Virus record (IMG/VR): IMGVR_UViG_3300042453_005404
Span: 1-64,000 of that record
DNA from: a virus
Direction: 5' to 3' (one strand)
Length of the DNA: 64,000 bases
In this document: positions 1-64,000 of the stretch, piece after piece
Position numbering within the stretch: position 1 is the stretch's first letter
How the letters are laid out: every line of letters starts with the position of its first letter
Notes under the pieces: generated by a model
What the model was told of the DNA's origin: nothing
Seen by the model: only the letters and a program-made list of their open reading frames with translations
Databases searched by the model: none
Program-made: the position numbers and the translations under genes

Positions 1-219
1 AGAATAAACCTCGCCACCATACGAATCAATCACAATAGGAATGATTGATTGCCCAGTGTTTTGAGCATTAACCATTGCTTCAATAAACTCTTTGGCAGCT
101 TCCTCGGTAAACTTGTTGACGTAAATGATGTTGGGTGATTTGTATTTAACAGTCACTTCCCCAGAGTCTGCAATCTCTGGCTTGGAAAGCAAAGGATTTT
201 TTACTGATAGTTCAAACAT
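1..219 (-). CDS. ClpP-like serine protease, N-terminal part (runs off window)
   Basis: The ATG at 219 is preceded by AGGAGT and opens a frame of 73 codons that continues past base 1. The visible part has the ClpP/S14-type N-terminal layout: a strand (IIYVNKF), a helix (TEEAAKEFIEAM), then the strand and oxyanion-type loop PIVIDSYGGEVYS, where bacterial ClpP has INSPGGSV. The catalytic Ser, His and Asp would lie outside the window, so activity cannot be judged. Phages use ClpP-fold enzymes as prohead or scaffold proteases, so it could process head proteins. This is inference from the fold alone. Confidence 0.6.
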   Translation of the reverse strand, partial: MFELSVKNPLLSKPEIADSGEVTVKYKSPNIIYVNKFTEEAAKEFIEAMVNAQNTGQSIIPIVIDSYGGEVYS

Positions 220-308
220 ATGAATACTCCTATAAGGGTTACTGACTCAAACAACAGATTAGCATAGCACAAAAACGATATAAAGCTAGTCGGCTGGATA
301 TCTATATC

Positions 309-668
309 ATGATGAAAACCATTAGCCTATACTCCATTCTCTTTGAAGCAGACGATTCCAACTCTATTATTGATCCAAAAGATATGGCCGATGTTGTGAA
401 AAAAGCTGTAGGTGAAGAAACTAAAAAAATAACAGACTTGCTTGTTAAACAAGGAACGCAAGTTCCAACCGCAAGTTTAAGTACCACTGGTGCAAAACCA
501 GCCGTTGGTAGCAAAGAAAGCGGATCTGATAAAAAACTCGATCAGATTGCACAAGCTCAAACAGCAGAAACAACAGCAAACAAAGATCTACAAAAAGATC
601 TAGAAAATATACAATCACAAGTTTCCACACTAACAGCGATGGCAAAGGAAGTTCAGAAGAAAGGCTAG
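309..668 (+). CDS. Small protein with capsid-targeting-like N-terminus
   Basis: This 119-residue protein matches no family I recognise. It begins with a short hydrophobic segment ([10 protein letters not shown], residues 6-15) containing L-F-E followed by Ala, the form of a T4-type prohead protease site. The rest is Lys/Glu/Gln/Thr-rich and probably helical or disordered, with no cysteine. There is no clear Shine-Dalgarno, but the start is closely preceded by TATATC, as in some other tagged genes here. The 3' end overlaps the 3' end of thyA, which is convergent. I infer a head-packaged or scaffold-associated protein. Confidence 0.6.
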
Positions 669-1519
669 ACAGCAACAGGCAACTTAATGCTTGGATGATG
701 TTGATAGTTCATTAACTTAATGTCATCAAACGTAAATCCATCAATATCAGTAACCCTTTGATCCAACAACAGATGCGCCATTGGATATGGTGTTCTATGT
801 AGCTGCTGCTTCAATGCCTCTACATGGTTTGAATAGATGTGCAAGTCACCAAAAGTATGCACAAAATCTCCAACTTCCAATCCACAAACCTGTGCAATCA
901 TATGAGTCAGTAGAGCATAAGAAGCAACATTAAACGGTTGGCCTAACCCCAAATCGCACGAACGTTGATATAGCTGACAAGATAGCTTACCATTCACAAC
1001 ATAGAACTGAAACATGGTATGACATGGAGCAAGAGCCATCTGTGGAATATCTCCAACGTTCCATGCAGATACAATAAGTCGTCGTGAATCTGGATTTGTT
1101 TTGATTTGCTCAATAACCTCTTTGATTTGATCGATTTCTATTTCAGTTGGATCATATACAGGACTATTTGGATCATATGGCCTCCAAAACATATGATCCC
1201 ATTTACGCCATTGCTTGCCATAAACAGGTCCAAGGTTTCCATCCTTGTCTGCCCATTCATCCCAGATAGAAATCCCATTCTCTTTCAGCCACTTGATATT
1301 AGTATTACCTTGGAGAAACCATAGAAGTTCTCCTACAACAGACTTCCAGTGAACTCGTTTAGAGGTTAGGATAGGGAATCCTAGAGATAGATCGTAGCGA
1401 GCTTGCCTACCGAATACAGAGATAGTACCTGTTCCAGTACGGTCAGTTTTTTCTACACCATTGGTGAGAACGTCATTGATTAGATCGAAATATGTTTGGT
1501 CAACGTGATGATATGTCAT
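665..1519 (-). CDS. thyA: Thymidylate synthase (ThyA type)
   Basis: It converts dUMP to dTMP using methylene-tetrahydrofolate. The 284-residue length is slightly above the bacterial ThyA norm of about 264. The folate/phosphate-binding start DRTGTGT (26-32), the catalytic cysteine in ALAPCHTMF (Cys166), the substrate-binding QRSCDLGLG (185-193) and the late [10 protein letters not shown] motif are all present, so it should be active. It is read leftward from a probable promoter at 1526-1555. It belongs with the dUTPase, ribonucleotide reductase, thymidine kinase and deaminase genes of this window in dNTP supply. Confidence 0.97.
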
Positions 1520-1525
1520 GAATAG

Positions 1526-1555
1526 AACATATCACAAGCAATAAGGAAATGTAAA
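1526..1555 (-). promoter_or_regulatory. Promoter of thyA
   Basis: On the minus strand, TTTACA (1550-1555), an 18-base spacer ending in TGTGA, and TATGTT (1526-1531) stand just before the thyA start. This fits the recurrent promoter class of the window. Confidence 0.55.
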
Positions 1556-1559
1556 GAGA

Positions 1560-1809
1560 TTATAGAGCCATTGGATCTTCGAAGTCGAATCCGTTATCAG
1601 TAACATGCATGATCCAGCGAAGACTATCATCCAACTCCTCAGAGTCGAGAAATACTCTTTCGATTTCGGCAGGTGTGGTTTTTACTCCCTTTTGACGAGC
1701 AAAGTCCATAACTTCTTTCCAAGACATTTCCCCACCCTCTTCACCAACATTGCCAAACTCATCATGAAGATCATAAATAAAATCTATTAAAATTTTTCTC
1801 TTGATTCCT
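1560..1809 (-). pseudogene. Partial duplicate of the gene at 1810-2196
   Basis: The minus-strand frame ending in TAA at 1560 encodes a segment clearly paralogous to residues about 40-113 of the preceding gene. Both contain EFGNVGEEGG, the VMDFARQK segment, VKTTP, and (D/E)S-containing turns, ending in a VTDxGFDF motif. This copy lacks the N-terminal part and has no convincing start codon. It lies in a different frame, directly after the stop of the intact gene. The most likely history is a tandem duplication that kept only the C-terminal module. Expression would need readthrough, a frameshift or an unusual start. Confidence 0.6.
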
Positions 1810-2196
1810 TCAGTGTTCGTCCAGTGTTCGTCTGCTCCGCAACTGCAACAGCCCTTCGGGGAATGGATCTACAAAGTCGAATCCAGAGTCAGTAACACCC
1901 ATGATGTAAGCAAGACCGGAGTCCAACATGTCAGAGTGGTTAAATACTCTTTCGAGTTCATCGGGCGTGGTTTTTACTTCTTTTTGACGAGCAAAATCCA
2001 TAACTTCATCCCAAGATACTGATCCACCCTCTTCACCAACATTGCCAAACTCACCGTGAATATCTTCAATAAATCTTGCGATTTTTTCTTCTTTTTCTGG
2101 AGGCATGTTGAGTGCTCCTATACGCTCTTGTTTTCGTTTTTCAACAGATACCGCTTCTTTAATGATTCTTTTTAGTTGACGTACTGTTAATCTCAT
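1810..2196 (-). CDS. Tagged small protein of unknown function
   Basis: This 128-residue protein starts with LTVRQLKRIIKEAV (residues 3-16), a basic amphipathic tag ending in I-K-E before Ala. It is the second form of the putative head-targeting tag in this phage (compare the gene at 21534). The remainder is acidic and helical with a GEEGG turn. No enzyme motif is visible. AGGAG lies about nine bases before the ATG at 2196. Its C-terminal two thirds are duplicated downstream as a fragment. Confidence 0.65.
   Translation of the reverse strand: MRLTVRQLKRIIKEAVSVEKRKQERIGALNMPPEKEEKIARFIEDIHGEFGNVGEEGGSVSWDEVMDFARQKEVKTTPDELERVFNHSDMLDSGLAYIMGVTDSGFDFVDPFPEGLLQLRSRRTLDEH
1811..1832. repeat. Perfect 11-bp tandem repeat at duplication junction
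   Basis: CAGTGTTCGTC occurs twice in direct succession, at 1811-1821 and 1822-1832. It spans the stop codon of the intact gene and the junction with its partial duplicate. Eleven bases is not a multiple of three, so the repeat also sets the frame offset between the two copies. Confidence 0.8.
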
Positions 2197-2273
2197 AAAA
2201 CATTACTCCTGTTATTCTGGGGTCGTATATTACCCAATAACAATATATAGAAACCCCCCGTGCTTTTTTGTTA

Positions 2274-2320
2274 TCCTTTTTCGCCTTTTGTCCAAGAGAT
2301 ACCCACCTTTGCTAAGATTA
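2274..2320 (-). pseudogene. Residue of a second copy of the 3162-3452 gene
   Basis: The segment from 2274 matches the 3' end of the gene at 3162-3452: the CTTTTGTCCAAGAGAT stretch with single mismatches around it. It then jumps to a match with an internal part of that gene (CCACCTTTG and TAAGATT with one mismatch between them). About 60 bases present in the intact gene are missing. This is what a duplicated gene end leaves after an internal deletion. Confidence 0.5.
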
Positions 2321-2327
2321 TCGAAAA

Positions 2328-3158
2328 TTATGCTTTCAATTCTCTAATAAAGGACTCGTAAAGTTTTTTGAGTTGTTTTGTTGTATTTTGAAGATAGTTT
2401 TCATTAACTGCATTAACAAAAAGATTTGCTTGTTTTAATTCATCTAGTGTTTTGATTCCATTGTCAAAGTAAGCAAAAGTCATTGCTTTTTGCATTTTTC
2501 CGTATTTTTCTTTTCTTTTTTCAAATTCTTCTGGTGATTCTTCTTTTTGTTTTCTTGGCTCTCTCACCCAAGCGTTCCACTTTGTATCGTTTTTATGGTG
2601 TGCAAAGCAATCATCACTTTTATCTGGTGTTTGAAATGGTTCAAAATCTAAAGCTTTAGATGTTACATCCGGTCTAGACTCCAAATACTCTGCCCAAATC
2701 CTTGCGGCTGCTGGGCTAACCATACTACGATCTCCAATCAAACTATTTCCAGACTGACCAAGAATTACCAACAAACAATCATATAGCATTGGTCCATAAC
2801 CTTTTGCTACTTCTGACATGCTAACAAACCAAGCATTATGACAATTATAATTGGCTTTGTCATCGTTCTCTTTGCATGATACATAACCCCAAGGCATTAA
2901 TGGTTTATGACTCGGCTCTTCATATCGAGATATTGGTCCGCCTTTTTCAAATTTAGAAAATTTAAAATCTCCGTAATATTTTTTTCTTAATTTATCAGTT
3001 TGACTTTCAATTAATCTACCTGTTTTCAAACTGTAAAAACCAACAAGATAAAAATCTGCTCCTCCAAGATCTTGTTTTTCAAATTTTACTCCAACTTTAA
3101 ATTCATCACCAACGCTGTTGTTAAAAGCAATTAGATCTTTAACTGTTTTTGCTGGCAT
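2328..3158 (-). CDS. GNAT-like phage protein
   Basis: This is a 276-residue protein. Residues 120-160 read as a strand (AWFVSMSEV), then AKGYGPMLYDC, which resembles the acetyl-CoA loop and helix of GNAT motif A. SLIGDRSMVSPAAARIWAEYL follows, resembling the second GNAT helix. The same core (GP-(L/M)-x-Y, SDxxL, A-x-x-V/I-W) is found in the six-gene array at 4325-9095, so the families are probably related. It lacks the LNE-type tag, but it follows a small tagged gene by three bases. The C-terminus is charged. Acetyltransferase activity is not shown by the sequence. Confidence 0.5.
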   Translation of the reverse strand: MPAKTVKDLIAFNNSVGDEFKVGVKFEKQDLGGADFYLVGFYSLKTGRLIESQTDKLRKKYYGDFKFSKFEKGGPISRYEEPSHKPLMPWGYVSCKENDDKANYNCHNAWFVSMSEVAKGYGPMLYDCLLVILGQSGNSLIGDRSMVSPAAARIWAEYLESRPDVTSKALDFEPFQTPDKSDDCFAHHKNDTKWNAWVREPRKQKEESPEEFEKRKEKYGKMQKAMTFAYFDNGIKTLDELKQANLFVNAVNENYLQNTTKQLKKLYESFIRELKA

Positions 3159-3161
3159 GAT

Positions 3162-3452
3162 TTAACCTTTTTCACCTTTTGTCCAAGAGATTCCCATGGC
3201 TGGTGGGTCTTTCAACGTGTCATGTTCTTTGCTACGATAGTAGCCACCTTTGTTAAGATTTTTGTTAATACCTTTGGTTAGTTCTTTATGGTAGCTTGGG
3301 TTGTTGTCATCTTTGGCATGAATAAAAGTATCTGAACCAATACGATCCCCGTGGCCAACGTATTCATAACCCATTGCTTTTACGAGTTTTTTGTTAAAAG
3401 CTGCTTCTAAAATCAGTAGTTTTATTAAGCCATACAAGAATTCTTCATTCAT
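3162..3452 (-). CDS. Small tagged protein upstream of GNAT-like gene
   Basis: This 96-residue protein has a hydrophobic N-terminal stretch (FLYGLIKLLILEAAF, residues 5-19) containing I-L-E before Ala, like other tagged proteins in this window. A basic, Gly/Asn-rich C-terminus follows (GYEYVGHGDRIGS, KGGYYRSKEH). It sits three bases before the GNAT-like gene, so the two are probably co-translated. A decayed second copy of its end lies at 2274-2320. Function unknown. Confidence 0.55.
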   Translation of the reverse strand: MNEEFLYGLIKLLILEAAFNKKLVKAMGYEYVGHGDRIGSDTFIHAKDDNNPSYHKELTKGINKNLNKGGYYRSKEHDTLKDPPAMGISWTKGEKG

Positions 3453-3607
3453 ACACGTTAATTACCAAAGAGATTAAAAAATGCAGCAAAATCATAACAG
3501 TTGATGATTGGGAAATAAATCAAGGCAGCTGGAAAAACTCTAAAGCTTTGAGAGATCACTATGAACGCCTACAGCAAATGAATCATATATCAAAAATCAA
3601 ACGTTAA
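3452..3607 (+). pseudogene. Open fragment without start codon
   Basis: The plus-strand frame ending at the TAA at 3605-3607 reads as normal protein for about 50 codons (VDDWEINQGSW, then ALRDHYERLQQM). It has no ATG, GTG or TTG with a ribosome site. It may be the tail of a gene whose front was lost by recombination. I do not recognise the family. Confidence 0.3.
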
Positions 3608-3942
3608 CTCAAAACAGTAACTTTTGTCATTTCTATATCCATCACCACATATTCTTTTCGTGTTGAATGTCCATCTCCAACAACCAAACCCAAAACCTCA
3701 ACATACACATGACCAAGATCTGAGGTATATACAGCTTTAATCAATCCTTTAAGTTTCTTGTTACTCAGCACTGCTGGATCAAATCGTTCAAGTTTTTTGA
3801 CGACGTGTTGCGAACAAATATCTGGATGCAAATCAAAAACAACATAGCTACCAAGTCTTAGTTCCAAAAGTTGCTGTTTAATTGACTTAGATTTTGCTTC
3901 AGATTTCTTTTTATTGAAGAAGTTGCGTATATAGTTGAGCAT
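3604..3942 (-). CDS. Small basic protein, unknown
   Basis: This 112-residue protein has a Lys-rich N-terminus (FFNKKKSEAKSKSIKQQ) followed by a beta-rich domain (GSYVVFDLHPD, VYVEVLGLVVGDG, EYVVMDIEM), possibly a small barrel. It starts 20 bases from the divergent DUF192-like gene. The AT-rich intergenic spacer contains TATATAT and probably serves both directions. Function unknown. Confidence 0.55.
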   Translation of the reverse strand: MLNYIRNFFNKKKSEAKSKSIKQQLLELRLGSYVVFDLHPDICSQHVVKKLERFDPAVLSNKKLKGLIKAVYTSDLGHVYVEVLGLVVGDGHSTRKEYVVMDIEMTKVTVLS

Positions 3943-3962
3943 TTGAAAAACTATATATCCTT

Positions 3963-4328
3963 ATGTATTGTATCTCTTCTATTGGTTATGTTCCACATTC
4001 ATTAGCTTTGAAAATATTGAACAGTTCAGAGTTACGTGCAAAAGGCTTCATGGGATGGAGTCAGCCACCCAACGATCATTATGGAATGCTTTTTGTGCAT
4101 GACATAGAACATCCTCAATCTTATTGGATGCATACCGTTCCTTTTGATTTAGATTGTCTTGGATTCGATAAGCATAACAGATTGGTTGAGGTACTGCCTT
4201 TGGAAGCATTTTCTACGGCCTCTAGAAGATTTTCTGTGCCTGTTCGTTATGTTGTTGAAGTAAGAGGAGGTTGGTGTAAAGACCACGGCATAAAAGGCGG
4301 AGAAAAGCTAGTTATAAGGAAACTATGA
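3963..4328 (+). CDS. DUF192-family protein
   Basis: This 121-residue protein has the DUF192 signature: a G-(L/F)-M-x-W-type start (GFMGWSQ), GMLFVHD, the hydrophobic YWMHTVPFDLDCLGFD segment, and a terminal YVVEVRGGWCKDHGIKGGE. Bacterial members are usually exported and of unknown function; this one has no signal peptide. It overlaps the first gene of the six-gene array by four bases (ATGA), so it is probably translated together with the array. Confidence 0.75.
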   Translation: MYCISSIGYVPHSLALKILNSSELRAKGFMGWSQPPNDHYGMLFVHDIEHPQSYWMHTVPFDLDCLGFDKHNRLVEVLPLEAFSTASRRFSVPVRYVVEVRGGWCKDHGIKGGEKLVIRKL

Positions 4329-5113
4329 AACTATATCAAATCATATACACAAACGAAGCAGCAAGATCGGCAGAAGAGTCTTTGGAAAAAGGAGTTTTTG
4401 CTTATCTTAAACCGGGAACGTATCCAAAAGTTATTCTAATATCTAGAGACAGGCTTTTGCAAGCCATTGATTCCGAGGTGCTGCTGGGGCCGTTGGTACG
4501 GAAAATTGCTGGTCGTGCTGTTGTTGGAGCTGTAGGTTATAACAAAGACTCTTCTGGTGAAGATTTATACAAGGTGGATACAAGTGCTGGAGTTGCTAGT
4601 TTTGGTCCATTGGCTTATCAGCTAGCAATGTACACAATACAACCATCTTGGCTAATGAGCGATAGTTCTCTTAAACCAGCAAGTCATCGTGTTTGGAAAA
4701 ACATGTACAAGCTTTCTGAGCAAGGAGTTTATGAGCGTAAATGGCTTGGAGATTATAACATTGACTTGGTTTCTGAACGGTATATTGGTATCGAAAGTGG
4801 CAAGTTTGCGAGATTCCTCTCCTCCTTACGGTGGATTCGCCTCTCCTCCTTACCTCCTCCAGCCGAAGATTTATTCATAAAATGGGTAAAAGAAAACCAC
4901 CCAGAAGAACCGATAGAAAACTTTGGTCAATTTTGGGCATATCGTAAAACAAGTCATGACCCTAAGATAAAAAACTTATTTGATCAAAGCGAAAAGTTTA
5001 TCGAACAAATGCAAACCGAGCGAAAGATACCAGAAGTTACAACAAGAGAAATAATAGAACGTTCAGCAGCTTTGTTTTTTGGTCGTCTTTATGGTTCTGC
5101 TGCAAGTTATTGA
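4325..5113 (+). CDS. Tandem family protein 1 (tagged, GNAT-like core)
   Basis: First of six paralogs, 262 residues. The N-terminal tag MKLYQIIYTNEAARSAEESL is followed by a short variable domain. The conserved core has RAVVGAVGY, a Lys-Val-Asp-Thr strand, GVASFGPLAYQLAM, LMSDSSLKPASHRVW and KMYKL-type segments. The C-terminal helical part ends LYGSAASY. GPLAYQ sits where GNAT enzymes bind acetyl-CoA, but the RxxGxG/A loop is not intact. Residues about 165-180 carry an extra FLSSL/RLSSLPPP stretch made by a 24-bp DNA repeat, absent in the paralogs. I infer a head-packaged protein. Confidence 0.7.
   Translation: MKLYQIIYTNEAARSAEESLEKGVFAYLKPGTYPKVILISRDRLLQAIDSEVLLGPLVRKIAGRAVVGAVGYNKDSSGEDLYKVDTSAGVASFGPLAYQLAMYTIQPSWLMSDSSLKPASHRVWKNMYKLSEQGVYERKWLGDYNIDLVSERYIGIESGKFARFLSSLRWIRLSSLPPPAEDLFIKWVKENHPEEPIENFGQFWAYRKTSHDPKIKNLFDQSEKFIEQMQTERKIPEVTTREIIERSAALFFGRLYGSAASY
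4816..4853 (+). repeat. 24-bp-period direct repeat within tandem family protein 1
   Basis: CCTCTCCTCCTTAC occurs at 4816-4829 and 4840-4853, each preceded by GATTC. The 24-base period keeps the frame and adds about eight residues (Leu-Ser-Ser-Leu blocks) not seen in the paralogs. Confidence 0.75.
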
Positions 5114-5125
5114 AAAGATGAACAC

Positions 5126-5914
5126 ATGAAACTTTATCCACTCATATATACCAACGAAGCAGCAAGAACAGCTAGCGAAGCTATAGAAGCTGAACTAGGA
5201 CTTTTCATTTATCCTACCGATGATTCGATAGCTGTTATATTGATTGATTCAGAACGATGTGAAAATATCTTAGCGTCGTATCTTGAAAAAAAAGAAGCTT
5301 ACAAACCTAAAAAAGAATGGTTAACAACAGCCATTGGAAATCGTGCTGTTGTTGGAGGTGTTGGTATAAGACATCCAGATGCTTGGAGAGTTAGTTTTTC
5401 TGTGGCTGTCAGCAAATATGGTCCATTACTTTATGATGCGGCAATGGCAGCGATATACCCAGATTATCTTTGTTCTGATACAGACATTACAGAAGCCGCT
5501 CAAAAAGTTTGGAACAAAATGCTTGAACGTAATGATGTTGAAAAAATACCTGTTACAGAACTTGGTGATGACGTATACATGATGATAAGCACAAGTTTTA
5601 GCGTTGCAGGCTTGACAAGTAAACAAGCAGAAGAAGCAAGAAATTCTATAGGAGATGCAAATTTGGATTTAGAGTGGTTCGAAAACTTTGTCAGCAGCCT
5701 TCCTCCAGAAGATAAAGCCAAGCTTGGCCCGTTTTATGGTTTTCGTAGAAAGGCTGGCAAAGATCTTTCAAAGTATAATACTCTAATTAAAACCAGTGAT
5801 GACATCATTGATATCTTTGCTGGTTCTATGAAGCTTAAACGATTCGATGTTGAAGAAGCAATAGAACAAGCTGCGATACAAATGTTTAAACGCTTTTATT
5901 TCAGGAGAAAATGA
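5126..5914 (+). CDS. Tandem family protein 2 (most divergent)
   Basis: Paralog of 262 residues with tag MKLYPLIYTNEAARTASEAI, the core RAVVGGVGI, KYGPLLYDAAMAAI, LCSDTDITEAAQKVW and NKML, and a C-terminal helix ending FKRFYFRRK. It is the most divergent copy: it lacks the GVYKRKWLGD block and the LWAYQL block is reduced to FYGFRRK. Its GPLLYDAAM helix is the closest in the array to the GNAT-like gene at 2328. It lies 12 bases after copy 1 and five bases before copy 3. Confidence 0.7.
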   Translation: MKLYPLIYTNEAARTASEAIEAELGLFIYPTDDSIAVILIDSERCENILASYLEKKEAYKPKKEWLTTAIGNRAVVGGVGIRHPDAWRVSFSVAVSKYGPLLYDAAMAAIYPDYLCSDTDITEAAQKVWNKMLERNDVEKIPVTELGDDVYMMISTSFSVAGLTSKQAEEARNSIGDANLDLEWFENFVSSLPPEDKAKLGPFYGFRRKAGKDLSKYNTLIKTSDDIIDIFAGSMKLKRFDVEEAIEQAAIQMFKRFYFRRK

Positions 5915-5918
5915 ACAC

Positions 5919-6746
5919 ATGAAACTATATCCAATCATATACCTTAACGAAGCAGCTCCAACAGCAACCGAAGCTATTGGCAAAAACGTTGCAGCTATCA
6001 CTAGTGACGACTATGCAGATTGGGAATCACCAACCGATCATAGTATCGTTTTGATATCCACAAATAGAGCAATGAGCATAATGCAATCGTTGCCGAAAAA
6101 AGGTTGGGCACCAGAGGAGATAAGCGCCGCAGAAGCTCGTACTATCGGTAAACTCATTGCAAATCGAGCAGTTGTTGGATATGTTGCATACTCTGATAGC
6201 GATGAAAATCTGTGGAAAATCGACTCTAGTGCCGGTGTGGCGAGTTTCGGACCATTGGCATATCAACTAGCGATGTGGTCAACTGGTGGTTGGCTTGAAA
6301 GCGATATTTCTCTCAAACCAGCAAGTCAAAGAGTTTGGCAAAAAATGTATGAACTATCCAATCAAGGTGTATACAAGCGTAAATGGCTTGGTGAATGGAA
6401 CGAAGATCATCCCGCCGAACGTATGCATATTGGTCCTGCTCCCCGAGATTTAGGAGAGTATATAACCAAAGTCGAAAACGGAGAAATAGATTACGAAGAC
6501 GAACAAGCTTTTCTAAGTTGGTTACAAGAAAACAACCTAAAGCCAGAAACTTATGGTTGGCTTTGGGCTTATCAACTAGTCTCTCACGATTCAAACACTC
6601 GCAGTTTGTTTGACAAAGGCAAGCAACTAATCCAAGATTTAAGAGAAATATATCCTCAGTTCACCGAAAAAGATCTTGGTGAGTTGTTTGAAACTGCGGG
6701 CAGAAAGTTTTTTCGTAGACTCTACGGTGGAAAAGCTAGTTATTGA
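5919..6746 (+). CDS. Tandem family protein 3
   Basis: Paralog of 275 residues, the longest copy. The tag MKLYPIIYLNEAAPTATEAI contains L-N-E before Ala, matching the T4 prohead site rule exactly. The core has NRAVVGYVAY, KIDSSAGVASFGPLAYQLAM, WLESDISLKPASQRVWQKMY, GVYKRKWLGEW and YGWLWAYQL, and it ends RRLYGGKASY. It has a Trp-rich acidic insert after residue 35. It lies five bases after copy 2. Confidence 0.7.
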   Translation: MKLYPIIYLNEAAPTATEAIGKNVAAITSDDYADWESPTDHSIVLISTNRAMSIMQSLPKKGWAPEEISAAEARTIGKLIANRAVVGYVAYSDSDENLWKIDSSAGVASFGPLAYQLAMWSTGGWLESDISLKPASQRVWQKMYELSNQGVYKRKWLGEWNEDHPAERMHIGPAPRDLGEYITKVENGEIDYEDEQAFLSWLQENNLKPETYGWLWAYQLVSHDSNTRSLFDKGKQLIQDLREIYPQFTEKDLGELFETAGRKFFRRLYGGKASY

Positions 6747-6759
6747 TAACAGAAATAAC

Positions 6760-7515
6760 ATGAAACTTTATCCAATCATATACCTTAACGAAGGTATGCG
6801 TACACCAGAAGAAGCGTTGGAAAAAGGTATTGCTGCGATACAAACACCAACCGGTGTCGCCGGAGGTCAGTTTGTAAATCTTGTTTCAAAAAAACGTATG
6901 CTAAATTTGCTAGAAAAAAACAAAACCTTGTTAAACAATCCAACAGAACGCTTAAAGTTGGTGTTTAAAGCTGCCAACCGTGCTGTTGTTGGTAGCGTTA
7001 GTTTTCGATCTACACACGTTCAAGGTGTAACCAAAATCAACACAAGTGCTGCGGTTAATAAATTTGGACCTCTTGCTTATCAGTTAGCAATGCATTATAT
7101 AAAGCCAAGATGGCTTTGTAGCGATACAAGCCTAACAGCTGAATCAGCAAAAGTGTGGTACGAAATGTACGCACGTCCAGAACTCTATGAAAAAAAATGG
7201 ATGGGTGATCTATCAGGAGATTCTACCAAACTCATTAATGATCGATTGAACGCTGATGAAAACAAAGACTATATCGATTTACCCGACGACATGGTAACCG
7301 ACGAAGCGTATATGACACAAGAACTTGGTGACATGTCCAAATATGGATATCTTTATGTTTATCGTTTAGCTAAACCTATTCCTGCATTGCAGGCTGTTTT
7401 CGATCAAGGGGAAGCGTTTCTTGACGAACTCGTTGACAGAGGATTCGACGCTGCTTTAATCAAACAAATCATTAGTGACAGCGGCGATGCATTTTTTGAA
7501 AGGAGATACGATTGA
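6760..7515 (+). CDS. Tandem family protein 4
   Basis: The start is taken at the ATG at 6760, where the family tag begins (MKLYPIIYLNEGMRTPEEAL); an upstream extension would only overlap copy 3. 251 residues. The core has NRAVVGSVSFR, AAVNKFGPLAYQLAMHYI, WLCSDTSLTAESAKVW and KKWMGDL, with YGYLYVYRL in place of the Trp-rich segment. It ends FFERRYD, without the ASY/ASD tail. The stop overlaps the start of copy 5. Confidence 0.7.
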   Translation: MKLYPIIYLNEGMRTPEEALEKGIAAIQTPTGVAGGQFVNLVSKKRMLNLLEKNKTLLNNPTERLKLVFKAANRAVVGSVSFRSTHVQGVTKINTSAAVNKFGPLAYQLAMHYIKPRWLCSDTSLTAESAKVWYEMYARPELYEKKWMGDLSGDSTKLINDRLNADENKDYIDLPDDMVTDEAYMTQELGDMSKYGYLYVYRLAKPIPALQAVFDQGEAFLDELVDRGFDAALIKQIISDSGDAFFERRYD

Positions 7516-8309
7516 AACTATATCCAATCATATATCTCAACGAAGGTATGCGTACACCAGAAGAAGCGTTGTCGAAAGGTGTGGCTGCAATCAAAAAATC
7601 AGCTGGTAGCGATAAAGTTGCAGCAATCGATTTGCTTTCTATTGAGAGAACTTTAAATATCGCAAAAAAACACAAGCCATGGCAGATCGTTGACGGCGAG
7701 CATTTAGCTAAACGTGCATTTGTTGCTTCGATTGTATATGAGTTTGTTAGTGAAGATATCTACAAAATCATTGGCAGCGCAGGAGTTTCAGACTTTGGTC
7801 CATTAGCTTACCAAATGGTAATGCAAGAAATCATGAAGGATGGTGGATGGCTTGCGTCTGATTCAATGCTTAAACCTGCAAGTCAAAGAGTTTGGCAAAA
7901 GATGTATGAGCTTTCCGAACAAGGTGTATACAAACGTAAGTTTTTGGGAGAGGTAAACAAAAAGCATATCAGTATGCGTCAATTGATTATACCATCTGAA
8001 CTTAAATCCATTGTAGGCATTAAAGACGCTATAAGCGACTATTACAAAACAAGCTACAAAATGACAAATGACGGTTTTATAGCTTATTTGGATGCACTAT
8101 CCCTAAAACCACAAACTTATGGTTGGATGTGGGCATACCAACTTGAATCTCCTAACCCAAACATTGACGAGCTTTATAGAAAAGGTGAAGAGTTAGTTGC
8201 GCAAATAAAAAATATAACGGGATTTGACGATAAAGTTACACATGACATGATCGAGGATGCTGGTGAAAAGTTTTTTGATCGTTTATACGGCAGCAAAGCC
8301 AGCGATTGA
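7512..8309 (+). CDS. Tandem family protein 5 (TTG start)
   Basis: 265 residues. The family tag LYPIIYLNEGMRTPEEAL begins at a TTG (7512-7514) that overlaps the stop of copy 4 (TTGA). A strong AGGAG lies six bases upstream, so TTG is the likely start; the other five copies use ATG. The core has KRAFVASIVY, AGVSDFGPLAYQMVMQEIM, WLASDSMLKPASQRVWQKMY, GVYKRKFLGE and YGWMWAYQL, ending DRLYGSKASD. The rarer start and overlap suggest output coupled to copy 4. Confidence 0.7.
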   Translation: MKLYPIIYLNEGMRTPEEALSKGVAAIKKSAGSDKVAAIDLLSIERTLNIAKKHKPWQIVDGEHLAKRAFVASIVYEFVSEDIYKIIGSAGVSDFGPLAYQMVMQEIMKDGGWLASDSMLKPASQRVWQKMYELSEQGVYKRKFLGEVNKKHISMRQLIIPSELKSIVGIKDAISDYYKTSYKMTNDGFIAYLDALSLKPQTYGWMWAYQLESPNPNIDELYRKGEELVAQIKNITGFDDKVTHDMIEDAGEKFFDRLYGSKASD

Positions 8310-8324
8310 CACAAGGAAATCTAA

Positions 8325-9095
8325 ATGAAGCTGTACCCCATTATGTATCTTCATGAAGGTATGCGGACACCAGAAGAAGCGTTGGAAAAAGGTATTGCTG
8401 CTATAGCACACAAGTATGCAACCAGCGTTGGGGGTATAGTGTTGCTTTCTACCAAAAGAACGTTAAAGTACGTACAAAAAAATAAAGCATTAGATGGTTT
8501 AGAACAACGAGCAGTAGTTGCATCGATCAACTATAGGCTGATTCAAGGAGATCTATACAAAATCAATTACAGCGCAGGAGTTTCAGACTTTGGTCCATTG
8601 GCATATCAAATGGTAATGCAAGAAATAATGAAAACTAACAATGGATGGTTGGCTTCTGATGAAAATCTTAAGAAAGCCAGCAAAAGAGTTTGGCAAAAGA
8701 TGTATGAGCTTTCTGAACAAGGTGTATACAAGCGCAAATGGTTAGGTGATTGGGATATCGGCGGGGGAGATCGGACACGGCATCCATTCAGCAGACGAAC
8801 ACATTTAGGTCAAGATTCATCGTTGTATTACGAAGGTATGAAAGATAAGAAGTACGATGGTTCTGAAGCTGATTTTTTAAAATACTTAAGCGAACATAAT
8901 GTAGCACCATATGAGTATGGATGGCTTTGGGCTTACCAACTTCAATCATTTAATCCAAAGTTTGAAGAGCTTTATGAAAAAGGTGAAGAGTTACTTTTGC
9001 AAATCGAACAAATCATCAAAGGTGTAAGAATCAATAACGTTCGTAATGTTTTGCTTTCTGGAGAAAACTTCTTTGGTCGTATGTATCACTCATAA
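8325..9095 (+). CDS. Tandem family protein 6
   Basis: Last copy, 256 residues. The tag is MKLYPIMYLHEGMRTPEEAL. The core has QRAVVASINYR, YSAGVSDFGPLAYQMVMQ, WLASDENLKKASKRVWQKMY, GVYKRKWLGDW and YGWLWAYQL. It is closest to copy 5. The linker after KWLGDW is different in every copy (here GGGDRTRHPFSRRTH), so the array has a fixed core and a variable middle. AAGGA precedes the start. A convergent minus-strand gene begins 14 bases downstream. Confidence 0.7.
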   Translation: MKLYPIMYLHEGMRTPEEALEKGIAAIAHKYATSVGGIVLLSTKRTLKYVQKNKALDGLEQRAVVASINYRLIQGDLYKINYSAGVSDFGPLAYQMVMQEIMKTNNGWLASDENLKKASKRVWQKMYELSEQGVYKRKWLGDWDIGGGDRTRHPFSRRTHLGQDSSLYYEGMKDKKYDGSEADFLKYLSEHNVAPYEYGWLWAYQLQSFNPKFEELYEKGEELLLQIEQIIKGVRINNVRNVLLSGENFFGRMYHS

Positions 9096-9109
9096 AAGTC
9101 TTTGTCCAG

Positions 9110-9685
9110 CTATGGTGAATCTGTTTTAACAGGCTCATTTGGATCTTCTAAACCCTGCCACAATCCCGGCATAGCCGGACCCTCAAAGTCTGGTTTGTGC
9201 ATCGCTCCAAAGCTTTCTTGAATATCATGTTCATATTCCAGAGTCACTTTTAGTCTTGGAATAGAATCATTAGCTATTTCATCTTTGGTAGCTGGACGTA
9301 CAACATCTAGAGTACATACCATCCATTGTTCGTCTGGTCCATGACACAATACCCCAGTATCACGAAATGCACGAAGTATTCTACGTTTCTCTTCTGGAGA
9401 GATATCAAGCTTTTCTACTTCGAAGTCTTTTGGTTCGTAGCCAGTATATTCAACGTGTGGCATTTCTTGAAGAGCTAAAGCATTTGGATCATGCACGGCT
9501 GGAGAAGCTGAAATAACTTTTCCTTTTTTGCGACGTTTTACTTTTTGTCCCGGCTTCATTCCAATCGGAAGCATAGGTCCACCTCCGATTTGCCCAGAAG
9601 TATCTAAACCACCGCCGCCAGCACTGATAGCCATTGCTTCTTCTATTGCTGCGTCTTCGTATATAATGCTTTTTAGTTTGCTCAT
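9110..9685 (-). CDS. Tagged protein with Gly-rich linker
   Basis: 191 residues. It begins MSKLKSIIYEDAAIEEAM, with I-Y-E before Asp as a possible prohead protease site. A Gly-rich linker (SAGGGGLDTSGQIGGG) and a basic patch (VKRRKKGK) follow. The C-terminal domain includes ISPEEKRRILRAF and GPDEQWMVCTLDVVRP and ends in an acidic tail. The domain is not recognised. There is no Shine-Dalgarno before the ATG, but AGTTATATC ends two bases before it. Likely a virion or head-associated protein. Confidence 0.6.
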   Translation of the reverse strand: MSKLKSIIYEDAAIEEAMAISAGGGGLDTSGQIGGGPMLPIGMKPGQKVKRRKKGKVISASPAVHDPNALALQEMPHVEYTGYEPKDFEVEKLDISPEEKRRILRAFRDTGVLCHGPDEQWMVCTLDVVRPATKDEIANDSIPRLKVTLEYEHDIQESFGAMHKPDFEGPAMPGLWQGLEDPNEPVKTDSP

Positions 9686-9694
9686 GCGATATAA

Positions 9695-10348
9695 CTACTT
9701 TAATGCAATCAAATCATTGTCGATCAACAGCTTACCAAGATAGCAACCAAACTCATGATCTGATTTGTAATGTACACCAATAAGTATTCTAGACAACCCA
9801 ATGCTCTCTGCTAGCTTCATTAGCTTTTCCTTATGTTTGGGATATTTCTGTGAAAGCAGAGAAGCCATGATATAGCTTTCATATGAATGACCACTTGGAT
9901 AAGCTGGATGGTTTGTGGCTTTTGTTTCGATCATTACATACAAGTCGAGATCATAGTATACAGCTAACTGATTTGGTCGGGGACGATTGTAATACTCTTT
10001 TAAACGATACAGCAAAGGCTCGGTTTCATCTAAAACACGATCCAAATCTTGTTTTGTTGTATCAGTAATGTTATACCGATAAAGAAAATCAACAAACACT
10101 TTAACCAAATCGTTTTCAGCGTTTTGACAAAACTCTAAAGTTGCTTCAGACACTTTGCTTGTGATTTTGACTAACTGAGATAGTTCATGCTTGGTTTGTG
10201 AAGAAACGTTGGACGGTGGAGGCATATCAAACAAGCGATCATATAAACCAAGATCAACTAGCCTTGCACTTATTTCGTCTTTTACAAGAGTCTTTTCTTT
10301 GTCTTTTAAGGTTAGGTTACCAAACTTGATATTATCGATAAAACTCAT
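9695..10348 (-). CDS. PAP2-superfamily acid phosphatase
   Basis: The start is taken at the ATG at 10348 (MSFIDNIKFG, preceded by TTAGG), not the upstream TTG. 217 residues. All three PAP2 phosphatase signatures are present: K-x6-RP (YYNRPRP, about 119-125), PSGH (151-154) and SRILIGVHYKSD (186-197, nucleophile His193). The protein has no obvious signal peptide or clear membrane helices, so it is like a soluble class A acid phosphatase. It is encoded directly downstream of nrdA, so a nucleotide or sugar-phosphate substrate is plausible but unproven. Confidence 0.85.
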   Translation of the reverse strand: MSFIDNIKFGNLTLKDKEKTLVKDEISARLVDLGLYDRLFDMPPPSNVSSQTKHELSQLVKITSKVSEATLEFCQNAENDLVKVFVDFLYRYNITDTTKQDLDRVLDETEPLLYRLKEYYNRPRPNQLAVYYDLDLYVMIETKATNHPAYPSGHSYESYIMASLLSQKYPKHKEKLMKLAESIGLSRILIGVHYKSDHEFGCYLGKLLIDNDLIALK

Positions 10349-10359
10349 ACACCTAAGTA

Positions 10360-12081
10360 TCAACCTTCACAGGCTTTACATTCGGTGCTTTCACGCTTGT
10401 ATTCTCTGCTGCCGCTATCTCCTCTGATAACAGAGCTAGTGCGTAGATAATACAAGCTATTCAATCCTTCAGCGTGAGCCATCAAATGTACTTCATGGAT
10501 ATATTTTGGATCAGCATTTTCTGGAAAGAACAAGTTCAATGATTGACCTTGATCGATCCAGCGTTGACGCTGACCAGCAAGCTTAACCAAAGTAAACTGA
10601 TTAAGTTCTCTTGCCGTTAGAAAAACTTCCTTCTCTTCTGCTGATAGGAAGTCTAGATGTTGCACTGAACCATTCTCACGTTCAATGCTTTTCCAAACTT
10701 CATCTGTGTTCTTATCCTTCTTCTCAAGAAGGGCAACAAGAGTTCTGTTTTGTTGGATAATAGTTCCTTTGGCACTTTTTTGAACGAATACATTAGCCGC
10801 CCAAGGTTCAATGCTGGGAGAAACGTTTCCAGAGATAAGCGAGTTAGAAACGGTTGGAGCAAGCGCAATAAGGTGGGTATTACGTCGTCCAGAGCCAACA
10901 CACCACTCTGGTTCACCATATTCTTTTGCGAGCTCTGTAGAGGCTTCTAGAGCCTTTCGTTGAAGTCCAGAAAACATTGCTGCATTAATACGAAACGCAT
11001 CAAATGAATCTAGAGGAATCATGTGCTCTTGAAGATATGTGTGAAAGCCCATAGCTCCAAGACCAATAGCTCTGCCTTTTTCTGCTGAACGAACAGCACG
11101 TTCGAATCCATTAATCTTGGAAGCCTTTGCAATAAACTCTGTAAGAATGCCATCAAGAAACCATGTGGCAAGTTTTACTGCATCGGTATTCTTCCATTCA
11201 TCCCAACGAGCAAGGTTCATGGACGAAAGACAACACACGAACGAATGATCATCGTCTGTATGAAGAAAGATCTCGGTACAGATGTTCGAACCCTTTACAT
11301 CAAGGCTTCTTTCTTTATAGCAATCTGGACGATTGCGTGACACGTTATCTGTGAAGAAAAGATAAGGTTCACCTGTTTCCATACGAGCCTTTAGAATCTC
11401 GCTCCACTTTTCTCTTGCTTCTTTATCTCCAGCTTTTGCCCGTGCAATAAAATCATCGGTAATACAAATACCATGATGTGTGTTTAGGCACTGACGGTTT
11501 TGATCACCTTCTGGTCTACGCATACGTAGAAATTGCCAGAAATCACCATGATCTACTGGAAGATAAGCAGCAGAAGCTCCTCTGCGTACACCACCTTGAG
11601 AAACACCAATAGTAGTAGAGTCTTGAATCTTGATGAATGGAACAACCCCTTCCGACTTACCGTTGCCACGAATGGTTGCTCCTTGTGGACGTACACCATT
11701 CCAGTGAACGCCAACACCACCACCATTCTTTGTCATGGCAGCAAGCTCATGCATAGAACTCATAATACCGTCTATAGAGTCTGGAACGGCAAGAGAAAAG
11801 CATGAGATAGGAAGACCTCTTGTTGTACCGGTATTGGCAGCTACAGGTGACGCAAGACCTAACCAGTTATTCCACATAAGCTCAAAAAACTTTGGAGCAA
11901 GTTCCATTTTACCAAGGTGTCTAGCAGAAGAGTTAGAAACACGTTGCCACATTTGACGAGGTGTTTCTCCTGCAAGAAGATATGTTCCACGAAGCATTCG
12001 ATAGCTTTCTTCTGTAAGCCATTCTGGCGCATCGTTTTCTGTTTTTAGTTTTTGTAGTTCTTCTGCTGTAGACATACTCAT
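10360..12081 (-). CDS. nrdA: Ribonucleoside-diphosphate reductase alpha subunit
   Basis: It reduces ribonucleotides to deoxyribonucleotides with NrdB. 573 residues, short against about 760 for E. coli NrdA because the N-terminal ATP-cone is absent; allosteric shut-off by dATP is probably lost. Active-site features are present: SCFSLAVPDS (Cys94), SNICTEI (thiyl-radical Cys268 with Asn266 and Glu270), CCLSSMN (Cys283/284) and a C-terminal Cys pair (ECKACEG) for reduction by thioredoxin or glutaredoxin. The start overlaps the nrdB stop by four bases. Confidence 0.96.
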   Translation of the reverse strand: MSMSTAEELQKLKTENDAPEWLTEESYRMLRGTYLLAGETPRQMWQRVSNSSARHLGKMELAPKFFELMWNNWLGLASPVAANTGTTRGLPISCFSLAVPDSIDGIMSSMHELAAMTKNGGGVGVHWNGVRPQGATIRGNGKSEGVVPFIKIQDSTTIGVSQGGVRRGASAAYLPVDHGDFWQFLRMRRPEGDQNRQCLNTHHGICITDDFIARAKAGDKEAREKWSEILKARMETGEPYLFFTDNVSRNRPDCYKERSLDVKGSNICTEIFLHTDDDHSFVCCLSSMNLARWDEWKNTDAVKLATWFLDGILTEFIAKASKINGFERAVRSAEKGRAIGLGAMGFHTYLQEHMIPLDSFDAFRINAAMFSGLQRKALEASTELAKEYGEPEWCVGSGRRNTHLIALAPTVSNSLISGNVSPSIEPWAANVFVQKSAKGTIIQQNRTLVALLEKKDKNTDEVWKSIERENGSVQHLDFLSAEEKEVFLTARELNQFTLVKLAGQRQRWIDQGQSLNLFFPENADPKYIHEVHLMAHAEGLNSLYYLRTSSVIRGDSGSREYKRESTECKACEG

Positions 12082-13043
12082 TTACCTTCTTCCCAAATAT
12101 TAGAGAAATCAACGTGGCCCTTGGAGTAGCTTGTAACTTTTTGTGCGAAGAAATCAGTGTGTTCCACTCCAGCAGTCATAAGATCAAACCATGACATACG
12201 CTTGATAGCTTCTTGATCAATGTTCTTCCAGTTCATTTTTAGTCCAAGTTCACCAAGCTTTGTGTTTGCACGATAACGAATAAACTGCTTGATATCCTTG
12301 GCATCGATACCTTCTATTTTACATCCTTGAAAAACTTTATCAATGAAATCATCTTCAAGTTCAATAGTAACACGGGCAGCTTCGTAAATGCTTTTCTTTA
12401 CTTCATCTGTCCACACTTCTGGGTATTCTTTAATGAACTCACGGAACAACCAACACCCTGCCTCACTGTGCAAAGATTCGTCTCTAACAGACCATGAAAT
12501 GATTTGTCCCACTCCCTTAAGCTTGTTCCATCTGGAGAAGTTAAACAATATTGCAAAAGACGAGAACAAAGAAACTCCTTCTGTAAAGCCAGAAAAGATA
12601 GCAAGCGAGCGGGCGATATCATGTTTATCATCACCTTTCACATCAATCAAACGATCAATCTTTGCCTTGGCTGTTGGTTCTTGAAGGAACGCATCATATT
12701 CTGTTAGGCCAAGTGAATCATTAAGGTAAGCATAACCAATCGTGTGAACAGTTTCCATGTTACCAAAGGCTGTACCCATCATAACGATTTCTGGATGTGG
12801 AAACCACTTAGCAATCTTTGTGGTCCAATAATCGTTCACAACAAGCTCGGTTTGAATAAAACCTTTAAGAACACCACCAACAACTTGTTTTTCTTGTGGT
12901 GTAAGGTTTTCTGCCCAATCTTGAATATCTGAAGCCATTTGAACTTCTGATGGAAGCCAATGAGCTTGCTGTTGCTTTAGCCAGAAATCATGTGCTTTGT
13001 CATACAAAAACGGCTTATAAGTTATGCGCCCATCTAACAACAT
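12078..13043 (-). CDS. nrdB: Ribonucleoside-diphosphate reductase beta subunit
   Basis: The radical-generating partner of NrdA. 321 residues. The metal ligands of a class I beta subunit are visible: Glu66 (QTELVV), Glu97 and His100 (METVHTIGY), Glu155 (GFTEGVS), and Glu189 with His192 (RDESLH). The tyrosyl-radical position is Tyr104, four residues after His100, so this is the ordinary Tyr-using class Ia/b type and not the Phe variant. It lies directly upstream of nrdA with an ATGA overlap. Confidence 0.96.
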   Translation of the reverse strand: MLLDGRITYKPFLYDKAHDFWLKQQQAHWLPSEVQMASDIQDWAENLTPQEKQVVGGVLKGFIQTELVVNDYWTTKIAKWFPHPEIVMMGTAFGNMETVHTIGYAYLNDSLGLTEYDAFLQEPTAKAKIDRLIDVKGDDKHDIARSLAIFSGFTEGVSLFSSFAILFNFSRWNKLKGVGQIISWSVRDESLHSEAGCWLFREFIKEYPEVWTDEVKKSIYEAARVTIELEDDFIDKVFQGCKIEGIDAKDIKQFIRYRANTKLGELGLKMNWKNIDQEAIKRMSWFDLMTAGVEHTDFFAQKVTSYSKGHVDFSNIWEEGK

Positions 13044-13059
13044 ATACGTACCTTATCTT

Positions 13060-14496
13060 TCAGTGATTTTGATTCAGCTTGGTTAGCTGAAACTTTTCTT
13101 TGCTTTTCTTGATAGCTTCTTTGAAACGGCTTACAGTATCGTCTTGCATACGTTCTTTTTCTGTTTCCATTTCAACTTGAAGTCCTTCAACTTCATCAGC
13201 CGTCAAAACACGAAGCTTGCTTCTTGCAGTATCAACGTGAACCTTGAACTGCAAACCATCCACACCAAATCGGTTCTTGGCTACAAACAGTGTTCCCAAA
13301 CCTGTTGCCTTTTGTGTGCTCAAACGTTGCAAACCAAGAACAAAATCTGCTTCTGCTGCTTGGCCATAGCTTTCTGCCATGTTTGTAAGATCTACAATGT
13401 CACTCTTTGCACCATCTTTGTTTGATTGCAACGCAGTCCATACAGGGCAGTCAAGTTCCTTTGCCATCTTTCGAATCTCTTGAATAACATATTGCATCTC
13501 AAGTCTGGGAAGATCGTAACGTTCTGTTGAACGAATAATCCCAGCATAGTCGATCAAAACAAGGTCTGGCTTAATGCCCTTGTAACTCATTTTCTCAATG
13601 TGAGATTTAATGGTGTTACAGGTAATAGAACGTGCTGGAAACTCTTTAATGATAAGTCTACCAAGATTTTCTTTGTTGGCTTCAAAATATTCCTTGATAA
13701 TATCTTGAGCATCAATACAATCACTGCTGTTAATCTCTGTTAGGTGACTGTCATAACGAATACCTACATAACGTTCGTTAAGTTCCATTGTGTAGTGATA
13801 AACGTTTTTACCCTTGAGCAACGCTTGAGCACCAAAATGTGTAAGCAAGTGAGATTTACCCACGCCAGACGGAGCAACAACAATACCAATCTCACCAGCA
13901 CCTAGTCCACCAGCCATCACCTTCTTTTCATCTAGTTCAGCAATACCGGTAGCAATAGGATGACGATATGTGACACTATATCGTGCTTCAATATCATTGT
14001 TGTAGTCATGGCCGGGAGAGCTAGACATTCCCGCAGCGATAGCTGTTTTCATGATATCAACAACAGTTTCATACTTGTCTGTTAGAATGATATCAACAGA
14101 TTCAGACAACGCCTTCTTGAGAAGCTGTTGACGGCAAAAGGTGAAAGCTTTTTCTTTAACCCAAGGAAGATCATTCATTTCTTCGCTGCGAATAACCTTT
14201 TGTAGAAAGCCATGACATTGCTCACGAAGAACAAGATCAGAGTTGTTGCTTAGTTCATCTTTGATAATGGTGATAAGAAGTTCCATTGTAGGAAACTCTT
14301 TGTAGCTGTGATAATAGCTGATGTATTTGTTCGCAATAAGTTTAAGGTAAACAGGTTCAAGGCATTCATCTACAGAGAATACCTCAATGAACTGTGTTGC
14401 CCAGTTTCGGTCTGTGAGAAGTGCTTGCAGAACTTTCTCTTGAAAGCTTTTGCCAAGGTTACCGAATCCTGCTGCGTTTGTTTTTGTCGAAGACAT
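13060..14496 (-). CDS. Replicative DNA helicase, DnaB/gp41-like
   Basis: Hexameric 5'-3' replicative helicase of the RecA-like SF4 family. I choose the ATG at 14496 because GGAG lies six bases upstream. The open frame extends to 14595, but that N-terminus looks unlike DnaB. With this start there are 478 residues: a helical N-domain (20-130), Walker A APSGVGKS (208-215), Walker B DLVLIDYAG, and the Gln-containing H3 strand (TALQSNKDG). The C-terminus is Lys-rich. It sits between nrdB and the 5' nuclease, in line with a replication operon. Confidence 0.92.
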   Translation of the reverse strand: MSSTKTNAAGFGNLGKSFQEKVLQALLTDRNWATQFIEVFSVDECLEPVYLKLIANKYISYYHSYKEFPTMELLITIIKDELSNNSDLVLREQCHGFLQKVIRSEEMNDLPWVKEKAFTFCRQQLLKKALSESVDIILTDKYETVVDIMKTAIAAGMSSSPGHDYNNDIEARYSVTYRHPIATGIAELDEKKVMAGGLGAGEIGIVVAPSGVGKSHLLTHFGAQALLKGKNVYHYTMELNERYVGIRYDSHLTEINSSDCIDAQDIIKEYFEANKENLGRLIIKEFPARSITCNTIKSHIEKMSYKGIKPDLVLIDYAGIIRSTERYDLPRLEMQYVIQEIRKMAKELDCPVWTALQSNKDGAKSDIVDLTNMAESYGQAAEADFVLGLQRLSTQKATGLGTLFVAKNRFGVDGLQFKVHVDTARSKLRVLTADEVEGLQVEMETEKERMQDDTVSRFKEAIKKSKEKFQLTKLNQNH

Positions 14497-14617
14497 ATGC
14501 TGCTCCATTCCTATGAGAACTATCTTACCTAATCTATCAGGGTATATTCGGAAACTAAAAGGGTTGGCAACATCGTTGGTAGATGTAACTATCATCTACT
14601 TCAAAGGTTGCCAAAGA

Positions 14618-15610
14618 TTATCGAACTAGCGTTTTTGCCATGGTAAACGTGAAATCTAAATCGTTTGTTAGCGGAATATCAGCCCCAGTGAACGTTTTTA
14701 TAAAACCCAACTTATCTGCAACAGGTTGAAAATTTTCTACCTTGTAATCTACCTTGCTTATCTGACTTGCCGCCAAACAGCTTGTATCCAAATACATCAA
14801 CTGCCAGTTCCTTGCTACAACAGAGGAATGACTAACAATGTCACTAAAACATTTCAAAGGCTTTTTGCTGGCTTTTATTTCGTTGTTAGCGGCTTCAAGC
14901 AGCCAAGCTTGATCTAGATCCACATCATCTCTTGCAAAGTCTTTAAAACGGCTTGTAATGGTTTTAAAACCTATGCCGGGAACTCCGTCAAGGTTATCGC
15001 TGGTATCACCAATAACCGAACGTGCAAGAGTAATGTTTCTTGGCGACACCCCGAAGTTTTTCAACACATAATCAGAATCGATCAATATCTTTCTTGCTGG
15101 ATCAAAGATTCTTACTGTTGAATCCTCCAACAACTGATAAAAGTCTTTGTCGCTGGACACAACTATTTTGGTGCAAGCTTCGTTTTGAAACTTACGTTTT
15201 ACAAGATATGCAATAATGTCATCGGCTTCTGTGTCTTGCACATATACCTGACAAACAGGTAAATGACCTAAAGCTTTGCTTACAAGTTGCAACTGATAAA
15301 CCTTGTTCTTCATGTTGCTATTAGGATTGAACTTGCCATCGTTGCGATACATTTCTTGCAACCCTTTGTTGGTTGCACGATTGGCTTTGTATTCAGAATA
15401 AATGTGTTTGCGTCGAGGAGAAGGCCCACCTTGCTCCCATACAACGAATACACGATCTGGGTGAAGCTGGGATATAAGCTTGCCAAGACCACGAACAAAT
15501 CCAGTAACCCCACCAACCAGTTCACCGCTAGCTGTTACAGTTTCATTAACCATAAAGTTACGAGTGAAATAGTTTAAACCGTCAATCACAAGAATAGGTT
15601 TTGATATCAT
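14618..15610 (-). CDS. 5'-3' exonuclease / flap endonuclease (RNase H-like role)
   Basis: 330 residues, similar to T4 RNase H and the PolI 5'-nuclease domain, which remove RNA primers from Okazaki fragments. Metal-binding carboxylates are visible: Asp10 (VIDGLN), TEADD (127-131), SDKDF (153-157) and GDTSDNLDG (201-209). The helix-hairpin-helix start VPGIGFKT (210-217) is present. The short PolA-type protein at 39284 lacks its own 5'-nuclease domain, so this gene may supply that activity. The start overlaps the stop of the next upstream gene. Confidence 0.93.
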   Translation of the reverse strand: MISKPILVIDGLNYFTRNFMVNETVTASGELVGGVTGFVRGLGKLISQLHPDRVFVVWEQGGPSPRRKHIYSEYKANRATNKGLQEMYRNDGKFNPNSNMKNKVYQLQLVSKALGHLPVCQVYVQDTEADDIIAYLVKRKFQNEACTKIVVSSDKDFYQLLEDSTVRIFDPARKILIDSDYVLKNFGVSPRNITLARSVIGDTSDNLDGVPGIGFKTITSRFKDFARDDVDLDQAWLLEAANNEIKASKKPLKCFSDIVSHSSVVARNWQLMYLDTSCLAASQISKVDYKVENFQPVADKLGFIKTFTGADIPLTNDLDFTFTMAKTLVR

Positions 15611-16107
15611 AGTAACTCCAAATGGTTTTCATTAATGTCGGTTGTTGCAAAAGCTATGTAGCCCACTTCACCATCACCACGTAGTATTTTTGTATACACT
15701 ATAATCCATTCTATATTTTGTTGTGGTTGCCCTGTAAACACTCCAAACGTTCCCAAATGAATGCCAATCGGTTCATTATATCTAAACTGAGCCCATCCCA
15801 TGCTACCAAAACTGTCGCCTATACCTTCTTCTAGAACAAAAGCTTCTTCTAGTGAAAACGGCGGAAATGACTTCAAAACTTGAATCGCTTGTAATCCGTT
15901 ATATGGTTCGAACATTGGATTGTTAAACCATGGTGTTCGAACCACGTAATCTTTGTATTCCGATTCGATTAGCTTGTTTAGATCATCACATTTCCATCCT
16001 TGTGAGTTTAACGTTACAGACCTTCCTTCAATTCGTGACATGTTTAAAAACTGAAATCCTTTAATGAACGTTCCCGGTTTTAAGTCAAAAAGTTCTTTGG
16101 CCAACAT
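15607..16107 (-). CDS. Hypothetical protein between dut and 5' nuclease
   Basis: Start taken at the ATG at 16107, one base after the dUTPase stop and seven bases after AGGGG. 166 residues, mostly beta-strand-like with many aromatic residues (GWAQFRYNEPIGIHLGTFGV, then IEWIIVYTKIL). It has no catalytic motif I can identify. It is translationally linked to dut upstream and the 5' nuclease downstream (4-base overlap), so it is an integral member of this operon. Confidence 0.6.
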   Translation of the reverse strand: MLAKELFDLKPGTFIKGFQFLNMSRIEGRSVTLNSQGWKCDDLNKLIESEYKDYVVRTPWFNNPMFEPYNGLQAIQVLKSFPPFSLEEAFVLEEGIGDSFGSMGWAQFRYNEPIGIHLGTFGVFTGQPQQNIEWIIVYTKILRGDGEVGYIAFATTDINENHLELL

Positions 16108-16108
16108 G

Positions 16109-16588
16109 TCATGCCCCTGTTGAACCAAAGCCGCCCGCACCTCTGTCCGTAGAAGTTACAACATCAGTCTCAACAAAATCAACTTTATACGTTGGACTGT
16201 TTGCAAATATTTGTTGAATCACCAACTGAGCAACTCGTTCCCCCTGCTTTACTTGATAAGGTTGTTTTGAAAGATTGGCTAGAACAACATTAATCTCTCC
16301 TCGGTAGTTTACATCTACTGTACCCGTAACTGGAAACACGAGCTTTCTAGAAAGACCCGAACGTGAACGTACATCAAGGTAATACGCATTACCATCTGAA
16401 TCTACCAAAGGACAATCTGCCAACTGCAATCCAGTTTTAACCATGGTTACTTCACCGACAGGCAGCAACGTATCTTCTACAGCTGTAATATCAAATCCAG
16501 CATCGCCAAACTCATGTGCGTGTTTTGGCATCGTGGCATTAGGACTAAGCTTCACAAACTTGATAACTAACTCTTTACGACTTGTCAT
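16109..16588 (-). CDS. dut: dUTP diphosphatase (trimeric dUTPase)
   Basis: It hydrolyses dUTP to dUMP, feeding ThyA and keeping uracil out of DNA. 159 residues, the usual size. All five motifs are present: DAGFDI (I), RSRSGLS (II), GTVDVNYRGEI (III, with the catalytic Asp and the Tyr of the uracil pocket), GERVAQLVI (IV) and RGAGGFGSTG (V, the P-loop-like C-terminus). A minus-strand TTGATA-N18-TATGGT lies upstream (about 16603-16632). The gene heads the dut - hypothetical - 5' nuclease set. Confidence 0.96.
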   Translation of the reverse strand: MTSRKELVIKFVKLSPNATMPKHAHEFGDAGFDITAVEDTLLPVGEVTMVKTGLQLADCPLVDSDGNAYYLDVRSRSGLSRKLVFPVTGTVDVNYRGEINVVLANLSKQPYQVKQGERVAQLVIQQIFANSPTYKVDFVETDVVTSTDRGAGGFGSTGA

Positions 16589-16652
16589 GTATCATTACCT
16601 CGTTGATCAACCATAACAAGTGCAAAAGCCAGATATCAAACAAAAACAAAAA

Positions 16653-16676
16653 GGCCGGTTACTTTCGTAACCGGCC
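16653..16676 (-). terminator. Intrinsic terminator after moxR gene
   Basis: GGCCGGTTAC / GTAACCGGCC forms a perfect 10-bp stem with a four-base loop. On the minus strand it is followed by TTTTTGTTTTTG. It lies just downstream of the MoxR ATPase stop and before dut. Confidence 0.85.
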
Positions 16677-16712
16677 TTTCTGATTGTCTAGGCTGGTCTA
16701 GCCAGCGGGCTC

Positions 16713-18005
16713 TCAACGCTTGCGAGTACGAGCCTTAACAGGGGTTGCAGGAGCAGCGGGAGCCGCAGGAGCAGGTGCCGCAGCCTTGGGAGCAGGAGTG
16801 TTACCAGCAAGCACCCGAACCAGAAGCTCCTCGATATGACCATGCACCTTGAAGGCATTAGCACGGTTAGCATTGAGAGACTTCCAAGAAGCCATGAGAA
16901 CCTCGGCAGGAGCATCCTTCATGTAAGCGCCGAACTGCGCAGCCTCGGAATCAGTCAGAGCATGAGTCTTAAGCTTGTGGTCAAGCTTGCCCATGATATC
17001 GATGAACTTGGCATGACGCTTGGCATCATCCTTGGGAAGACGAGCCTTGGTGCCCTTCCAATCCTTGAGAACATCCTCCGCAGAGATATCGAGGCCACGC
17101 TCCTTGACGAACTTCCAGAAAGCGTTGGCAGCCTCGAAACCAACCATGCTAGCAGCCATGTGGCAGAACACAACATCCTCCGGGGCATCGTAAAGACCCG
17201 ACTGAGTGAGCTCTGCATCAAGGTTACCCCAAGCACGACGGTCAGGGTACTTCTTGTTAGGCTCGCAAGTATCCTTGTACTCAAGGTACTTCTCATTGCT
17301 ACGGATGAACTCCACAAGAGCCTGATTGCAGTGCTCATTAGCCCAATCGAGCCAATCCTGCGTAGTGGGATCGAGATCGACAACAGCGTAACGAGACAGA
17401 GCAGCAGGGTCCATCGGAGTAACGTCATACTGGTCACCGACGTTTACCGCAACCATGATGCGAGTACCATCATGCAGAAGGTTACCATCGAAAGCCTTGC
17501 TATCCGCAAGCTGGAAGGTAGCCTGTTCAACACCCTTGATCGCACGGTTAAGCTCATCGAGGAAGAGCACGCACGGGAACTCGCAAGTAGCCAGAAGCCA
17601 CTCGCAAGCACGGAACACCGTGCCACCACGGTTACCCTCGAAGGGAATACCCGTGATATCACCCTCGGTCATCTGCGACAGACGACGCTCCACAACCGGG
17701 ATACCCATATCGTAATGCCACACGTTGCGAGGCATATCCGCATAAGCAGGATTGCTACCGTTACGCTTCCAGAACGAAGCGATTGCCTTGGCAAAGCCAG
17801 AATCCTTGCCAAGAGCAGCGGTCACCCGCTCGCAGTTACCACGATCCATGTAGAAATCGTGACGAAGTTCACTAGCGATCTGATAGACCACCTGTGACTT
17901 GCCGATACCGTGACGACCACGAAGCATGGTCGCACGATTCGCAGAGAATCGCTTGAAGAGGTTCTTGGTGGACTTGATATCGAGAGTGAGAGCGGAGAGA
18001 GCCAT
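16713..18005 (-). CDS. MoxR-family AAA+ ATPase
   Basis: 430 residues. Walker A is GRHGIGKS (30-37) and Walker B VLFLDELNRA (146-155), with sensor-1-like VAVNVGDQYD and an arginine-finger-like ALSRY. MoxR ATPases act as chaperones that remodel or activate a VWA-domain partner; such a partner is encoded upstream at 18334. The C-terminus ends in an Ala/Pro-rich linker and a basic TRKR tail. Codon use is far more GC-rich than in most neighbours (AAG, GGC, CTC), as in the VWA gene, which suggests high expression or a separate origin. It has its own promoter and terminator. Confidence 0.88.
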   Translation of the reverse strand: MALSALTLDIKSTKNLFKRFSANRATMLRGRHGIGKSQVVYQIASELRHDFYMDRGNCERVTAALGKDSGFAKAIASFWKRNGSNPAYADMPRNVWHYDMGIPVVERRLSQMTEGDITGIPFEGNRGGTVFRACEWLLATCEFPCVLFLDELNRAIKGVEQATFQLADSKAFDGNLLHDGTRIMVAVNVGDQYDVTPMDPAALSRYAVVDLDPTTQDWLDWANEHCNQALVEFIRSNEKYLEYKDTCEPNKKYPDRRAWGNLDAELTQSGLYDAPEDVVFCHMAASMVGFEAANAFWKFVKERGLDISAEDVLKDWKGTKARLPKDDAKRHAKFIDIMGKLDHKLKTHALTDSEAAQFGAYMKDAPAEVLMASWKSLNANRANAFKVHGHIEELLVRVLAGNTPAPKAAAPAPAAPAAPATPVKARTRKR

Positions 18006-18035
18006 TTGCTTGTTTCCTTTAGCCTTTCTAGAACC

Positions 18036-18064
18036 AGTATATCAGTCAGTTGCGATTTTCTAAA
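18036..18064 (-). promoter_or_regulatory. Promoter of moxR-type gene
   Basis: On the minus strand: TTTAGA (18059-18064), a 17-base spacer ending CTGA, and TATACT (18036-18041), about 30 bases before the ATG at 18005. It is one of the cleanest members of the promoter class. Confidence 0.75.
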
Positions 18065-18107
18065 ACTTATTTATTTTTTTTTGTTTTTGGCTGAAATACA
18101 GGGGTTT

Positions 18108-18320
18108 TCAGCTGTTTTGAAGTTCAAGCCATTCCCAACCGTTGACCAAATCCTCTTCTGCAAGATTTGTGGCAAATCGAACGGCGTCGTTACGAGCAAG
18201 GGGATCGCAGTTTGTACACACAGAGAACAAAGGCTCCTCGCTGACATAGAAGGTCGATCCTTCGCCAGCTTCTTGACATTTCTCGCAAGTTACTTCTTCC
18301 GGCCAAAAATACTGGAACAC
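18108..18320 (-). CDS. Small zinc-ribbon protein
   Basis: Start taken at the GTG at 18320 (MFQYFWPEEV), with AGGAG seven bases upstream; an ATG at 18377 would overlap the VWA gene without a ribosome site. 70 residues. Two CxxC pairs (CEKC and CTNC) about 25 residues apart form a likely zinc ribbon. It lies between the VWA metallopeptidase and MoxR genes, so it may be an accessory or regulator of that pair. The family is not recognised. Confidence 0.6.
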   Translation of the reverse strand: MFQYFWPEEVTCEKCQEAGEGSTFYVSEEPLFSVCTNCDPLARNDAVRFATNLAEEDLVNGWEWLELQNS

Positions 18321-18333
18321 AGCAATACTCCTT

Positions 18334-19659
18334 TCACGCACGCCTAACAGCCTTGTCTTCCTTGCCCATCTTAACAATCAAGTCACCGGGACGGGCCGCA
18401 GAGATATCACCAGTTTCGGTAATAACCCACATAACCTTGGTACCAACCACGGCACCCATCTTGGGAGCATATCCGTCAGTCATGATGATACATGCACTGT
18501 ACTTACCCTTGCGCTTGCTGTCGTTGAGGTAACGCTGCACGGCATCGAAGTCTGTACCACCGCAGCGGGTACGAGCCCACTTAAAGCTCTGGCCGTTGTT
18601 GACCGACTGCAAAGACTTTTCATCCATCTCGGTATCAAAGTTAATGATATCGATCTTGCCTTCCTTGCTGGCAGCAAAAGTCTCTGCAAGAAACCGACGA
18701 ACATCATCGTCACTAACCGACCCAGATTGATCGATAGCACAGAGAATGTTGGCAATGGTGCTACGCTTGGCTCCCGGCATCATGTACGGAAGACGCTTGT
18801 TGATACGCTTCATGGTGCTGTTACGCTCCATGCTACGAGTGCGACCGATAAACATACGCAGAATGGCCTTCCAATCAAGCTCATTCTTCAGAAGCTTCTC
18901 GATCTGAGAGACAACCTCGGAAGGGATAGAGCCCCACGAAGCACGCTGCTGCGCAGCCTTGGCACCCTTCTCGATCAACTCACGAACCTGCTCACGCATG
19001 ATATCACGAAGCTCGTCGGGCACATCACCCCAACCACCGTGACCGTCGAGAGATTCACCATCCTCGTTGCCAACCTCAAGGGTATACTCACCCTCGTCAT
19101 TGGTCTTGCCGTTTTGCTCGGCATATTCTTCCAAACGAGCCATGTACCAATCGGCACTCTCATGCTTGGGAAAGCTCTTGATAAGAGCCGCAAGCTTGGG
19201 ATCATCCGACTTGGGAGCACGACCGGGCATAAGACAGAAATCGGGAAGCTTGTCGCCGCCGATAATCGAGTTGATGGCAAGATCGGTAGCAACGTTCCAC
19301 AGACGAGAACGCTTGCGATCCGCAACGCTGCGCTCTGCAATATGCATGAACGCAACGTGAAACATCTCATGCATAAGCACACCAATCCGCTGCTTGGTAG
19401 GAAGGGAACGCATGAAATCAGGGTTATATCCCATCTTGATATTACCCTGCTTGTCTGCACAAACGTAGGCAGTATCTACCTTCCAATCCGCAACCTTGGG
19501 AATATGCATAGACATACCTCCAAGAAACGGCTCCTCTTGCATGAGTTGAATGAACTCACGATCAAAACGATATTCCTCGGAGGGAACGTTGGGATCGGGC
19601 TCATGCCGCACGTTGAGAGAAGTGACCTTGTTGCTGGTGTTGTCGTTCTTGGTTTCCAT
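18334..19659 (-). CDS. VWA-domain metallopeptidase-like protein (MoxR partner)
   Basis: 441 residues with two parts. The N-terminal half has a zinc-metallopeptidase motif HEMFHVAFMH (97-106, His97/Glu98/His101). The C-terminal half is a von Willebrand A-like domain with a MIDAS start AIDQSGSVSDDD (308-319: Asp310, Ser312, Ser314), a central CGGTDF and a late MTDGYAP. This two-part layout is known from the VWA-like DUF2201/COG3864 family found next to MoxR ATPases in bacteria and phages. The gene has a promoter at 19666-19694 and GC-rich codon choice like its ATPase partner. Confidence 0.85.
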   Translation of the reverse strand: METKNDNTSNKVTSLNVRHEPDPNVPSEEYRFDREFIQLMQEEPFLGGMSMHIPKVADWKVDTAYVCADKQGNIKMGYNPDFMRSLPTKQRIGVLMHEMFHVAFMHIAERSVADRKRSRLWNVATDLAINSIIGGDKLPDFCLMPGRAPKSDDPKLAALIKSFPKHESADWYMARLEEYAEQNGKTNDEGEYTLEVGNEDGESLDGHGGWGDVPDELRDIMREQVRELIEKGAKAAQQRASWGSIPSEVVSQIEKLLKNELDWKAILRMFIGRTRSMERNSTMKRINKRLPYMMPGAKRSTIANILCAIDQSGSVSDDDVRRFLAETFAASKEGKIDIINFDTEMDEKSLQSVNNGQSFKWARTRCGGTDFDAVQRYLNDSKRKGKYSACIIMTDGYAPKMGAVVGTKVMWVITETGDISAARPGDLIVKMGKEDKAVRRA

Positions 19660-19665
19660 ACTATT

Positions 19666-19694
19666 ATAATATCATGTATAACTAGGAATCTAAA
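19666..19694 (-). promoter_or_regulatory. Promoter of VWA gene
   Basis: Minus-strand TTTAGA (19689-19694), a 17-base spacer and TATTAT (19666-19671), just upstream of the ATG at 19659. The promoter lies so close to the start that the leader would be very short. Confidence 0.5.
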
Positions 19695-19703
19695 ACAAAT
19701 AAA

Positions 19704-19742
19704 AACCCCGGCAAAACAAGGGTTTCCTGTTAAGCCGGGGTT
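19704..19742 (-). terminator. Intrinsic terminator after hsp20
   Basis: AACCCCGGC (19704-19712) pairs with GCCGGGGTT (19734-19742). On the minus strand the stem is followed by TTTATTTGTTTT. It ends the hsp20 transcript just before the VWA promoter. Confidence 0.8.
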
Positions 19743-19765
19743 GTTTAAGGTGTTAAAGATTGATA

Positions 19766-20113
19766 TCAGTCTACTGGAATGTTACGAGGTTGTTCTGATG
19801 CTTTGATTGGACAAAGCACAGTAAGAATTCCATCTTTGCATGAAGCGGAAATGGCGGATATATCTACTTTGCTTCCAAGCCGATATGTAAGTGTTTTCTT
19901 GTTTTTTTCTGGGCGTTGTAGGGTAATCACAAGTTGTGATCCTTTTGTTGCCAAGGATACATTTTCTCGACTATAACCGGGAACTTCTATGGTTAGTTTG
20001 CATGATCCATCTGCTTCATGAGTTACTTCATCTTGCAAGTTGTACAAGTGAGATTCCCATGACGAGTTACGAGGAAAATTAAAGATATCGAAATATGGTG
20101 CTAGTGTTGACAT
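19766..20113 (-). CDS. Small heat-shock protein (Hsp20 / alpha-crystallin)
   Basis: Start taken at the ATG at 20113 (MSTLAPYFDIF) with AGGAG six bases upstream. 115 residues. The alpha-crystallin domain is recognised by LTIEVPGYSRENVSLATKGSQ, the following VITLQR strand, and the late A-S-x-KDGILTVLCP motif. The C-terminal tail has PRNIPVD, an IxV/I-like anchor. It would act as an ATP-independent holdase. It sits beside the MoxR/VWA pair with its own strong promoter and terminator. Small Hsps are also known in T4-like cyanophages. Confidence 0.9.
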   Translation of the reverse strand: MSTLAPYFDIFNFPRNSSWESHLYNLQDEVTHEADGSCKLTIEVPGYSRENVSLATKGSQLVITLQRPEKNKKTLTYRLGSKVDISAISASCKDGILTVLCPIKASEQPRNIPVD

Positions 20114-20159
20114 TTTTTCTCCTTGTTGCGCTGGCTTTTCACACCGGCAATCTAAAACC

Positions 20160-20187
20160 AGTATACACACCGAAAAAAACATGTCAA
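20160..20187 (-). promoter_or_regulatory. Strong promoter of hsp20
   Basis: Minus-strand TTGACA (20182-20187), a 16-base spacer ending GTGTG, and TATACT (20160-20165). The -35 box is a perfect consensus. GGTTTTAGA directly follows the -10 box, as GGTTCTAGA does at the moxR promoter. Confidence 0.8.
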
Positions 20188-20219
20188 GGGGTTGTATTTA
20201 TTTTTATTGGAGAATTTTT

Positions 20220-20921
20220 ATGGAACTGCCAAACGACGTACAAACATTTATCGACACGGTTGGAAAAGAATATGGCAACGTAACAATCAAACCAAAAAGC
20301 TCATCACAACTAATGAAAGCTATTGGTTGGTTGTTTTCCGTCACAAGAATATCTCCAGAGTTTATGACACGTTACATCACAACCATTGGAAACACTGTTT
20401 ACTTTCCAGATGACATGCTGGCAAATCCAAACAGTGAATCGATGCTAAGAGTTGTGGTGCATGAAACCATACACGTTGCTGACTCTAAACGCTTTTCTGA
20501 TCCACTCTTCAAGTTCTTGTATCTCTTTCCTCAATCACTCGCTTTGTTGGCGTTGTTAAGCGTTTTAGCCGTTTGGAAAATAGGTTTCTTGTGGTGTCTT
20601 CTTTTCTTGCTGTGTCTTGCACCAATACCTGCACCATTTCGTTATTGGTTCGAACTAAGAGCTTACAGAACAAGTATTTTGTTTGCGAGAAAAGACGACA
20701 AGTTAACCGATGAACAAATGATACCAATATATGAATGGATAGAAAAACAACTTTGCACCAATCTTTATTACTGGACATGGCCGTTTCCAAGCATGGTAAG
20801 AAAACATCTTAAAGATGAAAGTTGGATGGATTCCGGCATATACAAGAAAATATCGGGATGGCTAGCTATACGACGCATTGTTCGAAAAATATCAACTGCA
20901 AAACAATCTAGTGGAACATAA
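20220..20921 (+). CDS. Membrane-associated zinc metallopeptidase
   Basis: Start taken at the ATG at 20220 (MELPNDVQTF) after TTGGAG. 233 residues. A metallopeptidase motif VVHETIHVAD (His-Glu-x-x-His) lies near residue 85. It is followed by two strongly hydrophobic segments (LFPQSLALLALLSVLAVWKI and the LWCLLFLLCL region), likely membrane helices. A third metal ligand could be Glu in WFELRAYR, in the manner of gluzincins. It is probably an inner-membrane or envelope protease; the substrate is unknown. It is divergent from hsp20. Confidence 0.7.
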   Translation: MELPNDVQTFIDTVGKEYGNVTIKPKSSSQLMKAIGWLFSVTRISPEFMTRYITTIGNTVYFPDDMLANPNSESMLRVVVHETIHVADSKRFSDPLFKFLYLFPQSLALLALLSVLAVWKIGFLWCLLFLLCLAPIPAPFRYWFELRAYRTSILFARKDDKLTDEQMIPIYEWIEKQLCTNLYYWTWPFPSMVRKHLKDESWMDSGIYKKISGWLAIRRIVRKISTAKQSSGT

Positions 20922-20943
20922 CCAAGAGAAGAGAGAAAAAGAC

Positions 20944-21537
20944 GTGAAATACCAACGATTATTGTTACAGATTATCGAAGAAGAAATCGACAAATATTTT
21001 CTGGAACAAGTTGCACCACCAGCGGCACCAGCTGCTCCAACGCCACCTACCGCATCAACAGATGCGGGTTTAGAGCCTGATGTTTCCGGTGGGGGCGAAG
21101 GTGATGATGAAGGCAATGTAGACAAAGCCATAAAGATACTTGCTGCTAAAACTCCTATCGAGGTCAAAAAAACGATTTTGTCTTCTTTACAAAATGGCGC
21201 AGAAAGACCTGATGCTGAAACTTTGATTGCTTATGTACAAAACAAGAAAGAAAAAGAGTCAACAAACAATTCTACTATTGAAGATACAGACAAAGAAATA
21301 CCAATTAACGTCGATAAAGCTGTTACCCACATTGTACAAACTTTCAAGTTCAAGGTACCAGAAAAAGCAGAAAAAGAAGCAGAAAAAGAAGATAAAGCAT
21401 CGATAGAAGAAAAGCCTGCGGAAACACCAGCAGCTCCCGCCGCACCAACTTCTGCACCTGTGCAAGAATCTAAATTGCAAACCAGTTTGCGAGAATATTT
21501 AAGGTACAAGCAATTAAGTCAAAAGGTGAAAAGATGA
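20944..21537 (+). CDS. Tagged Ala/Pro/Glu-rich protein
   Basis: I prefer the GTG at 20944 (MKYQRLLLQIIEEE), since the earlier ATG at 20878 lies inside the previous gene. 197 residues. It has a hydrophobic N-terminal tag (LLLQIIEEEI), a Pro/Ala linker (PPAAPAAPTPP), an acidic middle and a Lys/Glu repeat (EKAEKEAEKEDKA). Its C-terminal amphipathic stretch is LREYLRYKQLSQKVKR. It is largely disordered or coiled, and looks like a scaffold, core or internal head protein. The stop overlaps the next start by four bases. Confidence 0.55.
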   Translation: MKYQRLLLQIIEEEIDKYFLEQVAPPAAPAAPTPPTASTDAGLEPDVSGGGEGDDEGNVDKAIKILAAKTPIEVKKTILSSLQNGAERPDAETLIAYVQNKKEKESTNNSTIEDTDKEIPINVDKAVTHIVQTFKFKVPEKAEKEAEKEDKASIEEKPAETPAAPAAPTSAPVQESKLQTSLREYLRYKQLSQKVKR

Positions 21538-21911
21538 AAAAGGAACTTACATACAAACAACTTAAAACAATCATTAAGGAATGTGCTTGTGAAGCAATGA
21601 AAGACTCACATATGGGTGGAATGCCCAGCATTAAAATGATTAAGCTTGGAAAACCTGATACGCAAGCTGGATTGTTTCCCGGTATGGGTTTAGATCATAT
21701 GGATCATGATGATTCACACTGGGATGATCACGACCAAGGTGAAAAAAGCATGATTCTTGCTAATCTTGCAAGAATGTCAGACAAGGCTTTAGAGCTTCGT
21801 GATTTGGCTGCTGGCGTACCCGACAACGAAGAATGGGTTCAAGAAAAGATTGCTGTTGCTTCTGCGATGATAGATTCGATTTACAACTATTTAAAATACA
21901 AGCAAGACTGA
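21534..21911 (+). CDS. Tagged small protein with His/Asp-rich centre
   Basis: 125 residues. The tag ELTYKQLKTIIKECACEAM (4-22) is the same type as in the gene at 1810-2196 (QLKRIIKEA). Then follow a Met/Gly-rich loop and a His/Asp cluster (DHMDHDDSHWDDHDQ) that could bind metal. Two helices at the end finish in YLKYKQD, similar to the YLRYKQ end of the preceding protein. It overlaps that gene by ATGA. Function unknown; probably packaged or head-associated. Confidence 0.6.
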   Translation: MKKELTYKQLKTIIKECACEAMKDSHMGGMPSIKMIKLGKPDTQAGLFPGMGLDHMDHDDSHWDDHDQGEKSMILANLARMSDKALELRDLAAGVPDNEEWVQEKIAVASAMIDSIYNYLKYKQD

Positions 21912-21924
21912 TAAGAGGTGTTAA

Positions 21925-22302
21925 ATGTTAACCGAAGATAAACTCAAACGACTTGTTTCTTTAATGGTTGAACGCAAGATTCAAGTGCTCAAAGAAGGCA
22001 AGAAATTTCAAGCCATTCGTTCGCTAACAATACAAGCGCAGCAAACAGCAATGAAATTTGAAGAAGACATGGTTGAAGCTTTGGATCTAAAGGAGCCAGA
22101 TGATCTTTGTGATGATGAGCAACAAATTTATGCTCAAGCAATGGCAGATATGCACAGCAAGATGATTGAAGCTGTTGTTCACGCTGCTGAAGTTTTGAAA
22201 AATCTTTCTGAACGTCAAAAAGAACCAGAAAACAAAAAAGCTGGTAAAGCTTCTTCCGCCGCATCTGGTAGCACTGTAGAAAAAGATCTTCCTACTCTTT
22301 GA
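21925..22302 (+). CDS. Helical tagged small protein
   Basis: 125 residues, nearly all helical. The N-terminus LTEDKLKRLVSLMVERKIQ has the same register as the tags of the two preceding genes, with M-V-E instead of I-K-E. The acidic centre is KEPDDLCDDEQQIY and the C-terminus is Lys/Ser-rich. AAGAGGTG precedes the ATG. With 20944 and 21534 it forms a three-gene set of small tagged proteins. Function unknown. Confidence 0.55.
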   Translation: MLTEDKLKRLVSLMVERKIQVLKEGKKFQAIRSLTIQAQQTAMKFEEDMVEALDLKEPDDLCDDEQQIYAQAMADMHSKMIEAVVHAAEVLKNLSERQKEPENKKAGKASSAASGSTVEKDLPTL

Positions 22303-22373
22303 ACATTCTTAACCAATACATTAAAACTCTGGTAACCTAGTATAGTTGTATTTACTAGCACCGGAGTAAACAT

Positions 22374-23273
22374 ATGTCAATGACAGAAGAAGAGTCAAGA
22401 GAATTTAAAAACAGTATCTTCGCAGCACAACAAGCAGCCCAAGGCGGACTACCAAACGTACAAGGTATGCCAATACAAACAGCAGCACAAGCTGCAAAGC
22501 AAGCCATTGGATTTGATCTTCCAGTAGCAGAAGTACCTTTGCCATCAAAAGGTCTTGTATATCCTGATGGTCCACTAGCAGGAGCTGAAACCGTTGAACT
22601 AAAACCAATGACAGCAAGAGAAGAAGATATTCTTATGAACAGAACTCTTGTTCGCAAAGGTACTGTTGTTAGCGAGCTAATCAAAAGTTGTTTGATCGAT
22701 AAAAACATTGATGTTAACTCAATGATTTCTGGTGATCGTAACGCACTTATGATTGCTGTGCGTATTACAGGCTACGGTGCAGAATACGCAGTAAAGATTT
22801 CTTGTCCTTCTTGTGAAGCACAACAAGATTGGACACTAAATCTTGAAGATCTTCCTGTTAAAGAACTTGATCTAGAAAAACTTAAACAAGTTGCTCCCGG
22901 TCAAAATGCATTTGAGTTTGTTCTTCCATTTTCCAAGAAAACAGTTATCTTTAAGTTCCTTACTGGAAAAGAAGAAGAAAGAATTCTTCAAGATATCGAA
23001 GCCAAGCGTAAGAAGGGAATTGTTCAAGAAAACCTTGTTACAACCAAGCTTATGAATAGCATTGTTGCCATTGAAGGCAATTCTGAACGTGGCTTCATCA
23101 ATCAGTTCTGCCAACATATGCCAGCCAGAGATTCATTGGCTTTGCGCAAGGTTCTTGATGAATCAGAGCCCGGTGTGGATATGAGCTCTGATTTTGTTTG
23201 CAATAGTTGTGGACACACGGAGGTACACGCCGTTCCACTCGGCCCCAGCTTTTTTTGGCCTAACGCCAAATGA
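22374..23273 (+). CDS. T4-type baseplate hub/assembly protein (gp26-like)
   Basis: 299 residues. The stretch VPLPSKGLVYPDGPL ... VELKPMTAREEDIL (about 57-86) is the hallmark of the T4 baseplate protein family that includes gp26. A zinc-binding set follows: CPSC near residue 145 and CNSCGH near 285. The N-terminal 45 residues are Ala/Gln-rich and disordered. The end of the gene overlaps a second reading frame that continues for about 90 codons (see 23194-23526). It lies upstream of the tail block, as expected for a tail assembly gene. Confidence 0.7.
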   Translation: MSMTEEESREFKNSIFAAQQAAQGGLPNVQGMPIQTAAQAAKQAIGFDLPVAEVPLPSKGLVYPDGPLAGAETVELKPMTAREEDILMNRTLVRKGTVVSELIKSCLIDKNIDVNSMISGDRNALMIAVRITGYGAEYAVKISCPSCEAQQDWTLNLEDLPVKELDLEKLKQVAPGQNAFEFVLPFSKKTVIFKFLTGKEEERILQDIEAKRKKGIVQENLVTTKLMNSIVAIEGNSERGFINQFCQHMPARDSLALRKVLDESEPGVDMSSDFVCNSCGHTEVHAVPLGPSFFWPNAK

Positions 23274-23526
23274 CGTTGAAGCAGTTCTACTTGAGCCAAT
23301 GTTTTTGCTGGGCTACTATTACGGAATGACTTACTCCGAATATCTCAATTTCCCAGTAGCTTACAAACGTTGGCTCATAGAACGTATCAACAAAGAAATC
23401 ACCAAGGCATCAGAAAAACAAGCCGATATTCCAAGCAAAGCTCCACATCATAACGTTCCAGATGTTAGAGCAATGACAGGAAAAGCAAGACAGTTCGTCA
23501 ACCCCCGCACACAACGTTTTACGTGA
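23194..23526 (+). CDS. Probable frameshifted extension of the gp26-like gene
   Basis: The frame is open from 23194 but offers only a weak TTG start. Protein-like sequence begins where it overlaps the end of the gp26-like gene, at the T7 run 23250-23256. It reads FFGLTPNDVEAVLLEP, then FLLGYYYGMTYSEYLNFPV and RWLIERINKEI, a pattern common in small tail-assembly proteins of T4-like phages. The frame is +1 (equivalently -2) relative to the upstream gene. Either a programmed shift on the T-run fuses the two, or it is translated separately by re-initiation. The C-terminus is basic and polar. Confidence 0.6.
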   Translation: MFAIVVDTRRYTPFHSAPAFFGLTPNDVEAVLLEPMFLLGYYYGMTYSEYLNFPVAYKRWLIERINKEITKASEKQADIPSKAPHHNVPDVRAMTGKARQFVNPRTQRFT

Positions 23527-23551
23527 CTTGAAAAAACCTGCCCTCTCTAGT

Positions 23552-23580
23552 TTTACATAACTAATTTGATGTGACATACT
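23552..23580 (+). promoter_or_regulatory. Promoter upstream of 23592 gene and tdk
   Basis: TTTACA (23552-23557), a 17-base spacer ending TGTGA, CATACT (23575-23580). An in-frame ATG at 23571 lies inside this promoter, which favours the later ATG at 23592 as the start. Confidence 0.65.
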
Positions 23581-23591
23581 CAATCAACACT

Positions 23592-23900
23592 ATGTCACAT
23601 CATTTCACTTATACCATTGGTATACCTCTTCCTCAAGGTGGAGAACTCTATCAGTTCGATGGAGAACGATCCAAACTAGGTTCAACAGAACTTCCTGTTG
23701 GACAGTTTTATCTTACTCGACCATTAGTACCAAACAATCCATTAACCAATGCCAGAAAAGATACAAGGTTTGGCAAGTTGATTGTAAGACAATATGATCG
23801 ATTTGATAACCTTATGAGAGTTGTTGAATATCTGGATGTTAAAGTGTTGAACTTAATTGATGGTCCAGACCTTATCTTGGAGTTTACATACAAGCCATGA
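23592..23900 (+). CDS. Hypothetical protein before thymidine kinase
   Basis: Start taken at the ATG at 23592 (MSHHFTYTIG), downstream of the promoter. 102 residues, beta-rich (FTYTIGIPLPQGGELYQFDGE, FGKLIVRQYDRFDN, LDVKVLNLIDGPDLILEF). No known motif. The stop overlaps the thymidine kinase start by four bases, so the two are co-expressed. Confidence 0.6.
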   Translation: MSHHFTYTIGIPLPQGGELYQFDGERSKLGSTELPVGQFYLTRPLVPNNPLTNARKDTRFGKLIVRQYDRFDNLMRVVEYLDVKVLNLIDGPDLILEFTYKP

Positions 23901-24499
23901 GCAAAACAATAAATGGAATCTTGACAGTTTATTGCGGACCTATGTATGCTGGTAAAACAACTGCTCTTATTGCAGAAATTGAAGCGGGCATAGAAGAACA
24001 AAAAACCCTTCTTGTGATTAAACCAGTTATTGACAATCGTTACGCCGAAGAAGATATTGTTTCACACGATGGAACATCCCTCCAGAAAACAACAGGTCAC
24101 AAAGTTCAACGTTTGGGTGTTTTGGAGTTCTTAGAAAAAAAAGACTTAGAAAAAATTGACTTGTTGCTTATTGATGAAGCTCAGTTCTTTGGCCCATTAT
24201 GTACAACCTACATAAGTGAATATCTTAAAGCTGGGATTGATGTTGTTGCTGTTGGATTGGATTTGGACAGTGAAGGCAAACCATTTGGTTCTATGCCACA
24301 CCTATTGTCTCTTGCAAACAATGTTTACAAACTTGTTGGTGTTTGTTCGGTTTGTGGTGATGAAGCTACAAGAACCTTTAGAAAACTAACCGTTAGCTCT
24401 ACAGAGCAAGTGTTGATTGGTGGTAGTGAAACGTATGAGCCACGTTGTTTGCAACATTGGGTCGAAGGACAAACAGAGAAATATAAATTCTTTAGCTAA
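23897..24499 (+). CDS. tdk: Thymidine kinase (type II)
   Basis: It phosphorylates thymidine to dTMP with ATP. 200 residues, normal for bacterial and phage type II enzymes. Walker A is GPMYAGKTT (14-22), Walker B LLIDEAQFF, and the lid/lasso segment holds CSVCGDEATRTFRKL with a zinc-binding CxxC; a later Cys in PRCLQHW may complete the zinc site. The thymidine-binding GSETYEPRC segment is present. It gives a salvage route parallel to ThyA. Confidence 0.95.
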   Translation: MSKTINGILTVYCGPMYAGKTTALIAEIEAGIEEQKTLLVIKPVIDNRYAEEDIVSHDGTSLQKTTGHKVQRLGVLEFLEKKDLEKIDLLLIDEAQFFGPLCTTYISEYLKAGIDVVAVGLDLDSEGKPFGSMPHLLSLANNVYKLVGVCSVCGDEATRTFRKLTVSSTEQVLIGGSETYEPRCLQHWVEGQTEKYKFFS

Positions 24500-24511
24500 T
24501 ATTTATCTGTC

Positions 24512-25114
24512 ATGAACAAAGCAGCAGTGAAATATGACGCAAAAGTAAAAAAAGATGGATCAATTGTTCTAACAAATGACTTACACCAAAAAGGTGAAAT
24601 TGTTTTGTTAAAAAAAATTGATATAACTAGCAATTCTTGGGTCATGGAAGCTGTGGTATCAATGACCAACAACAAAGGTATATCTGATGAAGATGGTGTT
24701 GGTGGAGATGGAATATGGTTTAAATTCAATCAAGAAAATCTTGTTGTGGGGCTAGACACTTTTATGAATGAATCAAATGAAAGTGGTAATGAAATAGTTC
24801 TTAAAGCCGAAGGAGAAATCATAGCACAAGAAGCTTGCCAGACTCGTTTCAACAATGGAAAGAAAATAAATGTAAAAGTGATTTGTTTTCCAAAGAAACA
24901 ATCAATGCTTGTTGTTATGATAAACAACAAGGTAGTTTTAAACTACGCCTTCAAAGCGTCCTCCATTCCAGCTATATTCAAAAACAAACCAGCAGTGTTT
25001 TCGGTTTATTCGTTTACAGGAGATGCTGGGAGTACACAAACTGTTCACAGCATTAGGTTTAAGTCTGTCAATGAAGATGCTATCGAGTCTTTAAAAAAAG
25101 AAATCAAAGACTGA
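24512..25114 (+). CDS. L-type (legume) lectin-like protein
   Basis: 200 residues, a single beta-sandwich. The order matches L-type lectins: GVGGDGIWFKFN (about 60-71), VVGLDTFMNESNESGNEIVL, where the metal- and sugar-binding Asp/Asn loop of legume lectins lies, then KINVKVICF and LVVMINNKVVLNYAF strands. There is no signal peptide. A phage protein of this fold would be expected to bind a glycan on the virion surface or in the cell. It sits between tdk and the tail operon. Confidence 0.6.
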   Translation: MNKAAVKYDAKVKKDGSIVLTNDLHQKGEIVLLKKIDITSNSWVMEAVVSMTNNKGISDEDGVGGDGIWFKFNQENLVVGLDTFMNESNESGNEIVLKAEGEIIAQEACQTRFNNGKKINVKVICFPKKQSMLVVMINNKVVLNYAFKASSIPAIFKNKPAVFSVYSFTGDAGSTQTVHSIRFKSVNEDAIESLKKEIKD

Positions 25115-25134
25115 AATAGGCTAGTTTACAAGCA

Positions 25135-25638
25135 TTATTCCCAAGCCCTACACGACCAGTACCGGGCCTTGGTTCTTGGGCCGGGATTTTTGCAATTATG
25201 ACGAGCTCTAAAGCTCTTACGACGCTTTGGATTGCTCTTCTTGATGCGCATGTTTCTATCACCAAAGGTTACTCTTTTTACGTTTCCTGTTTTGGGATCA
25301 CGAACAAAAACATAAAACTTTTTCTTTCCCTTTGATGTTGGATTTCTTTTTGGTTTGCCGAGCTCAACTTTTTTTCCTTGATATTCTGCTTCGGTTAATA
25401 AATTATGTTGTTCGTTCATATAAGCAACAAGACAACCTTCGCAAACTGGTGTTCCGTCTTCTAGCTCTGCATTAAGCTCTAGAATGTTAACATTTTCTTC
25501 TGGTAGTTCTTCGTCAAACAAAAGATATAAGTCTTTTTCTGGGACATAAACAGGTTCTTGATTAAGAACACGTTTGTATTTGCTCTTGAGCTCTTGTAAT
25601 GATTCTAGAATAAGACGCTTTAAATACAGTTTGTTCAT
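25135..25638 (-). CDS. Tagged protein with conserved Arg/Lys-rich C-terminal domain
   Basis: 167 residues. It has the N-terminal tag NKLYLKRLILESLQEL with I-L-E before Ser. The acidic middle holds a CEGC pair. The C-terminal domain reads KKKFYVFVRDPKTGNVKRV, FGDRNMRIKK, KRRKSFRARHNC and KARYWSCRAWE, with a pair of cysteines. I recognise this C-terminal pattern as recurrent in T4-like marine phages, where it occurs near head or core genes, but cannot name it firmly. The basic domain could bind DNA in the head. Confidence 0.65.
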   Translation of the reverse strand: MNKLYLKRLILESLQELKSKYKRVLNQEPVYVPEKDLYLLFDEELPEENVNILELNAELEDGTPVCEGCLVAYMNEQHNLLTEAEYQGKKVELGKPKRNPTSKGKKKFYVFVRDPKTGNVKRVTFGDRNMRIKKSNPKRRKSFRARHNCKNPGPRTKARYWSCRAWE

Positions 25639-25677
25639 TGTATTACCTTTGTTGTTCTAGAATCTAAGTATGAACGT

Positions 25678-25866
25678 TCAAGGTAAACTAGCAGTTTTTC
25701 GTTCCAAAACTACAACACGTCTTATTAGATCTTCGATTGCTGTTTGAATGTTTTGCAATCTTGTTGTTATATCGGTTCCATTGATGGTGCAAGGAACGCT
25801 GATATCAATTCTTGTAACTTTGTCTGGGGTAAAGCTTACTGGCTGTGGTGTAACATTTCTAGGCAT
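25678..25866 (-). CDS. Very small protein, possibly a virion trimerising segment
   Basis: 62 residues. It has a beta-like first half (TRIDISVPCTINGTDITT) and a coiled second half (LQNIQTAIEDLIRRVVVLE) with regular hydrophobic spacing. The size and form suggest a structural accessory. It lies upstream of the 25135 gene on the same strand. No family recognised. Confidence 0.5.
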   Translation of the reverse strand: MPRNVTPQPVSFTPDKVTRIDISVPCTINGTDITTRLQNIQTAIEDLIRRVVVLERKTASLP

Positions 25867-25904
25867 GATTTTATTGTATAGTGAGGAACATCAGGTTTTA
25901 CAAA

Positions 25905-26252
25905 CTAAAGTGGAAACGGCACACCAAAAATTGAACGAAAGTTGTTTCCATCGATGTTTTTTGCATCCAAGGCTCTGATAACAGAGTCAACGGTTGCACC
26001 GGGACGTTTGATTTCGTCTTGAAAACGTTTTGAGCTTTGCACAGCTTTTGAAAGAATCTCGATTTTTCTTGGATCGCCACTTAGTTTGAATGGCGACCGT
26101 TGTCCTGTAACCATTGTTGCGATGATTGAAGCAAACACTAGTTTGCCTAACGTAGTCATTCTATAGCTTGACAAAGCCATAGAAACAGGATTTTCCAAAT
26201 AAGGAACACGTAAAAACTCTTTTAGTATTTTGGTTGCGGCTATTTCATTCAT
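25905..26252 (-). CDS. Hypothetical protein divergent from tape measure gene
   Basis: Start taken at the ATG at 26252 (MNEIAATKILKEFL), eight bases after GGGA; an ATG three codons earlier is less well placed. 115 residues, helical, with an ILKEF segment near the N-terminus that could be a variant of the head tag. The C-terminus is KRPGATVDSVIRALDA followed by FRSIFGVPFPL. Function unknown. Confidence 0.55.
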   Translation of the reverse strand: MNEIAATKILKEFLRVPYLENPVSMALSSYRMTTLGKLVFASIIATMVTGQRSPFKLSGDPRKIEILSKAVQSSKRFQDEIKRPGATVDSVIRALDAKNIDGNNFRSIFGVPFPL

Positions 26253-26261
26253 GTTAAGCAT

Positions 26262-26334
26262 CCCAGTTCACAACATAAATACTACCAACAAAATGTACAT
26301 ATCGATACTTATCTAAAGCAGGAGCGTTTTATAA
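26262..26334 (+). promoter_or_regulatory. Leader of the tail operon with T4-late-like box
   Basis: The 73 bases between the divergent genes contain CATAAATACT (about 26274-26283), close to the T4 late promoter TATAAATA and about 55 bases before the tape measure ATG. GCAGGAG at 26320-26326 is the ribosome site. The late-promoter call is tentative. Confidence 0.35.
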
Positions 26335-29300
26335 ATGGCAACAGCTGATAACCTAAAAATAGCACAACAACTGCTAGCAACCATGCAGCAAATAACTGCA
26401 CAGGTTGAACGTCAAACCGAGGCTTATCACGCTCAAGCTCAACTTGTTGACGCTTTGTGTAAAGCACAAGAATGTTTTGGTAAAATCGACGCTGCAAAAG
26501 TAAAAGAAGTCACAGACGCACTCAAAGAAGCTCAAGAAAAAACAAAAGAGTTTGGAAACGAACTATCAAATGTTTCAGAAAAAGAAGTTTCGAAACTTGG
26601 AGGAGCTTTAAACGAACTTGCAGAACATATGAAAAGTGTAAATGTTCCCAAGGAGTTTATTAATGGCTTCAAAGACGGAATAACTTATTCAACAAATTTA
26701 TTCAAAAACATATTGTCTTTGGGTGGAAGTGCTCTTGGTTTACTTAAAGATATTGGTCAGAATTTTTTATCTTTTCCCGGTAAAATTATAGAATTTTTTC
26801 AAAATGCCGCTCAAGGTGGTGTTGATCCTTATAGAGTTGCATTAGAAGAGTTACGTGGAGAATTTGGTGACTTAAAAGTTGGTACTTCTGCTGCGGTAAA
26901 AGGAATGACAGAAAACACCAAAAAACTTGGTGAGTCTGGACTTCGTTTAAGCAGGGTGTTTGGTTATGGTAGAGAAGGCTTGGCTAACATGTTAAAAGAA
27001 AACATGGAAATGTTCAAGCAAATGGGGCCATTAGCTAACAGGCTTGCAGCTTCGCTTAGAGGTGCTGAAGGAGAGTTTACGCTATTAAGAAAAGCTACAG
27101 GTCTTACTGGAGAAGCCATGAAAGCATTCCAGCTTAGAGCAGAAGAAACTGGAATGTCTGGTGCCCGAGCAACTCGTGAAATGACTCTAGCTTTAGCTCA
27201 AGGTCAAAAGGCTTTCGGCATATCGGTTAAAGAGTTTGGCAAAGATATCGAAGTGATGTTAAAAGACACAATCACTTTTGGTATTAAAGCACCAGCAGAA
27301 ATGGTTAAAATTAGTGCTTACGTTAAAAAACTAGGCATTTCAATGGAAACGCTAAAGAAAGTCACGGATAAAGCTTTTAACTTTGAGGATGCTGCGCAAC
27401 AAGCAGCTAAGTTGTCAGAAGCATTTGGTATTGCGCTTGATCCGTTGAAGCAAATGGAAGCAGATCCAGTTAAGAAAATGGATAACCTCAGACAAGCGTT
27501 CTTTAAAACCGGGCAGCGATATGAATCGATGACCGCTCAAGCGAGAAAATATCTTGCAGAACAAGCTGGTATATCTGACGAAGAAGCAAGAATAGCTTTC
27601 TCGCAAAAGAATAGGGCTATGACAGGTGCTCAAGTTGAAGCGCAAATGAAAAAGCAGCAAAAAGCGCAAATGTCTCAAGCTGAAGCCATGAAGTTGTTGG
27701 CCGAGTCTGTTCAAAGACTTGTTAGAAGTGGAGAACCGTTGAAAGGTTCTTTTATTGATATATTTGTCAAAGGATTCGAAAGAGGAGTTAAAAGATCAAG
27801 AGAGTTTAGAGAGGTTGTACGAAAACTTCAGCAAAGTTTGAGGGTGGTATATTGGGCCGGTAGAGATGTTGGCAGAATGTTTATCAAAGAGTTTCCCGGC
27901 ATCAAAACAATGCTTAAATCTCTTTCTGATATGTTTAACCCTAGACGTTTCAGAGAGCTAATGAAACAAGTCAAAGAAGAATTCAGTAAGTTCTTTAAAG
28001 CCTTGCAAACTGATCCAAAAGCAGGCGTGCAAGAGTTCATGAAGAATATGAAAAAAATCTTCTTCGACTTTTTCACAAAAGGTGCTCCAGCTGGTTCTAG
28101 ATTCCTTGATGGCTTAAAAGCGTTCTACAAAACCGTTGGTGCTATTTTTATTGAAGGCGCACGATATGCCTTGACTGCACTTAAAGATCTTCTCAAAATA
28201 ATAGTGGATTTTGTTAAGAATCCGGCTTCTTTATCTTCTCCTGCCTCGGATGCCTTGGGAGAAGGTATAGCGGGAATGGTTAAACAAGCGTTTGATTATG
28301 CCGTTAGAGAACTTGGTCCTGTTTTGCAAGAAGTTGGCGCATTGTTTGTTGATTTGTTTACAACCCTTTACAAGAAATATATTGAGCCTCATCTCCAAGA
28401 CATTTTTCTTGGTACTCTTGCTTTTTTCTTGGGGCCAGCAATTGTAGGTGGTATTGTACGTGCTGGTCTTGGTTTGCTAGTTCAAGGATTGGGAAGCTTA
28501 TTGGCTGGTACAAGTGGAATTGTTAATAATATTGCTAGTGGAGTAACACAAACAACAAAAGTAACCGGTCCCGGTGGTGCGGTTACCGAAACAACTATTT
28601 CAAGACAAGCAGATACTATGGATGGCATTGGAAGAGGTATGGCTAAATTAGCCGGTACCATTGCTGCGCTGGCGGTGGGGGTGGCGGTTGCCGTTTTTGC
28701 AATTATTACTTTAGCAAAAATCTATGAAACTTCAGGCATTAAATTAGAATCATTTATAGCTGTTGGTGCGATGTTTGGTGGAATAGCTCTCATAACAGGA
28801 ATATTGGTTCAAACAAGATTGTTTGATTTGCTGGGTGCAATTAAGCCAAACCCTGTTGCATGGGCGGCGCTTGGAGCCATTGCTCTTTTGATTGGTGGTA
28901 TGGAACTAGCAGTACTTGGTATAATAGGGATAGCTGGTTTAGCACGAAATATTCCATCGGAAACAATAGAAGCTGTTGCTAGTCTTATGGTTCAAATGGT
29001 TGGTATTTTTTATGCTGCCGCTGGATTGTTGGCTGTAGCTACCGGAATTGGAGCTGTTATAGGTGTTAGTTTAGGTACGGCTGCCATTGCTGCCGTCGAA
29101 GGTATGGCTGCTATTAGTTTAGCAGTTATTGCTATAGCAGAAACAGCAACAGTAATAATTTCGAAATTTCGAAACTTTAATCAGCCTCAAGTAACCATGA
29201 CTGCAACCATTATGGAAAAATTCATAGGGTTTTATAACTCTGTGGGAGAAACGTTGAAAGCATTATTGGCATATCAAAGCACAGCTGGCCAAACAAGTAA

Positions 29301-31860
29301 AGTCGAAGAAATTCTTATAAAACTAAACAATGTTATTAAAACAATGTCTGACGGTATTGTTTCTACTCTTGATAAACTGAATATTTCTGGAGATATTAAC
29401 GAAATACAAGCAAAAGCGACGCTTATCAGTGCGGTTTTAGGTGGAATGAGTGGAATAATCGCACCTTTGTCAAATTTCGCAACAACTTATGTCAAGAATA
29501 ATCTGCCAGAAGACAATATAATCAAGCAGTTTGGAAATTCTATCTCAAAGATTATTGGTACTCTTGGAAGTTCTATTGGCAACATAATCGACAAGTTAAG
29601 AAATATGTTGTATGTGGTAAAAGACGTAGATCTTATAAAAGGAGCTGGTGTAGCGATTAGTTCAATTTTGCAAGCCATTGCTGGTTTGGTTGGAGGAATA
29701 ATGCAACTTATTCCTTCTGGTGGGGGTACTAGTGGTGTTTTGGCTGGCATGGCTGCGGGAGCGGGTATTGGAATGTTGGCTGGTCCGGCAGGCGCTGCTG
29801 TGGGTGCAATAATTGGTGCTGCTGTTGGCTATGCGGCAGAGAGTGGGCAATATCAAGCTAAAATCAAAGCAATGCAAGATATAATTACCCTTGTAGCTAA
29901 CAGTATCAAGGATTTAGTTAAAGGTATTATAGATCCATTGCAAACGATTTTGACGCTGCCAAACATCAGTGAAAACGGTATTAGGGCTGCACAGGCGCTT
30001 GGACCTATTTTTACAGGTGTTGCATCTATATTGAGTGCTGTGATGAAATCTGCTGATGCCATAAAAGCATTTGAAGGTTTAAATCGCATGACGCCAGAAC
30101 AAGCACGAAATGTTATAACTGATTTTAAAACTTTGATTGAAAGTGTAGGAAACTCAATAAGAGAGTTGATAGACAGTCTTAAAACCTTTTTGACTGGATC
30201 TATTGTTGCAATTCCTACAAGCATATCAGACAATCAGCTAAAAGTTTATGACGAGCTCGGAAAAATCATGTCCAGCATTGGCACTATTATTGGTACTGTT
30301 TTATCGTCTGCATCCAATGTAATGCATGATGCTTTGCATACTCCATCTGGCCGTGTGAATGCTAGCGAGGTTGGAGACATACTTGCCGGTGTTTCAAGAC
30401 TTTTGATGGACACAATTGGCCAAATACCACAAGTGCTATCTGCAATGACAGAAAATTTGCCAAATCTTGTTAAGTCTATCAACAATGTTCCTACGATTCC
30501 TCGTGATTTTTTGACAAAAGTATATGCACTTAAAGTAACATTTGAAATGTTGAGTTCTATTACAGCATTTTTTTCAAATTTTATCGGTGTTGCTAGAGAA
30601 TTTGATAAAGGTGCAGAAACTTTAACAATTGAGCAGTCGATTTTGGGTGTTAAACTTCAAATATTACAATTGTTGCGATTTTTTTCTAACTCTGCCGGAA
30701 ACGGAGTTCCAGCTTTAATTCAAAGTCTTATAACCAAAATATCGGCTTTTGATTTTGGTGGAAGCGGTGGAACAAAAAACTATTTGTCAAAAGTTTCGGC
30801 AATAAAATCCACATTTGAAGCTCTTGGTAGCATTGTAAGCAGTATAAAAACAATGAATGATACGTTTCCCACTGGAGGAACGAATACGAATGTAACAACA
30901 AAAATAACACAATCTTTGCAAAATATATCCAGCGTACTGGGAGCAATAACCAGCACAACTATTGAAGGACAAGGCGAAGGAGATTTAAACTTTAATTTAA
31001 ATCCTTTGTACGATATTGATCTTCATGAACGAATTAAAACGCTGAACTCACTTTTGAAAAAAAGCAACTTGGCTAATAACATATCTAGTTTGTCATCCAA
31101 ATATAACACAATATATCAAAAAATTAGCGAGTTTAATGGTCCAGAAGCCGACATATCTTCTAGCTTGAGAACGAGATTGTCGAATGCACTTTCTGCAATC
31201 AACACAGTGGCTACAAAGATTGTTGAAAACATAGAAACAAATCCATTCAATAACATCTCCAGCCCAAACAACAGCTTGCAGAAGCTTGCAGCTTTGGATA
31301 CAAGCTTGCGAAGCAGTAATATAACACGAAAAATACAAGGCTTGGCACAAACTATTGTACCCATGATGAGCAGTGTTGCTGCAATCGCAACAAATATATT
31401 AGACTCATCTAATGTTAATTCTAATGGTGTTCAAAATGCTTTGGACAATATATTTGGAATGGATGATGGATTAATCGCTCGTTTGGAAGGTTACTTTGGT
31501 GACGAGGAAACTGAAGGAACGCCTGCCAGAAGAATTGAAAACATAACCTCTAAAATCAAAGGTAGACTAACTACAAACATTCAAGAAATGATTAGGGCCT
31601 ATAATTCGTTTAGTGCAGATTTGGCTAGGTTTAACTCTGACATTAACGTTCAGTTGCGGCAAGCAGAACGTGGCTTGGGAGGAAGACAGACTTTAGCAGT
31701 TAGAAACGCAGCAGTTAACGCACAAATCAACGTACAGGTGTCGATTGATGCACAGCAAATTGTGGCTGCGATGAAAACACATTCCAATAGAACAACCGAA
31801 GCAGAAAACGACAGATTTAAAACTTCCGCATTCACCACTGCAAGAATTCCAACAGGCTAA
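26335..31860 (+). CDS. Tail tape measure protein
   Basis: 1841 residues. It sets tail length and is probably ejected with the DNA. The N-terminal 500 residues are helical and coiled (Lys/Glu/Gln-rich, e.g. VTDALKEAQEKTKEF). A central part (about 690-960) has several long hydrophobic segments rich in Gly/Ala/Ile (FLGPAIVGGIVRAG, TIAALAVGVAVAVFAIITLA, VIGVSLGTAAIAAVEG), likely membrane-spanning. A further Gly-rich segment (VLAGMAAGAGIGMLAGPAG) lies near residue 1140. The C-terminal third is Ser/Asn/Thr-rich with repeated helices. Among tail genes of this kind, length and composition are diagnostic. Confidence 0.92.
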   Translation: MATADNLKIAQQLLATMQQITAQVERQTEAYHAQAQLVDALCKAQECFGKIDAAKVKEVTDALKEAQEKTKEFGNELSNVSEKEVSKLGGALNELAEHMKSVNVPKEFINGFKDGITYSTNLFKNILSLGGSALGLLKDIGQNFLSFPGKIIEFFQNAAQGGVDPYRVALEELRGEFGDLKVGTSAAVKGMTENTKKLGESGLRLSRVFGYGREGLANMLKENMEMFKQMGPLANRLAASLRGAEGEFTLLRKATGLTGEAMKAFQLRAEETGMSGARATREMTLALAQGQKAFGISVKEFGKDIEVMLKDTITFGIKAPAEMVKISAYVKKLGISMETLKKVTDKAFNFEDAAQQAAKLSEAFGIALDPLKQMEADPVKKMDNLRQAFFKTGQRYESMTAQARKYLAEQAGISDEEARIAFSQKNRAMTGAQVEAQMKKQQKAQMSQAEAMKLLAESVQRLVRSGEPLKGSFIDIFVKGFERGVKRSREFREVVRKLQQSLRVVYWAGRDVGRMFIKEFPGIKTMLKSLSDMFNPRRFRELMKQVKEEFSKFFKALQTDPKAGVQEFMKNMKKIFFDFFTKGAPAGSRFLDGLKAFYKTVGAIFIEGARYALTALKDLLKIIVDFVKNPASLSSPASDALGEGIAGMVKQAFDYAVRELGPVLQEVGALFVDLFTTLYKKYIEPHLQDIFLGTLAFFLGPAIVGGIVRAGLGLLVQGLGSLLAGTSGIVNNIASGVTQTTKVTGPGGAVTETTISRQADTMDGIGRGMAKLAGTIAALAVGVAVAVFAIITLAKIYETSGIKLESFIAVGAMFGGIALITGILVQTRLFDLLGAIKPNPVAWAALGAIALLIGGMELAVLGIIGIAGLARNIPSETIEAVASLMVQMVGIFYAAAGLLAVATGIGAVIGVSLGTAAIAAVEGMAAISLAVIAIAETATVIISKFRNFNQPQVTMTATIMEKFIGFYNSVGETLKALLAYQSTAGQTSKVEEILIKLNNVIKTMSDGIVSTLDKLNISGDINEIQAKATLISAVLGGMSGIIAPLSNFATTYVKNNLPEDNIIKQFGNSISKIIGTLGSSIGNIIDKLRNMLYVVKDVDLIKGAGVAISSILQAIAGLVGGIMQLIPSGGGTSGVLAGMAAGAGIGMLAGPAGAAVGAIIGAAVGYAAESGQYQAKIKAMQDIITLVANSIKDLVKGIIDPLQTILTLPNISENGIRAAQALGPIFTGVASILSAVMKSADAIKAFEGLNRMTPEQARNVITDFKTLIESVGNSIRELIDSLKTFLTGSIVAIPTSISDNQLKVYDELGKIMSSIGTIIGTVLSSASNVMHDALHTPSGRVNASEVGDILAGVSRLLMDTIGQIPQVLSAMTENLPNLVKSINNVPTIPRDFLTKVYALKVTFEMLSSITAFFSNFIGVAREFDKGAETLTIEQSILGVKLQILQLLRFFSNSAGNGVPALIQSLITKISAFDFGGSGGTKNYLSKVSAIKSTFEALGSIVSSIKTMNDTFPTGGTNTNVTTKITQSLQNISSVLGAITSTTIEGQGEGDLNFNLNPLYDIDLHERIKTLNSLLKKSNLANNISSLSSKYNTIYQKISEFNGPEADISSSLRTRLSNALSAINTVATKIVENIETNPFNNISSPNNSLQKLAALDTSLRSSNITRKIQGLAQTIVPMMSSVAAIATNILDSSNVNSNGVQNALDNIFGMDDGLIARLEGYFGDEETEGTPARRIENITSKIKGRLTTNIQEMIRAYNSFSADLARFNSDINVQLRQAERGLGGRQTLAVRNAAVNAQINVQVSIDAQQIVAAMKTHSNRTTEAENDRFKTSAFTTARIPTG

Positions 31861-31872
31861 AAAGGTACAAAA

Positions 31873-32070
31873 ATGTTATCAAACAAAGATCTTCGTGAAC
31901 AAGTTTTTTCAAATCAAATAATCAAAAGTCTTTTAGAACAAATCGAAGACAAAAACGAAAGAGAAAAAACCGTTATAGCAATTAATGGAATGCTTGATCA
32001 GCTTCAAGGTAAATTCAATGGTCTTTCGCAAGCATACGAAGAAATATCTAAAAAACAAGGTTCTAAATAG
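31873..32070 (+). CDS. Small helical protein after tape measure
   Basis: 65 residues, a single long helical or coiled region (NQIIKSLLEQIEDKNEREK, QGKFNGLSQAYEEISK). It begins 12 bases after the tape measure stop and ends 19 bases before the next large gene. Probably a tail assembly accessory; no family recognised. Confidence 0.6.
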   Translation: MLSNKDLREQVFSNQIIKSLLEQIEDKNEREKTVIAINGMLDQLQGKFNGLSQAYEEISKKQGSK

Positions 32071-32089
32071 TTATCCATCAAGGTAACTC

Positions 32090-35000
32090 ATGCCGCCTAT
32101 TGTTCCACCACCATCAGAGTTGTTGTCTGCTCCTGCACCCGAACAATCAACAACAAACATAATACAACGTCCCGGTCCTCAAACAAATGCAGAACAAGCA
32201 CCGCTTGCTCCATCTCCAATACCATCACTTTCTCGTCGCTTAACGATCTACTATCAAAACAAAGGCGATGCTCCTGTTGTTCCAACAATAGATAACGAAA
32301 TCGATATAGCTCAACCAGTTCTTAATCAATTTGCAGAATATGTTGTTAATCGTTCTCAAGTTAACGACGTTCCGATCAACGCAACTCAACCAAATTATAT
32401 CGATAAAATTGCGAATGCCAAAGTAGAATTTAACAGTGTTCCAACTCCCTCATATACCAATGATCCAATAATCAGCACACCTGATATGTTGGGCGTACAC
32501 TATAAAGCAAACAACGGAACCGGTTTGCGCAATTTTTCAATAAACGTATACCAAAAAGATATCAATCAAGAAAATGCAAAACTTCACGAAGCAAACATTA
32601 ACAGAATTTTGTTGAGCACTAGAGGTCACAACTCTGAGCCAAACAACCAATTTGTTACCCCAGATGTAACTCAAAACAAAAACGACAACAGAATAACTCT
32701 TGGTTCTTACTTTTACAAGAACGCTAGCAATTTGAGCAATGGAGTTAACTACGTATCGGGAAGTTACGTTCGCAGCCAACCAAATACAGCAACGTCAGCA
32801 CCTCCAATGACAATCGAACAAATGAAAAACATTGGTTTAAACATTATGTTTGAAGCTGTACAAGGTCGTGCTGGCTTGGATTTTGCTATACGTTCCAACG
32901 ATGCTGGTGATATCGCTGAAGCCGAAGCTAGAATGGTATTGCCTTCCGAACAAAGAATAGGAAAGCGTGTAAGCCTTGGTAGATTCACTCCAGCATTTCA
33001 AATCAAAAAGCTTACTGGGGCAGAAAAACCAAACAACTCAAACTTTATCGACAACACCGATGACGTACAATCATATGGTAGCCAATACAACGTATATTCT
33101 CAGTTTGATAGCCTTATATCTTTAGGCCAAATTGCTTTGTGTGTTGCAATGATCTTGGCTTATGTTTTGTTGCTAAACACAATTGTTGCTTTTATACATA
33201 TTCGTGACACCAGAGAAGGCGTTAACTTAGCTGATCTAAATGGCAACCAACGAAGAAGATTGCTTGGCTCTTCTATCTTACAAAAAAATTCTGGAGTATA
33301 TCCTTCAAGCCAAACATCTGGAACAGATTTCTTAACACAAACCTCTGGTTTTACTGAGTTGGTTGGCACCAATGGTCTTTTACCTTACACAAGATATGGA
33401 CATGAATACAGCTTGAACGCTGGCATTCAAGAATTCTTTGGGTTTAGTTTTCTTGGTGGAAGTCTTGAAACTGGCATAACAGGCATACAACAACTTGCAA
33501 ACTCTTCTTTAAAAGTTTTAACCGAAAATGGTAGGTTAAATGTTATCTTACGTGAGATTTTAAGAAGTGGAATTAGTTTGGTCGAAGATTCATCTGTAGA
33601 TTTTACAGGAGCAGCTTCGATTGCTGGAATTGGAAACTTACTTAAAAAGATAAGCACATTGAAAATTATTCGCTTTATAGGTGTTTTAATGTCTATGGGC
33701 GATAGAGTTAGATTCGAAACAGAAATAAGAAGGGCAGCGTCGCTAGAAAGAGGAGTTGCCAGCGCAGAAGCAAATTCTAGAGATGATCCAAATTTTACAC
33801 CAGATGATTCTACGAGTTTTGGCGCAAATGTGTCCTATATCGATAATTTAAATGGTGTTTTGCGTTCAAACTTTATTTCAAAATCTAGAATCAGTGTCAA
33901 CAATACAGGAATAATATGGAGTAACACTTCTGCGGGAATGGCTAAGTTGCCATTATATCAAAACAATAACAAATCTTCATTTGCTGGAGCTGCTGGAATA
34001 AATTCAGAATTTGGTTCCAGATGGAGTGATATCGATTTGCCTGTAAACCAACCAAGTTTTTCGGAAAGTAACATATTTGGAGCTCCAACCATCAGCGATG
34101 AAGAAGTTAATAACGGCAGAATTAGCCCCGACCATGTAAGAGAAATCGAAAAAAGTTTAGAAGCCGATTTCATGCCGTTTTATATTCACGACTTGAGAAC
34201 AAATGAAATACTTTCGTTTCATGCGTTTTTAGAAGATGCCAACGAAGACTTCAACGTTGAATATACCGCTCAAGACGGCTATGGTCGTATGGACAAAGTT
34301 CAAATTTATAAAGGAACAACAAGAAACGTTTCTGTGAACTTTAAAATGGTTGCAATGAATCCACAAGATCATGACATGATGTGGTATAAAATTAACTCTC
34401 TTGCAATGATGATATATCCACAATGGACTCAAGGTAGAAAAGTATCTATAGGTCAAACTTATAATTTCATTCAAGCTTTTTCGCAAATTCCCGGCGCAAC
34501 TCCTGTAATACGTTTGCGCCTTGGAGATCTTTATAAATCCAATTACAGCAAAATGGCTGTAGCGAGATTGTTTGGAATCAACACATTAGAAGATTATAGC
34601 GTTGGTAATGTAACAGATCGCTCGTCAGCACAGACTTTGCAAGAAAATCAACCTGCCACTACAGATATCGGAAGACGACGAGCAGCGTTGACAAGCTCAG
34701 AAGCTATTAATAAAAATAATGTAGACAACATATTTGCTCTTTTTGATGATTTGGTTCTTGTAAACCTTCCTACAGGCACGGTTGAAAGCAGTCCTCCATC
34801 ACGCCGAGGAAGAGGAAGAGGAAGAAATACACAAAATAACCAAAACATAAGATATGCTGCAAAGTTTGTTCAACAACAAGAAGTACTGCTATCGAATGAC
34901 GGTACTTCACTAGAAGGCATAACTGTTAACGTCGTTCAATCTTTTATCGTTTCAGATGTCAATGACCTTTCAAGTACAACATCCGTCACAGGAATAAACA

Positions 35001-35551
35001 ATGACAATGTTTTTCTTCCTTATACGTTTTTAAACTCAAACTTAGACAAGCCTAGAACTTTGGCCAAATTCGATGCAAGAATTACAGCAGAAACAGCAGC
35101 GAGAAATGCAAGGAATCAAGAACGAGCCTTACTCGACCCAGTAAAGTTTTATAATCGAGATTTGAATCCTGTGATGAAAGCTTTTCATTCTTCTGGTGGT
35201 AAGGGTCTTGCTGGTGTTATAACAAATTTTAAAGTGGATTATGGAGAAGCGAAAGGAAATTGGGGTATTGACAGCAGCAACTCGTTGCGAGCACCTATGT
35301 TTGTTACAATCAATTTAACAATGGCTGTGATTCATGATATTACACCCGGCCTAGATGCCAAGGGTGTTATGATGGCTCCAATTTGGCCTGTTGGCAACAT
35401 GTCGAACTACTTCATGAAAGATTCGCCTAATCGAAATCAGGAAGGAAGGGTGGTGCCTTCAATAGCAGTAGATTCTGGTGAAGGTTTAACTGACAACAAC
35501 TACTTTGATGTTAAAAACAAGGTAATGTACTATAAACGTACAAACAGATAA
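32090..35551 (+). CDS. Large tail/baseplate structural protein
   Basis: 1153 residues. It starts with a Pro-rich region (PPIVPPPSELLSAPAPEQ). A single strong hydrophobic segment, ALCVAMILAYVLLLNTIVAF (about 347-366), is odd for a structural protein. The C-terminal 450 residues include IHDLRTNEILSFHAFLED, YTAQDGYGRMDKVQIYKGTT and FKMVAMNPQDHDMMW, a tube- or hub-like beta domain, and a basic loop (SRRGRGRGRN). It lies between the tape measure and the gp53-like gene, so it should be part of the baseplate or tail tip. Confidence 0.65.
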   Translation: MPPIVPPPSELLSAPAPEQSTTNIIQRPGPQTNAEQAPLAPSPIPSLSRRLTIYYQNKGDAPVVPTIDNEIDIAQPVLNQFAEYVVNRSQVNDVPINATQPNYIDKIANAKVEFNSVPTPSYTNDPIISTPDMLGVHYKANNGTGLRNFSINVYQKDINQENAKLHEANINRILLSTRGHNSEPNNQFVTPDVTQNKNDNRITLGSYFYKNASNLSNGVNYVSGSYVRSQPNTATSAPPMTIEQMKNIGLNIMFEAVQGRAGLDFAIRSNDAGDIAEAEARMVLPSEQRIGKRVSLGRFTPAFQIKKLTGAEKPNNSNFIDNTDDVQSYGSQYNVYSQFDSLISLGQIALCVAMILAYVLLLNTIVAFIHIRDTREGVNLADLNGNQRRRLLGSSILQKNSGVYPSSQTSGTDFLTQTSGFTELVGTNGLLPYTRYGHEYSLNAGIQEFFGFSFLGGSLETGITGIQQLANSSLKVLTENGRLNVILREILRSGISLVEDSSVDFTGAASIAGIGNLLKKISTLKIIRFIGVLMSMGDRVRFETEIRRAASLERGVASAEANSRDDPNFTPDDSTSFGANVSYIDNLNGVLRSNFISKSRISVNNTGIIWSNTSAGMAKLPLYQNNNKSSFAGAAGINSEFGSRWSDIDLPVNQPSFSESNIFGAPTISDEEVNNGRISPDHVREIEKSLEADFMPFYIHDLRTNEILSFHAFLEDANEDFNVEYTAQDGYGRMDKVQIYKGTTRNVSVNFKMVAMNPQDHDMMWYKINSLAMMIYPQWTQGRKVSIGQTYNFIQAFSQIPGATPVIRLRLGDLYKSNYSKMAVARLFGINTLEDYSVGNVTDRSSAQTLQENQPATTDIGRRRAALTSSEAINKNNVDNIFALFDDLVLVNLPTGTVESSPPSRRGRGRGRNTQNNQNIRYAAKFVQQQEVLLSNDGTSLEGITVNVVQSFIVSDVNDLSSTTSVTGINNDNVFLPYTFLNSNLDKPRTLAKFDARITAETAARNARNQERALLDPVKFYNRDLNPVMKAFHSSGGKGLAGVITNFKVDYGEAKGNWGIDSSNSLRAPMFVTINLTMAVIHDITPGLDAKGVMMAPIWPVGNMSNYFMKDSPNRNQEGRVVPSIAVDSGEGLTDNNYFDVKNKVMYYKRTNR

Positions 35552-35561
35552 GAGATTTATC

Positions 35562-35855
35562 ATGGCAACAAGCAGATACGTTTTAACACCAAAACTAAAC
35601 TTTAACTTTCAGTATGGCACAAGCGAAACAGTTGCTAACATTCGTTCAGCTATAGCGAACGGTCAAATTGCGGTCAACGTGATATTTTTGAAAGAGGTTA
35701 TACGTCTTGATGTATTGGCCGGTCAATATTACGGTGATGGCAAATACTATTGGCTTATTGCAGCCGCAAGTAACATTGGCTGGAGTTTACAAATTCCTCC
35801 CAACACAAGAATCGTGATTCCAGACCTACAGCAAGCACTTCAGTTCTTAGGTTGA
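35562..35855 (+). CDS. Baseplate wedge gp53-like / LysM-type protein
   Basis: 97 residues. The C-terminal half LDVLAGQYYGDGKYYWLIAA ... IPPNTRIVIPDL follows the gp53/gpX pattern of contractile tails (a LysM-like fold in which D-x-LA-x-x-YYG-D, a YW-L strand and an IP-x-G/N-x-x-(I/V)-x-IP end recur). It links wedge or hub to the tube in related phages. It starts 10 bases after the large baseplate gene. Confidence 0.7.
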   Translation: MATSRYVLTPKLNFNFQYGTSETVANIRSAIANGQIAVNVIFLKEVIRLDVLAGQYYGDGKYYWLIAAASNIGWSLQIPPNTRIVIPDLQQALQFLG

Positions 35856-35898
35856 GAAAAACCTGCCCTCTGCACTTATAATTTCTGGGATAAACAAC

Positions 35899-38800
35899 AT
35901 GCTATACCTTGATACAGAAAACTTGGTTCTTAATCCGGCTGCTCTTCGTGCGCAAAAGAATGCTAGACTAAATCAGTTGAAAGCAACGTTTCGAAATTAC
36001 TATGGCTTTATCACCAACACAGACATTGCAACAGCTCTTTCTTTGCAGCAAGTAATAGGCCGTGCTGATTTAAATCGCCCGCCCCTTGATACAGCACGAG
36101 GCGGTCGCCGTTCGACTGACAGTGGTGATATACGAGCAGCAATAGAAGATTTAAATGTAAGAGCCGACCCCGAACTAGTTCCTGTATTCGAATTACTGAT
36201 GGAAAGCGACAACGGCGCTGCTAAAACAATATTAACAGCCGATCCCGAAGCAATAAGAAATAAACTAACGGATTTGGTAACAAACGCTTCAGAACAAAAA
36301 ATCGATGCTGTTCGCCGTTGTGTTAAAATTCATTATTGTGATGGGTCACGTTCACCAACTTTAGAAAATTTAGGTATTTGCTTTGCTGATTTAAATAATG
36401 CTGTTCCTAATCTTCAAGAAGATAATACATTAAAAGAGCGCATTGCCGTTGTATGCATGGATCATCCACTGCTAATGCCGGGAGAAAAAAATGCTGAACT
36501 GTTGTCTGTGTTTTTCAATGGCATTCCAACTTTAGAGTTAACGAGAGCAACACCTGTTTTGAACATTAAGTTTTTCTCTACAAGACCAACCGTTCAAAAC
36601 AACAAGCTTAGTGCTATCACGTTACAAAAGTTTGTTGAAGGTGCAAGAGATATAGGAGAACAAACACCAAGCAATGCCGCACTAAATGCTTTTGCAAAAT
36701 CAAATCAAATAGCAACTGGTTCTGTTAACGGAACCAGAAGATCAATTGTAAACTTTGACACTTATACCGTTACAGGACTTGAGTTGTTTCGAATGCCTCA
36801 ATCAATGCAAAACATTGAAGGTTACAAACAAATCGACAATTACTTGTCACCAATTATCGATCCTTTTCGACCGTTAGCTTCGATTAAATCATTTAGCATC
36901 GATGTTAAAAGTGCTTACGGTTTACAAGGAACACGAACAGCAACATTAGAAATGGTTCTGCATGATCGCTCACGTATGTCAGAGTTTGCTGACTTTGTTA
37001 AACCAGATAGATTTGGTGAAACGTTTCTCGAAGTAGAATACGGATGGCTGCATCCAGATCTTGAAAGAGAACAAAACTTTTATGCTGATCTTTTAAATCT
37101 AACACGTTCTGTTGAGCACTTCACTATCGTCACAAGCAACTTTAATTTTGATGATGTTGGTCAAGTAAACATTACTTTAAACTTGATTGGTAGAGGCACC
37201 GCTGAAAGCACTGAACTTTCAATTGTTGGAGAAACCGCCGCCGGTCGCATTCAAACTCAAATAAGACAGATTGAAGAGTTATCTGCAACAATTAACAGAT
37301 TGGGTGGCGTGGTGTTTCCAAATCGAGAAACAAACTCTGAAAGCCGCTCGCATAGAAGAGAAGTGCGGGGTATTCAAGGTTTAAGTGCTGCCGGGGATGC
37401 TACCAGCAATTTGATAATGACAAAAGAAATTTTGAAAGAGCTAAGAAGATTAAACGACAGATTGAATGAAAGAAGGCAAAATCCTGCTTTAAGACCAGCA
37501 GCAGATCAACTTCAGAAAGAAATCCAAAGGCTTGTGGGTGATCCCAACAGAAGGGATAGAGATAGAACTCCCGGTGCAAGCAGTCTCTTAGGCAGTGTAT
37601 CACGTACACTTAATGTGGAAATACGAGATATTTTAAACAGCCTTAACAACGATCCCTCTCAAGATAAAACAAACAAAGAGCAATGCTATAACGATTCATT
37701 TTTAAAACAAATGAATCGACGAATTTGGGATACGATAAAAAACGATTTGGCTACGCACCCGCCGGTACCTACTAGAAATGAAGCAGCTTCAAGCGCAGGA
37801 CTTCCATCGACCGACAACGCCGCCTCCAGAGCTACACCTCCCGGTGCGGTGCCAATACCACCATTTAACGGGGCCAAAGTTATTTCTCTTGGAACATTGT
37901 TAACAGCTTTTGTTGCTAAACCTTTGGCTGCTTTAAAAACCGGTGACAATCCAAAATTCAAAGAAGTACAAATGTACTTTTACAACTTTAATAATAAAGC
38001 AAGTTGGATGAGTCATTGCAACATTTCGCAGTTTCCTGTACAAACGGATTATTTCACCCGTGAATATGGAAGAATGCGTATGGAAAACGTAAGCAGAACA
38101 GTGAACCTAAGCGTAAATGAATTTTTAAATTTTATAGCTTCAAGAATTGTGGACGACGTAATGAATCCAGCTTACGGAATATCAAGTCTTTACAAATACA
38201 ACGACGATCAGCAAGTTGAAGCAAGAAACGAACGAAACTTTGATAGGAGGATGGAAGAAATAATGAAGGGGGCCAACATTGGCAAGCATCCTGATTTTGT
38301 TCCTCCTCAAGTTACATTTGAAATCGAAGCATTACCAGCAACAGTTACCGACAATTTAACCGATAACAGTCAAACCGTTCTCAAAATACATGTTTTTGAT
38401 AAAGCATGTTCACCAAACAATCCATATCGTGAGTTGCTAAATCTTGCAACAGAAAACGTTCTTGGTACTTTGAGTGCCTATCCCGGCGATCCTGCGCAAA
38501 GAACAGCAAATGAAGATTTAGCGGTTCAAAACGCAAATGCACGCACTGAAGAGCAAAGAACAAATGTACGAAATGATTTGCGACAAAACTGGCGGCAGCT
38601 ACATAATGCCGTGGTAGCAGACGTGCGTCGTCTTGGTTTGATTGCTCCTATAAACTCGGAAGAAGGACAACAATCTGATCTCTTAGGTCAATATAGGTTC
38701 TCTGGTGGTCCACAAAAACTCAAAGAATATATTATGAAAGGTATGCCTCATATCATCTATGGAGCCATGGCCACAACAATAAAAACAGCAACTCTTGGTT

Positions 38801-39249
38801 CTCAAAGTGATCCTGCATTAAACACAATCAACATTCAACGCTCGCTTAATGCTTCTCCAATCCAACCAAACGGTCAACAAGCAGGTGGTGTTCCGTTAAG
38901 CGTTTATCCTGTTGAGCTAAACATGACAAGTTTAGGTTGTCCAATCCTACGATACGGTCAAGAAATATTTGTGGACTATAACACCAACACTTCTATTGAC
39001 AACATTTATTACATCACTGGCTTGCAACATAAAATCGAAGCAGGAAACTTTGAAACAACCATTAAGTTCACAGCAGTTGACGCATTTGGTCGTTACAGAA
39101 ACCTTATAAGCCAACTCAACACAGCAGCTCAAACAATCGCAGCTATCCCTGAAGGTCAACCACAGCCACCAGCAACTCCTACACCTCATCGTTCTCAACA
39201 TTCTCATCGTCCTCATCGTTCACAACGGGGACCAGCACCAACACGATAA
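35899..39249 (+). CDS. Baseplate hub-like structural protein
   Basis: 1116 residues. The middle part (about 310-440) holds strands like those of hub proteins of the gp27/gpD type: PLASIKSFSIDVKSAYG, ATLEMVLHDRSRM, FLEVEYGWLHPD, VNITLNLIGRGT. The C-terminal part has a CPILRYGQEIFVDY loop, then IYYITGLQHKIEAGNFETTI and FTAVDAFGRYRN, typical of the late-control-D family. The tail end is a Pro/His/Ser-rich extension (PHRSQHSHRPHRSQRG). A coiled middle (KEILKELRRLNDRLNERRQ) separates the parts. Confidence 0.65.
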   Translation: MLYLDTENLVLNPAALRAQKNARLNQLKATFRNYYGFITNTDIATALSLQQVIGRADLNRPPLDTARGGRRSTDSGDIRAAIEDLNVRADPELVPVFELLMESDNGAAKTILTADPEAIRNKLTDLVTNASEQKIDAVRRCVKIHYCDGSRSPTLENLGICFADLNNAVPNLQEDNTLKERIAVVCMDHPLLMPGEKNAELLSVFFNGIPTLELTRATPVLNIKFFSTRPTVQNNKLSAITLQKFVEGARDIGEQTPSNAALNAFAKSNQIATGSVNGTRRSIVNFDTYTVTGLELFRMPQSMQNIEGYKQIDNYLSPIIDPFRPLASIKSFSIDVKSAYGLQGTRTATLEMVLHDRSRMSEFADFVKPDRFGETFLEVEYGWLHPDLEREQNFYADLLNLTRSVEHFTIVTSNFNFDDVGQVNITLNLIGRGTAESTELSIVGETAAGRIQTQIRQIEELSATINRLGGVVFPNRETNSESRSHRREVRGIQGLSAAGDATSNLIMTKEILKELRRLNDRLNERRQNPALRPAADQLQKEIQRLVGDPNRRDRDRTPGASSLLGSVSRTLNVEIRDILNSLNNDPSQDKTNKEQCYNDSFLKQMNRRIWDTIKNDLATHPPVPTRNEAASSAGLPSTDNAASRATPPGAVPIPPFNGAKVISLGTLLTAFVAKPLAALKTGDNPKFKEVQMYFYNFNNKASWMSHCNISQFPVQTDYFTREYGRMRMENVSRTVNLSVNEFLNFIASRIVDDVMNPAYGISSLYKYNDDQQVEARNERNFDRRMEEIMKGANIGKHPDFVPPQVTFEIEALPATVTDNLTDNSQTVLKIHVFDKACSPNNPYRELLNLATENVLGTLSAYPGDPAQRTANEDLAVQNANARTEEQRTNVRNDLRQNWRQLHNAVVADVRRLGLIAPINSEEGQQSDLLGQYRFSGGPQKLKEYIMKGMPHIIYGAMATTIKTATLGSQSDPALNTINIQRSLNASPIQPNGQQAGGVPLSVYPVELNMTSLGCPILRYGQEIFVDYNTNTSIDNIYYITGLQHKIEAGNFETTIKFTAVDAFGRYRNLISQLNTAAQTIAAIPEGQPQPPATPTPHRSQHSHRPHRSQRGPAPTR

Positions 39250-39283
39250 AATCTATATAATCTATCAAATCATATGGTAACAT

Positions 39284-40408
39284 ATGGTCATGGATTATAT
39301 CGATCAACTCATTTCTCAGCTATATTTGGTCAAGCAACCACAACAAGCCCCAGAACGCTTTATACGGGCTTTTAAAGGCTTGTCTCCACGATTGCAAGGC
39401 AATGCCGTTCCATGGCATTTAACCATGCCAGAAAAGCTGTATAATGAGATTGGAAAGGATCAAGAACGTTTCCATACCGAACTAAGCAGCCTTGATCTTT
39501 CTTATCTTCAAGATGTGTATATTCCAACACAAAAAGTGTTTGATTATCTTCAACCAGCAAAGATTAATGTTGAACGCTATCAGCAATATTCACAACTCGA
39601 TCAAACTGGACATATTCAATCGTTTAAACCTAACCAAGATGGTTATGCTAACGTAGTTGAATATGATCGTGTAAGCAATATCACAGGACGGTTTAAAACT
39701 GTTTCTGGGCCTATGCTGTTACACCTTCCAAAGATTTATCGAAGCGTGTTAGAAAGCCGTTGGAAAGATAATGGAACAGTTGTATCTCTAGACTACAAAT
39801 CACTGGAACCAAGAGTGTTACTAGCTACTAGTGGAACACAACCAAAAGAAGAGATAGAGAAGGACATATATGAATCTGTAAGAACTTCTCTATTCCAAGA
39901 TAATCCAGAAGTTAATCGTGATGTGGTAAAAAAGATCGTGTTATCGGAGCTATATGGTGCAGGCATTGAAACCCTACGCCAGCGTTTGCCTAACATTAGA
40001 GATTTAGAATCAACTGTTGGACAGATCTCAGATTGGTTTGGTTTGGAAGCTATGAGAACAAAACTTTATGAACAATGGAAGGAAACAGGTAATCGGTATA
40101 TTGCCAATTTTTATGGTAGAAGAGTAAAAACAGAAACTTCACATACTCTTGTAAACCATTATGTGCAAAGCACAGCAATGGATGTTGCCATGCTAGGGTT
40201 TTTGAATATTCTTCAATACGTTGAAGAACTTGAAAAGCAGGAGCATATTGCTCCTATATTCATTCTTCACGATGCTTTGATTTTGGATATTCACGAAAAT
40301 AGTTTTAGTTTGATTAATGGATTGTGTAAGCTGGGTAGTGTAGACATTAAGAAGCTAGAAACCACTACGTTTTATATGTCCACAGACAAAGGGTTTTCAA
40401 CACTATGA
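39284..40408 (+). CDS. Short family-A DNA polymerase (fingers/palm only)
   Basis: 374 residues. A TGR motif (NITGRF, 132-137) precedes motif A SLDYKSLEPR (168-177, metal ligand Asp170). Motif B is R212-x3-K216-x3-L220-x3-YG: the residue equal to E. coli Phe762 is Leu. VQSTAMD (294-300) matches the PolA Q-x-TA-x-D segment. Motif C is LHDALI (328-333), with the metal-binding Asp330 but Ala where Glu883 is usual. There is no 3'-5' exonuclease or 5'-nuclease domain and little thumb, so these must be separate or missing. It overlaps the HD gene by four bases. Confidence 0.85.
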   Translation: MVMDYIDQLISQLYLVKQPQQAPERFIRAFKGLSPRLQGNAVPWHLTMPEKLYNEIGKDQERFHTELSSLDLSYLQDVYIPTQKVFDYLQPAKINVERYQQYSQLDQTGHIQSFKPNQDGYANVVEYDRVSNITGRFKTVSGPMLLHLPKIYRSVLESRWKDNGTVVSLDYKSLEPRVLLATSGTQPKEEIEKDIYESVRTSLFQDNPEVNRDVVKKIVLSELYGAGIETLRQRLPNIRDLESTVGQISDWFGLEAMRTKLYEQWKETGNRYIANFYGRRVKTETSHTLVNHYVQSTAMDVAMLGFLNILQYVEELEKQEHIAPIFILHDALILDIHENSFSLINGLCKLGSVDIKKLETTTFYMSTDKGFSTL

Positions 40409-41013
40409 ACCAAGAACAAGTAATCATTAAGAACTTTGAGCTATTCAAGACACAAGCTGCAAAGCTAGGTGCAAAAGGGGGTTCTATTCTAAGTTATGTG
40501 GACAACAATGCAGAACGAATCATGCTTGCACCTGCTTCAACAAAGCGGGATTATACTTGCTGTCATCCCGGTGGACTTGTTGAGCACTCTCTACGTGTAT
40601 TGCAGAATGCTGCCAAGCTACGTCAAGTATACAACCTTACGGACTCTGTTGCTACTTCAAGCATTATTCTCTGTTCTTTGTTTCATGACATTGGCAAGGT
40701 TGGCACGGAAAGCAAAGAATATTACGTAGACAATGCAAGTGATTGGCATCGTGACAAGCTTGGAGTTTATTACAACGTTGCTGATCGGTTTCAACACGTT
40801 CCAGTATCTCAACTAAGCCTTTTTACACTTTCGAAAAATAACGTTGAGATTGATATTGATGAATGGTATGCTATGTCTGTGGTTGGGAATAAGTCAGTTA
40901 GAGAAGATCTTCCCACACAAGGAGAACCTTGGATTTATGTTATTCTTTCACAAGCTGTAAAAGCTGCTTGTGTGCAAGGTAAAGGCAAAGAAAAGGTTAT
41001 TTCGATTCAATAA
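40405..41013 (+). CDS. HD-domain phosphohydrolase
   Basis: 202 residues. HD metal-binding residues are visible: HPGGLVEHSLRVL (His61), LFHDIGKVG (His94-Asp95), and a later H-x(n)-D region (DWHRDKLG). HD proteins hydrolyse nucleotides or phosphodiesters, so a role in nucleotide turnover beside the polymerase is plausible. The start overlaps the polymerase stop (ATGA). Confidence 0.8.
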   Translation: MNQEQVIIKNFELFKTQAAKLGAKGGSILSYVDNNAERIMLAPASTKRDYTCCHPGGLVEHSLRVLQNAAKLRQVYNLTDSVATSSIILCSLFHDIGKVGTESKEYYVDNASDWHRDKLGVYYNVADRFQHVPVSQLSLFTLSKNNVEIDIDEWYAMSVVGNKSVREDLPTQGEPWIYVILSQAVKAACVQGKGKEKVISIQ

Positions 41014-41121
41014 ACATGATTGGATTTTTTGCTAATACTTAGTAGATAGACCACCAAAACTAGGTGTTAGTTCAACACAACCAAACAAAAACTGTGGTCA
41101 AGAAAGAAAAGAGCAAATAAA

Positions 41122-41967
41122 ATGGCAAGTTACAATCTCGATGCAATCAAGGCAGCTCTCTCAAAGAACGACAAAACTTCAACTGGCACAAAGGGTACAA
41201 CCCAAAAGCAAGTATACTGGAAGCCTACTCTGGGCGAACACGATCTTCGTTTTCTTCCGATTCAAAACTCTTCTAATGAGCCATTTCAAACCGTGTCTTA
41301 TTACGGTGATCCTCTAACTCAAATGCGTATGGTTGCTCCATATTCATTTGGTCTTCCTGATCCTATCAAGGAACAGTTCGAAGAGCTTCGTAACAGCAAG
41401 AAGCACCCCGATGGTTGGTCTATTGCCAAGCATCTTCGTGCCAAGGAACGCTTTTATGCTGTTATTCTTGTTCGTGGTGAGGAAGACAAGGGTCCACAAA
41501 TCTGGGAGTTTTCCAAGGAAACTCGTGACCAAGTTTATGGTATCCTAACTCACAAGGATAACATTGACGAGGACATGCTTTCTCCTGATGTTGGCTATGA
41601 CTTCACTTGCTCAGTTACGCAAGTAATCGAAGGTGGTAAGCCACGGCTCTACAAGGGATCTCCTGTGAAGCAAATCAACCTTCAAGCTCGTAAGAAGCCA
41701 TCTCCTCTATCAAAGGATAAGGCTCAAACGAAGAAGTGGCTGGATGCAGTGCCAAACCTTGAAGAAATGTTTAAGCGTCAATGCAAGTCTCCAGAAGAAC
41801 TTGTTGAGGTGCTAGAACAGTTTGTTGCCAACCTTACTGGTGTCACTCCTAGTGCTTCTACCCGAGAAGCTGGAACAGATGTAACAGAAGCTAAAACAGG
41901 AAGAAAGCAAACAAATCCTGTTGCCGATAAACTTGAAGATGCCTTCGCAGACTTGGCTCCTTTCTGA
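41122..41967 (+). CDS. Single-stranded DNA-binding protein, T4 gp32-like
   Basis: 281 residues. The N-terminal basic region is followed by KQVYWKPTLGEHDLRFLPI, the gp32-type start of the OB fold. SIAKHLRAKERFYAVILV, DVGYDFTCSVTQVIEGG and LYKGSPVKQINLQARKKPS follow. The acidic tip KLEDAFADLAPF is as in gp32, where it recruits partners. The zinc-finger His/Cys set of T4 gp32 is not visible, so this member seems zinc-free. It uses many optimal codons, fitting an abundant protein. A terminator follows at 42008. Confidence 0.85.
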   Translation: MASYNLDAIKAALSKNDKTSTGTKGTTQKQVYWKPTLGEHDLRFLPIQNSSNEPFQTVSYYGDPLTQMRMVAPYSFGLPDPIKEQFEELRNSKKHPDGWSIAKHLRAKERFYAVILVRGEEDKGPQIWEFSKETRDQVYGILTHKDNIDEDMLSPDVGYDFTCSVTQVIEGGKPRLYKGSPVKQINLQARKKPSPLSKDKAQTKKWLDAVPNLEEMFKRQCKSPEELVEVLEQFVANLTGVTPSASTREAGTDVTEAKTGRKQTNPVADKLEDAFADLAPF

Positions 41968-42007
41968 TATCTTAACTTAATCCTCTTTCTCCTCTTCACC
42001 CAAAACG

Positions 42008-42054
42008 GAAAACCCCGGCAGGATCTCTCCTCCGGGGTTTTCTCTTTTTCTTCT
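42008..42054 (+). terminator. Intrinsic terminator after SSB gene
   Basis: GAAAACCCCGG (42008-42018) pairs perfectly with CCGGGGTTTTC (42032-42042), followed by TCTTTTTCTT. It separates the SSB gene from the uvsX promoter. Confidence 0.85.
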
Positions 42055-42078
42055 GTTAAACTTTTTCGTTTACTTTGT

Positions 42079-42107
42079 TTGACTTTTGATTGCTGCTATG
42101 TTATGTT
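42079..42107 (+). promoter_or_regulatory. Promoter of uvsX
   Basis: TTGACT (42079-42084), a 17-base spacer, TATGTT (42102-42107), with GAAGGAG before the ATG at 42133. Confidence 0.65.
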
Positions 42108-42132
42108 GTTTGAAGAAGGAGAGCAAAACTAT

Positions 42133-43902
42133 ATGGCAATCAAATCAAACAAAAAGCCTCTATTAGACGAACCAGCAGCAAACGAGGACACAGACTTTTC
42201 TGCTGAACTAATCAAGCAAATCAACAAAGAAGCTGGTAACAAAATCGCTTTCAACCTTGGTACCGACGAAGCTCCAACAACAGTTAAACGTTGGATTTCT
42301 ACAGGTTCCAAACAACTTGACTACATTATCTCTAACCGTCGCAACGGTGGTGTAGCAGAAGGGCGTATTGTAGAAATCCAAGGCCCACCGAGCTCTGGTA
42401 AATCTCACATCGCTTATGAGATTGCTAAAAGCACACAACGTATGAATGGTATCGTTGTGTATATTGATACAGAGAATGCTACATCAGTAGAAAACCTTGA
42501 AGGTCTTGGTATCGATATTCGCAAGCGTTTCGTGTTTATTCAAGAAACCTGTATTGAAGATATCTTCAAGGTTATTGAATCAACTATTGAAAAGGCTCGC
42601 AATCTCAAGGCTGATGTACCGGTAACGGTTATTTGGGACTCTGTTGCTGCCAGTGCTCCCAAGGCAGAGATTGAAGGTGATTATGACCAGAACACGATTG
42701 GTTTGGCGGCTCGTGTATTGTCCAAAGGTTTCCGTAAGGTTACTGATGTGATTGGGGACAAGAATGTTTGTCTTGTGCTGCTAAATCAGCAGAGAACTAA
42801 GATTGGATGTGTCAGCCCAGAAACAATGATCTCTTATCGTCCGGTTGGTACAAACCAAGAACGTGTTGGCACCATGCGTTCATTTTTTAAAGAAACAGGA
42901 ATCTATTTTAACAGTATGATCATTGGAAACCCGGTTGATATATCTGGTTGGGAGGTGAAGACACTAATAGCTGATCATAATAATTTTTCCGAAGTTGTTT
43001 GGAAACCGGTCTTGCGGGTTGTAAGAAAGCCAAGTGCTCCCAGAATAAACATCACCACAGCTTCTGGTTTCTCACTTGATTGCTCACCAGACCATAAAGT
43101 TTTTGTTCGAAGTGTTAATTTTCCATGTCCAAGCGAGTGGTATGCAGAAGCCAAAGATATTTATAAAACAGTCAAGAATTATCCTCTTCAAATAAAAACT
43201 ATCGGAGGCTGGGAGCCATTTCAAATTAAAAGCTCTTTGGAGGATATTGAGATTGCCGATATTGAAGTAGAGGGAGAACATTCTTATCTAAGTAATGGAA
43301 TTTTGTCACACAATACAATGTATGGCGACCCGACAACTACTCCCGGTGGAATGGCAATTCCATATCATGCATCTACTCGTATCAAGCTTACAGGTGGTCA
43401 ACAAATCAAACAAAGCATCAACGGCAAGGAGGCTGTTATTGGTATCAACGTTACCTGCAAGACCATTAAGAACAAGGTTGCAAGACCTTGGAGAGAAGTA
43501 TCATTTGAGATTCACTTTGGTAAGGGAGTGAGAGAGGACGAAAACGTTTTCGATGAACTTCGTGAGTTTTGTGAGAAATGCAAAGATCCTGTTATCTTTG
43601 AAGGTAAGAAAATCAAGCTAGAGGGAACGTCACAATGGAAATATTTCCAAGTAAACGATGTTAAAACTGGGGAGATTGTTGTGGATGAAAAGTTCTACAA
43701 GAGCGAGTTTGGAAGCCGTATTCTAAACAATCCAGAGTATGCTGATTACGTCACTGCTCTAATGGATGCAACGTTCATTATGAAGAATGGTGATGACAAC
43801 CACAAAACGGTTGCTAGCATTGATCTTGGTAGTGCTACCGAGGTTGAAGCTGCAAAAGTTGAAAAACTTGGCCGTGCTGGCAAAAACTTGCTAGCAGACT
43901 GA
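42133..43902 (+). CDS. uvsX: UvsX/RecA-like recombinase with mini-intein
   Basis: Start taken at the ATG at 42133 after GGAG. The precursor is 589 residues; excision of 169 (226-394) leaves 420, close to T4 UvsX. Walker A is GPPSSGKS (84-91), the Glu-containing strand VVYIDTENATS follows, Walker B-like VTVIWDSVAAS and the RecA L1/L2 region LVLLNQQRTKIG, interrupted, then TMYGDPTTTPGG. It drives strand exchange in recombination-dependent replication. The C-terminus is acidic/mixed and ends GRAGKNLLAD. Splicing is needed for function, because the insert splits the L2 region. Confidence 0.92.
   Translation: MAIKSNKKPLLDEPAANEDTDFSAELIKQINKEAGNKIAFNLGTDEAPTTVKRWISTGSKQLDYIISNRRNGGVAEGRIVEIQGPPSSGKSHIAYEIAKSTQRMNGIVVYIDTENATSVENLEGLGIDIRKRFVFIQETCIEDIFKVIESTIEKARNLKADVPVTVIWDSVAASAPKAEIEGDYDQNTIGLAARVLSKGFRKVTDVIGDKNVCLVLLNQQRTKIGCVSPETMISYRPVGTNQERVGTMRSFFKETGIYFNSMIIGNPVDISGWEVKTLIADHNNFSEVVWKPVLRVVRKPSAPRINITTASGFSLDCSPDHKVFVRSVNFPCPSEWYAEAKDIYKTVKNYPLQIKTIGGWEPFQIKSSLEDIEIADIEVEGEHSYLSNGILSHNTMYGDPTTTPGGMAIPYHASTRIKLTGGQQIKQSINGKEAVIGINVTCKTIKNKVARPWREVSFEIHFGKGVREDENVFDELREFCEKCKDPVIFEGKKIKLEGTSQWKYFQVNDVKTGEIVVDEKFYKSEFGSRILNNPEYADYVTALMDATFIMKNGDDNHKTVASIDLGSATEVEAAKVEKLGRAGKNLLAD
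42808..43314 (+). mobile_element. Mini-intein in UvsX
   Basis: 169 codons, in frame. Block A starts with Cys1 (CVSPETMI). Block B is TTASGFSLDCSPDHKVFV with the conserved His. Block F is ADIEVEGEHSYLSNGILS and block G ends in S-H-N, with Thr as the +1 residue of the C-extein (TMYGD). The gap between B and F is only about 55 residues, so there is no homing endonuclease. The junction KIG/TMYGD rejoins a normal RecA-type sequence. Confidence 0.93.
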
Positions 43903-43963
43903 TTCTTTCCCACCTCTTAAAAAACCCTTAGTTTTCAAGGGTTTACAAAAAAATAAAATAATC

Positions 43964-43992
43964 TTTAGAATATCTTGGTTGTATGGTATTCT
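43964..43992 (+). promoter_or_regulatory. Promoter of GGCT gene
   Basis: TTTAGA (43964-43969), 17-base spacer, TATTCT (43987-43992), only six bases before the ATG at 43999; either a near-leaderless mRNA or a start further downstream. A weak hairpin (AAACCCTT/AAGGGTTT, about 43922-43944) precedes it. Confidence 0.6.
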
Positions 43993-43998
43993 ATTATC

Positions 43999-44550
43999 AT
44001 GAACGACGAAGACATTTTCATGCAAGAGCTTGCATCTGATCCTGATTATGTTGCGTGGTGTGACCAGCGCAAGCAAGAGGCTATGGATGAAATGTGCAGC
44101 ATGAGCGACGATCAAATCGAGGCCATACTTCCCCAGAAGTACATGGTTTTCGTGTATGGCTCTCTCAAGCGTGGTTTTGGTAATCACAAGCTTTTGGAAG
44201 GTTCCAAGTTTTTCGGTATTACTGAAACGGTATATCGTAACTTTCGTATGCATCCTTTGCTTGGTTCTTTTCCAGCGGTTACTGTTGCCATCGATGATGC
44301 GTTTGCAATCATGGGTGAGTTGTACGAGGTTGACGCTGCAACCATGAAACGCATTGATATGCTTGAAGGTAACGGAACGATGTACACTCGTCGGCTTGTA
44401 TCGGTGTACAACGGCTCCGAGATTGTTGAAGCTTGGATGTATCTCATGTCGGAAAATGACAAGCTTATTGAAAACAACGTAATATATTCTACCGGTCGAT
44501 TTGTATACACCGACAACAACCTTGGCACCCAAGAGTGGTTCCAAGGATAA
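43999..44550 (+). CDS. Gamma-glutamylcyclotransferase-like (GGCT/AIG2) protein
   Basis: 183 residues from the ATG at 43999 (MNDEDIFMQE). After an acidic N-terminal 45 residues the GGCT fold begins: FVYGSLKRGFGNHKLL (substrate loop YGSL), a MGELYEVD segment that holds the catalytic Glu, and ALKRIDxLEG-like MKRIDMLEGNG. VEAWMYLM completes the barrel. Family members release 5-oxoproline from gamma-glutamyl amines. In other phages they are linked with DNA or protein gamma-glutamyl modification, but here the substrate is unknown. Confidence 0.8.
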   Translation: MNDEDIFMQELASDPDYVAWCDQRKQEAMDEMCSMSDDQIEAILPQKYMVFVYGSLKRGFGNHKLLEGSKFFGITETVYRNFRMHPLLGSFPAVTVAIDDAFAIMGELYEVDAATMKRIDMLEGNGTMYTRRLVSVYNGSEIVEAWMYLMSENDKLIENNVIYSTGRFVYTDNNLGTQEWFQG

Positions 44551-44612
44551 AAATCTCAACCATCAAGCTATTTAAACTCAACAACAAGTAGAAAGAAAAA
44601 GGAACAGACAAA

Positions 44613-45890
44613 ATGGGTCAGCTTCGTAACACGATTCGTACAATGGTTCGCAACGAGTTCGCTGCTCGCATGGTTGAGGAAGCCAAGAAGAGCACGAAGA
44701 AGGGTTATACCGCAAAGACGGTATACCGTTCTAGCAAGTATATCGATATGTGGAATGATCTTCCCAAGGGTACACCTACACTTGTGGTTACGGACGATGC
44801 TACCAAGTTCGATTTCGTGCGACGTATGTTGAGCCTTCTTAACAAGGCTGATCAAGAGCGTAGCACTGCTCCCATTTATCTTGAACCCGAGCAAAAAGCA
44901 GAAGCTCTCAATCTTCTAAAGCCTCTTGTTAACGATCCTAACGAGTTTGTGGAAACCATGAACAAAGAGCGGGGCATTGTCTTTGGTCAAGCTTATGGGG
45001 AGACGGTGGGTGGCAAGCTTCGTTCTCACCCCGATCCTGTTGCTTATCTTCTCACGCAATATCTTTCCGACAAGGATGTGCTTAAGAGCATGGAGAACGT
45101 CGAGCCCGACGCTCCTGCTGCTGCTGGTACTGCCGAGGAAGGTGAATATGACATTATTCCCGGTACTACCAGCAAAGCAGATATTTCTCGTATGCTTTCT
45201 CAAGATCCTACCGAGACAACCACTGAAATGAGCGTGGTTAATCGTCTTAAGAAGGCAATGAAGCATCTTACCAACGATCAGAACATGGCCATTATGGAGT
45301 TTATCAAAGACCCTGATATGGATTCTGCCGACAAGAAGGAACTGATTGGTAATCTTGAAAAGCTTACCAAGCTTGTTGGTGATACTGCTGGCAAGTATTC
45401 CGAAATGTTCGTGGATGCACATATCGCTGCTGCTAAAGCCATCAAGGATGTTGAGAACTTTGATCAAGTAGAAAAGGCACGCACTCAAGGCAACAAGAAG
45501 TTTATTGATGCTCTCAAGTCCGCTGGCGTGTTCTCCCCCGCTGTGAACCGTGGCAAGATTAATCCTGCTGAATACGATGTGTTTGATGCGGTACTTGATA
45601 CCCAAGAAGGTCGCTCGGATGTGCATGGAATGATTACGATTGCTGCCAAGAAGCCAGCTCAAGCAGAGCTTTTCCGTGACGAAGCGATTGCCGCTGCCAA
45701 GGAGGCATTCATAGGAGAGCAAGACAAGCAAACCAACTTCAACACTCTTGGTGATTTTACTGATACCCTTCCTGCTGTCAAGGAAATTCGTCGGCAGATC
45801 TTCAGCACCCTTTCGAAGCGTGGTCGCAAGAAGGGTTCTACCAAGGAAGTGCTTGCTGCCAAGAAAGCAGCAGCAGGCAAGAAGAAGTGA
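44613..45890 (+). CDS. Abundant basic protein, unknown (likely virion)
   Basis: 425 residues. It begins GQLRNTIRTMVRNEFAARM, a basic amphipathic segment with R-N-E that may be a variant head tag. The centre is helical and acidic with an Ala/Pro linker (EPDAPAAAGTAEEGE). The C-terminus is highly basic (KRGRKKGSTKEVLAAKKAAA) and ends GKKK. Codon choice is strongly biased to AAG, CTT, GGT and ACC, unlike neighbours, so it should be highly expressed. AAAGGAACAG precedes the start. It could be a DNA-condensing internal head protein. No family recognised. Confidence 0.6.
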   Translation: MGQLRNTIRTMVRNEFAARMVEEAKKSTKKGYTAKTVYRSSKYIDMWNDLPKGTPTLVVTDDATKFDFVRRMLSLLNKADQERSTAPIYLEPEQKAEALNLLKPLVNDPNEFVETMNKERGIVFGQAYGETVGGKLRSHPDPVAYLLTQYLSDKDVLKSMENVEPDAPAAAGTAEEGEYDIIPGTTSKADISRMLSQDPTETTTEMSVVNRLKKAMKHLTNDQNMAIMEFIKDPDMDSADKKELIGNLEKLTKLVGDTAGKYSEMFVDAHIAAAKAIKDVENFDQVEKARTQGNKKFIDALKSAGVFSPAVNRGKINPAEYDVFDAVLDTQEGRSDVHGMITIAAKKPAQAELFRDEAIAAAKEAFIGEQDKQTNFNTLGDFTDTLPAVKEIRRQIFSTLSKRGRKKGSTKEVLAAKKAAAGKKK

Positions 45891-45911
45891 TTTAGCTCGT
45901 TAAGCTAAATC
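45889..45911 (+). terminator. Hairpin at the end of the abundant-protein gene
   Basis: GATTTAGCT (45889-45897) pairs with AGCTAAATC (45903-45911), overlapping the TGA. There is no T-run after it, so it may be a pause, processing or mRNA-stability hairpin and not a full terminator. Confidence 0.4.
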
Positions 45912-45919
45912 GCTATGAA

Positions 45920-46240
45920 ATGTTTTCTGCAATAACAAAGCTTTTTCATTCATCTAGCTTAGATGAACCAAAAAAGACTGCCCTTCGAAGCTTGGAGTTC
46001 GAAGGGCAGTCTTGCAATTTCTATATTGACTTCAAAAATCTTGAAGATGCAAACACAATGATGTTTGAGATATTGAACATGCAACATGAAAAAACCGTGC
46101 ATACAATAATGCGTATAGAAAAAACATCGTTGTCAGTATCAATACAACATAACGTTAATACTGATGATGATGGAATGATCGATTTGATTGACAGAATAGA
46201 TAAAAGAGCAGTGGAGTTTATAAATGGCAAAGTTCATTGA
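45920..46240 (+). CDS. Small hypothetical protein with internal inverted repeat
   Basis: 106 residues from the ATG at 45920. Beta/alpha pattern: CNFYIDFKNLEDANTMMFEIL, HTIMRIEKTSLSVSIQHNV, then acidic IDRIDKRAVEF. A perfect 16-bp inverted repeat lies in codons 19-31. The stop overlaps the next start. Function unknown. Confidence 0.5.
   Translation: MFSAITKLFHSSSLDEPKKTALRSLEFEGQSCNFYIDFKNLEDANTMMFEILNMQHEKTVHTIMRIEKTSLSVSIQHNVNTDDDGMIDLIDRIDKRAVEFINGKVH
45974..46013 (-). terminator. Perfect 16-bp inverted repeat inside a CDS
   Basis: AAGACTGCCCTTCGAA (45974-45989) and TTCGAAGGGCAGTCTT (45998-46013) with an eight-base loop. Read on the minus strand it is followed by a run of six T, the form of an intrinsic terminator for leftward (antisense) transcription, for instance from the small minus-strand gene at 47454-47552. 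Confidence 0.55.
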
Positions 46241-46655
46241 AGGTAAAGACGGTTCCCGTATGCTTGTGAGTGATGACGTACCAGAAGATATCGAATTTGG
46301 TGGAAACGAAATAATGTCGAACAAAGAAATTACAAGCAAAATGATGGAGCTAATAAAGGCAGACCCCGCCAGCATTTTACTGTGTTTTGCAAAAGAAGAT
46401 CTTCCAGTTGTTCCTGTTCAAGCAGATAAGTTTATTGTTGACGAACCAAAGATCAAACTAGCTGGAACAATGCTTTTGGTTGATTATGCATGGCTGCTAG
46501 AGAATCTTATTGAATCCATTTCTCATCTCGAAATCAGAACCGAGAACAGAATCTACAAAATAGCTAATGGTCCAATGTTGGTTACACGTTTTGTTGGAAA
46601 AGATATCAATGCAACAACCGTCAATGTGAATGTTTCCTTTAAACGGTATATTTAG
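46224..46655 (+). CDS. Hypothetical protein
   Basis: 143 residues, starting inside the end of the previous gene. The N-terminus (MAKFIEGKDGSRMLV) is followed by an acidic helix and hydrophobic strands (LAGTMLLVDYAWLLENL, LEIRTENRIYKIANG, ATTVNVNVSFKRYI). No motif recognised. It is probably co-translated with the 45920 gene. Confidence 0.5.
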   Translation: MAKFIEGKDGSRMLVSDDVPEDIEFGGNEIMSNKEITSKMMELIKADPASILLCFAKEDLPVVPVQADKFIVDEPKIKLAGTMLLVDYAWLLENLIESISHLEIRTENRIYKIANGPMLVTRFVGKDINATTVNVNVSFKRYI

Positions 46656-46675
46656 AACATGGAGATTAATCGATT

Positions 46676-47080
46676 ATGTCAATGAGAAAAAACATTCTTG
46701 CTCTTTCGTTGTTTGAAGCAGCAAAGACTCTAAAAGAGCAAGCAGAAACTGTTTCAAACGAAGGTGTTCCGGTTGATGACGAAACTGGAGAAGCCATTAC
46801 CTTGGATCATATTCTTGAACGTTTAAACACCATTCGCTCTGGTAAAAGTTTTCAAGATCCAGAAGTTTATGGAAAGCTAACAACTCTATTCAAATCAATG
46901 TCAAGCGATGACAAACTTAAACTAAATCAACAACTTCGCAACATTGGAGCCGTAGTTCAAAATCAAATTCCTGTTGAAATGGCTCCCGAAACATCAACAC
47001 CCGCTCCATCACCCGCACCCCCATCAACACCCGCTCCATCCCCCGCACCCCCTCCACCGCCCTCAGCCCCCGCCGCTTGA
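46676..47080 (+). CDS. Tagged protein with Pro/Ala/Ser tail
   Basis: 134 residues. The N-terminal tag RKNILALSLFEAAKTL contains L-F-E before Ala. A helical domain follows (DHILERLNTIRSGKSF, KLNQQLRNIGAVVQNQ) and then a 35-residue tail of Pro, Ala and Ser in a PAPSPAPP-type repeat. The tail DNA is C-rich, unlike the rest of the gene. A GGAG precedes the ATG. Likely a packaged or head-associated protein like 54149 and 54862. Confidence 0.6.
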   Translation: MSMRKNILALSLFEAAKTLKEQAETVSNEGVPVDDETGEAITLDHILERLNTIRSGKSFQDPEVYGKLTTLFKSMSSDDKLKLNQQLRNIGAVVQNQIPVEMAPETSTPAPSPAPPSTPAPSPAPPPPPSAPAA

Positions 47081-47113
47081 TCAAAACAGCTATATACAAG
47101 CTGAAAAATAATC

Positions 47114-47143
47114 TATAGATTTCTGATTATTTTGTGCTATACT
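47114..47143 (+). promoter_or_regulatory. Promoter of 47169 gene
   Basis: TATAGA (47114-47119), 18-base spacer ending TGTGC, TATACT (47138-47143), 25 bases before the ATG at 47169. Confidence 0.6.
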
Positions 47144-47168
47144 ATTCCTTAAGGATCGACAAGCACAC

Positions 47169-47453
47169 ATGGCAATCAAGGAACCTGTATTCAGTTACCG
47201 CAAGTATCGAGTTACCCCAAATGTTGATTACATTCCGTGTTTGCCTGTTAAGAAGTCGCAAGGCTATTATGAGCAAGAGTTTTCAACAACAACACGTATT
47301 CCTAAAGGTGCCGAAGTTACTTTTGTCGCAAAATACGATAATGATTTGGTTGAGGTTCGGTTTACTGTTGAAAACTCCAAAGAGTTTTATCATGTGCTGG
47401 TAATGTCGGACTTTATTTGCGAAAACTTGCTGCCGATATTCCGCAAGAACTAA
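47169..47453 (+). CDS. Small beta-rich protein
   Basis: 94 residues. FSYRKYRVTPNVDYIPCLPV, GAEVTFVAKYDNDLVEVRF and a hydrophobic end (SDFICENLLPIF). It resembles the small SH3-like proteins encoded at 49.5-53.7 kb in size and in its K-G-x-x-V-T-F strand pattern, but the similarity is weak. The stop abuts the convergent small gene at 47454. Confidence 0.55.
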   Translation: MAIKEPVFSYRKYRVTPNVDYIPCLPVKKSQGYYEQEFSTTTRIPKGAEVTFVAKYDNDLVEVRFTVENSKEFYHVLVMSDFICENLLPIFRKN

Positions 47454-47552
47454 CTACTCAAACAAATAACGAACAAAAGCTTCCACATTTCGTGAAGCCT
47501 GCTCTGTCACTTGTTGGTTTGCAGGAGCGTTTTCTCTGAAAGATTTTTTCAT
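47454..47552 (-). CDS. Micro-protein on the opposite strand
   Basis: 32 residues: MKKSFRENAP, then a polar middle and VEAFVRYLFE. GAGG lies seven bases before the ATG at 47552. Its stop abuts the stop of the 47169 gene with no spare base, which supports it being real. It is the only minus-strand gene between 26.3 and 54.1 kb. Confidence 0.45.
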   Translation of the reverse strand: MKKSFRENAPANQQVTEQASRNVEAFVRYLFE

Positions 47553-47587
47553 GATATACCTCGTATGTGTCATAAATATCGTTTACA

Positions 47588-47617
47588 TTTCATTATGTTC
47601 GTGAGAACATAATGAAA
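47588..47617. promoter_or_regulatory. Perfect 13-bp palindrome between divergent genes
   Basis: TTTCATTATGTTC (47588-47600) and GAACATAATGAAA (47605-47617) with loop GTGA. It lies between the minus-strand micro-gene and the plus-strand lipoprotein gene and includes the ATG at 47612. It could be an operator for a dimeric repressor or a hairpin in the lipoprotein leader. Confidence 0.5.
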
Positions 47618-47650
47618 CAACTCAAACATATATACACAAAGGAGAAAATC

Positions 47651-47860
47651 ATGATTAATATTCGTTCACTAGTTCTTGTTCTTGGTATCTTTGCTACAGG
47701 GTGTGATTCTTGTACGTCTGTTACACCCTCAGACGCTGCCGTTGATGCAACTGTTGCTCAAGATGTAGTGGTTGAAGCAGCTGTTGACGTACCAGTGGTT
47801 GCAGATGCTGCTCCTGTAGCCGTAGATGCAACCGTGGCCGTCGATGCTGCCCGTGACTGA
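47651..47860 (+). CDS. Small lipoprotein with Val/Asp/Ala repeat
   Basis: Start taken at the ATG at 47651 because AGGAG lies seven bases upstream; an ATG at 47612 lies in the palindrome. 69 residues. The signal peptide is IRSLVLVLGIFATGC with Cys as the lipidation site (lipobox-like FATGC). The mature part is a low-complexity chain of V-D-A / D-A-A-V units with no Lys. Phage lipoproteins often act in lysis (outer spanins) or in superinfection exclusion; neither can be decided here. The stop overlaps the next start (GTGACTGA). Confidence 0.65.
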   Translation: MINIRSLVLVLGIFATGCDSCTSVTPSDAAVDATVAQDVVVEAAVDVPVVADAAPVAVDATVAVDAARD

Positions 47861-48236
47861 ACACATCTGGTGTGAAAATATCAGAAAGCGGCATTCAAGT
47901 TTGCTGGGAAAACTGGCACAACTTGAATGCCCTTCTGGTTGGGAAACAATGATCGATCAACTGTGCTTGGATATAATAAAGCACGAAGTTTTCTTTTCAG
48001 AAAATCCCGACTATACACCAGTTAACTTTGTTCAGATCAAAGAAAAGTTCGGTGGTTTAAGAGCGTATTACGAAGGTGGTAAAATCAAAAACGAATACAT
48101 AGAAATGATACGTATCATTGTTCGTAAATACGAAGATATATCCACAGAAGTATGTAGTTTTTGTGGATCATTCCCCGCCAAACTAACAGTAAAAAATCGA
48201 TGGATACACCCAGTTTGCTCAGAATGTGAAAAATGA
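47853..48236 (+). CDS. Zinc-binding protein of a widespread hypothetical family
   Basis: Start taken at the GTG at 47853, overlapping the lipoprotein stop. 127 residues. The pattern GWETMIDQLCLDI, then VQIKEKFGGLRAYY, then CSFCGS and WIHPVCSEC is a common small family in phages and bacteria with a C-terminal zinc site; its role is unknown. The ATGA-type overlap with the next gene indicates co-translation. Confidence 0.65.
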   Translation: MTEHIWCENIRKRHSSLLGKLAQLECPSGWETMIDQLCLDIIKHEVFFSENPDYTPVNFVQIKEKFGGLRAYYEGGKIKNEYIEMIRIIVRKYEDISTEVCSFCGSFPAKLTVKNRWIHPVCSECEK

Positions 48237-48493
48237 TTAAAATCAAAAATATCGCTGACGCAATCGCAAAAGCTCATATGTTAACTCACGAAGCCAAACT
48301 TGAGATGTTCGCTATTAGCGAGAATCAAACAAGTTATATGGCTATTGTAACACATCCAATGCTAACTTCCAACATTGAAGAAGTTATTAGCGTACATAAC
48401 ATGCCTTCCGACATTGCAGAAGAATATGTGCATTGTCGTGTTCATGGGTTAGCCGCAAAACTACTAGCAAAATTACATCCAGAAAAACCTTGA
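48233..48493 (+). CDS. Hypothetical protein
   Basis: 86 residues. A helix-strand pattern (IADAIAKAHMLTHEAKL, MAIVTHPMLTSN, VHCRVHGLAAKLLAKL) with several His. It overlaps the preceding gene by four bases. No family recognised. Confidence 0.5.
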   Translation: MIKIKNIADAIAKAHMLTHEAKLEMFAISENQTSYMAIVTHPMLTSNIEEVISVHNMPSDIAEEYVHCRVHGLAAKLLAKLHPEKP

Positions 48494-48518
48494 GATATTC
48501 AAAACCATGTGATATACT
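48490..48518 (+). promoter_or_regulatory. Promoter of mnmA
   Basis: TTGAGA (48490-48495), 17-base spacer ending TGTGA, TATACT (48513-48518), six bases before the ATG at 48525. The mRNA would start almost at the ATG. Confidence 0.7.
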
Positions 48519-48524
48519 TGTTTC

Positions 48525-49559
48525 ATGGCAAAGATTCTCGTTGGGCTTTCTGGTGGTGTAGATTCTGCCGTTGTTGCTGCTTTGTTGAAGCGACAAGGGC
48601 ATGAAGTCTATGGTTATACCCTTAAGCTTCTAGAAACACTTGACAGTGATGAAGGTGAGGGTTGCTGCACCTTCAAGGATATTCGTGATGCTCGTATGAT
48701 TTGTGATCAGATGGGTATTGAATACCTTGTCACAAACTGGAAGCAACAGTTCAAGGAAAAGGTTATTGATCGTTACCTTGATGGAGCCAAACAAGGTATT
48801 GCTTACAATCCGTGTGTAACGTGTAATAGCACCATCAAACTTCCAGTGCTTGCTGCGGTTGCCAATCATTTTGGCTGCGAGTATATTGCTACTGGACACT
48901 ATGCAAGAGTAAACAATGGACGAATCAGCAGGGCAAAAAATCTCAAAAAAGATCAAAGCTATTTTCTCTGGGAAACTCCATCAGATGTTGTTTCTCGACT
49001 TATCTTTCCCCTTGGAGATTTTGATAGCAAGGAAGATACTAGAGCTCTTGCCCGTGAGTTTGGTCTTCACGTCGCTGACAAGAAGGATTCAACCGACTTG
49101 TGCTTTCTTGCTGGAGGTACCAAGGAAGAGTTTTTGGAGCGAAACAACGTTGTTTCCTTTGGTGGTAACTTTGTTGATGTTGATGGAAAGGTAGTAGGAA
49201 AGCATGAAGGATACACAAAATACGTCGCAGGACAGCGTGCCAACATTGCTGGCAGTAATAATGCTCGTTACGTTCTCAATGTTGTACGTTCTACTGGGAA
49301 CGTCGTGGTTGGTTCAAGGGAGCAGGCCAGTTCTCGATCTTTCTTTCTCACCAACGCTAGGATCGATTTTAAGGTAGGTGTAGATACGGTTACAGCAGTT
49401 ACCCGCTATCATTCATCTCCTGTCGCTGTAGAGGCTATTACGAGCTCTGACAGTGGTGTAAATGTTTCTTTGCGGGAATCTGTGTTTGGTGTTGCAAAGG
49501 GACAGAGCTGTGTGTTTTATTGCGGTGATGAAGTTGTTGGTGGAGGGGTGATTTCATGA
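48525..49559 (+). CDS. mnmA: tRNA-specific 2-thiouridylase
   Basis: 344 residues, against about 365 in bacteria. The PP-loop is LSGGVDSAVV (8-17), the first catalytic Cys region NPCVTCN (95-101), a GHYAR motif (124-128) and KDQSYFLW (142-149) follow, and the second Cys is in STDLCFL (Cys193). The C-terminal tRNA-binding beta domain is present. The enzyme thiolates U34 of Lys, Glu and Gln tRNAs using sulfur relayed by host proteins. A phage copy is rare and may restore or protect tRNA wobble modification during infection. The stop overlaps the first gene of the small-protein array. Confidence 0.93.
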   Translation: MAKILVGLSGGVDSAVVAALLKRQGHEVYGYTLKLLETLDSDEGEGCCTFKDIRDARMICDQMGIEYLVTNWKQQFKEKVIDRYLDGAKQGIAYNPCVTCNSTIKLPVLAAVANHFGCEYIATGHYARVNNGRISRAKNLKKDQSYFLWETPSDVVSRLIFPLGDFDSKEDTRALAREFGLHVADKKDSTDLCFLAGGTKEEFLERNNVVSFGGNFVDVDGKVVGKHEGYTKYVAGQRANIAGSNNARYVLNVVRSTGNVVVGSREQASSRSFFLTNARIDFKVGVDTVTAVTRYHSSPVAVEAITSSDSGVNVSLRESVFGVAKGQSCVFYCGDEVVGGGVIS

Positions 49560-49849
49560 TTATCGGTGAGTTGTACTTTGTGAAAGAGCTTTTCTGGCTT
49601 CTCTTTCCAACGAAAGAACTGGCGTCGAAGCGATGGTGCTTTGCGGCGACCGGCGGTCGAGCGAAGCAGGTGAAGGGGGCAGTTTCTTTTGTTGAACCAA
49701 AGACTTATGTTGTTTTTCTTGAAGAAGATGAAAATGTAAATGAATGTTGCTATAAACTGCTTGATTCAAATGGTAACATTGGTTGGATTGGTTGGAATAG
49801 CTGTTCTGATTTCTCTAGCTATTTCGAGCTTGTAAAGGCAAATCAATGA
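49556..49849 (+). CDS. Variable-insert array protein 1
   Basis: 97 residues. Conserved front IIGELYFVKELFWLLFPTKE, GC-rich variable centre (SKRWCFAATGGRAKQVKGA), conserved back FVEPKTYVVFLEEDENV ... LLDSNGNIGWIG and a final FELVKANQ. The back half looks like a small SH3-like barrel. It overlaps mnmA by four bases and the next copy by four bases, so the set is translationally coupled. Function unknown. Confidence 0.6.
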   Translation: MIIGELYFVKELFWLLFPTKELASKRWCFAATGGRAKQVKGAVSFVEPKTYVVFLEEDENVNECCYKLLDSNGNIGWIGWNSCSDFSSYFELVKANQ

Positions 49850-50148
49850 GTGATATTCAAATCGGTGAGCTTTATTTGGTTAAAGGTTTCTGTCTTCTCA
49901 TTCCAACAAAAGAACGGGCGTCGAGGCGGTTGTCGGGGGGGTGCGGGCGACCGGCGGCGTATCGACATGCAAAAGAGTTAAGCCAAATTTTTAAATGCAA
50001 CGTTTCTGTTGTTGAACCAAACACTTACGTTGTTTTGCTTGAAATGGATGAAGTATATTTCAAGGTTCTTGACTCAAACGGTAACATTGGTTGGATTTAT
50101 TGCTCTGATTTCTCTGGTTATTTCAAGCTTGTAAAGGCAAATCAATGA
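49846..50148 (+). CDS. Variable-insert array protein 2
   Basis: 100 residues. IQIGELYLVKGF, then LLIPTKERAS; variable centre SRRLSGGCGRPAAYRHAK encoded by a run of G/C-rich codons including GGGGGGG. Conserved back VVEPNTYVVLLEMDE ... VLDSNGNIGWIYCSDFSGYF and KLVKANQ. The start and stop overlap the neighbouring copies (ATGA). Confidence 0.6.
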   Translation: MSDIQIGELYLVKGFCLLIPTKERASRRLSGGCGRPAAYRHAKELSQIFKCNVSVVEPNTYVVLLEMDEVYFKVLDSNGNIGWIYCSDFSGYFKLVKANQ

Positions 50149-50459
50149 GTGATTTCATGATTATCGGTGAGTTGTATTTGGTTAAAAGTTACCACTGGTT
50201 TCTCTTTCCAGCAAAAGAGCAGGCGACGGGGGTCGATGCGGCGAGGGTGGCGGTGAGGGTGTCGCAGAGTTATGCAAAATGGTTCAGCCAAGAATTTAAA
50301 TGCAAAGTTTTTGTTGTTGAACCAAACACTTATGTTGTTTTGCTTGAAGTAAATGAAAATGAATGTTGCTATAAACTGCTTGATTGTAATGGAAACGTTG
50401 GTTGGATTTATTGTTCTGATTTTTCCGACTATTTCGAGCTTGTAAAGGCAAATCAATGA
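50145..50459 (+). CDS. Variable-insert array protein 3
   Basis: 104 residues. The N-terminus MSDFMIIGELYLVK looks like a fusion of the start of copy 2 (MSD) and copy 1 (MIIGELY). The variable centre is TGVDAARVAVRVSQSY, again GC-rich. The back half is FVVEPNTYVVLLEVNENEC, LLDCNGNVGWIYCSDF and FELVKANQ. A Cys replaces Ser in LLDCNG. Confidence 0.6.
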   Translation: MSDFMIIGELYLVKSYHWFLFPAKEQATGVDAARVAVRVSQSYAKWFSQEFKCKVFVVEPNTYVVLLEVNENECCYKLLDCNGNVGWIYCSDFSDYFELVKANQ

Positions 50460-50770
50460 GTGATATTCAAATCGGTGAGTTGTATTTGGTAAAAGAGTTT
50501 TTCTGGTTTCTCTTTCCAACAAAAGAACTGGCGAGGCGGGTGCAGACCGCCGTGGTGGCGGCGGCGAGGTACAGGGCGAAGGCGGCGTGGCGTAATGCAA
50601 AAATGTTAAGCAAAGATTATAACTGCAACGTTTTTGTTGTTGAACCAAACACTTGCTTTGTTTTGCTTGAAGAAGATGAAAATTTTTTCAAGGTTCTTGA
50701 CTCAAACGGTACCGTTGGTTGGATTCGTTGTAGGGATTTTTCCGACTTTTTCGAACTTGTAAAGGAATAA
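50456..50770 (+). CDS. Variable-insert array protein 4
   Basis: 104 residues. IQIGELYLVKEFFWFLFPTKE as in copy 1. The centre ARRVQTAVVAAARYRAKAAW is the most GC-rich and basic of the four. The back half is FVVEPNTCFVLLEEDENFF, VLDSNGTVGWIRCRDF and FELVKE, lacking the ANQ tail. It is the last of the four closely related copies; more distant relatives follow. Confidence 0.6.
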   Translation: MSDIQIGELYLVKEFFWFLFPTKELARRVQTAVVAAARYRAKAAWRNAKMLSKDYNCNVFVVEPNTCFVLLEEDENFFKVLDSNGTVGWIRCRDFSDFFELVKE

Positions 50771-50774
50771 AGCA

Positions 50775-50990
50775 ATGCTTCAATTTGGAAAGCTTTATCG
50801 GTTCAATAGCGCACACGAAGACTTTATGGTAAGCACAAGGCGTGGTTGGAAGTTTGTCGGTAAAAACACTATGTTTGTTTTGCTTAAAGAAGAAGACGAG
50901 CATTATGTTGTTTTGCTATCTGATGGTGTGATTGGCAACGTTTACACAAATGAAGGTTCGCTAGACTTGGTAACAAAGGATAACATATGA
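50775..50990 (+). CDS. Distant relative of the array proteins (no insert)
   Basis: 71 residues. LQFGKLYRFNSAH, then TMFVLLKEEDEHYVVLLSDGVIGNVY follow the same G-(K/E)-LY ... F/VVLL-E-E-D-E ... L-x-D/S-x-G-x-IG-x-(V/I)-Y order as the array proteins but without the variable centre. SH3-like barrel inferred. The stop overlaps the next start. Confidence 0.55.
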   Translation: MLQFGKLYRFNSAHEDFMVSTRRGWKFVGKNTMFVLLKEEDEHYVVLLSDGVIGNVYTNEGSLDLVTKDNI

Positions 50991-51241
50991 ATGACTTTAA
51001 TGTAAAGATTGGCAAGATATACGAGATAGAGTCTTTGGAAGGCAAACAAAAAATAGGTGGTGGTACCACTTTCATGGTTAGAGTTGAATCTAATCGTTGG
51101 ATTAACTATCCGTGCAAAGGTACAACAGCTTTGGTCTTGGATCTTCCTTCGCTCTCGGGTTTTTATAAAGCGTTGTTCAACGATGGCACTATTGGTGAGT
51201 TTTATGTTGCGGGCGATAGGTTTCGTGAGGTATTGAAATGA
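50987..51241 (+). CDS. Small SH3-like protein
   Basis: 84 residues. VKIGKIYEIESLEGK, GGTTFMVRVES, TTALVLDLPSLSGFYKALFND and GTIGEFYVAGDRF keep the order of the array family (IGK-I/L-Y at the start, D-G-x-IG-x-x-Y near the end). It overlaps the preceding gene by ATGA. It is followed by a truncated copy start at 51238. Confidence 0.55.
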   Translation: MNDFNVKIGKIYEIESLEGKQKIGGGTTFMVRVESNRWINYPCKGTTALVLDLPSLSGFYKALFNDGTIGEFYVAGDRFREVLK

Positions 51242-51261
51242 TCGAAATCGGTAAGCTATAG
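51238..51261 (+). pseudogene. Stub of an array-family gene
   Basis: ATG at 51238 overlaps the previous stop, as real copies do, and reads M-I-E-I-G-K-L before TAG. This is the IGKLY/IGELY start of the family cut short by a stop. About 30 further bases do not resemble the family. Confidence 0.5.
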
Positions 51262-51296
51262 AATGGCCGGAACAGACGTTGATCCAAAATAATACC

Positions 51297-51325
51297 TTTA
51301 GATATTTGTTAAAGAATGGTAATAT
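51297..51325 (+). promoter_or_regulatory. Promoter of 51332 gene
   Basis: TTTAGA (51297-51302), 17-base spacer, TAATAT (51320-51325), seven bases before the ATG at 51332. Confidence 0.6.
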
Positions 51326-51331
51326 AAAAGT

Positions 51332-51520
51332 ATGAAGTACAAGGTTCGCAACTGGATTGCTGTGTCGGCTTGGAATCGCAAGGGTGGTGAGCATTCACGT
51401 TCACAAAACGAGCCCCGTGGAGGCCAGCGTAACGTTCAACGTGAATATCTTGATGAATATGAAAACGAGATTGACGATGAAAGCGATTTTCATGACGATT
51501 TCAACGATTGTTGGGATTGA
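51332..51520 (+). CDS. Small charged protein
   Basis: 62 residues, basic at the front (KYKVRNWIAVSAWNRKGGEH) and strongly acidic at the back (YENEIDDESDFHDDFND). No family recognised. It has its own promoter very close to the start. Confidence 0.5.
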   Translation: MKYKVRNWIAVSAWNRKGGEHSRSQNEPRGGQRNVQREYLDEYENEIDDESDFHDDFNDCWD

Positions 51521-51572
51521 AAATCAAAAAACAACATAAAACAAAGGCAAAATCATTTTGATCACACTATAT

Positions 51573-51788
51573 ATGAACACCAAGAACAACAACAGTGTAC
51601 ATTTGCTTGACACTTTGTTCGTTGGCAAGCGATACAAGTTTCATTTCACCCATCGCAAGGCATGTATTGGTGTTGTTTGTGACGTTGATAAAAGCAAACA
51701 AACGTTTGTTGTTTACGATGTTGCAACCGCTGGTTACGAGTTGATTCCTGTGCAACGGCTTATGTCGTGTGAAGGAATCAACCGATAA
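51573..51788 (+). CDS. Small hypothetical protein
   Basis: 71 residues from the ATG at 51573; a TTG at 51558 is another possible start and neither has a clear ribosome site. LLDTLFVGKRYKFHFTHRK, IGVVCDVDKSKQTFVVYDV and YELIPVQRLM suggest a small barrel similar to the array family (VGK-x-Y). Function unknown. Confidence 0.5.
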   Translation: MNTKNNNSVHLLDTLFVGKRYKFHFTHRKACIGVVCDVDKSKQTFVVYDVATAGYELIPVQRLMSCEGINR

Positions 51789-51814
51789 TATTTATGAAGA
51801 AGAAAGGATCGACT

Positions 51815-52099
51815 ATGCGAACACAAACTGCAAAATCTGGGGATGTTGTTGTTATTTACGGTCGTACCACCTATGACCGTCAAATCATCAAGTATACCGA
51901 TGCAAAGGATTTGGTAGCGTATCTTCGTGAACGTGACTATCCAGAAGGAGATGTTACAACCAACGAAGAATATATGCGCCTTGTTCTTTCTCGCATCAAA
52001 GAAGCATACGAGGATTTCAACTTGCCATATCACAATGAAGATGCGTTTGTTTCCGCATTGTTTCGAATGGGAATGTTTGGAAAAGCAACGCTAAACTAG
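51815..52099 (+). CDS. Small hypothetical protein
   Basis: Start taken at the ATG at 51815 (MRTQTAKSGDVV) with AAGGA seven bases upstream, in preference to the ATG at 51794. 94 residues: a strand (DVVVIYGRTTYDRQIIKY), then helices (AKDLVAYLRERDYPEGD, EEYMRLVLSRIKEAYEDF). No family recognised. Confidence 0.5.
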   Translation: MRTQTAKSGDVVVIYGRTTYDRQIIKYTDAKDLVAYLRERDYPEGDVTTNEEYMRLVLSRIKEAYEDFNLPYHNEDAFVSALFRMGMFGKATLN

Positions 52100-52107
52100 G
52101 TACAATA

Positions 52108-52359
52108 ATGATAGGCAAAATGTATGAGCTAGCGAAAGCCAGAATGATCGAAACAATGGTTTTCGATGAAAGCTTTAAAGTCATCGATTCTATGAAACAA
52201 GGTGATTTTTTTGTGGTGATCGAACACTTATCTGCTCCTGTCGTAGATCAATATGATAGAATCCATAAAATCCATAAACTCAAACTTCTAACTCCCAAAG
52301 GCCGCACAGGATATTCGACCTTTTGGGACGACGAAATCAAACCAGCTAAAACACCTTGA
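52108..52359 (+). CDS. Small SH3-like protein
   Basis: 83 residues. IGKMYELAKARMIETMVFD, GDFFVVIEHLSAPVVDQ and LKLLTPKGRTGYSTFW keep the IGK-x-Y start and the G-x-x-G-(Y/W) end of the array family. It begins nine bases after the previous gene. Function unknown. Confidence 0.5.
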   Translation: MIGKMYELAKARMIETMVFDESFKVIDSMKQGDFFVVIEHLSAPVVDQYDRIHKIHKLKLLTPKGRTGYSTFWDDEIKPAKTP

Positions 52360-52391
52360 TATCCAGCAAAAATAAAAATCGTAGATATTGT

Positions 52392-52420
52392 TTTAGATAA
52401 TCCCAGCCGTGTGATATTCT
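52392..52420 (+). promoter_or_regulatory. Promoter of 52450 gene
   Basis: TTTAGA (52392-52397), 17-base spacer ending TGTGA, TATTCT (52415-52420), 30 bases before the ATG at 52450. Confidence 0.7.
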
Positions 52421-52449
52421 GATTTCAGAAAGAGAGACAGAGAAAACAA

Positions 52450-52701
52450 ATGGCTCGTATTCGTTCAAGTGAGTTCGTTACTTTCGTCAACACCGGCAAG
52501 AGCTTCAAGTTTGGTGCTCTCACCATGAAGGGTGACGAAGTTCGTAGCTACAACACCGTGATCGCTACGGTTGATCGTGGTAACAAGACCGTTACGATCA
52601 ATCCTCGCAAGTACAGCGTTACAACCACCATTCATCAGCGTGCTGCCGAGGTTGGTATGCACTATCTTCCCGATTTCACTGTTTCGTATCTTTCGGTTTG
52701 A
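52450..52701 (+). CDS. Small codon-biased protein
   Basis: 83 residues, beta-rich and basic (SFKFGALTMKGDEVRSYNTV, GNKTVTINPRKYSVTTTIH). Codons are strongly optimal (AAG, ACC, CGT, GGT), so it is probably abundant early in infection, from its own promoter. No family recognised. Confidence 0.55.
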   Translation: MARIRSSEFVTFVNTGKSFKFGALTMKGDEVRSYNTVIATVDRGNKTVTINPRKYSVTTTIHQRAAEVGMHYLPDFTVSYLSV

Positions 52702-52724
52702 TTAAGTAAAAAGTAGAAAAGACA

Positions 52725-52910
52725 ATGGCAAATCACAACAAGAACAAGCGTTATGGTGGCAGCGAGCGGGTTGAGCGGGTGCGCAAGGCTCGCCCGAGGG
52801 GGCAGGAAGCTCTTGAGAGGCAGCGGCAACGCAAGCTTGAAAGGGGTTCAGTTCGTCCACTACCAGAAACCGATTACGATCTTCTTATCGATTACACTAA
52901 CCTTGACTGA
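52725..52910 (+). CDS. Small arginine-rich protein
   Basis: 61 residues with a GC-rich middle encoding RVERVRKARPRGQEAL and RQRQRKLERG, and an acidic end (TDYDLLIDYTNLD). The very basic centre may bind nucleic acid. The local base composition is like the variable inserts at 49.6-50.6 kb. Confidence 0.5.
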   Translation: MANHNKNKRYGGSERVERVRKARPRGQEALERQRQRKLERGSVRPLPETDYDLLIDYTNLD

Positions 52911-52919
52911 GGTTTAGTC

Positions 52920-53336
52920 GTGAATCGACTCATCGATGCTGCTCTGAGTTTTGCTCGTGAGCATAAGCATGACAGCGATATGCCTGCATGGGTAACTGCC
53001 ATGATTGTGTCCGGTGGACGAGTTTTGTCCGTTGGTTACAATAATCGTGCAAACAGTGGCTTGCAAGAGCGTTATAAGCAAAACCCTCATTGCAACTCTA
53101 TCCATGCAGAGGTTGACGCTATTCTCAACGTTCGACGCAAGATTGATCTGACGGGCAGCAAGATTGTTGTTGTTCGTAGGTTGCGTTTCGATTCCGAGCG
53201 CAATCCTGCTCTTGGTATGGCAAAGCCTTGCGTTACCATGTGTCAGGCTATCTTGTATGCTTATGGCATCAAGAAGGCAATCTATACCATTAACACCAAT
53301 GAATATGGGGTTATGAGGATTGTTGATCCTCGCTAA
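52920..53336 (+). CDS. Cytidine/deoxycytidylate deaminase-like zinc enzyme
   Basis: 138 residues from a GTG at 52920 (TGAGG upstream). The deaminase zinc site is complete: HAEVDAI (His62, Glu64) and KPCVTMC (Cys104, Cys108). The GYNNRANS loop precedes it. The order fits the CMP/dCMP deaminase group, which would feed dUMP to ThyA, but the protein is shorter than T4 dCMP deaminase and the substrate cannot be fixed from motifs alone. Confidence 0.82.
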   Translation: MNRLIDAALSFAREHKHDSDMPAWVTAMIVSGGRVLSVGYNNRANSGLQERYKQNPHCNSIHAEVDAILNVRRKIDLTGSKIVVVRRLRFDSERNPALGMAKPCVTMCQAILYAYGIKKAIYTINTNEYGVMRIVDPR

Positions 53337-53346
53337 AAGGAACAAA

Positions 53347-53655
53347 ATGCAAAAACCTCCTCGTTGGTTTATTGCTGGTAAAATGTATACGTGGGCACCG
53401 TGTCCCATGGGCGTGGGGCGTGGGGCAGATAGCAAGTATTACGTACAAACAGCTTCTCCAAAAACTGCTTCATTTCGAGAAAGACAACAAGCTGAAGAGA
53501 TTAGCATCAGCACAAACGAATGTGTTGTAATGCTTGAAGTTGAATGGTATAAAGAAGATCTTCTGGCTAAAATACTCACAGAGAACGGTAGAATCGGATG
53601 GGTCAGAATCTCTCCGTTTTATGTTCATGAATGGAAACAAGTAACAGGTTCCTAA
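53347..53655 (+). CDS. SH3-like small protein with GC-rich insert
   Basis: Start taken at the ATG at 53347 (MQKPPRWF) with AAGGA six bases upstream. 102 residues. FIAGKMYTWAPCPMGVGRGADS has a GC-rich patch at the same place as the array proteins' variable centre. ECVVMLEVEWYKEDLLAKIL and ENGRIGWVRISPFY match their back half. It is a more distant member of the same family. Confidence 0.55.
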   Translation: MQKPPRWFIAGKMYTWAPCPMGVGRGADSKYYVQTASPKTASFRERQQAEEISISTNECVVMLEVEWYKEDLLAKILTENGRIGWVRISPFYVHEWKQVTGS

Positions 53656-53707
53656 CAACAAACGATTTTAAAGGCATTATACAGGCAAGAAAGAAAAGGA
53701 AAGCACA

Positions 53708-54115
53708 ATGAGTCAAGTAACAGAAAAGACAGTCACGGTTAAGGTTAAGAATCATCCCAGAGACATGTTTTATTCTGGCAAACAAACCAGAGATCATCTT
53801 AACGGCATGATGAAGTATATGGCTTCAAAGAAATGTTTTCCAGATAACGACCTTGTTAAGGCATTTCTTAACACTGTAAATGTTGGTGATATTGTTGGTG
53901 TGGAACATAACCAATATAGAGTAGAAGAAGTATCTGAACACAGCTTTATTGGGTTGAATGCTCTTTCAAAGGAGCGTATGACTCTTAGCTCGGAAGATCT
54001 TACGATGGGACTTGGTTCTGGATTTTGTGAGATTCTGTACAGGGATGGAAAGCCTTACGGCATTGAAACCGAGAAACAAGTAAAGGTTAAAATCGTAGAT
54101 CACTCAAAAACTTGA
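53708..54115 (+). CDS. Hypothetical protein
   Basis: 135 residues. A helical front (DHLNGMMKYMASKKCF), then NVGDIVGVEHNQYRVEEVSE and FIGLNALSKERMTLSSEDL, a small barrel with the form of an RNA- or protein-binding SH3-like domain. AAAGGAAAGC precedes the start. Function unknown. Confidence 0.5.
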   Translation: MSQVTEKTVTVKVKNHPRDMFYSGKQTRDHLNGMMKYMASKKCFPDNDLVKAFLNTVNVGDIVGVEHNQYRVEEVSEHSFIGLNALSKERMTLSSEDLTMGLGSGFCEILYRDGKPYGIETEKQVKVKIVDHSKT

Positions 54116-54148
54116 GTTTTTAGTTGATCTTGGATAGCTTTGTTCCTT

Positions 54149-54827
54149 CTACTTCCTTCTAAAAAAGTCTGTCACTCTCTGGAGCATACCTTGGTTTTGT
54201 GATGGTGCTGGTGGGGTTGTTGCAGCAACATTTCCCGCTGCTGGTCGTGCTGGAATTGTTGTCGCCGCAGTTGGCGCAGAGCTTGTTTGGGGTGAAGAAG
54301 CTGGAGGCCGTGCGGATCGTTGAGGTTGAGATGGAGGAGTAAAAATACGTGTTATATCTTCGTCAGAAAGTCCTCTGCCCTTCAGAAATTTGATATAATC
54401 TTCTCGATCTTTTTCCTGATAATATTTTTTCTTTTCTTCTGGAGACATATCAGGAGCAGATGGAGTTGTTGAATCCAATGGAGGGCGACGACGTAGGGGA
54501 GATGGTGGCCGAGGTGTTTCCATTTTTCCAAAATCCCCTTGTCTTTCTGGAATTTTACCACCAATAAAATTGGCAAGAGTTTTGATATTGCTAGCTGCGT
54601 TACTTGCGTCTTCTGCATCTTGTTTTGTTGGAGCAGCTTGTTTAACCAAATGCTCGATATTATTGATAAGTTCTTTAATTTCTTTTTGTGAGCTGTTTAT
54701 AACCTCTGGAGAAGATCGACTAATTTTGTTGGAGGGCGAAGGCGCTAAATTGGGTTTGTTGGTTGCCAACCGAGCTTTTAAGTCTGGTGGTTTTGGGCCT
54801 TCAAAAAGTATGTCATATAACTTCATA
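54149..54827 (-). CDS. Tagged Pro-rich protein A
   Basis: Start taken at the ATG at 54827, where the tag MKLYDILFEGPKPPD begins (L-F-E before Gly). 225 residues. A helical segment (KEIKELINNIEHLVKQAA), a KKKYYQEKDREDYIKFLKG helix and a long Pro/Ala/Ser/Thr chain follow, ending GMLQRVTDFFRRK. The end is similar in kind to that of the neighbouring 54862 gene. Mostly disordered; it looks like an internal head protein. The start lacks a Shine-Dalgarno. Confidence 0.6.
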
Positions 54828-54861
54828 TAAGTTAGAAATAAATATATGGCTTTAAGCAATT

Positions 54862-55587
54862 TTAACGATTGTTAATTGCATCTTTAAATGCTTGCTTTAT
54901 CGCTTCTTCAAGACCAATACGGTTTCTGAACCTTTGAAAAAGGCTTTGCTTTGTTGGTGTTGCTTGTGGCAATGGAGTTGTTGGAGCATTTCGCATTGTT
55001 CTTTCAATGTCAACTTGTGGAACAGGTTGTGTTTGATTAGGTCTATATTGAGGTTGTGTTTTAGCGAATGCTAAAGCAGCTTGTGTTGCTTGCTGTGGTG
55101 ATGGTGACTTTGTAGGCTTCTGTTCCTGTGGTGTTGTAATTGATCTTGCGCTAGGTTGGGGCAAAGCAGTAGAACTAGCAGCAGAACTTACAACGGGTTG
55201 TTGTGGTTCTGGTTTAGTTTTATAACCTTTCATGTCGGCAATTGCACTAATGATTGGGTCTACATCTTCAATTGCTTTTTTAGCTGCAACAACTTCTTCT
55301 TTTGATGGATCTTTCTTATTGGCAAGGTTTGAAATAGCTGGCAATTCATTTTTGATTTTTTCTCGCATTTTGGTTATTAATTGACTTGGTTCAAATTCCA
55401 TCCTGCCAGACTTTGAAGGCTTATCATAAGGACTCGGTTTTATTTTAGCTCTTGGTGCTCTTATTTTGGTTGGTGGGTTGGTTGGTGGGTTATTGGTTGT
55501 CGGCACTGTGGAGTCTCCGTGCCGTCCAACTCGTTGCGGTGGAGGTGCATCTTCATACAAAAATTCGTACAAACTATACTTTGTCAT
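54862..55587 (-). CDS. Tagged Pro-rich protein B
   Basis: 241 residues. Tag TKYSLYEFLYEDAPPPQ with L-Y-E before Asp. It has a long Pro/Thr/Lys-rich chain with one helical region (LITKMREKIKNELPAI, EVVAAKKAIEDVDPII). The C-terminus SLFQRFRNRIGLEEAIKQAF is an amphipathic basic helix, like LQRVTDFFRRK in the neighbour. The two are likely diverged paralogs with tag, disordered middle and basic end. Confidence 0.6.
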   Translation of the reverse strand: MTKYSLYEFLYEDAPPPQRVGRHGDSTVPTTNNPPTNPPTKIRAPRAKIKPSPYDKPSKSGRMEFEPSQLITKMREKIKNELPAISNLANKKDPSKEEVVAAKKAIEDVDPIISAIADMKGYKTKPEPQQPVVSSAASSTALPQPSARSITTPQEQKPTKSPSPQQATQAALAFAKTQPQYRPNQTQPVPQVDIERTMRNAPTTPLPQATPTKQSLFQRFRNRIGLEEAIKQAFKDAINNR

Positions 55588-55625
55588 AAGGTTACAAATA
55601 AATATATCATTGTTACAATAGTAAT

Positions 55626-56540
55626 ATGATCAATATTCCCAAAGAGTTTTACATTCCTCCCAAAACCGAAGTTATCTTTGTTCAAGACTTTTTTGCCAAA
55701 GAGCTCGTTGGCGGCGCAGAGTTAACTTCTGACGCTATCATTAAAGCCTGTCCAAAAAAGCTTTTTGAGCTTCATGCTCATTCCATTACAGAGAATATTG
55801 TCAAGAAAAACAAAGACAAGCTATGGGTGTTTGGAAATCAAACAATGGTTGCTGCCCATTTACTTCAATTGTTTATTGACTTGAATATTGTTTATGTGTT
55901 TTTTGAATATGACTTCAAGCCTTGTGTTATGAGGTCAGTGAAAAAACACGCAATGCAAGCTGGGGTATGCGAGTGTAACAAACAATCATTTGGAAAGTTT
56001 ATGGCACATTGGATCGTCAATGCCAAGATTAACTTTTGGTGTAGCGACGGTCAGAGAGAACAGTTCGAACGTCTATATCCAGAATTCAAAGATAAAACAA
56101 AAAACTTTACTCAAAGCTCTACGTTCTATCCAGAGACTATTCTCAACATTCGCAAGGTAAGAGAACGTAAAGAACGGGGAGAACTAGTTCCAGAGGACCG
56201 TTGGGCTATTCTGGATTCAGATAGTTGGATTAAAGGCACAGAAGATGCAGTGAAATATTGTAAAGAACGCAATATGAACTATGTTCTTCTTAAGAGCCTT
56301 GTCAACGAACAGTTTCTTGAAGAGTTAGCCAAGAGTAAAGGGTTGGTATTCTTTCCAAGAGACATAGACGTAGGAAGCAGAATCACTACAGAAACAAAAC
56401 TACTTGGTGGAACACCTGTTGTTAACGATCAAGTGCTGCACGTTAAGGAAGAATGGTTCAATAAAAGTATTCCAGAGATTGAGGATTATCTACTAGATGG
56501 ACCTTCAAGATTTTGGAGAGTTATACAAGAAACGTTGTAA
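55626..56540 (+). CDS. Glycosyltransferase-like protein (GT-B)
   Basis: 304 residues. VIFVQDFFAKELVGGAELTS near the front resembles the N-terminal loop of GT4-type enzymes. The C-terminal half has WAILDSDSWIKGTEDAVKYC and LVFFPRDIDVGSRITTETKLLGG, the E-x7-E-like nucleotide-sugar region of GT-B proteins. Donor and acceptor are unknown. It is the first gene of the right-hand glycan group, separated from the rest by IMPDH and a nuclease. Confidence 0.6.
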   Translation: MINIPKEFYIPPKTEVIFVQDFFAKELVGGAELTSDAIIKACPKKLFELHAHSITENIVKKNKDKLWVFGNQTMVAAHLLQLFIDLNIVYVFFEYDFKPCVMRSVKKHAMQAGVCECNKQSFGKFMAHWIVNAKINFWCSDGQREQFERLYPEFKDKTKNFTQSSTFYPETILNIRKVRERKERGELVPEDRWAILDSDSWIKGTEDAVKYCKERNMNYVLLKSLVNEQFLEELAKSKGLVFFPRDIDVGSRITTETKLLGGTPVVNDQVLHVKEEWFNKSIPEIEDYLLDGPSRFWRVIQETL

Positions 56541-56912
56541 ACCTTCAGAGATAAGGTCTGCATATATTTCTCTGTTTTTTCTTCCATAAAACCTTACTAA
56601 TCTACCACTCATGGTATTGGCTTCATCCTCCAGTGGTTGCAGACCTTCATCGTCATTTGGAAAATTTGTTCCTTGTTGTTGTTGGCGGCAGTGAGTTAGT
56701 TCATGTGCCATAGTACGCATAACATCTGCTATGGCACGGTTATGTACAGCAACAAAAACTTCACAAGTATTTGGATCAAAGTATCCTGCTGTTGGCATTC
56801 CTGTTTGACGTTTTGCAAGAATGATTTTAACCTTGCCTTTTAAGCCAAGTTCTTTAATGCAGTGTTTTGCAAACTTTTTGATTGCTGCAACGTTTTCTTT
56901 GGTTAGTTTCAT
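56505..56912 (-). CDS. Zinc metallopeptidase-like protein
   Basis: 135 residues. MAHELTHCRQQQQG near residue 70 is a HExxH zinc site, with a Glu in PLEDEAN as a likely third ligand, so a gluzincin or SprT-like small protease. The 3' end overlaps the glycosyltransferase gene (convergent). AGTTATATC lies four bases before the ATG. Possibly virion-borne or lysis-related. Confidence 0.65.
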   Translation of the reverse strand: MKLTKENVAAIKKFAKHCIKELGLKGKVKIILAKRQTGMPTAGYFDPNTCEVFVAVHNRAIADVMRTMAHELTHCRQQQQGTNFPNDDEGLQPLEDEANTMSGRLVRFYGRKNREIYADLISEGLQRFLYNSPKS

Positions 56913-56972
56913 ACAGATATAACTAGACTTCTTTTTTTCTATCTGCTAACGTTTCAAAGAAAGGAACACCGT

Positions 56973-57977
56973 ATGCCTAACGTGTATTATGAATATGATC
57001 AAGTTTTCATTCAACCAGATTTTTCTGATATTTTAAGTCGATCAGAGGTTGACACTGGAGTAATTCTAAGCAGTAGAGATTCCGATCTCGTTATGAAGCT
57101 TAAGGTTCCTGTTATTTCTGCGAACATGGATACAGTTACCGAAGGTGATATGGCTAAAACTCTGTGGCAAGCTGGGGCTGTTGGAGCTATTCATCGCTTT
57201 ATGCCCATTCCCGACAACGTTCTTTCATATCTTCAAGTTGCTAGCAACAAAGGCATGGATTGTTTTGTGTCGATTGGCACAAGTAGAGATTGGCAAGAAC
57301 GTTCAGAAGCTTTATACAATGCTGGAGCACGTTTTTTTGTTGTTGATATTGCTCATGGACATTCACAGATGATGAAAAACACTGTTGAATGGCTTGGTAG
57401 TCGTTATGGTCATGATATCTTTATCATGGCCGGAAACGTTGGAACACCACAAGCTGTGCGTGATTTGGATTCTTGGGGTGTTGACGCTATCAAGGTTGGC
57501 ATTGGTGGTGGCTTTGTGTGTGAAACAAAGAATGTTACAGGAGTAAACACACCAATGTTTACAACGGTTCAGATATGTTCAGAAGTAACGGACAAACCCA
57601 TCATTGCAGACGGTGGTGCAAGAGCTTATGGAGACGTTGCGAAAGCTATTGGCGCAGGAGCAACAGCCGTTATGAGCGGATACTTCTTCGCAGGGTGCCC
57701 AGAAAACCCAGAACGTTCCAAGATTTATGATCCAATAACTCACACGTATCGACCGATTTATCGTGGCATGGCATCAAGGGATGCCATGTCAGTGATTAGA
57801 GATACAGATAAGAATCTACCGACTCCCGAAGGTAGAAGCACAACAACAAACCTAAAGCCAAGTGCCAAGGTTGTTATAGAAGAGATTGCTGGTGGTCTTC
57901 GTTCTGCATATTCTTATGTTGGAGCAAGATCAACAGGTGAGTTTCAAAGCAAAGTCAAGTTCGGATATCGTCGCTAA
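56973..57977 (+). CDS. IMP dehydrogenase / GMP reductase-like enzyme
   Basis: 334 residues, a TIM barrel without CBS domains, the size of GMP reductase. PVISANMDTVTEGDMA (about 46-61), FIMAGNVGTPQAV (150-162), the catalytic loop KVGIGGGFVCETKNVTGV (Cys183), IIADGGARAYGDVAKAIGAGA and the C-terminal GGLRSAYSYVGA are all recognisable. The loop has GGGFVCET where typical enzymes have GPGSxCTT. It changes the purine pool toward or away from GMP; which direction cannot be told here. Confidence 0.85.
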   Translation: MPNVYYEYDQVFIQPDFSDILSRSEVDTGVILSSRDSDLVMKLKVPVISANMDTVTEGDMAKTLWQAGAVGAIHRFMPIPDNVLSYLQVASNKGMDCFVSIGTSRDWQERSEALYNAGARFFVVDIAHGHSQMMKNTVEWLGSRYGHDIFIMAGNVGTPQAVRDLDSWGVDAIKVGIGGGFVCETKNVTGVNTPMFTTVQICSEVTDKPIIADGGARAYGDVAKAIGAGATAVMSGYFFAGCPENPERSKIYDPITHTYRPIYRGMASRDAMSVIRDTDKNLPTPEGRSTTTNLKPSAKVVIEEIAGGLRSAYSYVGARSTGEFQSKVKFGYRR

Positions 57978-57996
57978 TTAAACATAGGAGACTAAA

Positions 57997-58464
57997 ATGC
58001 AAAAAGTGAATCATCCTCTAAAAGCCAGAATGTACGTTGGTGGTTTGAAATCTGTGTTGGTTGATATTGTAAACGATATAGAAGAAATCGAGAAAACTGG
58101 TGGTGTTCCAAGTAAGTTTATTGAAAGCCTGATAGACATTAAAGCAGCAATCGATTTGACTCTTGCTGAGTTCAAAAAAGTTACTGTTCGTTGCTGTGAA
58201 CACGGAACAGAACACGATGTATGTGATGACTCTTGTTCTGACGATGTAGATCATTGCGATGAATGTGGTGAATTTGAAGACGAATGCGCTTGTGAAGAAG
58301 GCCATGTTGAAGATGATGTAGATCGTTGTGATGAATGCGGTGAATTTGAAGACGAGTGTATTTGTGAAGAGGAAGATGCTCCACCGCCTCCTGTTCGCAA
58401 ATCGAATCCGATGAAAAAGTCGGAGGCAAAAGTAGTTGCACCTGTTAGAAAGAAAGGAAGATAA
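57997..58464 (+). CDS. Acidic Cys-repeat protein
   Basis: 155 residues. A helical front (VGGLKSVLVDIVNDIEEIEK) is followed by a C-H-D cluster and two copies of a unit with CDECGEFEDEC and a CEE end, then a Pro stretch and a basic tail (PVRKKGR). Each unit has three Cys in CxxC(6)C order, so it may bind zinc or act in redox. AGGAG precedes the ATG. No family recognised. Confidence 0.6.
   Translation: MQKVNHPLKARMYVGGLKSVLVDIVNDIEEIEKTGGVPSKFIESLIDIKAAIDLTLAEFKKVTVRCCEHGTEHDVCDDSCSDDVDHCDECGEFEDECACEEGHVEDDVDRCDECGEFEDECICEEEDAPPPPVRKSNPMKKSEAKVVAPVRKKGR
58243..58371 (+). repeat. Duplicated 57-bp Cys-rich unit
   Basis: The unit at 58243-58299 returns at 58315-58371 (period 72 bases, in frame) with silent and a few coding changes. 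Each encodes DVD(H/R)CDECGEFEDEC, then one variable residue and CEE. Confidence 0.8.
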
Positions 58465-58466
58465 TC

Positions 58467-58847
58467 ATGTTAGCTTGGTTAAAAAAGCTGTTCAGTAAAT
58501 CGAAACAAGAAGAATGGGGTGGCACAAAAGTTTTGTGGCAAACTTCATTTGTTAAGGTAACTCATATTTGGGTTGAAGCTGGCAGAGCAACTGAAACATA
58601 TGTCACGCAAGATTTTGCGGTAAAGGATTGGTTGTTTTTAAAGGGTAGTGGTGATTACATTGTTGGATCGATGAAGAAAAAGATTCTTCCCGGTACACAT
58701 CCTATTATTATGGCAGGCACCAAGCATTCCATTCAAGCAACAAACGAAAGAGTGGAAGTGCTTGAAATTCAAACCGGAGCTCTTGCTTCTTCTTCTTCAA
58801 CAGAACCCGCACAACTCCCAGCCAGTTCTTCTGAAAAAACAAAATAG
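58467..58847 (+). CDS. Cupin-domain protein
   Basis: 126 residues. The cupin barrel resembles the C-terminal domain of mannose-1-phosphate guanylyltransferase / phosphomannose isomerase: VTHIWVEAGRATETYVTQDF, WLFLKGSGDYIVG, ILPGTHPIIMAGTKHSIQA and RVEVLEIQTG. Only one metal-binding His set is clear. The C-terminus is a Ser/Thr/Glu tail. It might help in sugar-nucleotide metabolism for the glycan genes that follow. Confidence 0.65.
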   Translation: MLAWLKKLFSKSKQEEWGGTKVLWQTSFVKVTHIWVEAGRATETYVTQDFAVKDWLFLKGSGDYIVGSMKKKILPGTHPIIMAGTKHSIQATNERVEVLEIQTGALASSSSTEPAQLPASSSEKTK

Positions 58848-58930
58848 TTAGCCTTCCAAAAAACCTACATCTATACTCATTTTCATGAGTAAAGAACAGC
58901 CAAACATAACAAAAAAACATCTAAAAATCC

Positions 58931-58960
58931 TTGAGAATGCCAAAAAGGATGTGATATACT
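58931..58960 (+). promoter_or_regulatory. Promoter of the PD-(D/E)XK nuclease and glycan genes
   Basis: TTGAGA (58931-58936), 18-base spacer ending TGTGA, TATACT (58955-58960). It lies inside a longer open frame starting at 58885, which argues that translation begins at the ATG at 58993. Confidence 0.65.
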
Positions 58961-58992
58961 CTAATAGTATAGACAACCTATTAGATGGTAAA

Positions 58993-59823
58993 ATGACAAT
59001 CACAACTGATATCGATCTTTCTGTTCCCACCAATGCACAATACATTCAGCTGCGTAAGCATGTCAGTTATTCTGAGATTGCTACTTGGATGGATTGCGCA
59101 TACAAGCACAAGCTCAAATACCTCGACGAAGTAAAGACCGATAATGACGGTCCTTCCGAGCACACTGAGTTTGGTCAAGTTATTCACGATGCGCTGGAGC
59201 AATACCTTACTACAAAGGTTATGCCTCCAATCGAGCAAGTAAGAACTCAACTCACTGAGTATTTTTCAAAGCTACCAAATGCTAGCGAGCTAAAAGAATC
59301 GGAATGGCATGATACCATTGAGCCTATTCTTTCTGAAGTGCCAGCTTTTATGGAAGAAACTTTTGGAGATTGGAAGTTTGTTGCTGCTGAACTTCCATTG
59401 ATGGAAACTCTAGACAAACACAATCATATGTTCAAGGGATTTGTTGATGGTGTTATTGAAGGAGTTAACAAAAAGGGCGAGCGTGTTGTTTGGATTATTG
59501 ACTGGAAGACATGCAGTTTCTTTTGGCCATTGGCCAAGCGCATTGACCCTAAGAAAACAATGCAGCTTGCTTTTTACAAATACTTTTATGCTCGCAAGCA
59601 CAACCTGACACTTAAAGATGTTAAGTGTGGTTTTATTCTGCTTCGACGTAGCAAAAAGAAAGGAAACTGTGAGCTTGTTACTGTCAGTGTTGGTGACAAG
59701 GCAGTAGAAAAAGCAATGGGAACGATTGATACAATGCTTGGATATATTCAAAAGCGTATGTTTCCAAAGAATCGTGAAAGTTGCAAGTTTTGCCCATATG
59801 CAGGAACGGAGCACTGCCCATGA
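58993..59823 (+). CDS. PD-(D/E)XK nuclease with Fe-S-type Cys set
   Basis: 276 residues from the ATG at 58993 (an ATG at 58885 would precede the promoter). SYSEIATWMDCAYKHKLKYL is the RecB/Cas4-like front helix with the first Cys. GFVDGVIEG and VVWIIDWKT give the metal-binding Asp and the DxK pair. The C-terminal CKFCPYAGTEHC supplies three more Cys, so an iron-sulfur cluster as in Cas4/AddB is likely. A 5'-3' or structure-specific exonuclease for recombination or end processing is the usual role. Confidence 0.85.
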   Translation: MTITTDIDLSVPTNAQYIQLRKHVSYSEIATWMDCAYKHKLKYLDEVKTDNDGPSEHTEFGQVIHDALEQYLTTKVMPPIEQVRTQLTEYFSKLPNASELKESEWHDTIEPILSEVPAFMEETFGDWKFVAAELPLMETLDKHNHMFKGFVDGVIEGVNKKGERVVWIIDWKTCSFFWPLAKRIDPKKTMQLAFYKYFYARKHNLTLKDVKCGFILLRRSKKKGNCELVTVSVGDKAVEKAMGTIDTMLGYIQKRMFPKNRESCKFCPYAGTEHCP

Positions 59824-60533
59824 AACTACTAATAAAGTTCCCCACCCGTGGCAGACCAGACAAGTTCTTTACTGTTTTAGACCGTTATTTCTATGGTGCA
59901 AAACGCAAAGATCTTACATCATTCCTTATCACATGTGATCAAGATGATGCTTCGATGAATAATGAAGCCGTTCGTAATCGGTTGCAACAAAGCTACAAAG
60001 GAATGACCGTTGTATTTGGTCATTCAAAAAGTAAAATCGAAGCTGTAAATGCCGACATGTCACACGCTCCAGAGCATGATATTATTCTTTTAGCTTCTGA
60101 TGACATGGTACCCGAAGAAAAAGGATACGATGAAATCATTCGTCAAAAGATGACTGAGCATTATCCAGATACAGATGGTGTGTTGTGGTTCTTTGATGGT
60201 TATAGAAAAGATTTCAACACTCTTTGCATTTTGGGCAAAAAGTATTACGAGCGATTCAACTACATATATCATCCAAGCTATAAAAGCTTTTGGTGTGACA
60301 ATGAGTTCACGGATGTTGCCAATCAACTTGGCAAGCAAACATATATCGACAAGGTGATTATTCGCCACGTACATCCAGATTGGATTCAAAGAGATCAAGC
60401 AACAGCTTTAATGCATCAAAACATTCATGGTTCAAAAGAAGTAATCGATCAAACGTTTATAAAAAACCTACCTTTCGAAAGATTAGATGCAATGAACTAT
60501 CAGCAACGAAAACAAGCAGGATTTCCGCAATGA
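59820..60533 (+). CDS. Glycosyltransferase-like protein (GT-A)
   Basis: Start taken at the ATG at 59820 (overlapping the nuclease stop). 237 residues. KFPTRGRPDKFFTVLDRYF at the front is a family-2-like start, DIILLASDDMVP near residue 95 is a DxD-like metal site, and WCDNEFTDVA with a late His (IIRHVHPDW) fits a GT-A transferase. First of a compact run of overlapping or nearly touching genes. Confidence 0.7.
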   Translation: MKLLIKFPTRGRPDKFFTVLDRYFYGAKRKDLTSFLITCDQDDASMNNEAVRNRLQQSYKGMTVVFGHSKSKIEAVNADMSHAPEHDIILLASDDMVPEEKGYDEIIRQKMTEHYPDTDGVLWFFDGYRKDFNTLCILGKKYYERFNYIYHPSYKSFWCDNEFTDVANQLGKQTYIDKVIIRHVHPDWIQRDQATALMHQNIHGSKEVIDQTFIKNLPFERLDAMNYQQRKQAGFPQ

Positions 60534-61240
60534 AGAAAGTGATCGCATTTTCTCTGTGGGGTAATGATCCTCGATATCTTGGTGGTGCATTACAAAACAT
60601 ATCTTTAGCTAGAATCTTTTATCCCGATTGGATCTGTAGATTTTATATCGGTCAAAGCACGCTGAAGAACAAAAAATTCATTGCGCAACTAAAAAACAAC
60701 GAAAATGTAGAAGTTGTTGAAATGAGTGAAGACGGCAACTGGGTTGGGATGTTTTGGCGTTTCTATGCTGCATTAGATTCAACGATAGATGTAATGCTGT
60801 CTAGAGATACCGACAGTCGTTTTGGTTTTAGGGAAGCTGAAGCTGTAAAAGATTGGCTCAACGGCGATATGTCATTTCATATCATGCGAGACAATCATCA
60901 ACATGGTGTTCCTATCCTTGGTGGTATGTGGGGTACAAAGGTTGCCGCTTTTAAACAACTAGTTGGAGAAGGTGTTTTGGATCACAAAGCTGGAAACTAT
61001 TGGCAATGCGATCAAGAATACCTTCGAGATAATGTTTATCCGAAGATTAAAGATGTGGCTTGTGTTCACGATGAGTTCTTTGAGAAGAAACCGTTTCCTA
61101 CAACTGCTGGAAAGCGGAATTCCGATCATTTCGTTGGGCAAGCGTATGATGGTAACGGATACATTTTGGACGTAAAAAACTATGGAGTAGTTTCGTACCG
61201 AGACTATATGGCCGCACACGATATCGATTGGAAAGAATGA
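60530..61240 (+). CDS. Glycosyltransferase-like protein
   Basis: Start taken at the ATG at 60530 (overlapping the previous stop). 236 residues. FSLWGNDPRYLGGALQNI at the front, WVGMFWRFYAAL, then MLSRDTDSRF (DxD site at about 99) and MRDNHQHGVPILGGMWG. This pattern is seen in glycosyltransferase-like proteins of capsule and phage clusters. The donor is unknown. Confidence 0.7.
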   Translation: MKKVIAFSLWGNDPRYLGGALQNISLARIFYPDWICRFYIGQSTLKNKKFIAQLKNNENVEVVEMSEDGNWVGMFWRFYAALDSTIDVMLSRDTDSRFGFREAEAVKDWLNGDMSFHIMRDNHQHGVPILGGMWGTKVAAFKQLVGEGVLDHKAGNYWQCDQEYLRDNVYPKIKDVACVHDEFFEKKPFPTTAGKRNSDHFVGQAYDGNGYILDVKNYGVVSYRDYMAAHDIDWKE

Positions 61241-61244
61241 GCAC

Positions 61245-62084
61245 ATGAACGTTCACTTCAATACAATGGTTAAGAACGAAGCATTGTTACTTGATTGTGT
61301 GCTTCCCATCTGGAAAACATACAACGTAGATCAGTTTGTTTTTTATGATGATAACTCAACAGACAATACTTTAGAGATTATTGCCAAGCATCTACCAGCA
61401 GAACGTTTTGCTGTTTACAACGACAAACTACCTGCGTTCAATGAAGCCTATCACAGATCAAAAATGCTTCAACATAGCCGTAAAAAACGTGCTGATTATG
61501 TGCTTTCTATTGACGCCGATGAACTACTGTCTGCGAATCTAGACAAAGATTTAAGAGTTGTCTTGAAAGAGTACGATACAAAAGATATATGGTTGTATTG
61601 GTATAACGTGGTAAACGGTACTTTGAATCAAACAAGAAACGATCCATCGTATGTTGACAACTATAGAAGCTTTATCCTGCCACTAAAACATACCGGCCAC
61701 TTAGATTTGTCGCAATGGAAATATCATACCCCTAGAGTACCTGTTGTCAATCTTCCTAAGTCTTGCACAAAAGATTATGGCGTGATTCATTTGCAAGCAA
61801 TCAATCGACGGTTTTATGCATTGAAACAGCTGTGGTACAAGCATTATGAGTTGGTCAACTACAATCATTCTGTTGCGCAAATCAACGGACGATACGATCC
61901 AGTGGTAAACAACTTAAACTTTTGCGCAGTTGAAACTCCTGCCTCGATTGTGAACGATATAAAGTTCGATTCGGTTGTTTTTGATCAAATCGAAGAAATA
62001 AGACAACATAAAAAGTATATACTTGAACACTTTAATCCCGCATTGGTTACATTTGGAAAAGAATATCTTGGAGATATAAAATGA
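61245..62084 (+). CDS. Glycosyltransferase family 2/92-like protein
   Basis: 279 residues. VKNEALLLDCVLPIWKTYNV, FYDDNSTDNTLEIIAKHL and VLSIDADELLS (DxD near 89) are typical of the Glyco_tranf_2_4 group. LPLKHTGHLDLSQWKYHTP and a late HLQAINRRFY segment complete the domain. The stop overlaps the next start by four bases. Confidence 0.8.
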   Translation: MNVHFNTMVKNEALLLDCVLPIWKTYNVDQFVFYDDNSTDNTLEIIAKHLPAERFAVYNDKLPAFNEAYHRSKMLQHSRKKRADYVLSIDADELLSANLDKDLRVVLKEYDTKDIWLYWYNVVNGTLNQTRNDPSYVDNYRSFILPLKHTGHLDLSQWKYHTPRVPVVNLPKSCTKDYGVIHLQAINRRFYALKQLWYKHYELVNYNHSVAQINGRYDPVVNNLNFCAVETPASIVNDIKFDSVVFDQIEEIRQHKKYILEHFNPALVTFGKEYLGDIK

Positions 62085-62665
62085 AAACGTTTCGAGTCGA
62101 TGATGTTAGTGTTAATACAAATCAAGAAAAACTATTGGAAATGATTGCGTTGCTAAATCAACGTTACAACAATTCACGTTTTCTGCTGGGTATTTCTCCT
62201 CTTGTCTGTGATATGAAGGAGTTTAGTGACAAAAGAAACGAACGAATATTTCCTTCTATTTTTAACGCTTATAGCGATCATAGAGTTTTTTACAAGGTAG
62301 ACAAGTGTGGTGTACCAGCAGTTGTTTCTGAGTTAATAAAGCTTTATGGTAGCAAGATTGACTTGGCTGGTCACGGTTTGATTCATGTTGATCATCGTCT
62401 TCTAACAAAAGAAGTACAAGAACTCAGTATTCTTTCTTCATGTAACTTGATTGGTGCAAAAACTTATATTCCACCTTTCAATAAATGGAACAAACACACT
62501 GAAGAAATATGCAAAGAGTTTGGTATTAACTTGGTGAAATTTGAAGATGGTTGGCGGCACCTTGGATTCGAACCTATCAATGACAACTCAAGAAACTACT
62601 ATTTTCATACCCATGACTTTGATATGGAAAAGTTCAAAATGATTGTTGCTGGGAGCGGTAAATGA
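62081..62665 (+). CDS. Polysaccharide deacetylase-like (NodB-type) protein
   Basis: 194 residues. FRVDDVSVNT at the front holds the catalytic Asp pair of NodB-like enzymes, GHGLIHVDHR (about 98-107) supplies two metal-binding His, and TYIPPFNKWN is the substrate groove motif (usually R/x-PPxG). It resembles the DUF2334/NodB group. It would deacetylate an N-acetyl sugar in the glycan built by the neighbouring enzymes. It overlaps both neighbours by four bases. Confidence 0.7.
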   Translation: MKTFRVDDVSVNTNQEKLLEMIALLNQRYNNSRFLLGISPLVCDMKEFSDKRNERIFPSIFNAYSDHRVFYKVDKCGVPAVVSELIKLYGSKIDLAGHGLIHVDHRLLTKEVQELSILSSCNLIGAKTYIPPFNKWNKHTEEICKEFGINLVKFEDGWRHLGFEPINDNSRNYYFHTHDFDMEKFKMIVAGSGK

Positions 62666-63213
62666 TTGTTGCCATACATCAGCCGAACTTTTTTCCTTGG
62701 TTGCCTTTTTATGAAAAGATAAAAGCCGCTGATGTGTTCGTTTTTCTTCGTAACTGTCAGTTTGAGAAAAACAACTATCAAAATCGATTTCATTACCGTG
62801 ATCGATGGCATACCATGAGCGTCAACAAAGGTTTGGAACCTATCGTTGACAAGCGATATGTAAGCCATGAAAAAGATTGGAACAAAATCAAAGTTAACTT
62901 AAAAGACAAGTTTGTGTTAAACGAGTATGACGAATGCATTAGTGATCACTTGTACGAAACCAATCACAAGATCATTCTTAAAACGCTGAAAAAGTTAAAT
63001 ATCAACACTGCGATTGAGTACGATAGCCCTACAGATCTTACTAACACTGATAGACTTGTTGAAATATGCAAAGCTTTAAAGGCCACTACATACCTTGCTG
63101 GGCGTGGTGGTACAAAATACATGGATATGAGTAAGTTTGAAGCCGCTGGAATAAAGGTTGACATTCAAAAGGTTTCTGTTGAACAATCCATCCATGTTCT
63201 TGATATTCTATAG
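62662..63213 (+). CDS. WbqC-family protein
   Basis: 183 residues. The family start MIVAIHQPNFFPWLPFYEKI, then ADVFVFLRNCQFEKNNYQNR, is clear. WbqC-like proteins occur in O-antigen and amino-sugar clusters and are thought to act on glycan precursors, with no fixed reaction known. It is coupled by ATGA to the NodB-like gene. Confidence 0.85.
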   Translation: MIVAIHQPNFFPWLPFYEKIKAADVFVFLRNCQFEKNNYQNRFHYRDRWHTMSVNKGLEPIVDKRYVSHEKDWNKIKVNLKDKFVLNEYDECISDHLYETNHKIILKTLKKLNINTAIEYDSPTDLTNTDRLVEICKALKATTYLAGRGGTKYMDMSKFEAAGIKVDIQKVSVEQSIHVLDIL

Positions 63214-63216
63214 GCC

Positions 63217-64000
63217 ATGCCACAGAAACTTTTTGATCGTATTGTTGTAAGCTCCGACGATTCTCCTACCTTTTTGAACTTTTGGCCTTGCGTATCACAA
63301 GCATGGCAAAAATTCTTCGATGTAAAGCCAACACTAGCATTGGTAACAAACAGATCACCAGACGATTCGTTGTTTGCAACTTTGCAAAAATACGGTGATG
63401 TTTGTACCGTTCCTTATATCCAAGGCATACCAACAGCCAATCAAGCTAAAATAGCTCGTTTTCTTGTTGCTAGTAAGATGGGCGACGACGTTTGCATGAT
63501 CGAAGACATTGATACTGTTCCTTTACAGCGAACGTTTTTCGAAAACAGATTAAAAATGCGTGAACCTAATCGTATTTTGGCCGTAGGGCATGAAGTTTTG
63601 GCAAATACTGTTGATACTGGTAAGTTTCCGATCAGCAATATCACAACTGAGGGCCGAAACTTTAAACTACTGTTTAACCCAAACGATCTTAGCCATGAAG
63701 AATTATTGAAATCGTATGTTGGTATGCGTGTTGTTGATCATAAAGAAAACATTGCAAACAATCCGTCCCATTTTTCTGACGAATCAATGATTCGTGGATT
63801 GATTCATAAACACAACTTGCATCACATGGTTCAAAAAGTTGAAAGAGGAGCAGACATTCATAGAGATTGGGTTGATCGATCATGGTGGGGGATCGATGAA
63901 AACAAGTTGAAAAATGGAGGATACGTTCTTTGCAACTTTTTACGTCCGTGCAGAGAAAACGCACAACATTTTATTCCAATCTATGAATATTTGTACGGAT
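63217..64000 (+). CDS. Glycosyltransferase-like protein (3' end cut by window)
   Basis: 261 codons are visible from the ATG at 63217, three bases after the WbqC-like stop. RIVVSSDDSPTFLNFWPCV, then NQAKIARFLVASKMGDDVCM and IEDIDTVPL (DxD-like) resemble the GT-A proteins just upstream. The end lies outside the window. Confidence 0.6.
   Translation, partial: MPQKLFDRIVVSSDDSPTFLNFWPCVSQAWQKFFDVKPTLALVTNRSPDDSLFATLQKYGDVCTVPYIQGIPTANQAKIARFLVASKMGDDVCMIEDIDTVPLQRTFFENRLKMREPNRILAVGHEVLANTVDTGKFPISNITTEGRNFKLLFNPNDLSHEELLKSYVGMRVVDHKENIANNPSHFSDESMIRGLIHKHNLHHMVQKVERGADIHRDWVDRSWWGIDENKLKNGGYVLCNFLRPCRENAQHFIPIYEYLYG

Follow-up and report, generated by a model that had tools for sequence, protein, structure and literature searches.

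An N-terminal tag ending in [L/I]xE on many unrelated proteins of a large T4-like phage resembles T4 capsid-targeting sequences

The window analyzed here comprised bases 1 to 64,000 of a 260,466-base IMG/VR virus record, that of a T4-like myovirus with portal, S77 prohead protease, scaffold, gp23 and tail sheath genes at about 186 to 208 kb. The best named matches of its gp23 were distant (33 to 43% identity) and came from Microcystis phage Mel-JY01 and Flavobacterium phage immuto, followed by Rhodothermus phage RM378. The gene set was sampled over 184 kb of the record, namely, the window plus six stretches of 20 kb, and was called with a simple purpose-made coding-potential caller; start codons are therefore approximate. 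A first-pass annotation had listed proteins of the window that begin with a short hydrophobic or amphipathic segment ending in [L/I]xE, of either an LYxIIYLNE or LYDILFE type (style A) or a QLKRIIKE type (style B). All of the listed N termini could be read directly in the sequence (Table 1), except that the start codon at 20944 is ambiguous and the tag there is weak, with a GTG start lying within a longer frame. Further tagged genes were found outside the window, at L003 3212 and 3920, L004 7, 858, 3719, 4338 and 5265, L005 2043 and 4264, and L006 9171 and 9433.

TABLE 1 N-terminal tags read in the window, with the residue that follows each
Tag	Position	Strand	Gene and basis
Tag of 13 residues	309..347	+	309-668 (119 aa); read from sequence, strict pattern
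Style-B tag MRLTVRQLKRIIKE, then A	2155..2196	-	1810-2196; read from sequence
MNEEFLYGLIKLLILE, then A	3405..3452	-	3162-3452; read from sequence
MKLYQIIYTNE, then A	4325..4357	+	Paralogue 1, 4325-5113; 17-member alignment
MKLYPLIYTNE, then A	5126..5158	+	Paralogue 2, 5126-5914; 17-member alignment
MKLYPIIYLNE, then A	5919..5951	+	Paralogue 3, 5919-6746; alignment, AlphaFold model
MKLYPIIYLNE, then G	6760..6792	+	Paralogue 4, 6760-7515; alignment
MKLYPIIYLNE (TTG start), then G	7512..7544	+	Paralogue 5, 7512-8309; alignment
MKLYPIMYLHE, then G	8325..8357	+	Paralogue 6, 8325-9095; alignment
MSKLKSIIYE, then D	9656..9685	-	9110-9685; relatives have MSKLKSFLYE
Doubtful tag MKYQRLLLQIIEEEIDKYFLE (GTG start)	20944..21006	+	Gene ending at 21537; start codon ambiguous
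Style-B tag MKKELTYKQLKTIIKE, then C	21534..21581	+	21534-21911; relative L180:10324 has MKLTQKQLRNLIKE
MNKLYLKRLILE, then S	25603..25638	-	25135-25638; read from sequence
MSMRKNILALSLFE, then A	46676..46717	+	46676-47080; fits [LI]xE, fails strictest pattern
MKLYDILFE, then G	54800..54826	-	54149-54826, ATG at 54826
MTKYSLYEFLYE, then D	55552..55587	-	54862-55587; read from sequence

Several other features were observed in the window and the sampled record. The gene of a RecA-like recombinase (42079-43902, plus strand) contained an apparent mini-intein, extending from about 'CVSPETMISYRP' to 'YLSNGILSHN' and followed by T. Short paralogues of the form 'MQLGKMYLVKELFWLLFPTKE...' with a variable middle formed a large expansion in at least two clusters (49556-50990 and L003:10117-18688, the latter at 110.1-118.7 kb of G000), and a GIY-YIG-like homing endonuclease sequence ('GIYKITNKLNGRIYIGSA') lay amid head and tail genes at L006:11417-12382 (201.4-202.4 kb of G000). 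Two long open frames of 353 and 359 amino acids (16836-17897 and 18727-19806, both on the plus strand) were antisense to an AAA-ATPase-like gene and its neighbor and are probably by-products of composition. The paralogue array starting with 'MQLGKMYLVKE' has [LI]xE at residue 11 and was set aside, as this start resembles that of a domain and not a tag.

The frequency of the tag was assessed with a strict pattern (a hydrophobic residue, [L/I], any residue and E, with the E at residues 8 to 20, followed by a small or polar residue) after paralogues of the phage had been collapsed to families. The pattern was present in 22 of the 166 sampled families, versus 3.2 ± 1.7 expected from random internal positions, and none of 2,000 random draws reached 22; plain [LI]xE was found in 45 of these families versus 21.8 ± 4.1 expected. 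This family-collapsed excess rejects chance as the source of the tags, in agreement with the earlier expectation that they occur above random frequency. No such excess was seen at the N termini of 1,045 proteins taken from viral contigs drawn at random (hydrophobic pattern, 7.7% versus 7.2 to 7.6% inside), whereas in loci chosen solely by gp23 similarity the hydrophobic pattern reached 27.5% at the N terminus versus 5 to 12% inside, related head genes being counted repeatedly in the latter set. With classes assigned from sequence, the strict pattern was absent from all 23 replication or nucleotide enzymes and from all 20 tail or other structural genes. Applied to a 48-kb stretch of T4 as a positive control, it picked 5 of 63 genes, namely, ipII, ipIII, gp2, gp21 and gp22, and missed ipI, the site of which is at residue 19 after Thr. 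A Sec signal peptide (hydrophobic core plus AxA-type site) did not fit on inspection: Lys, Arg and Glu interrupt the hydrophobic residues, and the end is [L/I]xE.

That the bodies behind the tags are unrelated, as had been proposed, stood at the level of collapsed families but not for the genes at 4325, 5126, 5919, 6760, 7512 and 8325, which are six paralogues of one acetyltransferase-like family, so that 4325-9095 does not provide independent cases. In a 17-member alignment of this family the tag was 9 (MKLYPIVYE) or 11 (MKLYPIIYINE) residues long, and the Glu was invariant and stayed fixed against the body while tag length shifted by two residues. An AlphaFold model of 5919-6746 had a mean pLDDT of 88, and the sole segment below 50 was residues 1 to 11, exactly the tag, which in this one modeled case is thus predicted to lie outside the fold. 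Bodies were also shared across tags: that of the 'RFKNKR' family was found behind MKKLLTEWRKYLNE, MKHLREYIRQILLE and MKVTRHQLRKIIAE, HAD-like bodies were found behind MDKNLLRTLISNIIHE, MRITVGQLRTLIKE and the start of L006:9433, and the acetyltransferase-like body was found behind MKLYPIIYLNE, MKQLLTEWRKFVLTE and MKHLRQYIRQILLTE and more weakly behind MKIRLGELRRIIRE. Because the Glu is fixed despite the change in length, the tag alone is disordered in the model and bodies are shared across tags, these comparisons show the tag to behave as a separate, swappable unit ending at the Glu. In a fold test of the six paralogues, the Foldseek PDB matches listed were nearly all GNAT proteins, with low TM scores and a best E value of 0.17, so a GNAT fold is not established for them; a Pfam scan of three family members (5919, 8325 and 2328) gave no match. 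The gene at 2328-3158 (minus strand) is an untagged distant relative of these paralogues (profile E = 5.8e-6), and the tagged 96-amino-acid gene 3162-3452 is its immediate upstream neighbor on that strand.

Of 80 tagged proteins, few had a Pfam match. In the phage itself, the tagged proteins include a zeta-toxin-like kinase, the tag of which is weaker (L004:2966), the acetyltransferase-like paralogues and, at L004:4338, L004:5265 and L006:9433, respectively, an RNase T-type exonuclease, an LRV/HEAT-repeat protein and a protein that is HAD-like by its sequence motif. The T4 late promoter TATAAATA was as frequent upstream of tagged genes as upstream of other genes, so expression timing gives no support.

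Outside this phage, style B could be followed as a DNA pattern (M[KR]xTxxQL[KR]x[IL]IxE), which matched at least 120 stretches of viral contigs but just 20 in the bacterial and archaeal genomes, which together comprised 257 billion bases. Almost all of these 20 were contigs of metagenome-assembled or single-cell genomes; two matches came from named isolates, Paenibacillus and Psychrobacillus, and the latter, in a 462-amino-acid aldehyde-dehydrogenase-like protein, looks like chance. By these matches, style B appears essentially absent from bacterial isolates. When open reading frames starting with style B were grouped, under a looser pattern than the DNA one, phage contigs yielded about 286 body clusters (short bodies may be oversplit), which bears out the expectation that a motif search of relatives would find the tag on many unrelated proteins; the reversed pattern occurred nowhere. 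Up to 18 copies were present in single viral records and 20 on one contig of a metagenome-assembled genome (MAG), and tagged genes stood in tandem arrays with up to 13 matches in 8 kb. A tblastn search of the phage collection with a 22-amino-acid query gave no match, which probably reflects the limit of short queries. One contig filed under a Methylococcaceae MAG, NHDW01000006.1 (306 kb; L212, L219, L224 and L227), carries about 20 style-B tags and an S77 match and apparently represents phage sequence placed in a bacterial bin. Style-B tags were amphipathic (hydrophobic moment, 0.56 versus 0.25 ± 0.13) and cationic (net charge, +4.2). Synonymous variation among the tag codons indicates that it is the peptide that is conserved.

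Style B may also hold a second cut site. Among 203 IIKEE tags, in which residue 15 is Glu, 72% had a second [LIVM]xE ending at residues 19 to 25, versus 12% in control windows and 31% in style-B tags with a small residue 15. The second site was mostly at residue 21 or 22 and was most often followed by A, G, Q, N or D. It is likely, as judged from these patterns, that the full style-B signal reads MKITKxQLRxIIKEExxxLLxE, with a final cut at residue 21 or 22 or with two successive cuts. For the QLKRIIKE tag, a cut after residue 14 may thus be wrong or one of two, and a single rule of cutting after IIKE may mispredict the mature N termini of style-B proteins.

Both styles named at the outset were present, but the wider group holds more than two. 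In the cultured Flavobacterium phage vB_FspM_immuto (host, Flavobacterium sp. LMO8), tags included MKKSQLRQIIKE followed by A, MISIYNILKE followed by V, MENFDLKKFLVENKLTTNSKILKE followed by N and MKKQILSEQFRRMQKLAGIITE followed by S, and unrelated tag styles converged on the same [L/I]xE end. Two tag-like families of immuto (L353 and L354), 'FDLKKFLVENKLTxNSxLLxE' and 'MKKQILSEQFxRMQxLAGIITE', each on several proteins, were absent from the other loci examined.

A gp21-like protease, which had been predicted to lie outside the window, was found there: a peptidase S77 (99 bits) is encoded at 189,282-189,764 of the record and shares 32% identity with T4 gp21, the two aligning at the GELxH and SSR motifs. 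In the alignment of gp23, the propeptide ended in LxE or IxE (LKE, LRE, IQE, LNE, LME or LQE) just before the conserved mature start in 42 of 42 relatives and in the phage itself, and four of the five sites in gp23 were within residues 11 to 67. The gp22-like scaffold was enriched in [LI]xE followed by a small residue (9 versus 3.2; P = 0.006), and the sheath of the phage had no such site; T4 gp22, gp23 and gp18 showed a site pattern similar to that of the scaffold, gp23 and sheath of this phage. The predicted gp23 and scaffold sites share [LI]xE, and the tag end is thus what the S77 protease would be expected to cut. Of the 15 tag-bearing viral records of at least 100 kb, 14 had S77, the exception being G025 (135 kb); among tag-bearing records of at least 40 kb, S77 was present in 25 of 42, versus 3 of 26 random records of at least 40 kb. 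Both T4-like ancestry and record length confound this association.

In T4, capsid-targeting sequences (CTSs) are carried by IPI, IPII, IPIII ('MKTYQEFIAE' followed by A) and Alt and are cut by the gp21 protease (PMC3012670, PMC5694885); the internal proteins of T-even phages are highly diverse, with the CTS alone conserved, and include a set of defense proteins with a CTS (PMC3012670). The comparisons above show an appendage, read as spanning 9 to 22 residues, that is common to many unrelated proteins. Like the T4 CTS, it is N terminal and short (about 10 to 20 residues, some style-B tags perhaps reaching 21 or 22), ends in [L/I]xE and sits on diverse, fast-evolving and otherwise unrelated proteins, in a genome that encodes a gp21-type S77 protease and in which the tag end matches the predicted gp23 and scaffold sites. 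We consider it highly probable that the tags are T4-type CTSs, on a much larger scale and in styles new relative to T4. By analogy with T4 (PMC3012670, PMC7697877, PMC5694885) and P1 (PMC9024508), we infer that the tagged proteins would be docked on the core, cleaved, packaged and injected. The tag would dock cargo on the scaffold core during prohead assembly, the S77 protease would cut after the tag Glu and leave the mature cargo within the head, and most cargo would leave the head together with the DNA, as fast-evolving proteins of early infection, like the internal proteins and Alt of T4. The QLRxIIKE style would be a variant that is cationic and amphipathic; it often has two sites (E14 and E21/22), and the final cut would probably be at the second.

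Counting against the CTS reading are the strong positive charge of style B, unlike the T4 signal, the Glu that follows IIKE, which is unusual if the cut is at E14, the tag-bearing record without an S77 match and the lack of a T4 late-promoter excess at tagged genes. The strong amphipathic helix of style B, frequently with Glu right after the cut position, would also suit a tag that docks cargo onto the scaffold or core and often stays uncut, in style B especially, with [L/I]xE merely part of the docking helix; we regard this as unlikely, as the Glu keeps its place relative to the body when tag length changes, different styles all converge on [L/I]xE and the residues after the site at 21 to 22 are mostly small or polar. 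The charge and hydrophobic moment of style B would likewise fit a cationic amphipathic helix by which newly made proteins would reach the membrane or nucleoid of the host instead of the head. Against this quite improbable route, style A is noncationic, the tag ends in the site predicted for the prohead protease and starts of this kind are found on head core and scaffold genes; the T4 control also counts against it. That the shared starts are mere recombination or translation-initiation modules, with a peptide that has no role, is very improbable, for although tandem arrays would ease recombination at gene starts, codons are free to vary while residues are kept and unrelated styles share the same end.

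The CTS reading differs from the T4 case in that the present phage group has many more tagged proteins per phage and several styles, including the cationic QLRxIIKE class, often with two sites. In P1, the N-terminal signal of DarB sends the protein, and also a reporter, into the head (PMC9024508), but Dar proteins lack a common sequence and are not known to use a shared code. The ejected head proteins of SPN3US and phiKZ-type phages likewise have N-terminal propeptides removed by the prohead protease (PMC5694885); several of these, however, exceed 100 residues, and a single SPN3US propeptide is comparable to the T4 CTS. Among the matches listed, searches of the open-access literature for tag peptides returned unrelated matches alone. 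As far as that literature shows, what is new is the scale, the interchangeable styles, the QLRxIIKE class with its possible double site and the reach across uncultured phages.

We lean towards a broader reading in which large T4-like phages use a general, modular head-import code with several interchangeable signal classes (LYxILFE, QLRxIIKE(E)xxxLLxE, YIRxILxE, FLVENKLTxNSxLLxE and RMQKLAGIITE), style B being a cationic amphipathic helix that carries two protease sites in succession, such that tens of effectors may be carried per virion and the injected proteome of uncultured phages could be read from DNA. Head-carried proteins delivered at the first moment of infection are known for few phages, and a readable tag would make head cargo a sequence question for thousands of uncultured ones. 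The tags add candidates to the packaging signals of T4 and P1 and draw attention to a large set of short proteins, most of them unnamed, that may within the first minutes act against host defenses or metabolism.

Follow-up and report, generated by a model that had tools for sequence, protein, structure and literature searches.

T4 Alt is a packaged and injected ADP-ribosyltransferase with a cleaved N-terminal propeptide, and Rac of the phiKMV type is a GNAT that modifies RNA polymerase. The described systems closest to the locus reported here are the T4 internal proteins Ip1, Ip2, and Ip3, which are injected together with the DNA, each blocking a different GmrSD and able to disarm a different restriction system (PMC12373910). 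The propeptides of the T4 internal proteins, 10–19 residues in length, direct this cargo into the head, and gp21 cleavage follows L/I-X-E; targeting depends on residues 4 and 7 of the T4 sequence and cleavage on residues 8 and 10 (PMC9026906). Paralogous head proteins whose near-identical N-terminal propeptides are cut after x-x-E also occur as inner-body/ejection proteins in phiKZ and SPN3US, where several propeptides exceed 100 residues and the sites are A-x-E or S-x-E (PMC5694885). GNATs have been listed in jumbo phages (PMC7824862), and GNAT and ART domains, two kinds of enzyme believed to enter the host together with the phage genome, also occur in polyvalent proteins (PMC5512222). A 2026 review of jumbo phages names a single anti-defence protein from this group, Tad1 (PMC13282480).

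Our analyses cover the first 64 kb (hereafter the window) of a 260-kb virus record, the genome of which is that of a giant phage. As an earlier note on this DNA had claimed, the window holds six tandem paralogues, which are consecutive + strand open reading frames (4325–9095) encoding proteins of 251–275 aa. Their pairwise identities are 27–51%, and the E-values of all-against-all BLASTP comparisons (2e-15 to 4e-79) place this paralogy far beyond chance. The array operon is headed by a DUF192 (COG1430) gene (3963–4328, +; Pfam PF02643, E = 1.3e-16), which overlaps by 4 bp with array copy 1 (4325–5113, +; 262 aa; family HMM E = 3.6e-88). Copy 2 (5126–5914, +; 262 aa) is the most divergent of the six, and its clade also takes in L012_3390, L013_2263, L014_7519, and L017_10801. 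Copy 3 (5919–6746, +; 275 aa), for which an AlphaFold2 model was obtained, has L012_350 as its ortholog (88% aa), and copy 4 (6760–7515, +; 251 aa), whose true ATG is at 6760 and not at 6676, likewise has an ortholog in L012 (93% aa). Copy 5 (7512–8309, +; 265 aa) has a TTG start that overlaps the stop of copy 4, and it is the sister of copy 6 (8325–9095, +; 256 aa) with support of 100/98.

All six copies agree in 30 alignment columns, including M1, K2, L3, Y4, Y8, E11, G111, P112, L113, Y115, S128, D129, W140, and G213 (copy 3 numbering). The middle stretch, between KWLGE and YGW (6396–6539, +, in copy 3), is variable. Not all of the longer motifs that had been noted as common to the array are present throughout: KRKWLGD and YGWLWAYQL are missing from copy 2, where PVTELGD and LGPFYGFRR stand in their place, and occur in softened form in copy 4. 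The nearly identical DNA starts of copies 3 and 4 are borne out (97% identity across 34 bases from the start), and identity among copies 4, 5, and 6 is 84–86% across 81–95 bases.

Each array protein begins with a short tag (e.g., MKLYQIIYTNE↓AA or MKLYPIIYLNE↓AA; ↓, putative cleavage point), which resembles the N-terminus of T4 ipII and ipIII, MKTYQEFIAE↓A (read from NC_000866). The tags of copy 1 (MKLYQIIYTNE↓A; 4325–4357, +) and copy 2 (5126–5158, +) are putative capsid-targeting propeptides that end in T-N-E, which has an atypical P3 residue and lies outside the strict L/I-X-E. Those of copies 3 (5919–5951, +), 4 (6760–6792, +), and 5 (7512–7544, +) end in L-N-E and that of copy 6 (MKLYPIMYLHE↓G; 8325–8357, +) in L-H-E. 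Among 29 family members, the L/I position of this motif is occupied by L or I in 20, by V in three, and by T in six. In the sampled regions of the genome, the strict tag pattern starts 18 of 130 open reading frames, where ~0.5 are expected, and genome-wide DNA patterns for the tag gave 12 + 6 matches vs. none in reversed controls. Synonymous identity is 0.66 within the tag vs. 0.35–0.54 elsewhere, and in the AlphaFold2 model of copy 3 the tag (residues 1–11) is disordered and is the sole stretch with pLDDT < 50.

About 20 further, unrelated proteins of the same genome also bear this tag, and their tags differ in spacing and codons but retain both the final E and the MKLx...[FY] frame. The tagged bodies include a Nudix protein (E = 1.7e-18), GNATs whose RGEGLG loop is intact, and probable ART-like (ADP-ribosyltransferase) proteins, in which R...SWS...SExE was read by eye. 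The ART assignment (103212, 103920, and 136954) is at the level of motifs, with no Pfam, PHROG, or PDB support, and BLAST of these proteins against T4 Alt gave no significant match. The genome resembles T4 in having candidate ART-like proteins under the tag, and differs from the Alt case in that the array proteins are GNAT-like and not ART-like. Within the window, tagged genes with unrelated bodies are found by the tag pattern at 309–668 (+) and 54149–54826 (-; MKLYDILFE↓G), and by reading of the N-terminus at 54862–55587 (-; MTKYSLYEFLYE↓D, outside the strict regular expression). Another tagged gene (9110–9685, -; MSKLKSIIYE↓D), identified by tag pattern and flank comparison, bounds the variable locus downstream.

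The head genes of the same record are in accord with the claim in the earlier note that this is a head tag, as are the presence of the tag on many unrelated proteins and its likeness to the T4 capsid-targeting sequence. The gene at 189255–189866 encodes a gp21-type prohead protease (Peptidase_S77, E = 2.7e-29) and that at 194053–196005 a major capsid protein of the gp23 type, and the protease is also present in the records of three relatives, including the two largest. In the capsid protein, LNE at residue 67 is a candidate cleavage site, nearest to the start of mature-capsid homology in a region gapped by BLAST, and LLE36 and LLE51 also occur. The T4-type late promoter TATAAATA is essentially absent near head genes and array genes alike, and sites resembling promoters or terminators are no commoner than in shuffled sequence.

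The locus shares with T4 Ip1–3 and the polymorphic T-even ip loci (PMC12373910, PMC9026906) a short putative propeptide at the N-terminus (MK.Y....(I/L)xE↓A, with V or T at the I/L position in nine of the 29 family members), a genome with a gp21-type protease and a gp23-type head, and a variable accessory locus at which each genome has several copies, paralogous or analogous. In contrast, the array bodies, which gave no match to Ip1–3 beyond chance, are unrelated, larger, and predicted to be GNAT-like, their genes stand in tandem with up to six in a row, and their tag is common to the ~20 proteins of other kinds. Owing to this lack of body homology to Ip1, Ip2, and Ip3, the array is best described as probably working like an ip locus and not as an Ip homologue. 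The putative propeptides here, of 9–12 residues on array proteins and unrelated bodies alike, are of T4 style and differ in this from those of phiKZ and SPN3US. With the polyvalent proteins the genome shares enzyme classes, but it has them as separate small tagged proteins with one activity apiece, the only fusion being that with DUF192 in L020, and each array protein (~250 aa) has one recognizable core and not several catalytic domains.

The AlphaFold2 model of copy 3 (pLDDT 88.9) has an order of elements that fits GNAT beta4, acetyl-CoA loop, alpha3, beta5, and alpha4. The predicted core, with its GP-x-x-Y helix placed where GNATs bind acetyl-CoA, likens the array proteins to phage GNAT acetyltransferases, from which they differ in their degenerate loop, their long N- and C-terminal additions, and the lack of a profile match. 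In a Foldseek search of the PDB, nearly all of the top 50 matches were GNATs, although none was significant alone (best E = 0.06; TM ≤ 0.46 by target), and in BFVD the best match was an unnamed protein (E = 1.8e-4), followed by GNATs. The earlier proposal that the core is GNAT-like and its acetyl-CoA loop altered is supported, for the core as a fold-level resemblance of the predicted structure. The loop and helix SFGPLAYQLAMWS, residues 109–121 of copy 3 (6243–6281, +), occupy the GNAT acetyl-CoA-loop position; R/Q-x-x-G-x-G/A is found in none of the six copies, the first Gly of GxG being replaced in all of them (by S, K, S, K, D, and D), while GxG-P is kept at this position by nine of the 29 family members. 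Profile searches of the array proteins returned no GNAT and no Pfam, PHROG, or PDB-sequence match. A profile-level link to the two intact-loop GNATs of the genome was also considered and rejected, since the tag is the only part that aligns.

In otherwise colinear relatives, the locus holds 6, 4, 4, 4, 2, and 1 copies, compared with six here, between conserved flanks (viz. DUF192 upstream and the tagged gene and an NrdA-like gene downstream), so that it is an accessory, polymorphic locus. In L020, DUF192 is fused to a single array-family member. For close pairs, dN/dS is 0.22–0.88 in array genes vs. 0.01–0.06 in the NrdA- and NrdB-like neighbours, i.e., ~4–40 times that of these ribonucleotide-reductase-type genes. 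Values of dS are patchy, being 0.015, 0.34, and 0.06 inside the locus and 0.58–0.85 outside it, which points to recombination, indicating from sequence that array copies are shuffled as cassettes in the relatives. The copy-number differences and the shuffling of cassettes in relatives support the earlier suggestion of duplication with diversification. Outside these relatives, tblastn of the array gave no match in 50,697 phage records, the array (by megablast and tblastn) and related families had no named relative in INPHARED, no relative was present among the bacterial or archaeal genome contigs searched, and no paper was found describing the family or the tag.

These observations are, in our judgement, rather probably explained by a locus of the T4-internal-protein type, whose cargo is a GNAT-derived family that is packaged, trimmed, and injected, with one target per copy. 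We infer the packaging, cleavage, injection, anti-host function, and single targets as follows. The propeptide of 9–12 residues would carry each protein into the growing prohead core, where the gp21-type protease of the phage would cut behind the tag glutamate, and the mature body of 240–265 residues would remain in the head and enter the host alongside the DNA. There, the GNAT-derived body would most likely bind and block a host defence or regulatory protein, modification being less likely given that the array copies have a decayed acetyl-CoA loop. By likeness to T4 Ip1–3, each copy may have a separate specificity (PMC12373910), and the gain, loss, duplication, and cassette exchange of copies would reflect differences between hosts in the targets they carry. 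The six proteins are thus probably a reloadable set that enters the bacterium along with the DNA and disarms or redirects it.

The same delivery could serve active acyltransferases, each acting on its own host substrate in the manner of phiKMV-type Rac. The GNAT-like predicted fold, the tagged GNATs with an intact loop in the same genome, and the family members that keep GxG-P are in keeping with this, and GNATs and ARTs recur among the phage enzymes that are injected or modify the host (PMC7824862, PMC5512222). However, the loss of the first loop glycine in all six window copies and the failure of any profile to recognize an acetyltransferase make this explanation unlikely. The proteins might instead be head core or scaffold components, or nucleoid-like DNA-binding internal proteins, that serve assembly or packaging and not host action, since a tag of this kind would place them at the core of the prohead, and head assembly is also influenced by T4 IPIII (PMC9026906). 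Such a role is improbable given the drop in copy number from six to one among relatives, the high dN/dS, the shuffling of gene content between conserved flanking genes, and the occurrence of the tag on enzymes such as the Nudix protein.

It is also conceivable that the tag is another short signal, such as a leader for translation or an address for a membrane or compartment, or reflects shared 5' ancestry, and that the proteins are early cytoplasmic anti-defence factors. The unusual likeness of the 5' DNA, seen in copies 3 and 4 and in the synonymous identity of the tag, could result from recombination alone, and six family members violate L/I-X-E. Against this, tags on unrelated bodies keep their terminal E and frame despite varied spacing and codons, the single fused copy of L020 retains an internal SDILFE↓G, and both the likeness to the T4 capsid-targeting sequence and the fact that the two largest relatives encode gp21-type proteases would have to be coincidence, for which reasons we consider a non-capsid tag improbable.

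If delivery in the T4 internal-protein manner holds, capsid-borne effectors of an uncultured large-phage group could be listed directly from sequence by their N-terminal tag, giving ~25 effector candidates in this genome, among them a fast-evolving tandem family without annotation. The targets of these candidates would then be open to testing by expression in laboratory strains with known defences. We offer more tentatively the broader proposition that one short gp21-cleaved tag is a general loading code for ~25 small effectors in this phage and its uncultured relatives, with at least 11 proteins of the genome coming from one GNAT-like family, whose array branch may have lost the canonical acetyl-CoA loop and turned into rapidly reshuffled binding modules, each against a different host defence. 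On this view, the tagged payload would be a capsid-delivered counterpart of the effector repertoires of bacterial secretion systems.

The family extends beyond the array, with diverged relatives in the same genome at 138–142 kb and at 2328–3158. A second structure model, for the related gene at 137961 (pLDDT 62), was too poor for a structure search. The member at 2328–3158 (-), which has the VSMSEVAKGYGPMLYD core without the MKLY tag, is recognized by the array HMM (E = 4.8e-6) and by hhalign (84%).

The full virus record comprises 260,466 bases, of which the window covers bases 1-64000, and the six ORFs located at 4325-9095 (+) are paralogues of 251-275 aa showing pairwise identities of 27-51%. 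Together with a DUF192 gene (3963-4328, +; PF02643, E=1.3e-16), which heads the operon and overlaps copy 1 by 4 bp, they form a single operon-like run that is ended by convergent genes at 9110-9685 and then 10360-12081 (NrdA-like); copy 5 starts with a TTG overlapping the stop of copy 4. The shared motifs listed in an earlier note are present in most copies, two of them being absent from copy 2. Within the variable middle of copy 1 (4800-4860), CTCTCCTCCTTAC occurs twice as a short imperfect duplication, a repeat which suggests that this region may have grown by small duplications.

The same note had proposed a GNAT-like core with an altered loop. The alteration is seen in all six copies, where the canonical R/Q-x-x-G-x-G/A loop is lost and its first glycine is replaced by S, K, S, K, D, and D in copies 1-6, respectively, and the fold is a predicted resemblance. 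An AlphaFold2 model of copy 3, built on a 20-sequence alignment (pLDDT 88.9, pTM 0.86), has an order of elements (viz. strand 98-106, loop, helix 111-122 containing GPLAYQ, strand 125-128, helix 134-148, and strand 152-156) that fits the GNAT beta4-alpha3-beta5-alpha4 core. Foldseek matches in the PDB are almost all GNATs, each at E >=0.06, and the best match among viral models (E 1.8e-4) is an unnamed protein, followed by GNATs; hence, the body is likely GNAT-like. By profile comparison, three further GNAT-like groups connect with the array, viz. gene 137961 with proteins from the related loci L021 and L022 (99.0%, E=3.5e-18), genes 139231/140007/140858 (96.6% over 237 columns), and the untagged gene 2328-3158 (84%), giving at least 11 family members in one genome.

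The only stretch of the model with pLDDT <50, residues 1-11, ends exactly at the glutamate of the N-terminal tag, whose consensus in the array is MKLY(P/Q)(I/L)(I/L)(Y/F)(xN)E with A or G as the next residue. The N-terminus of T4 ipII and ipIII reads MKTYQEFIAE/A (NC_000866; the slash marks the putative cut site), and in T4 propeptides of 10-19 residues direct proteins into the prohead and gp21 cuts them after L/I-X-E (PMC9026906). The genome encodes a gp23-type capsid protein and a Peptidase_S77 protease, in which GELDH and GISSR, picked out by eye, are the putative catalytic His and Ser segments. A strict tag pattern is matched by 18 of 130 ORFs in the sampled regions (~0.5 expected), genome-wide DNA patterns give 18 matches vs. 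0 in reversed controls, and inspection by eye of ~112 kb indicates ~26 tags. All five of the relatives' records that were searched contain the tag (0 control matches), and three, including the two largest, contain the protease. T-N-E is found in 6 of 29 family tags, so either Thr is acceptable to the protease at P3 or certain copies stay uncut.

Further loci were obtained by two scans of IMG/VR, and copies counted with a family HMM number 6 in L012, 4 each in L013, L014, and L017, 2 in L019, and 1 in L020, with at least 2 in L016, where the contig end cuts the locus. The flanking gene order is colinear and conserved in these relatives (identities of 53-99% for DUF192, mostly 75-85% for the 9110 gene, and 91-96% for the NrdA-like gene where present), whereas the array composition differs. 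In the tree, window copies 5 and 6 are mutual closest kin (support 100/98) and window copies 3 and 4 pair with L012 copies 1 and 2; L012 copies 3, 4, and 6 have near-identical partners in L013, and L012 copies 3 and 4 also in L019. Between the window and L012, dS is 0.015 for DUF192, 0.34 for copy 3, and 0.06 for copy 4 vs. 0.58-0.85 for four downstream genes, which points to recent exchange of array segments. Values of dN/dS are 0.22-0.88 in close array pairs vs. 0.01-0.13 in downstream genes. L020 carries an in-frame fusion of the DUF192 domain with its single array-type domain, and the joint holds a tag (SDILFE/G) with no start codon close by. Accessory genes inserted next to the array in relatives (L014 3798-6092; L016 1938-3347; L017 13100-14503; L019 12029-13438) also start tag-like (NWLFE/Q, RWLFE/Q, RFLFKE/A, and MKLYHFLFE/Q).

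Diverse other proteins of this genome are tagged. A second large cluster of tagged genes, on both strands at G000:C1:133905-144282 of the whole record, encodes two GNATs whose RGEGLGKAMY loop is intact, a Nudix protein (E=1.7e-18), three PGAG-type and one GYGP-type GNAT-like proteins that are kin of the array, one ART-like protein, and several proteins of unknown type. Two neighbouring genes, for a Zeta-toxin-type P-loop protein (E=5.3e-15) and for an RNase_T exonuclease (E=6.8e-9), encode a longer N-terminus likewise ending LxE. Two tagged paralogues at G000:C1:103212-104555 carry R...SWS...SExE and, judged from these residues, are probable mono-ADP-ribosyltransferases, paralleling T4 Alt under the tag; profile searches gave no confirmation of this assignment.

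The principle of delivery is already known from the T4 capsid-targeting sequence, and GNAT and ART domains have been proposed earlier in injected phage proteins (PMC5512222, PMC7824862). Our literature search found no description of GNAT-like proteins that are each tagged as cargo and encoded in a tandem, recombining array, or of so broad a range of tagged proteins as in this phage group. In the most likely reading, on the precedent of T4, the tag would bind the prohead core and be trimmed off by the protease, and the mature proteins would remain with the DNA and be ejected along with it, each then binding (most likely) or modifying (less likely) a protein of the host, probably one of its defence factors. 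In T4, Ip1, Ip2, and Ip3 block distinct GmrSD nucleases, one each, without cross-protection (PMC12373910), and deletion of ipIII costs T4 a host (PMC9391042). The copies might instead be structural parts of the virion; however, an injected anti-host role fits better with the turnover of copies, with bodies that diversify while the tag stays constant, and with a payload of mixed enzymes.

Another type of N-terminus is longer (MRLTVRQLKRIIKE/A, MKKHLKAIIRSLVLE/A) and likewise ends [LIV]xE; it is found on kinase-like, exonuclease, and unknown proteins (1810-2196, -; 21534-21911, +; 25135-25638, -; G000:C1 141673, 142966, and 144338) and on the GNAT-like proteins of L021 and L022. The genes at 1560-1727 and 1810-2196 (-) are a neighbouring partial duplication (SWKEVMDFARQKGVKTTP... 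vs. SWDEVMDFARQKEVKTTP...), the shorter copy being without a tag. A separate family of small proteins (~75-110 aa, IGKLYxVK...NGxxGW) occurs in tandem runs at 49556-50770 (+) and at 107.0-107.6 kb and 128.1-131.2 kb of G000:C1, with >10 copies in the sampled sequence.
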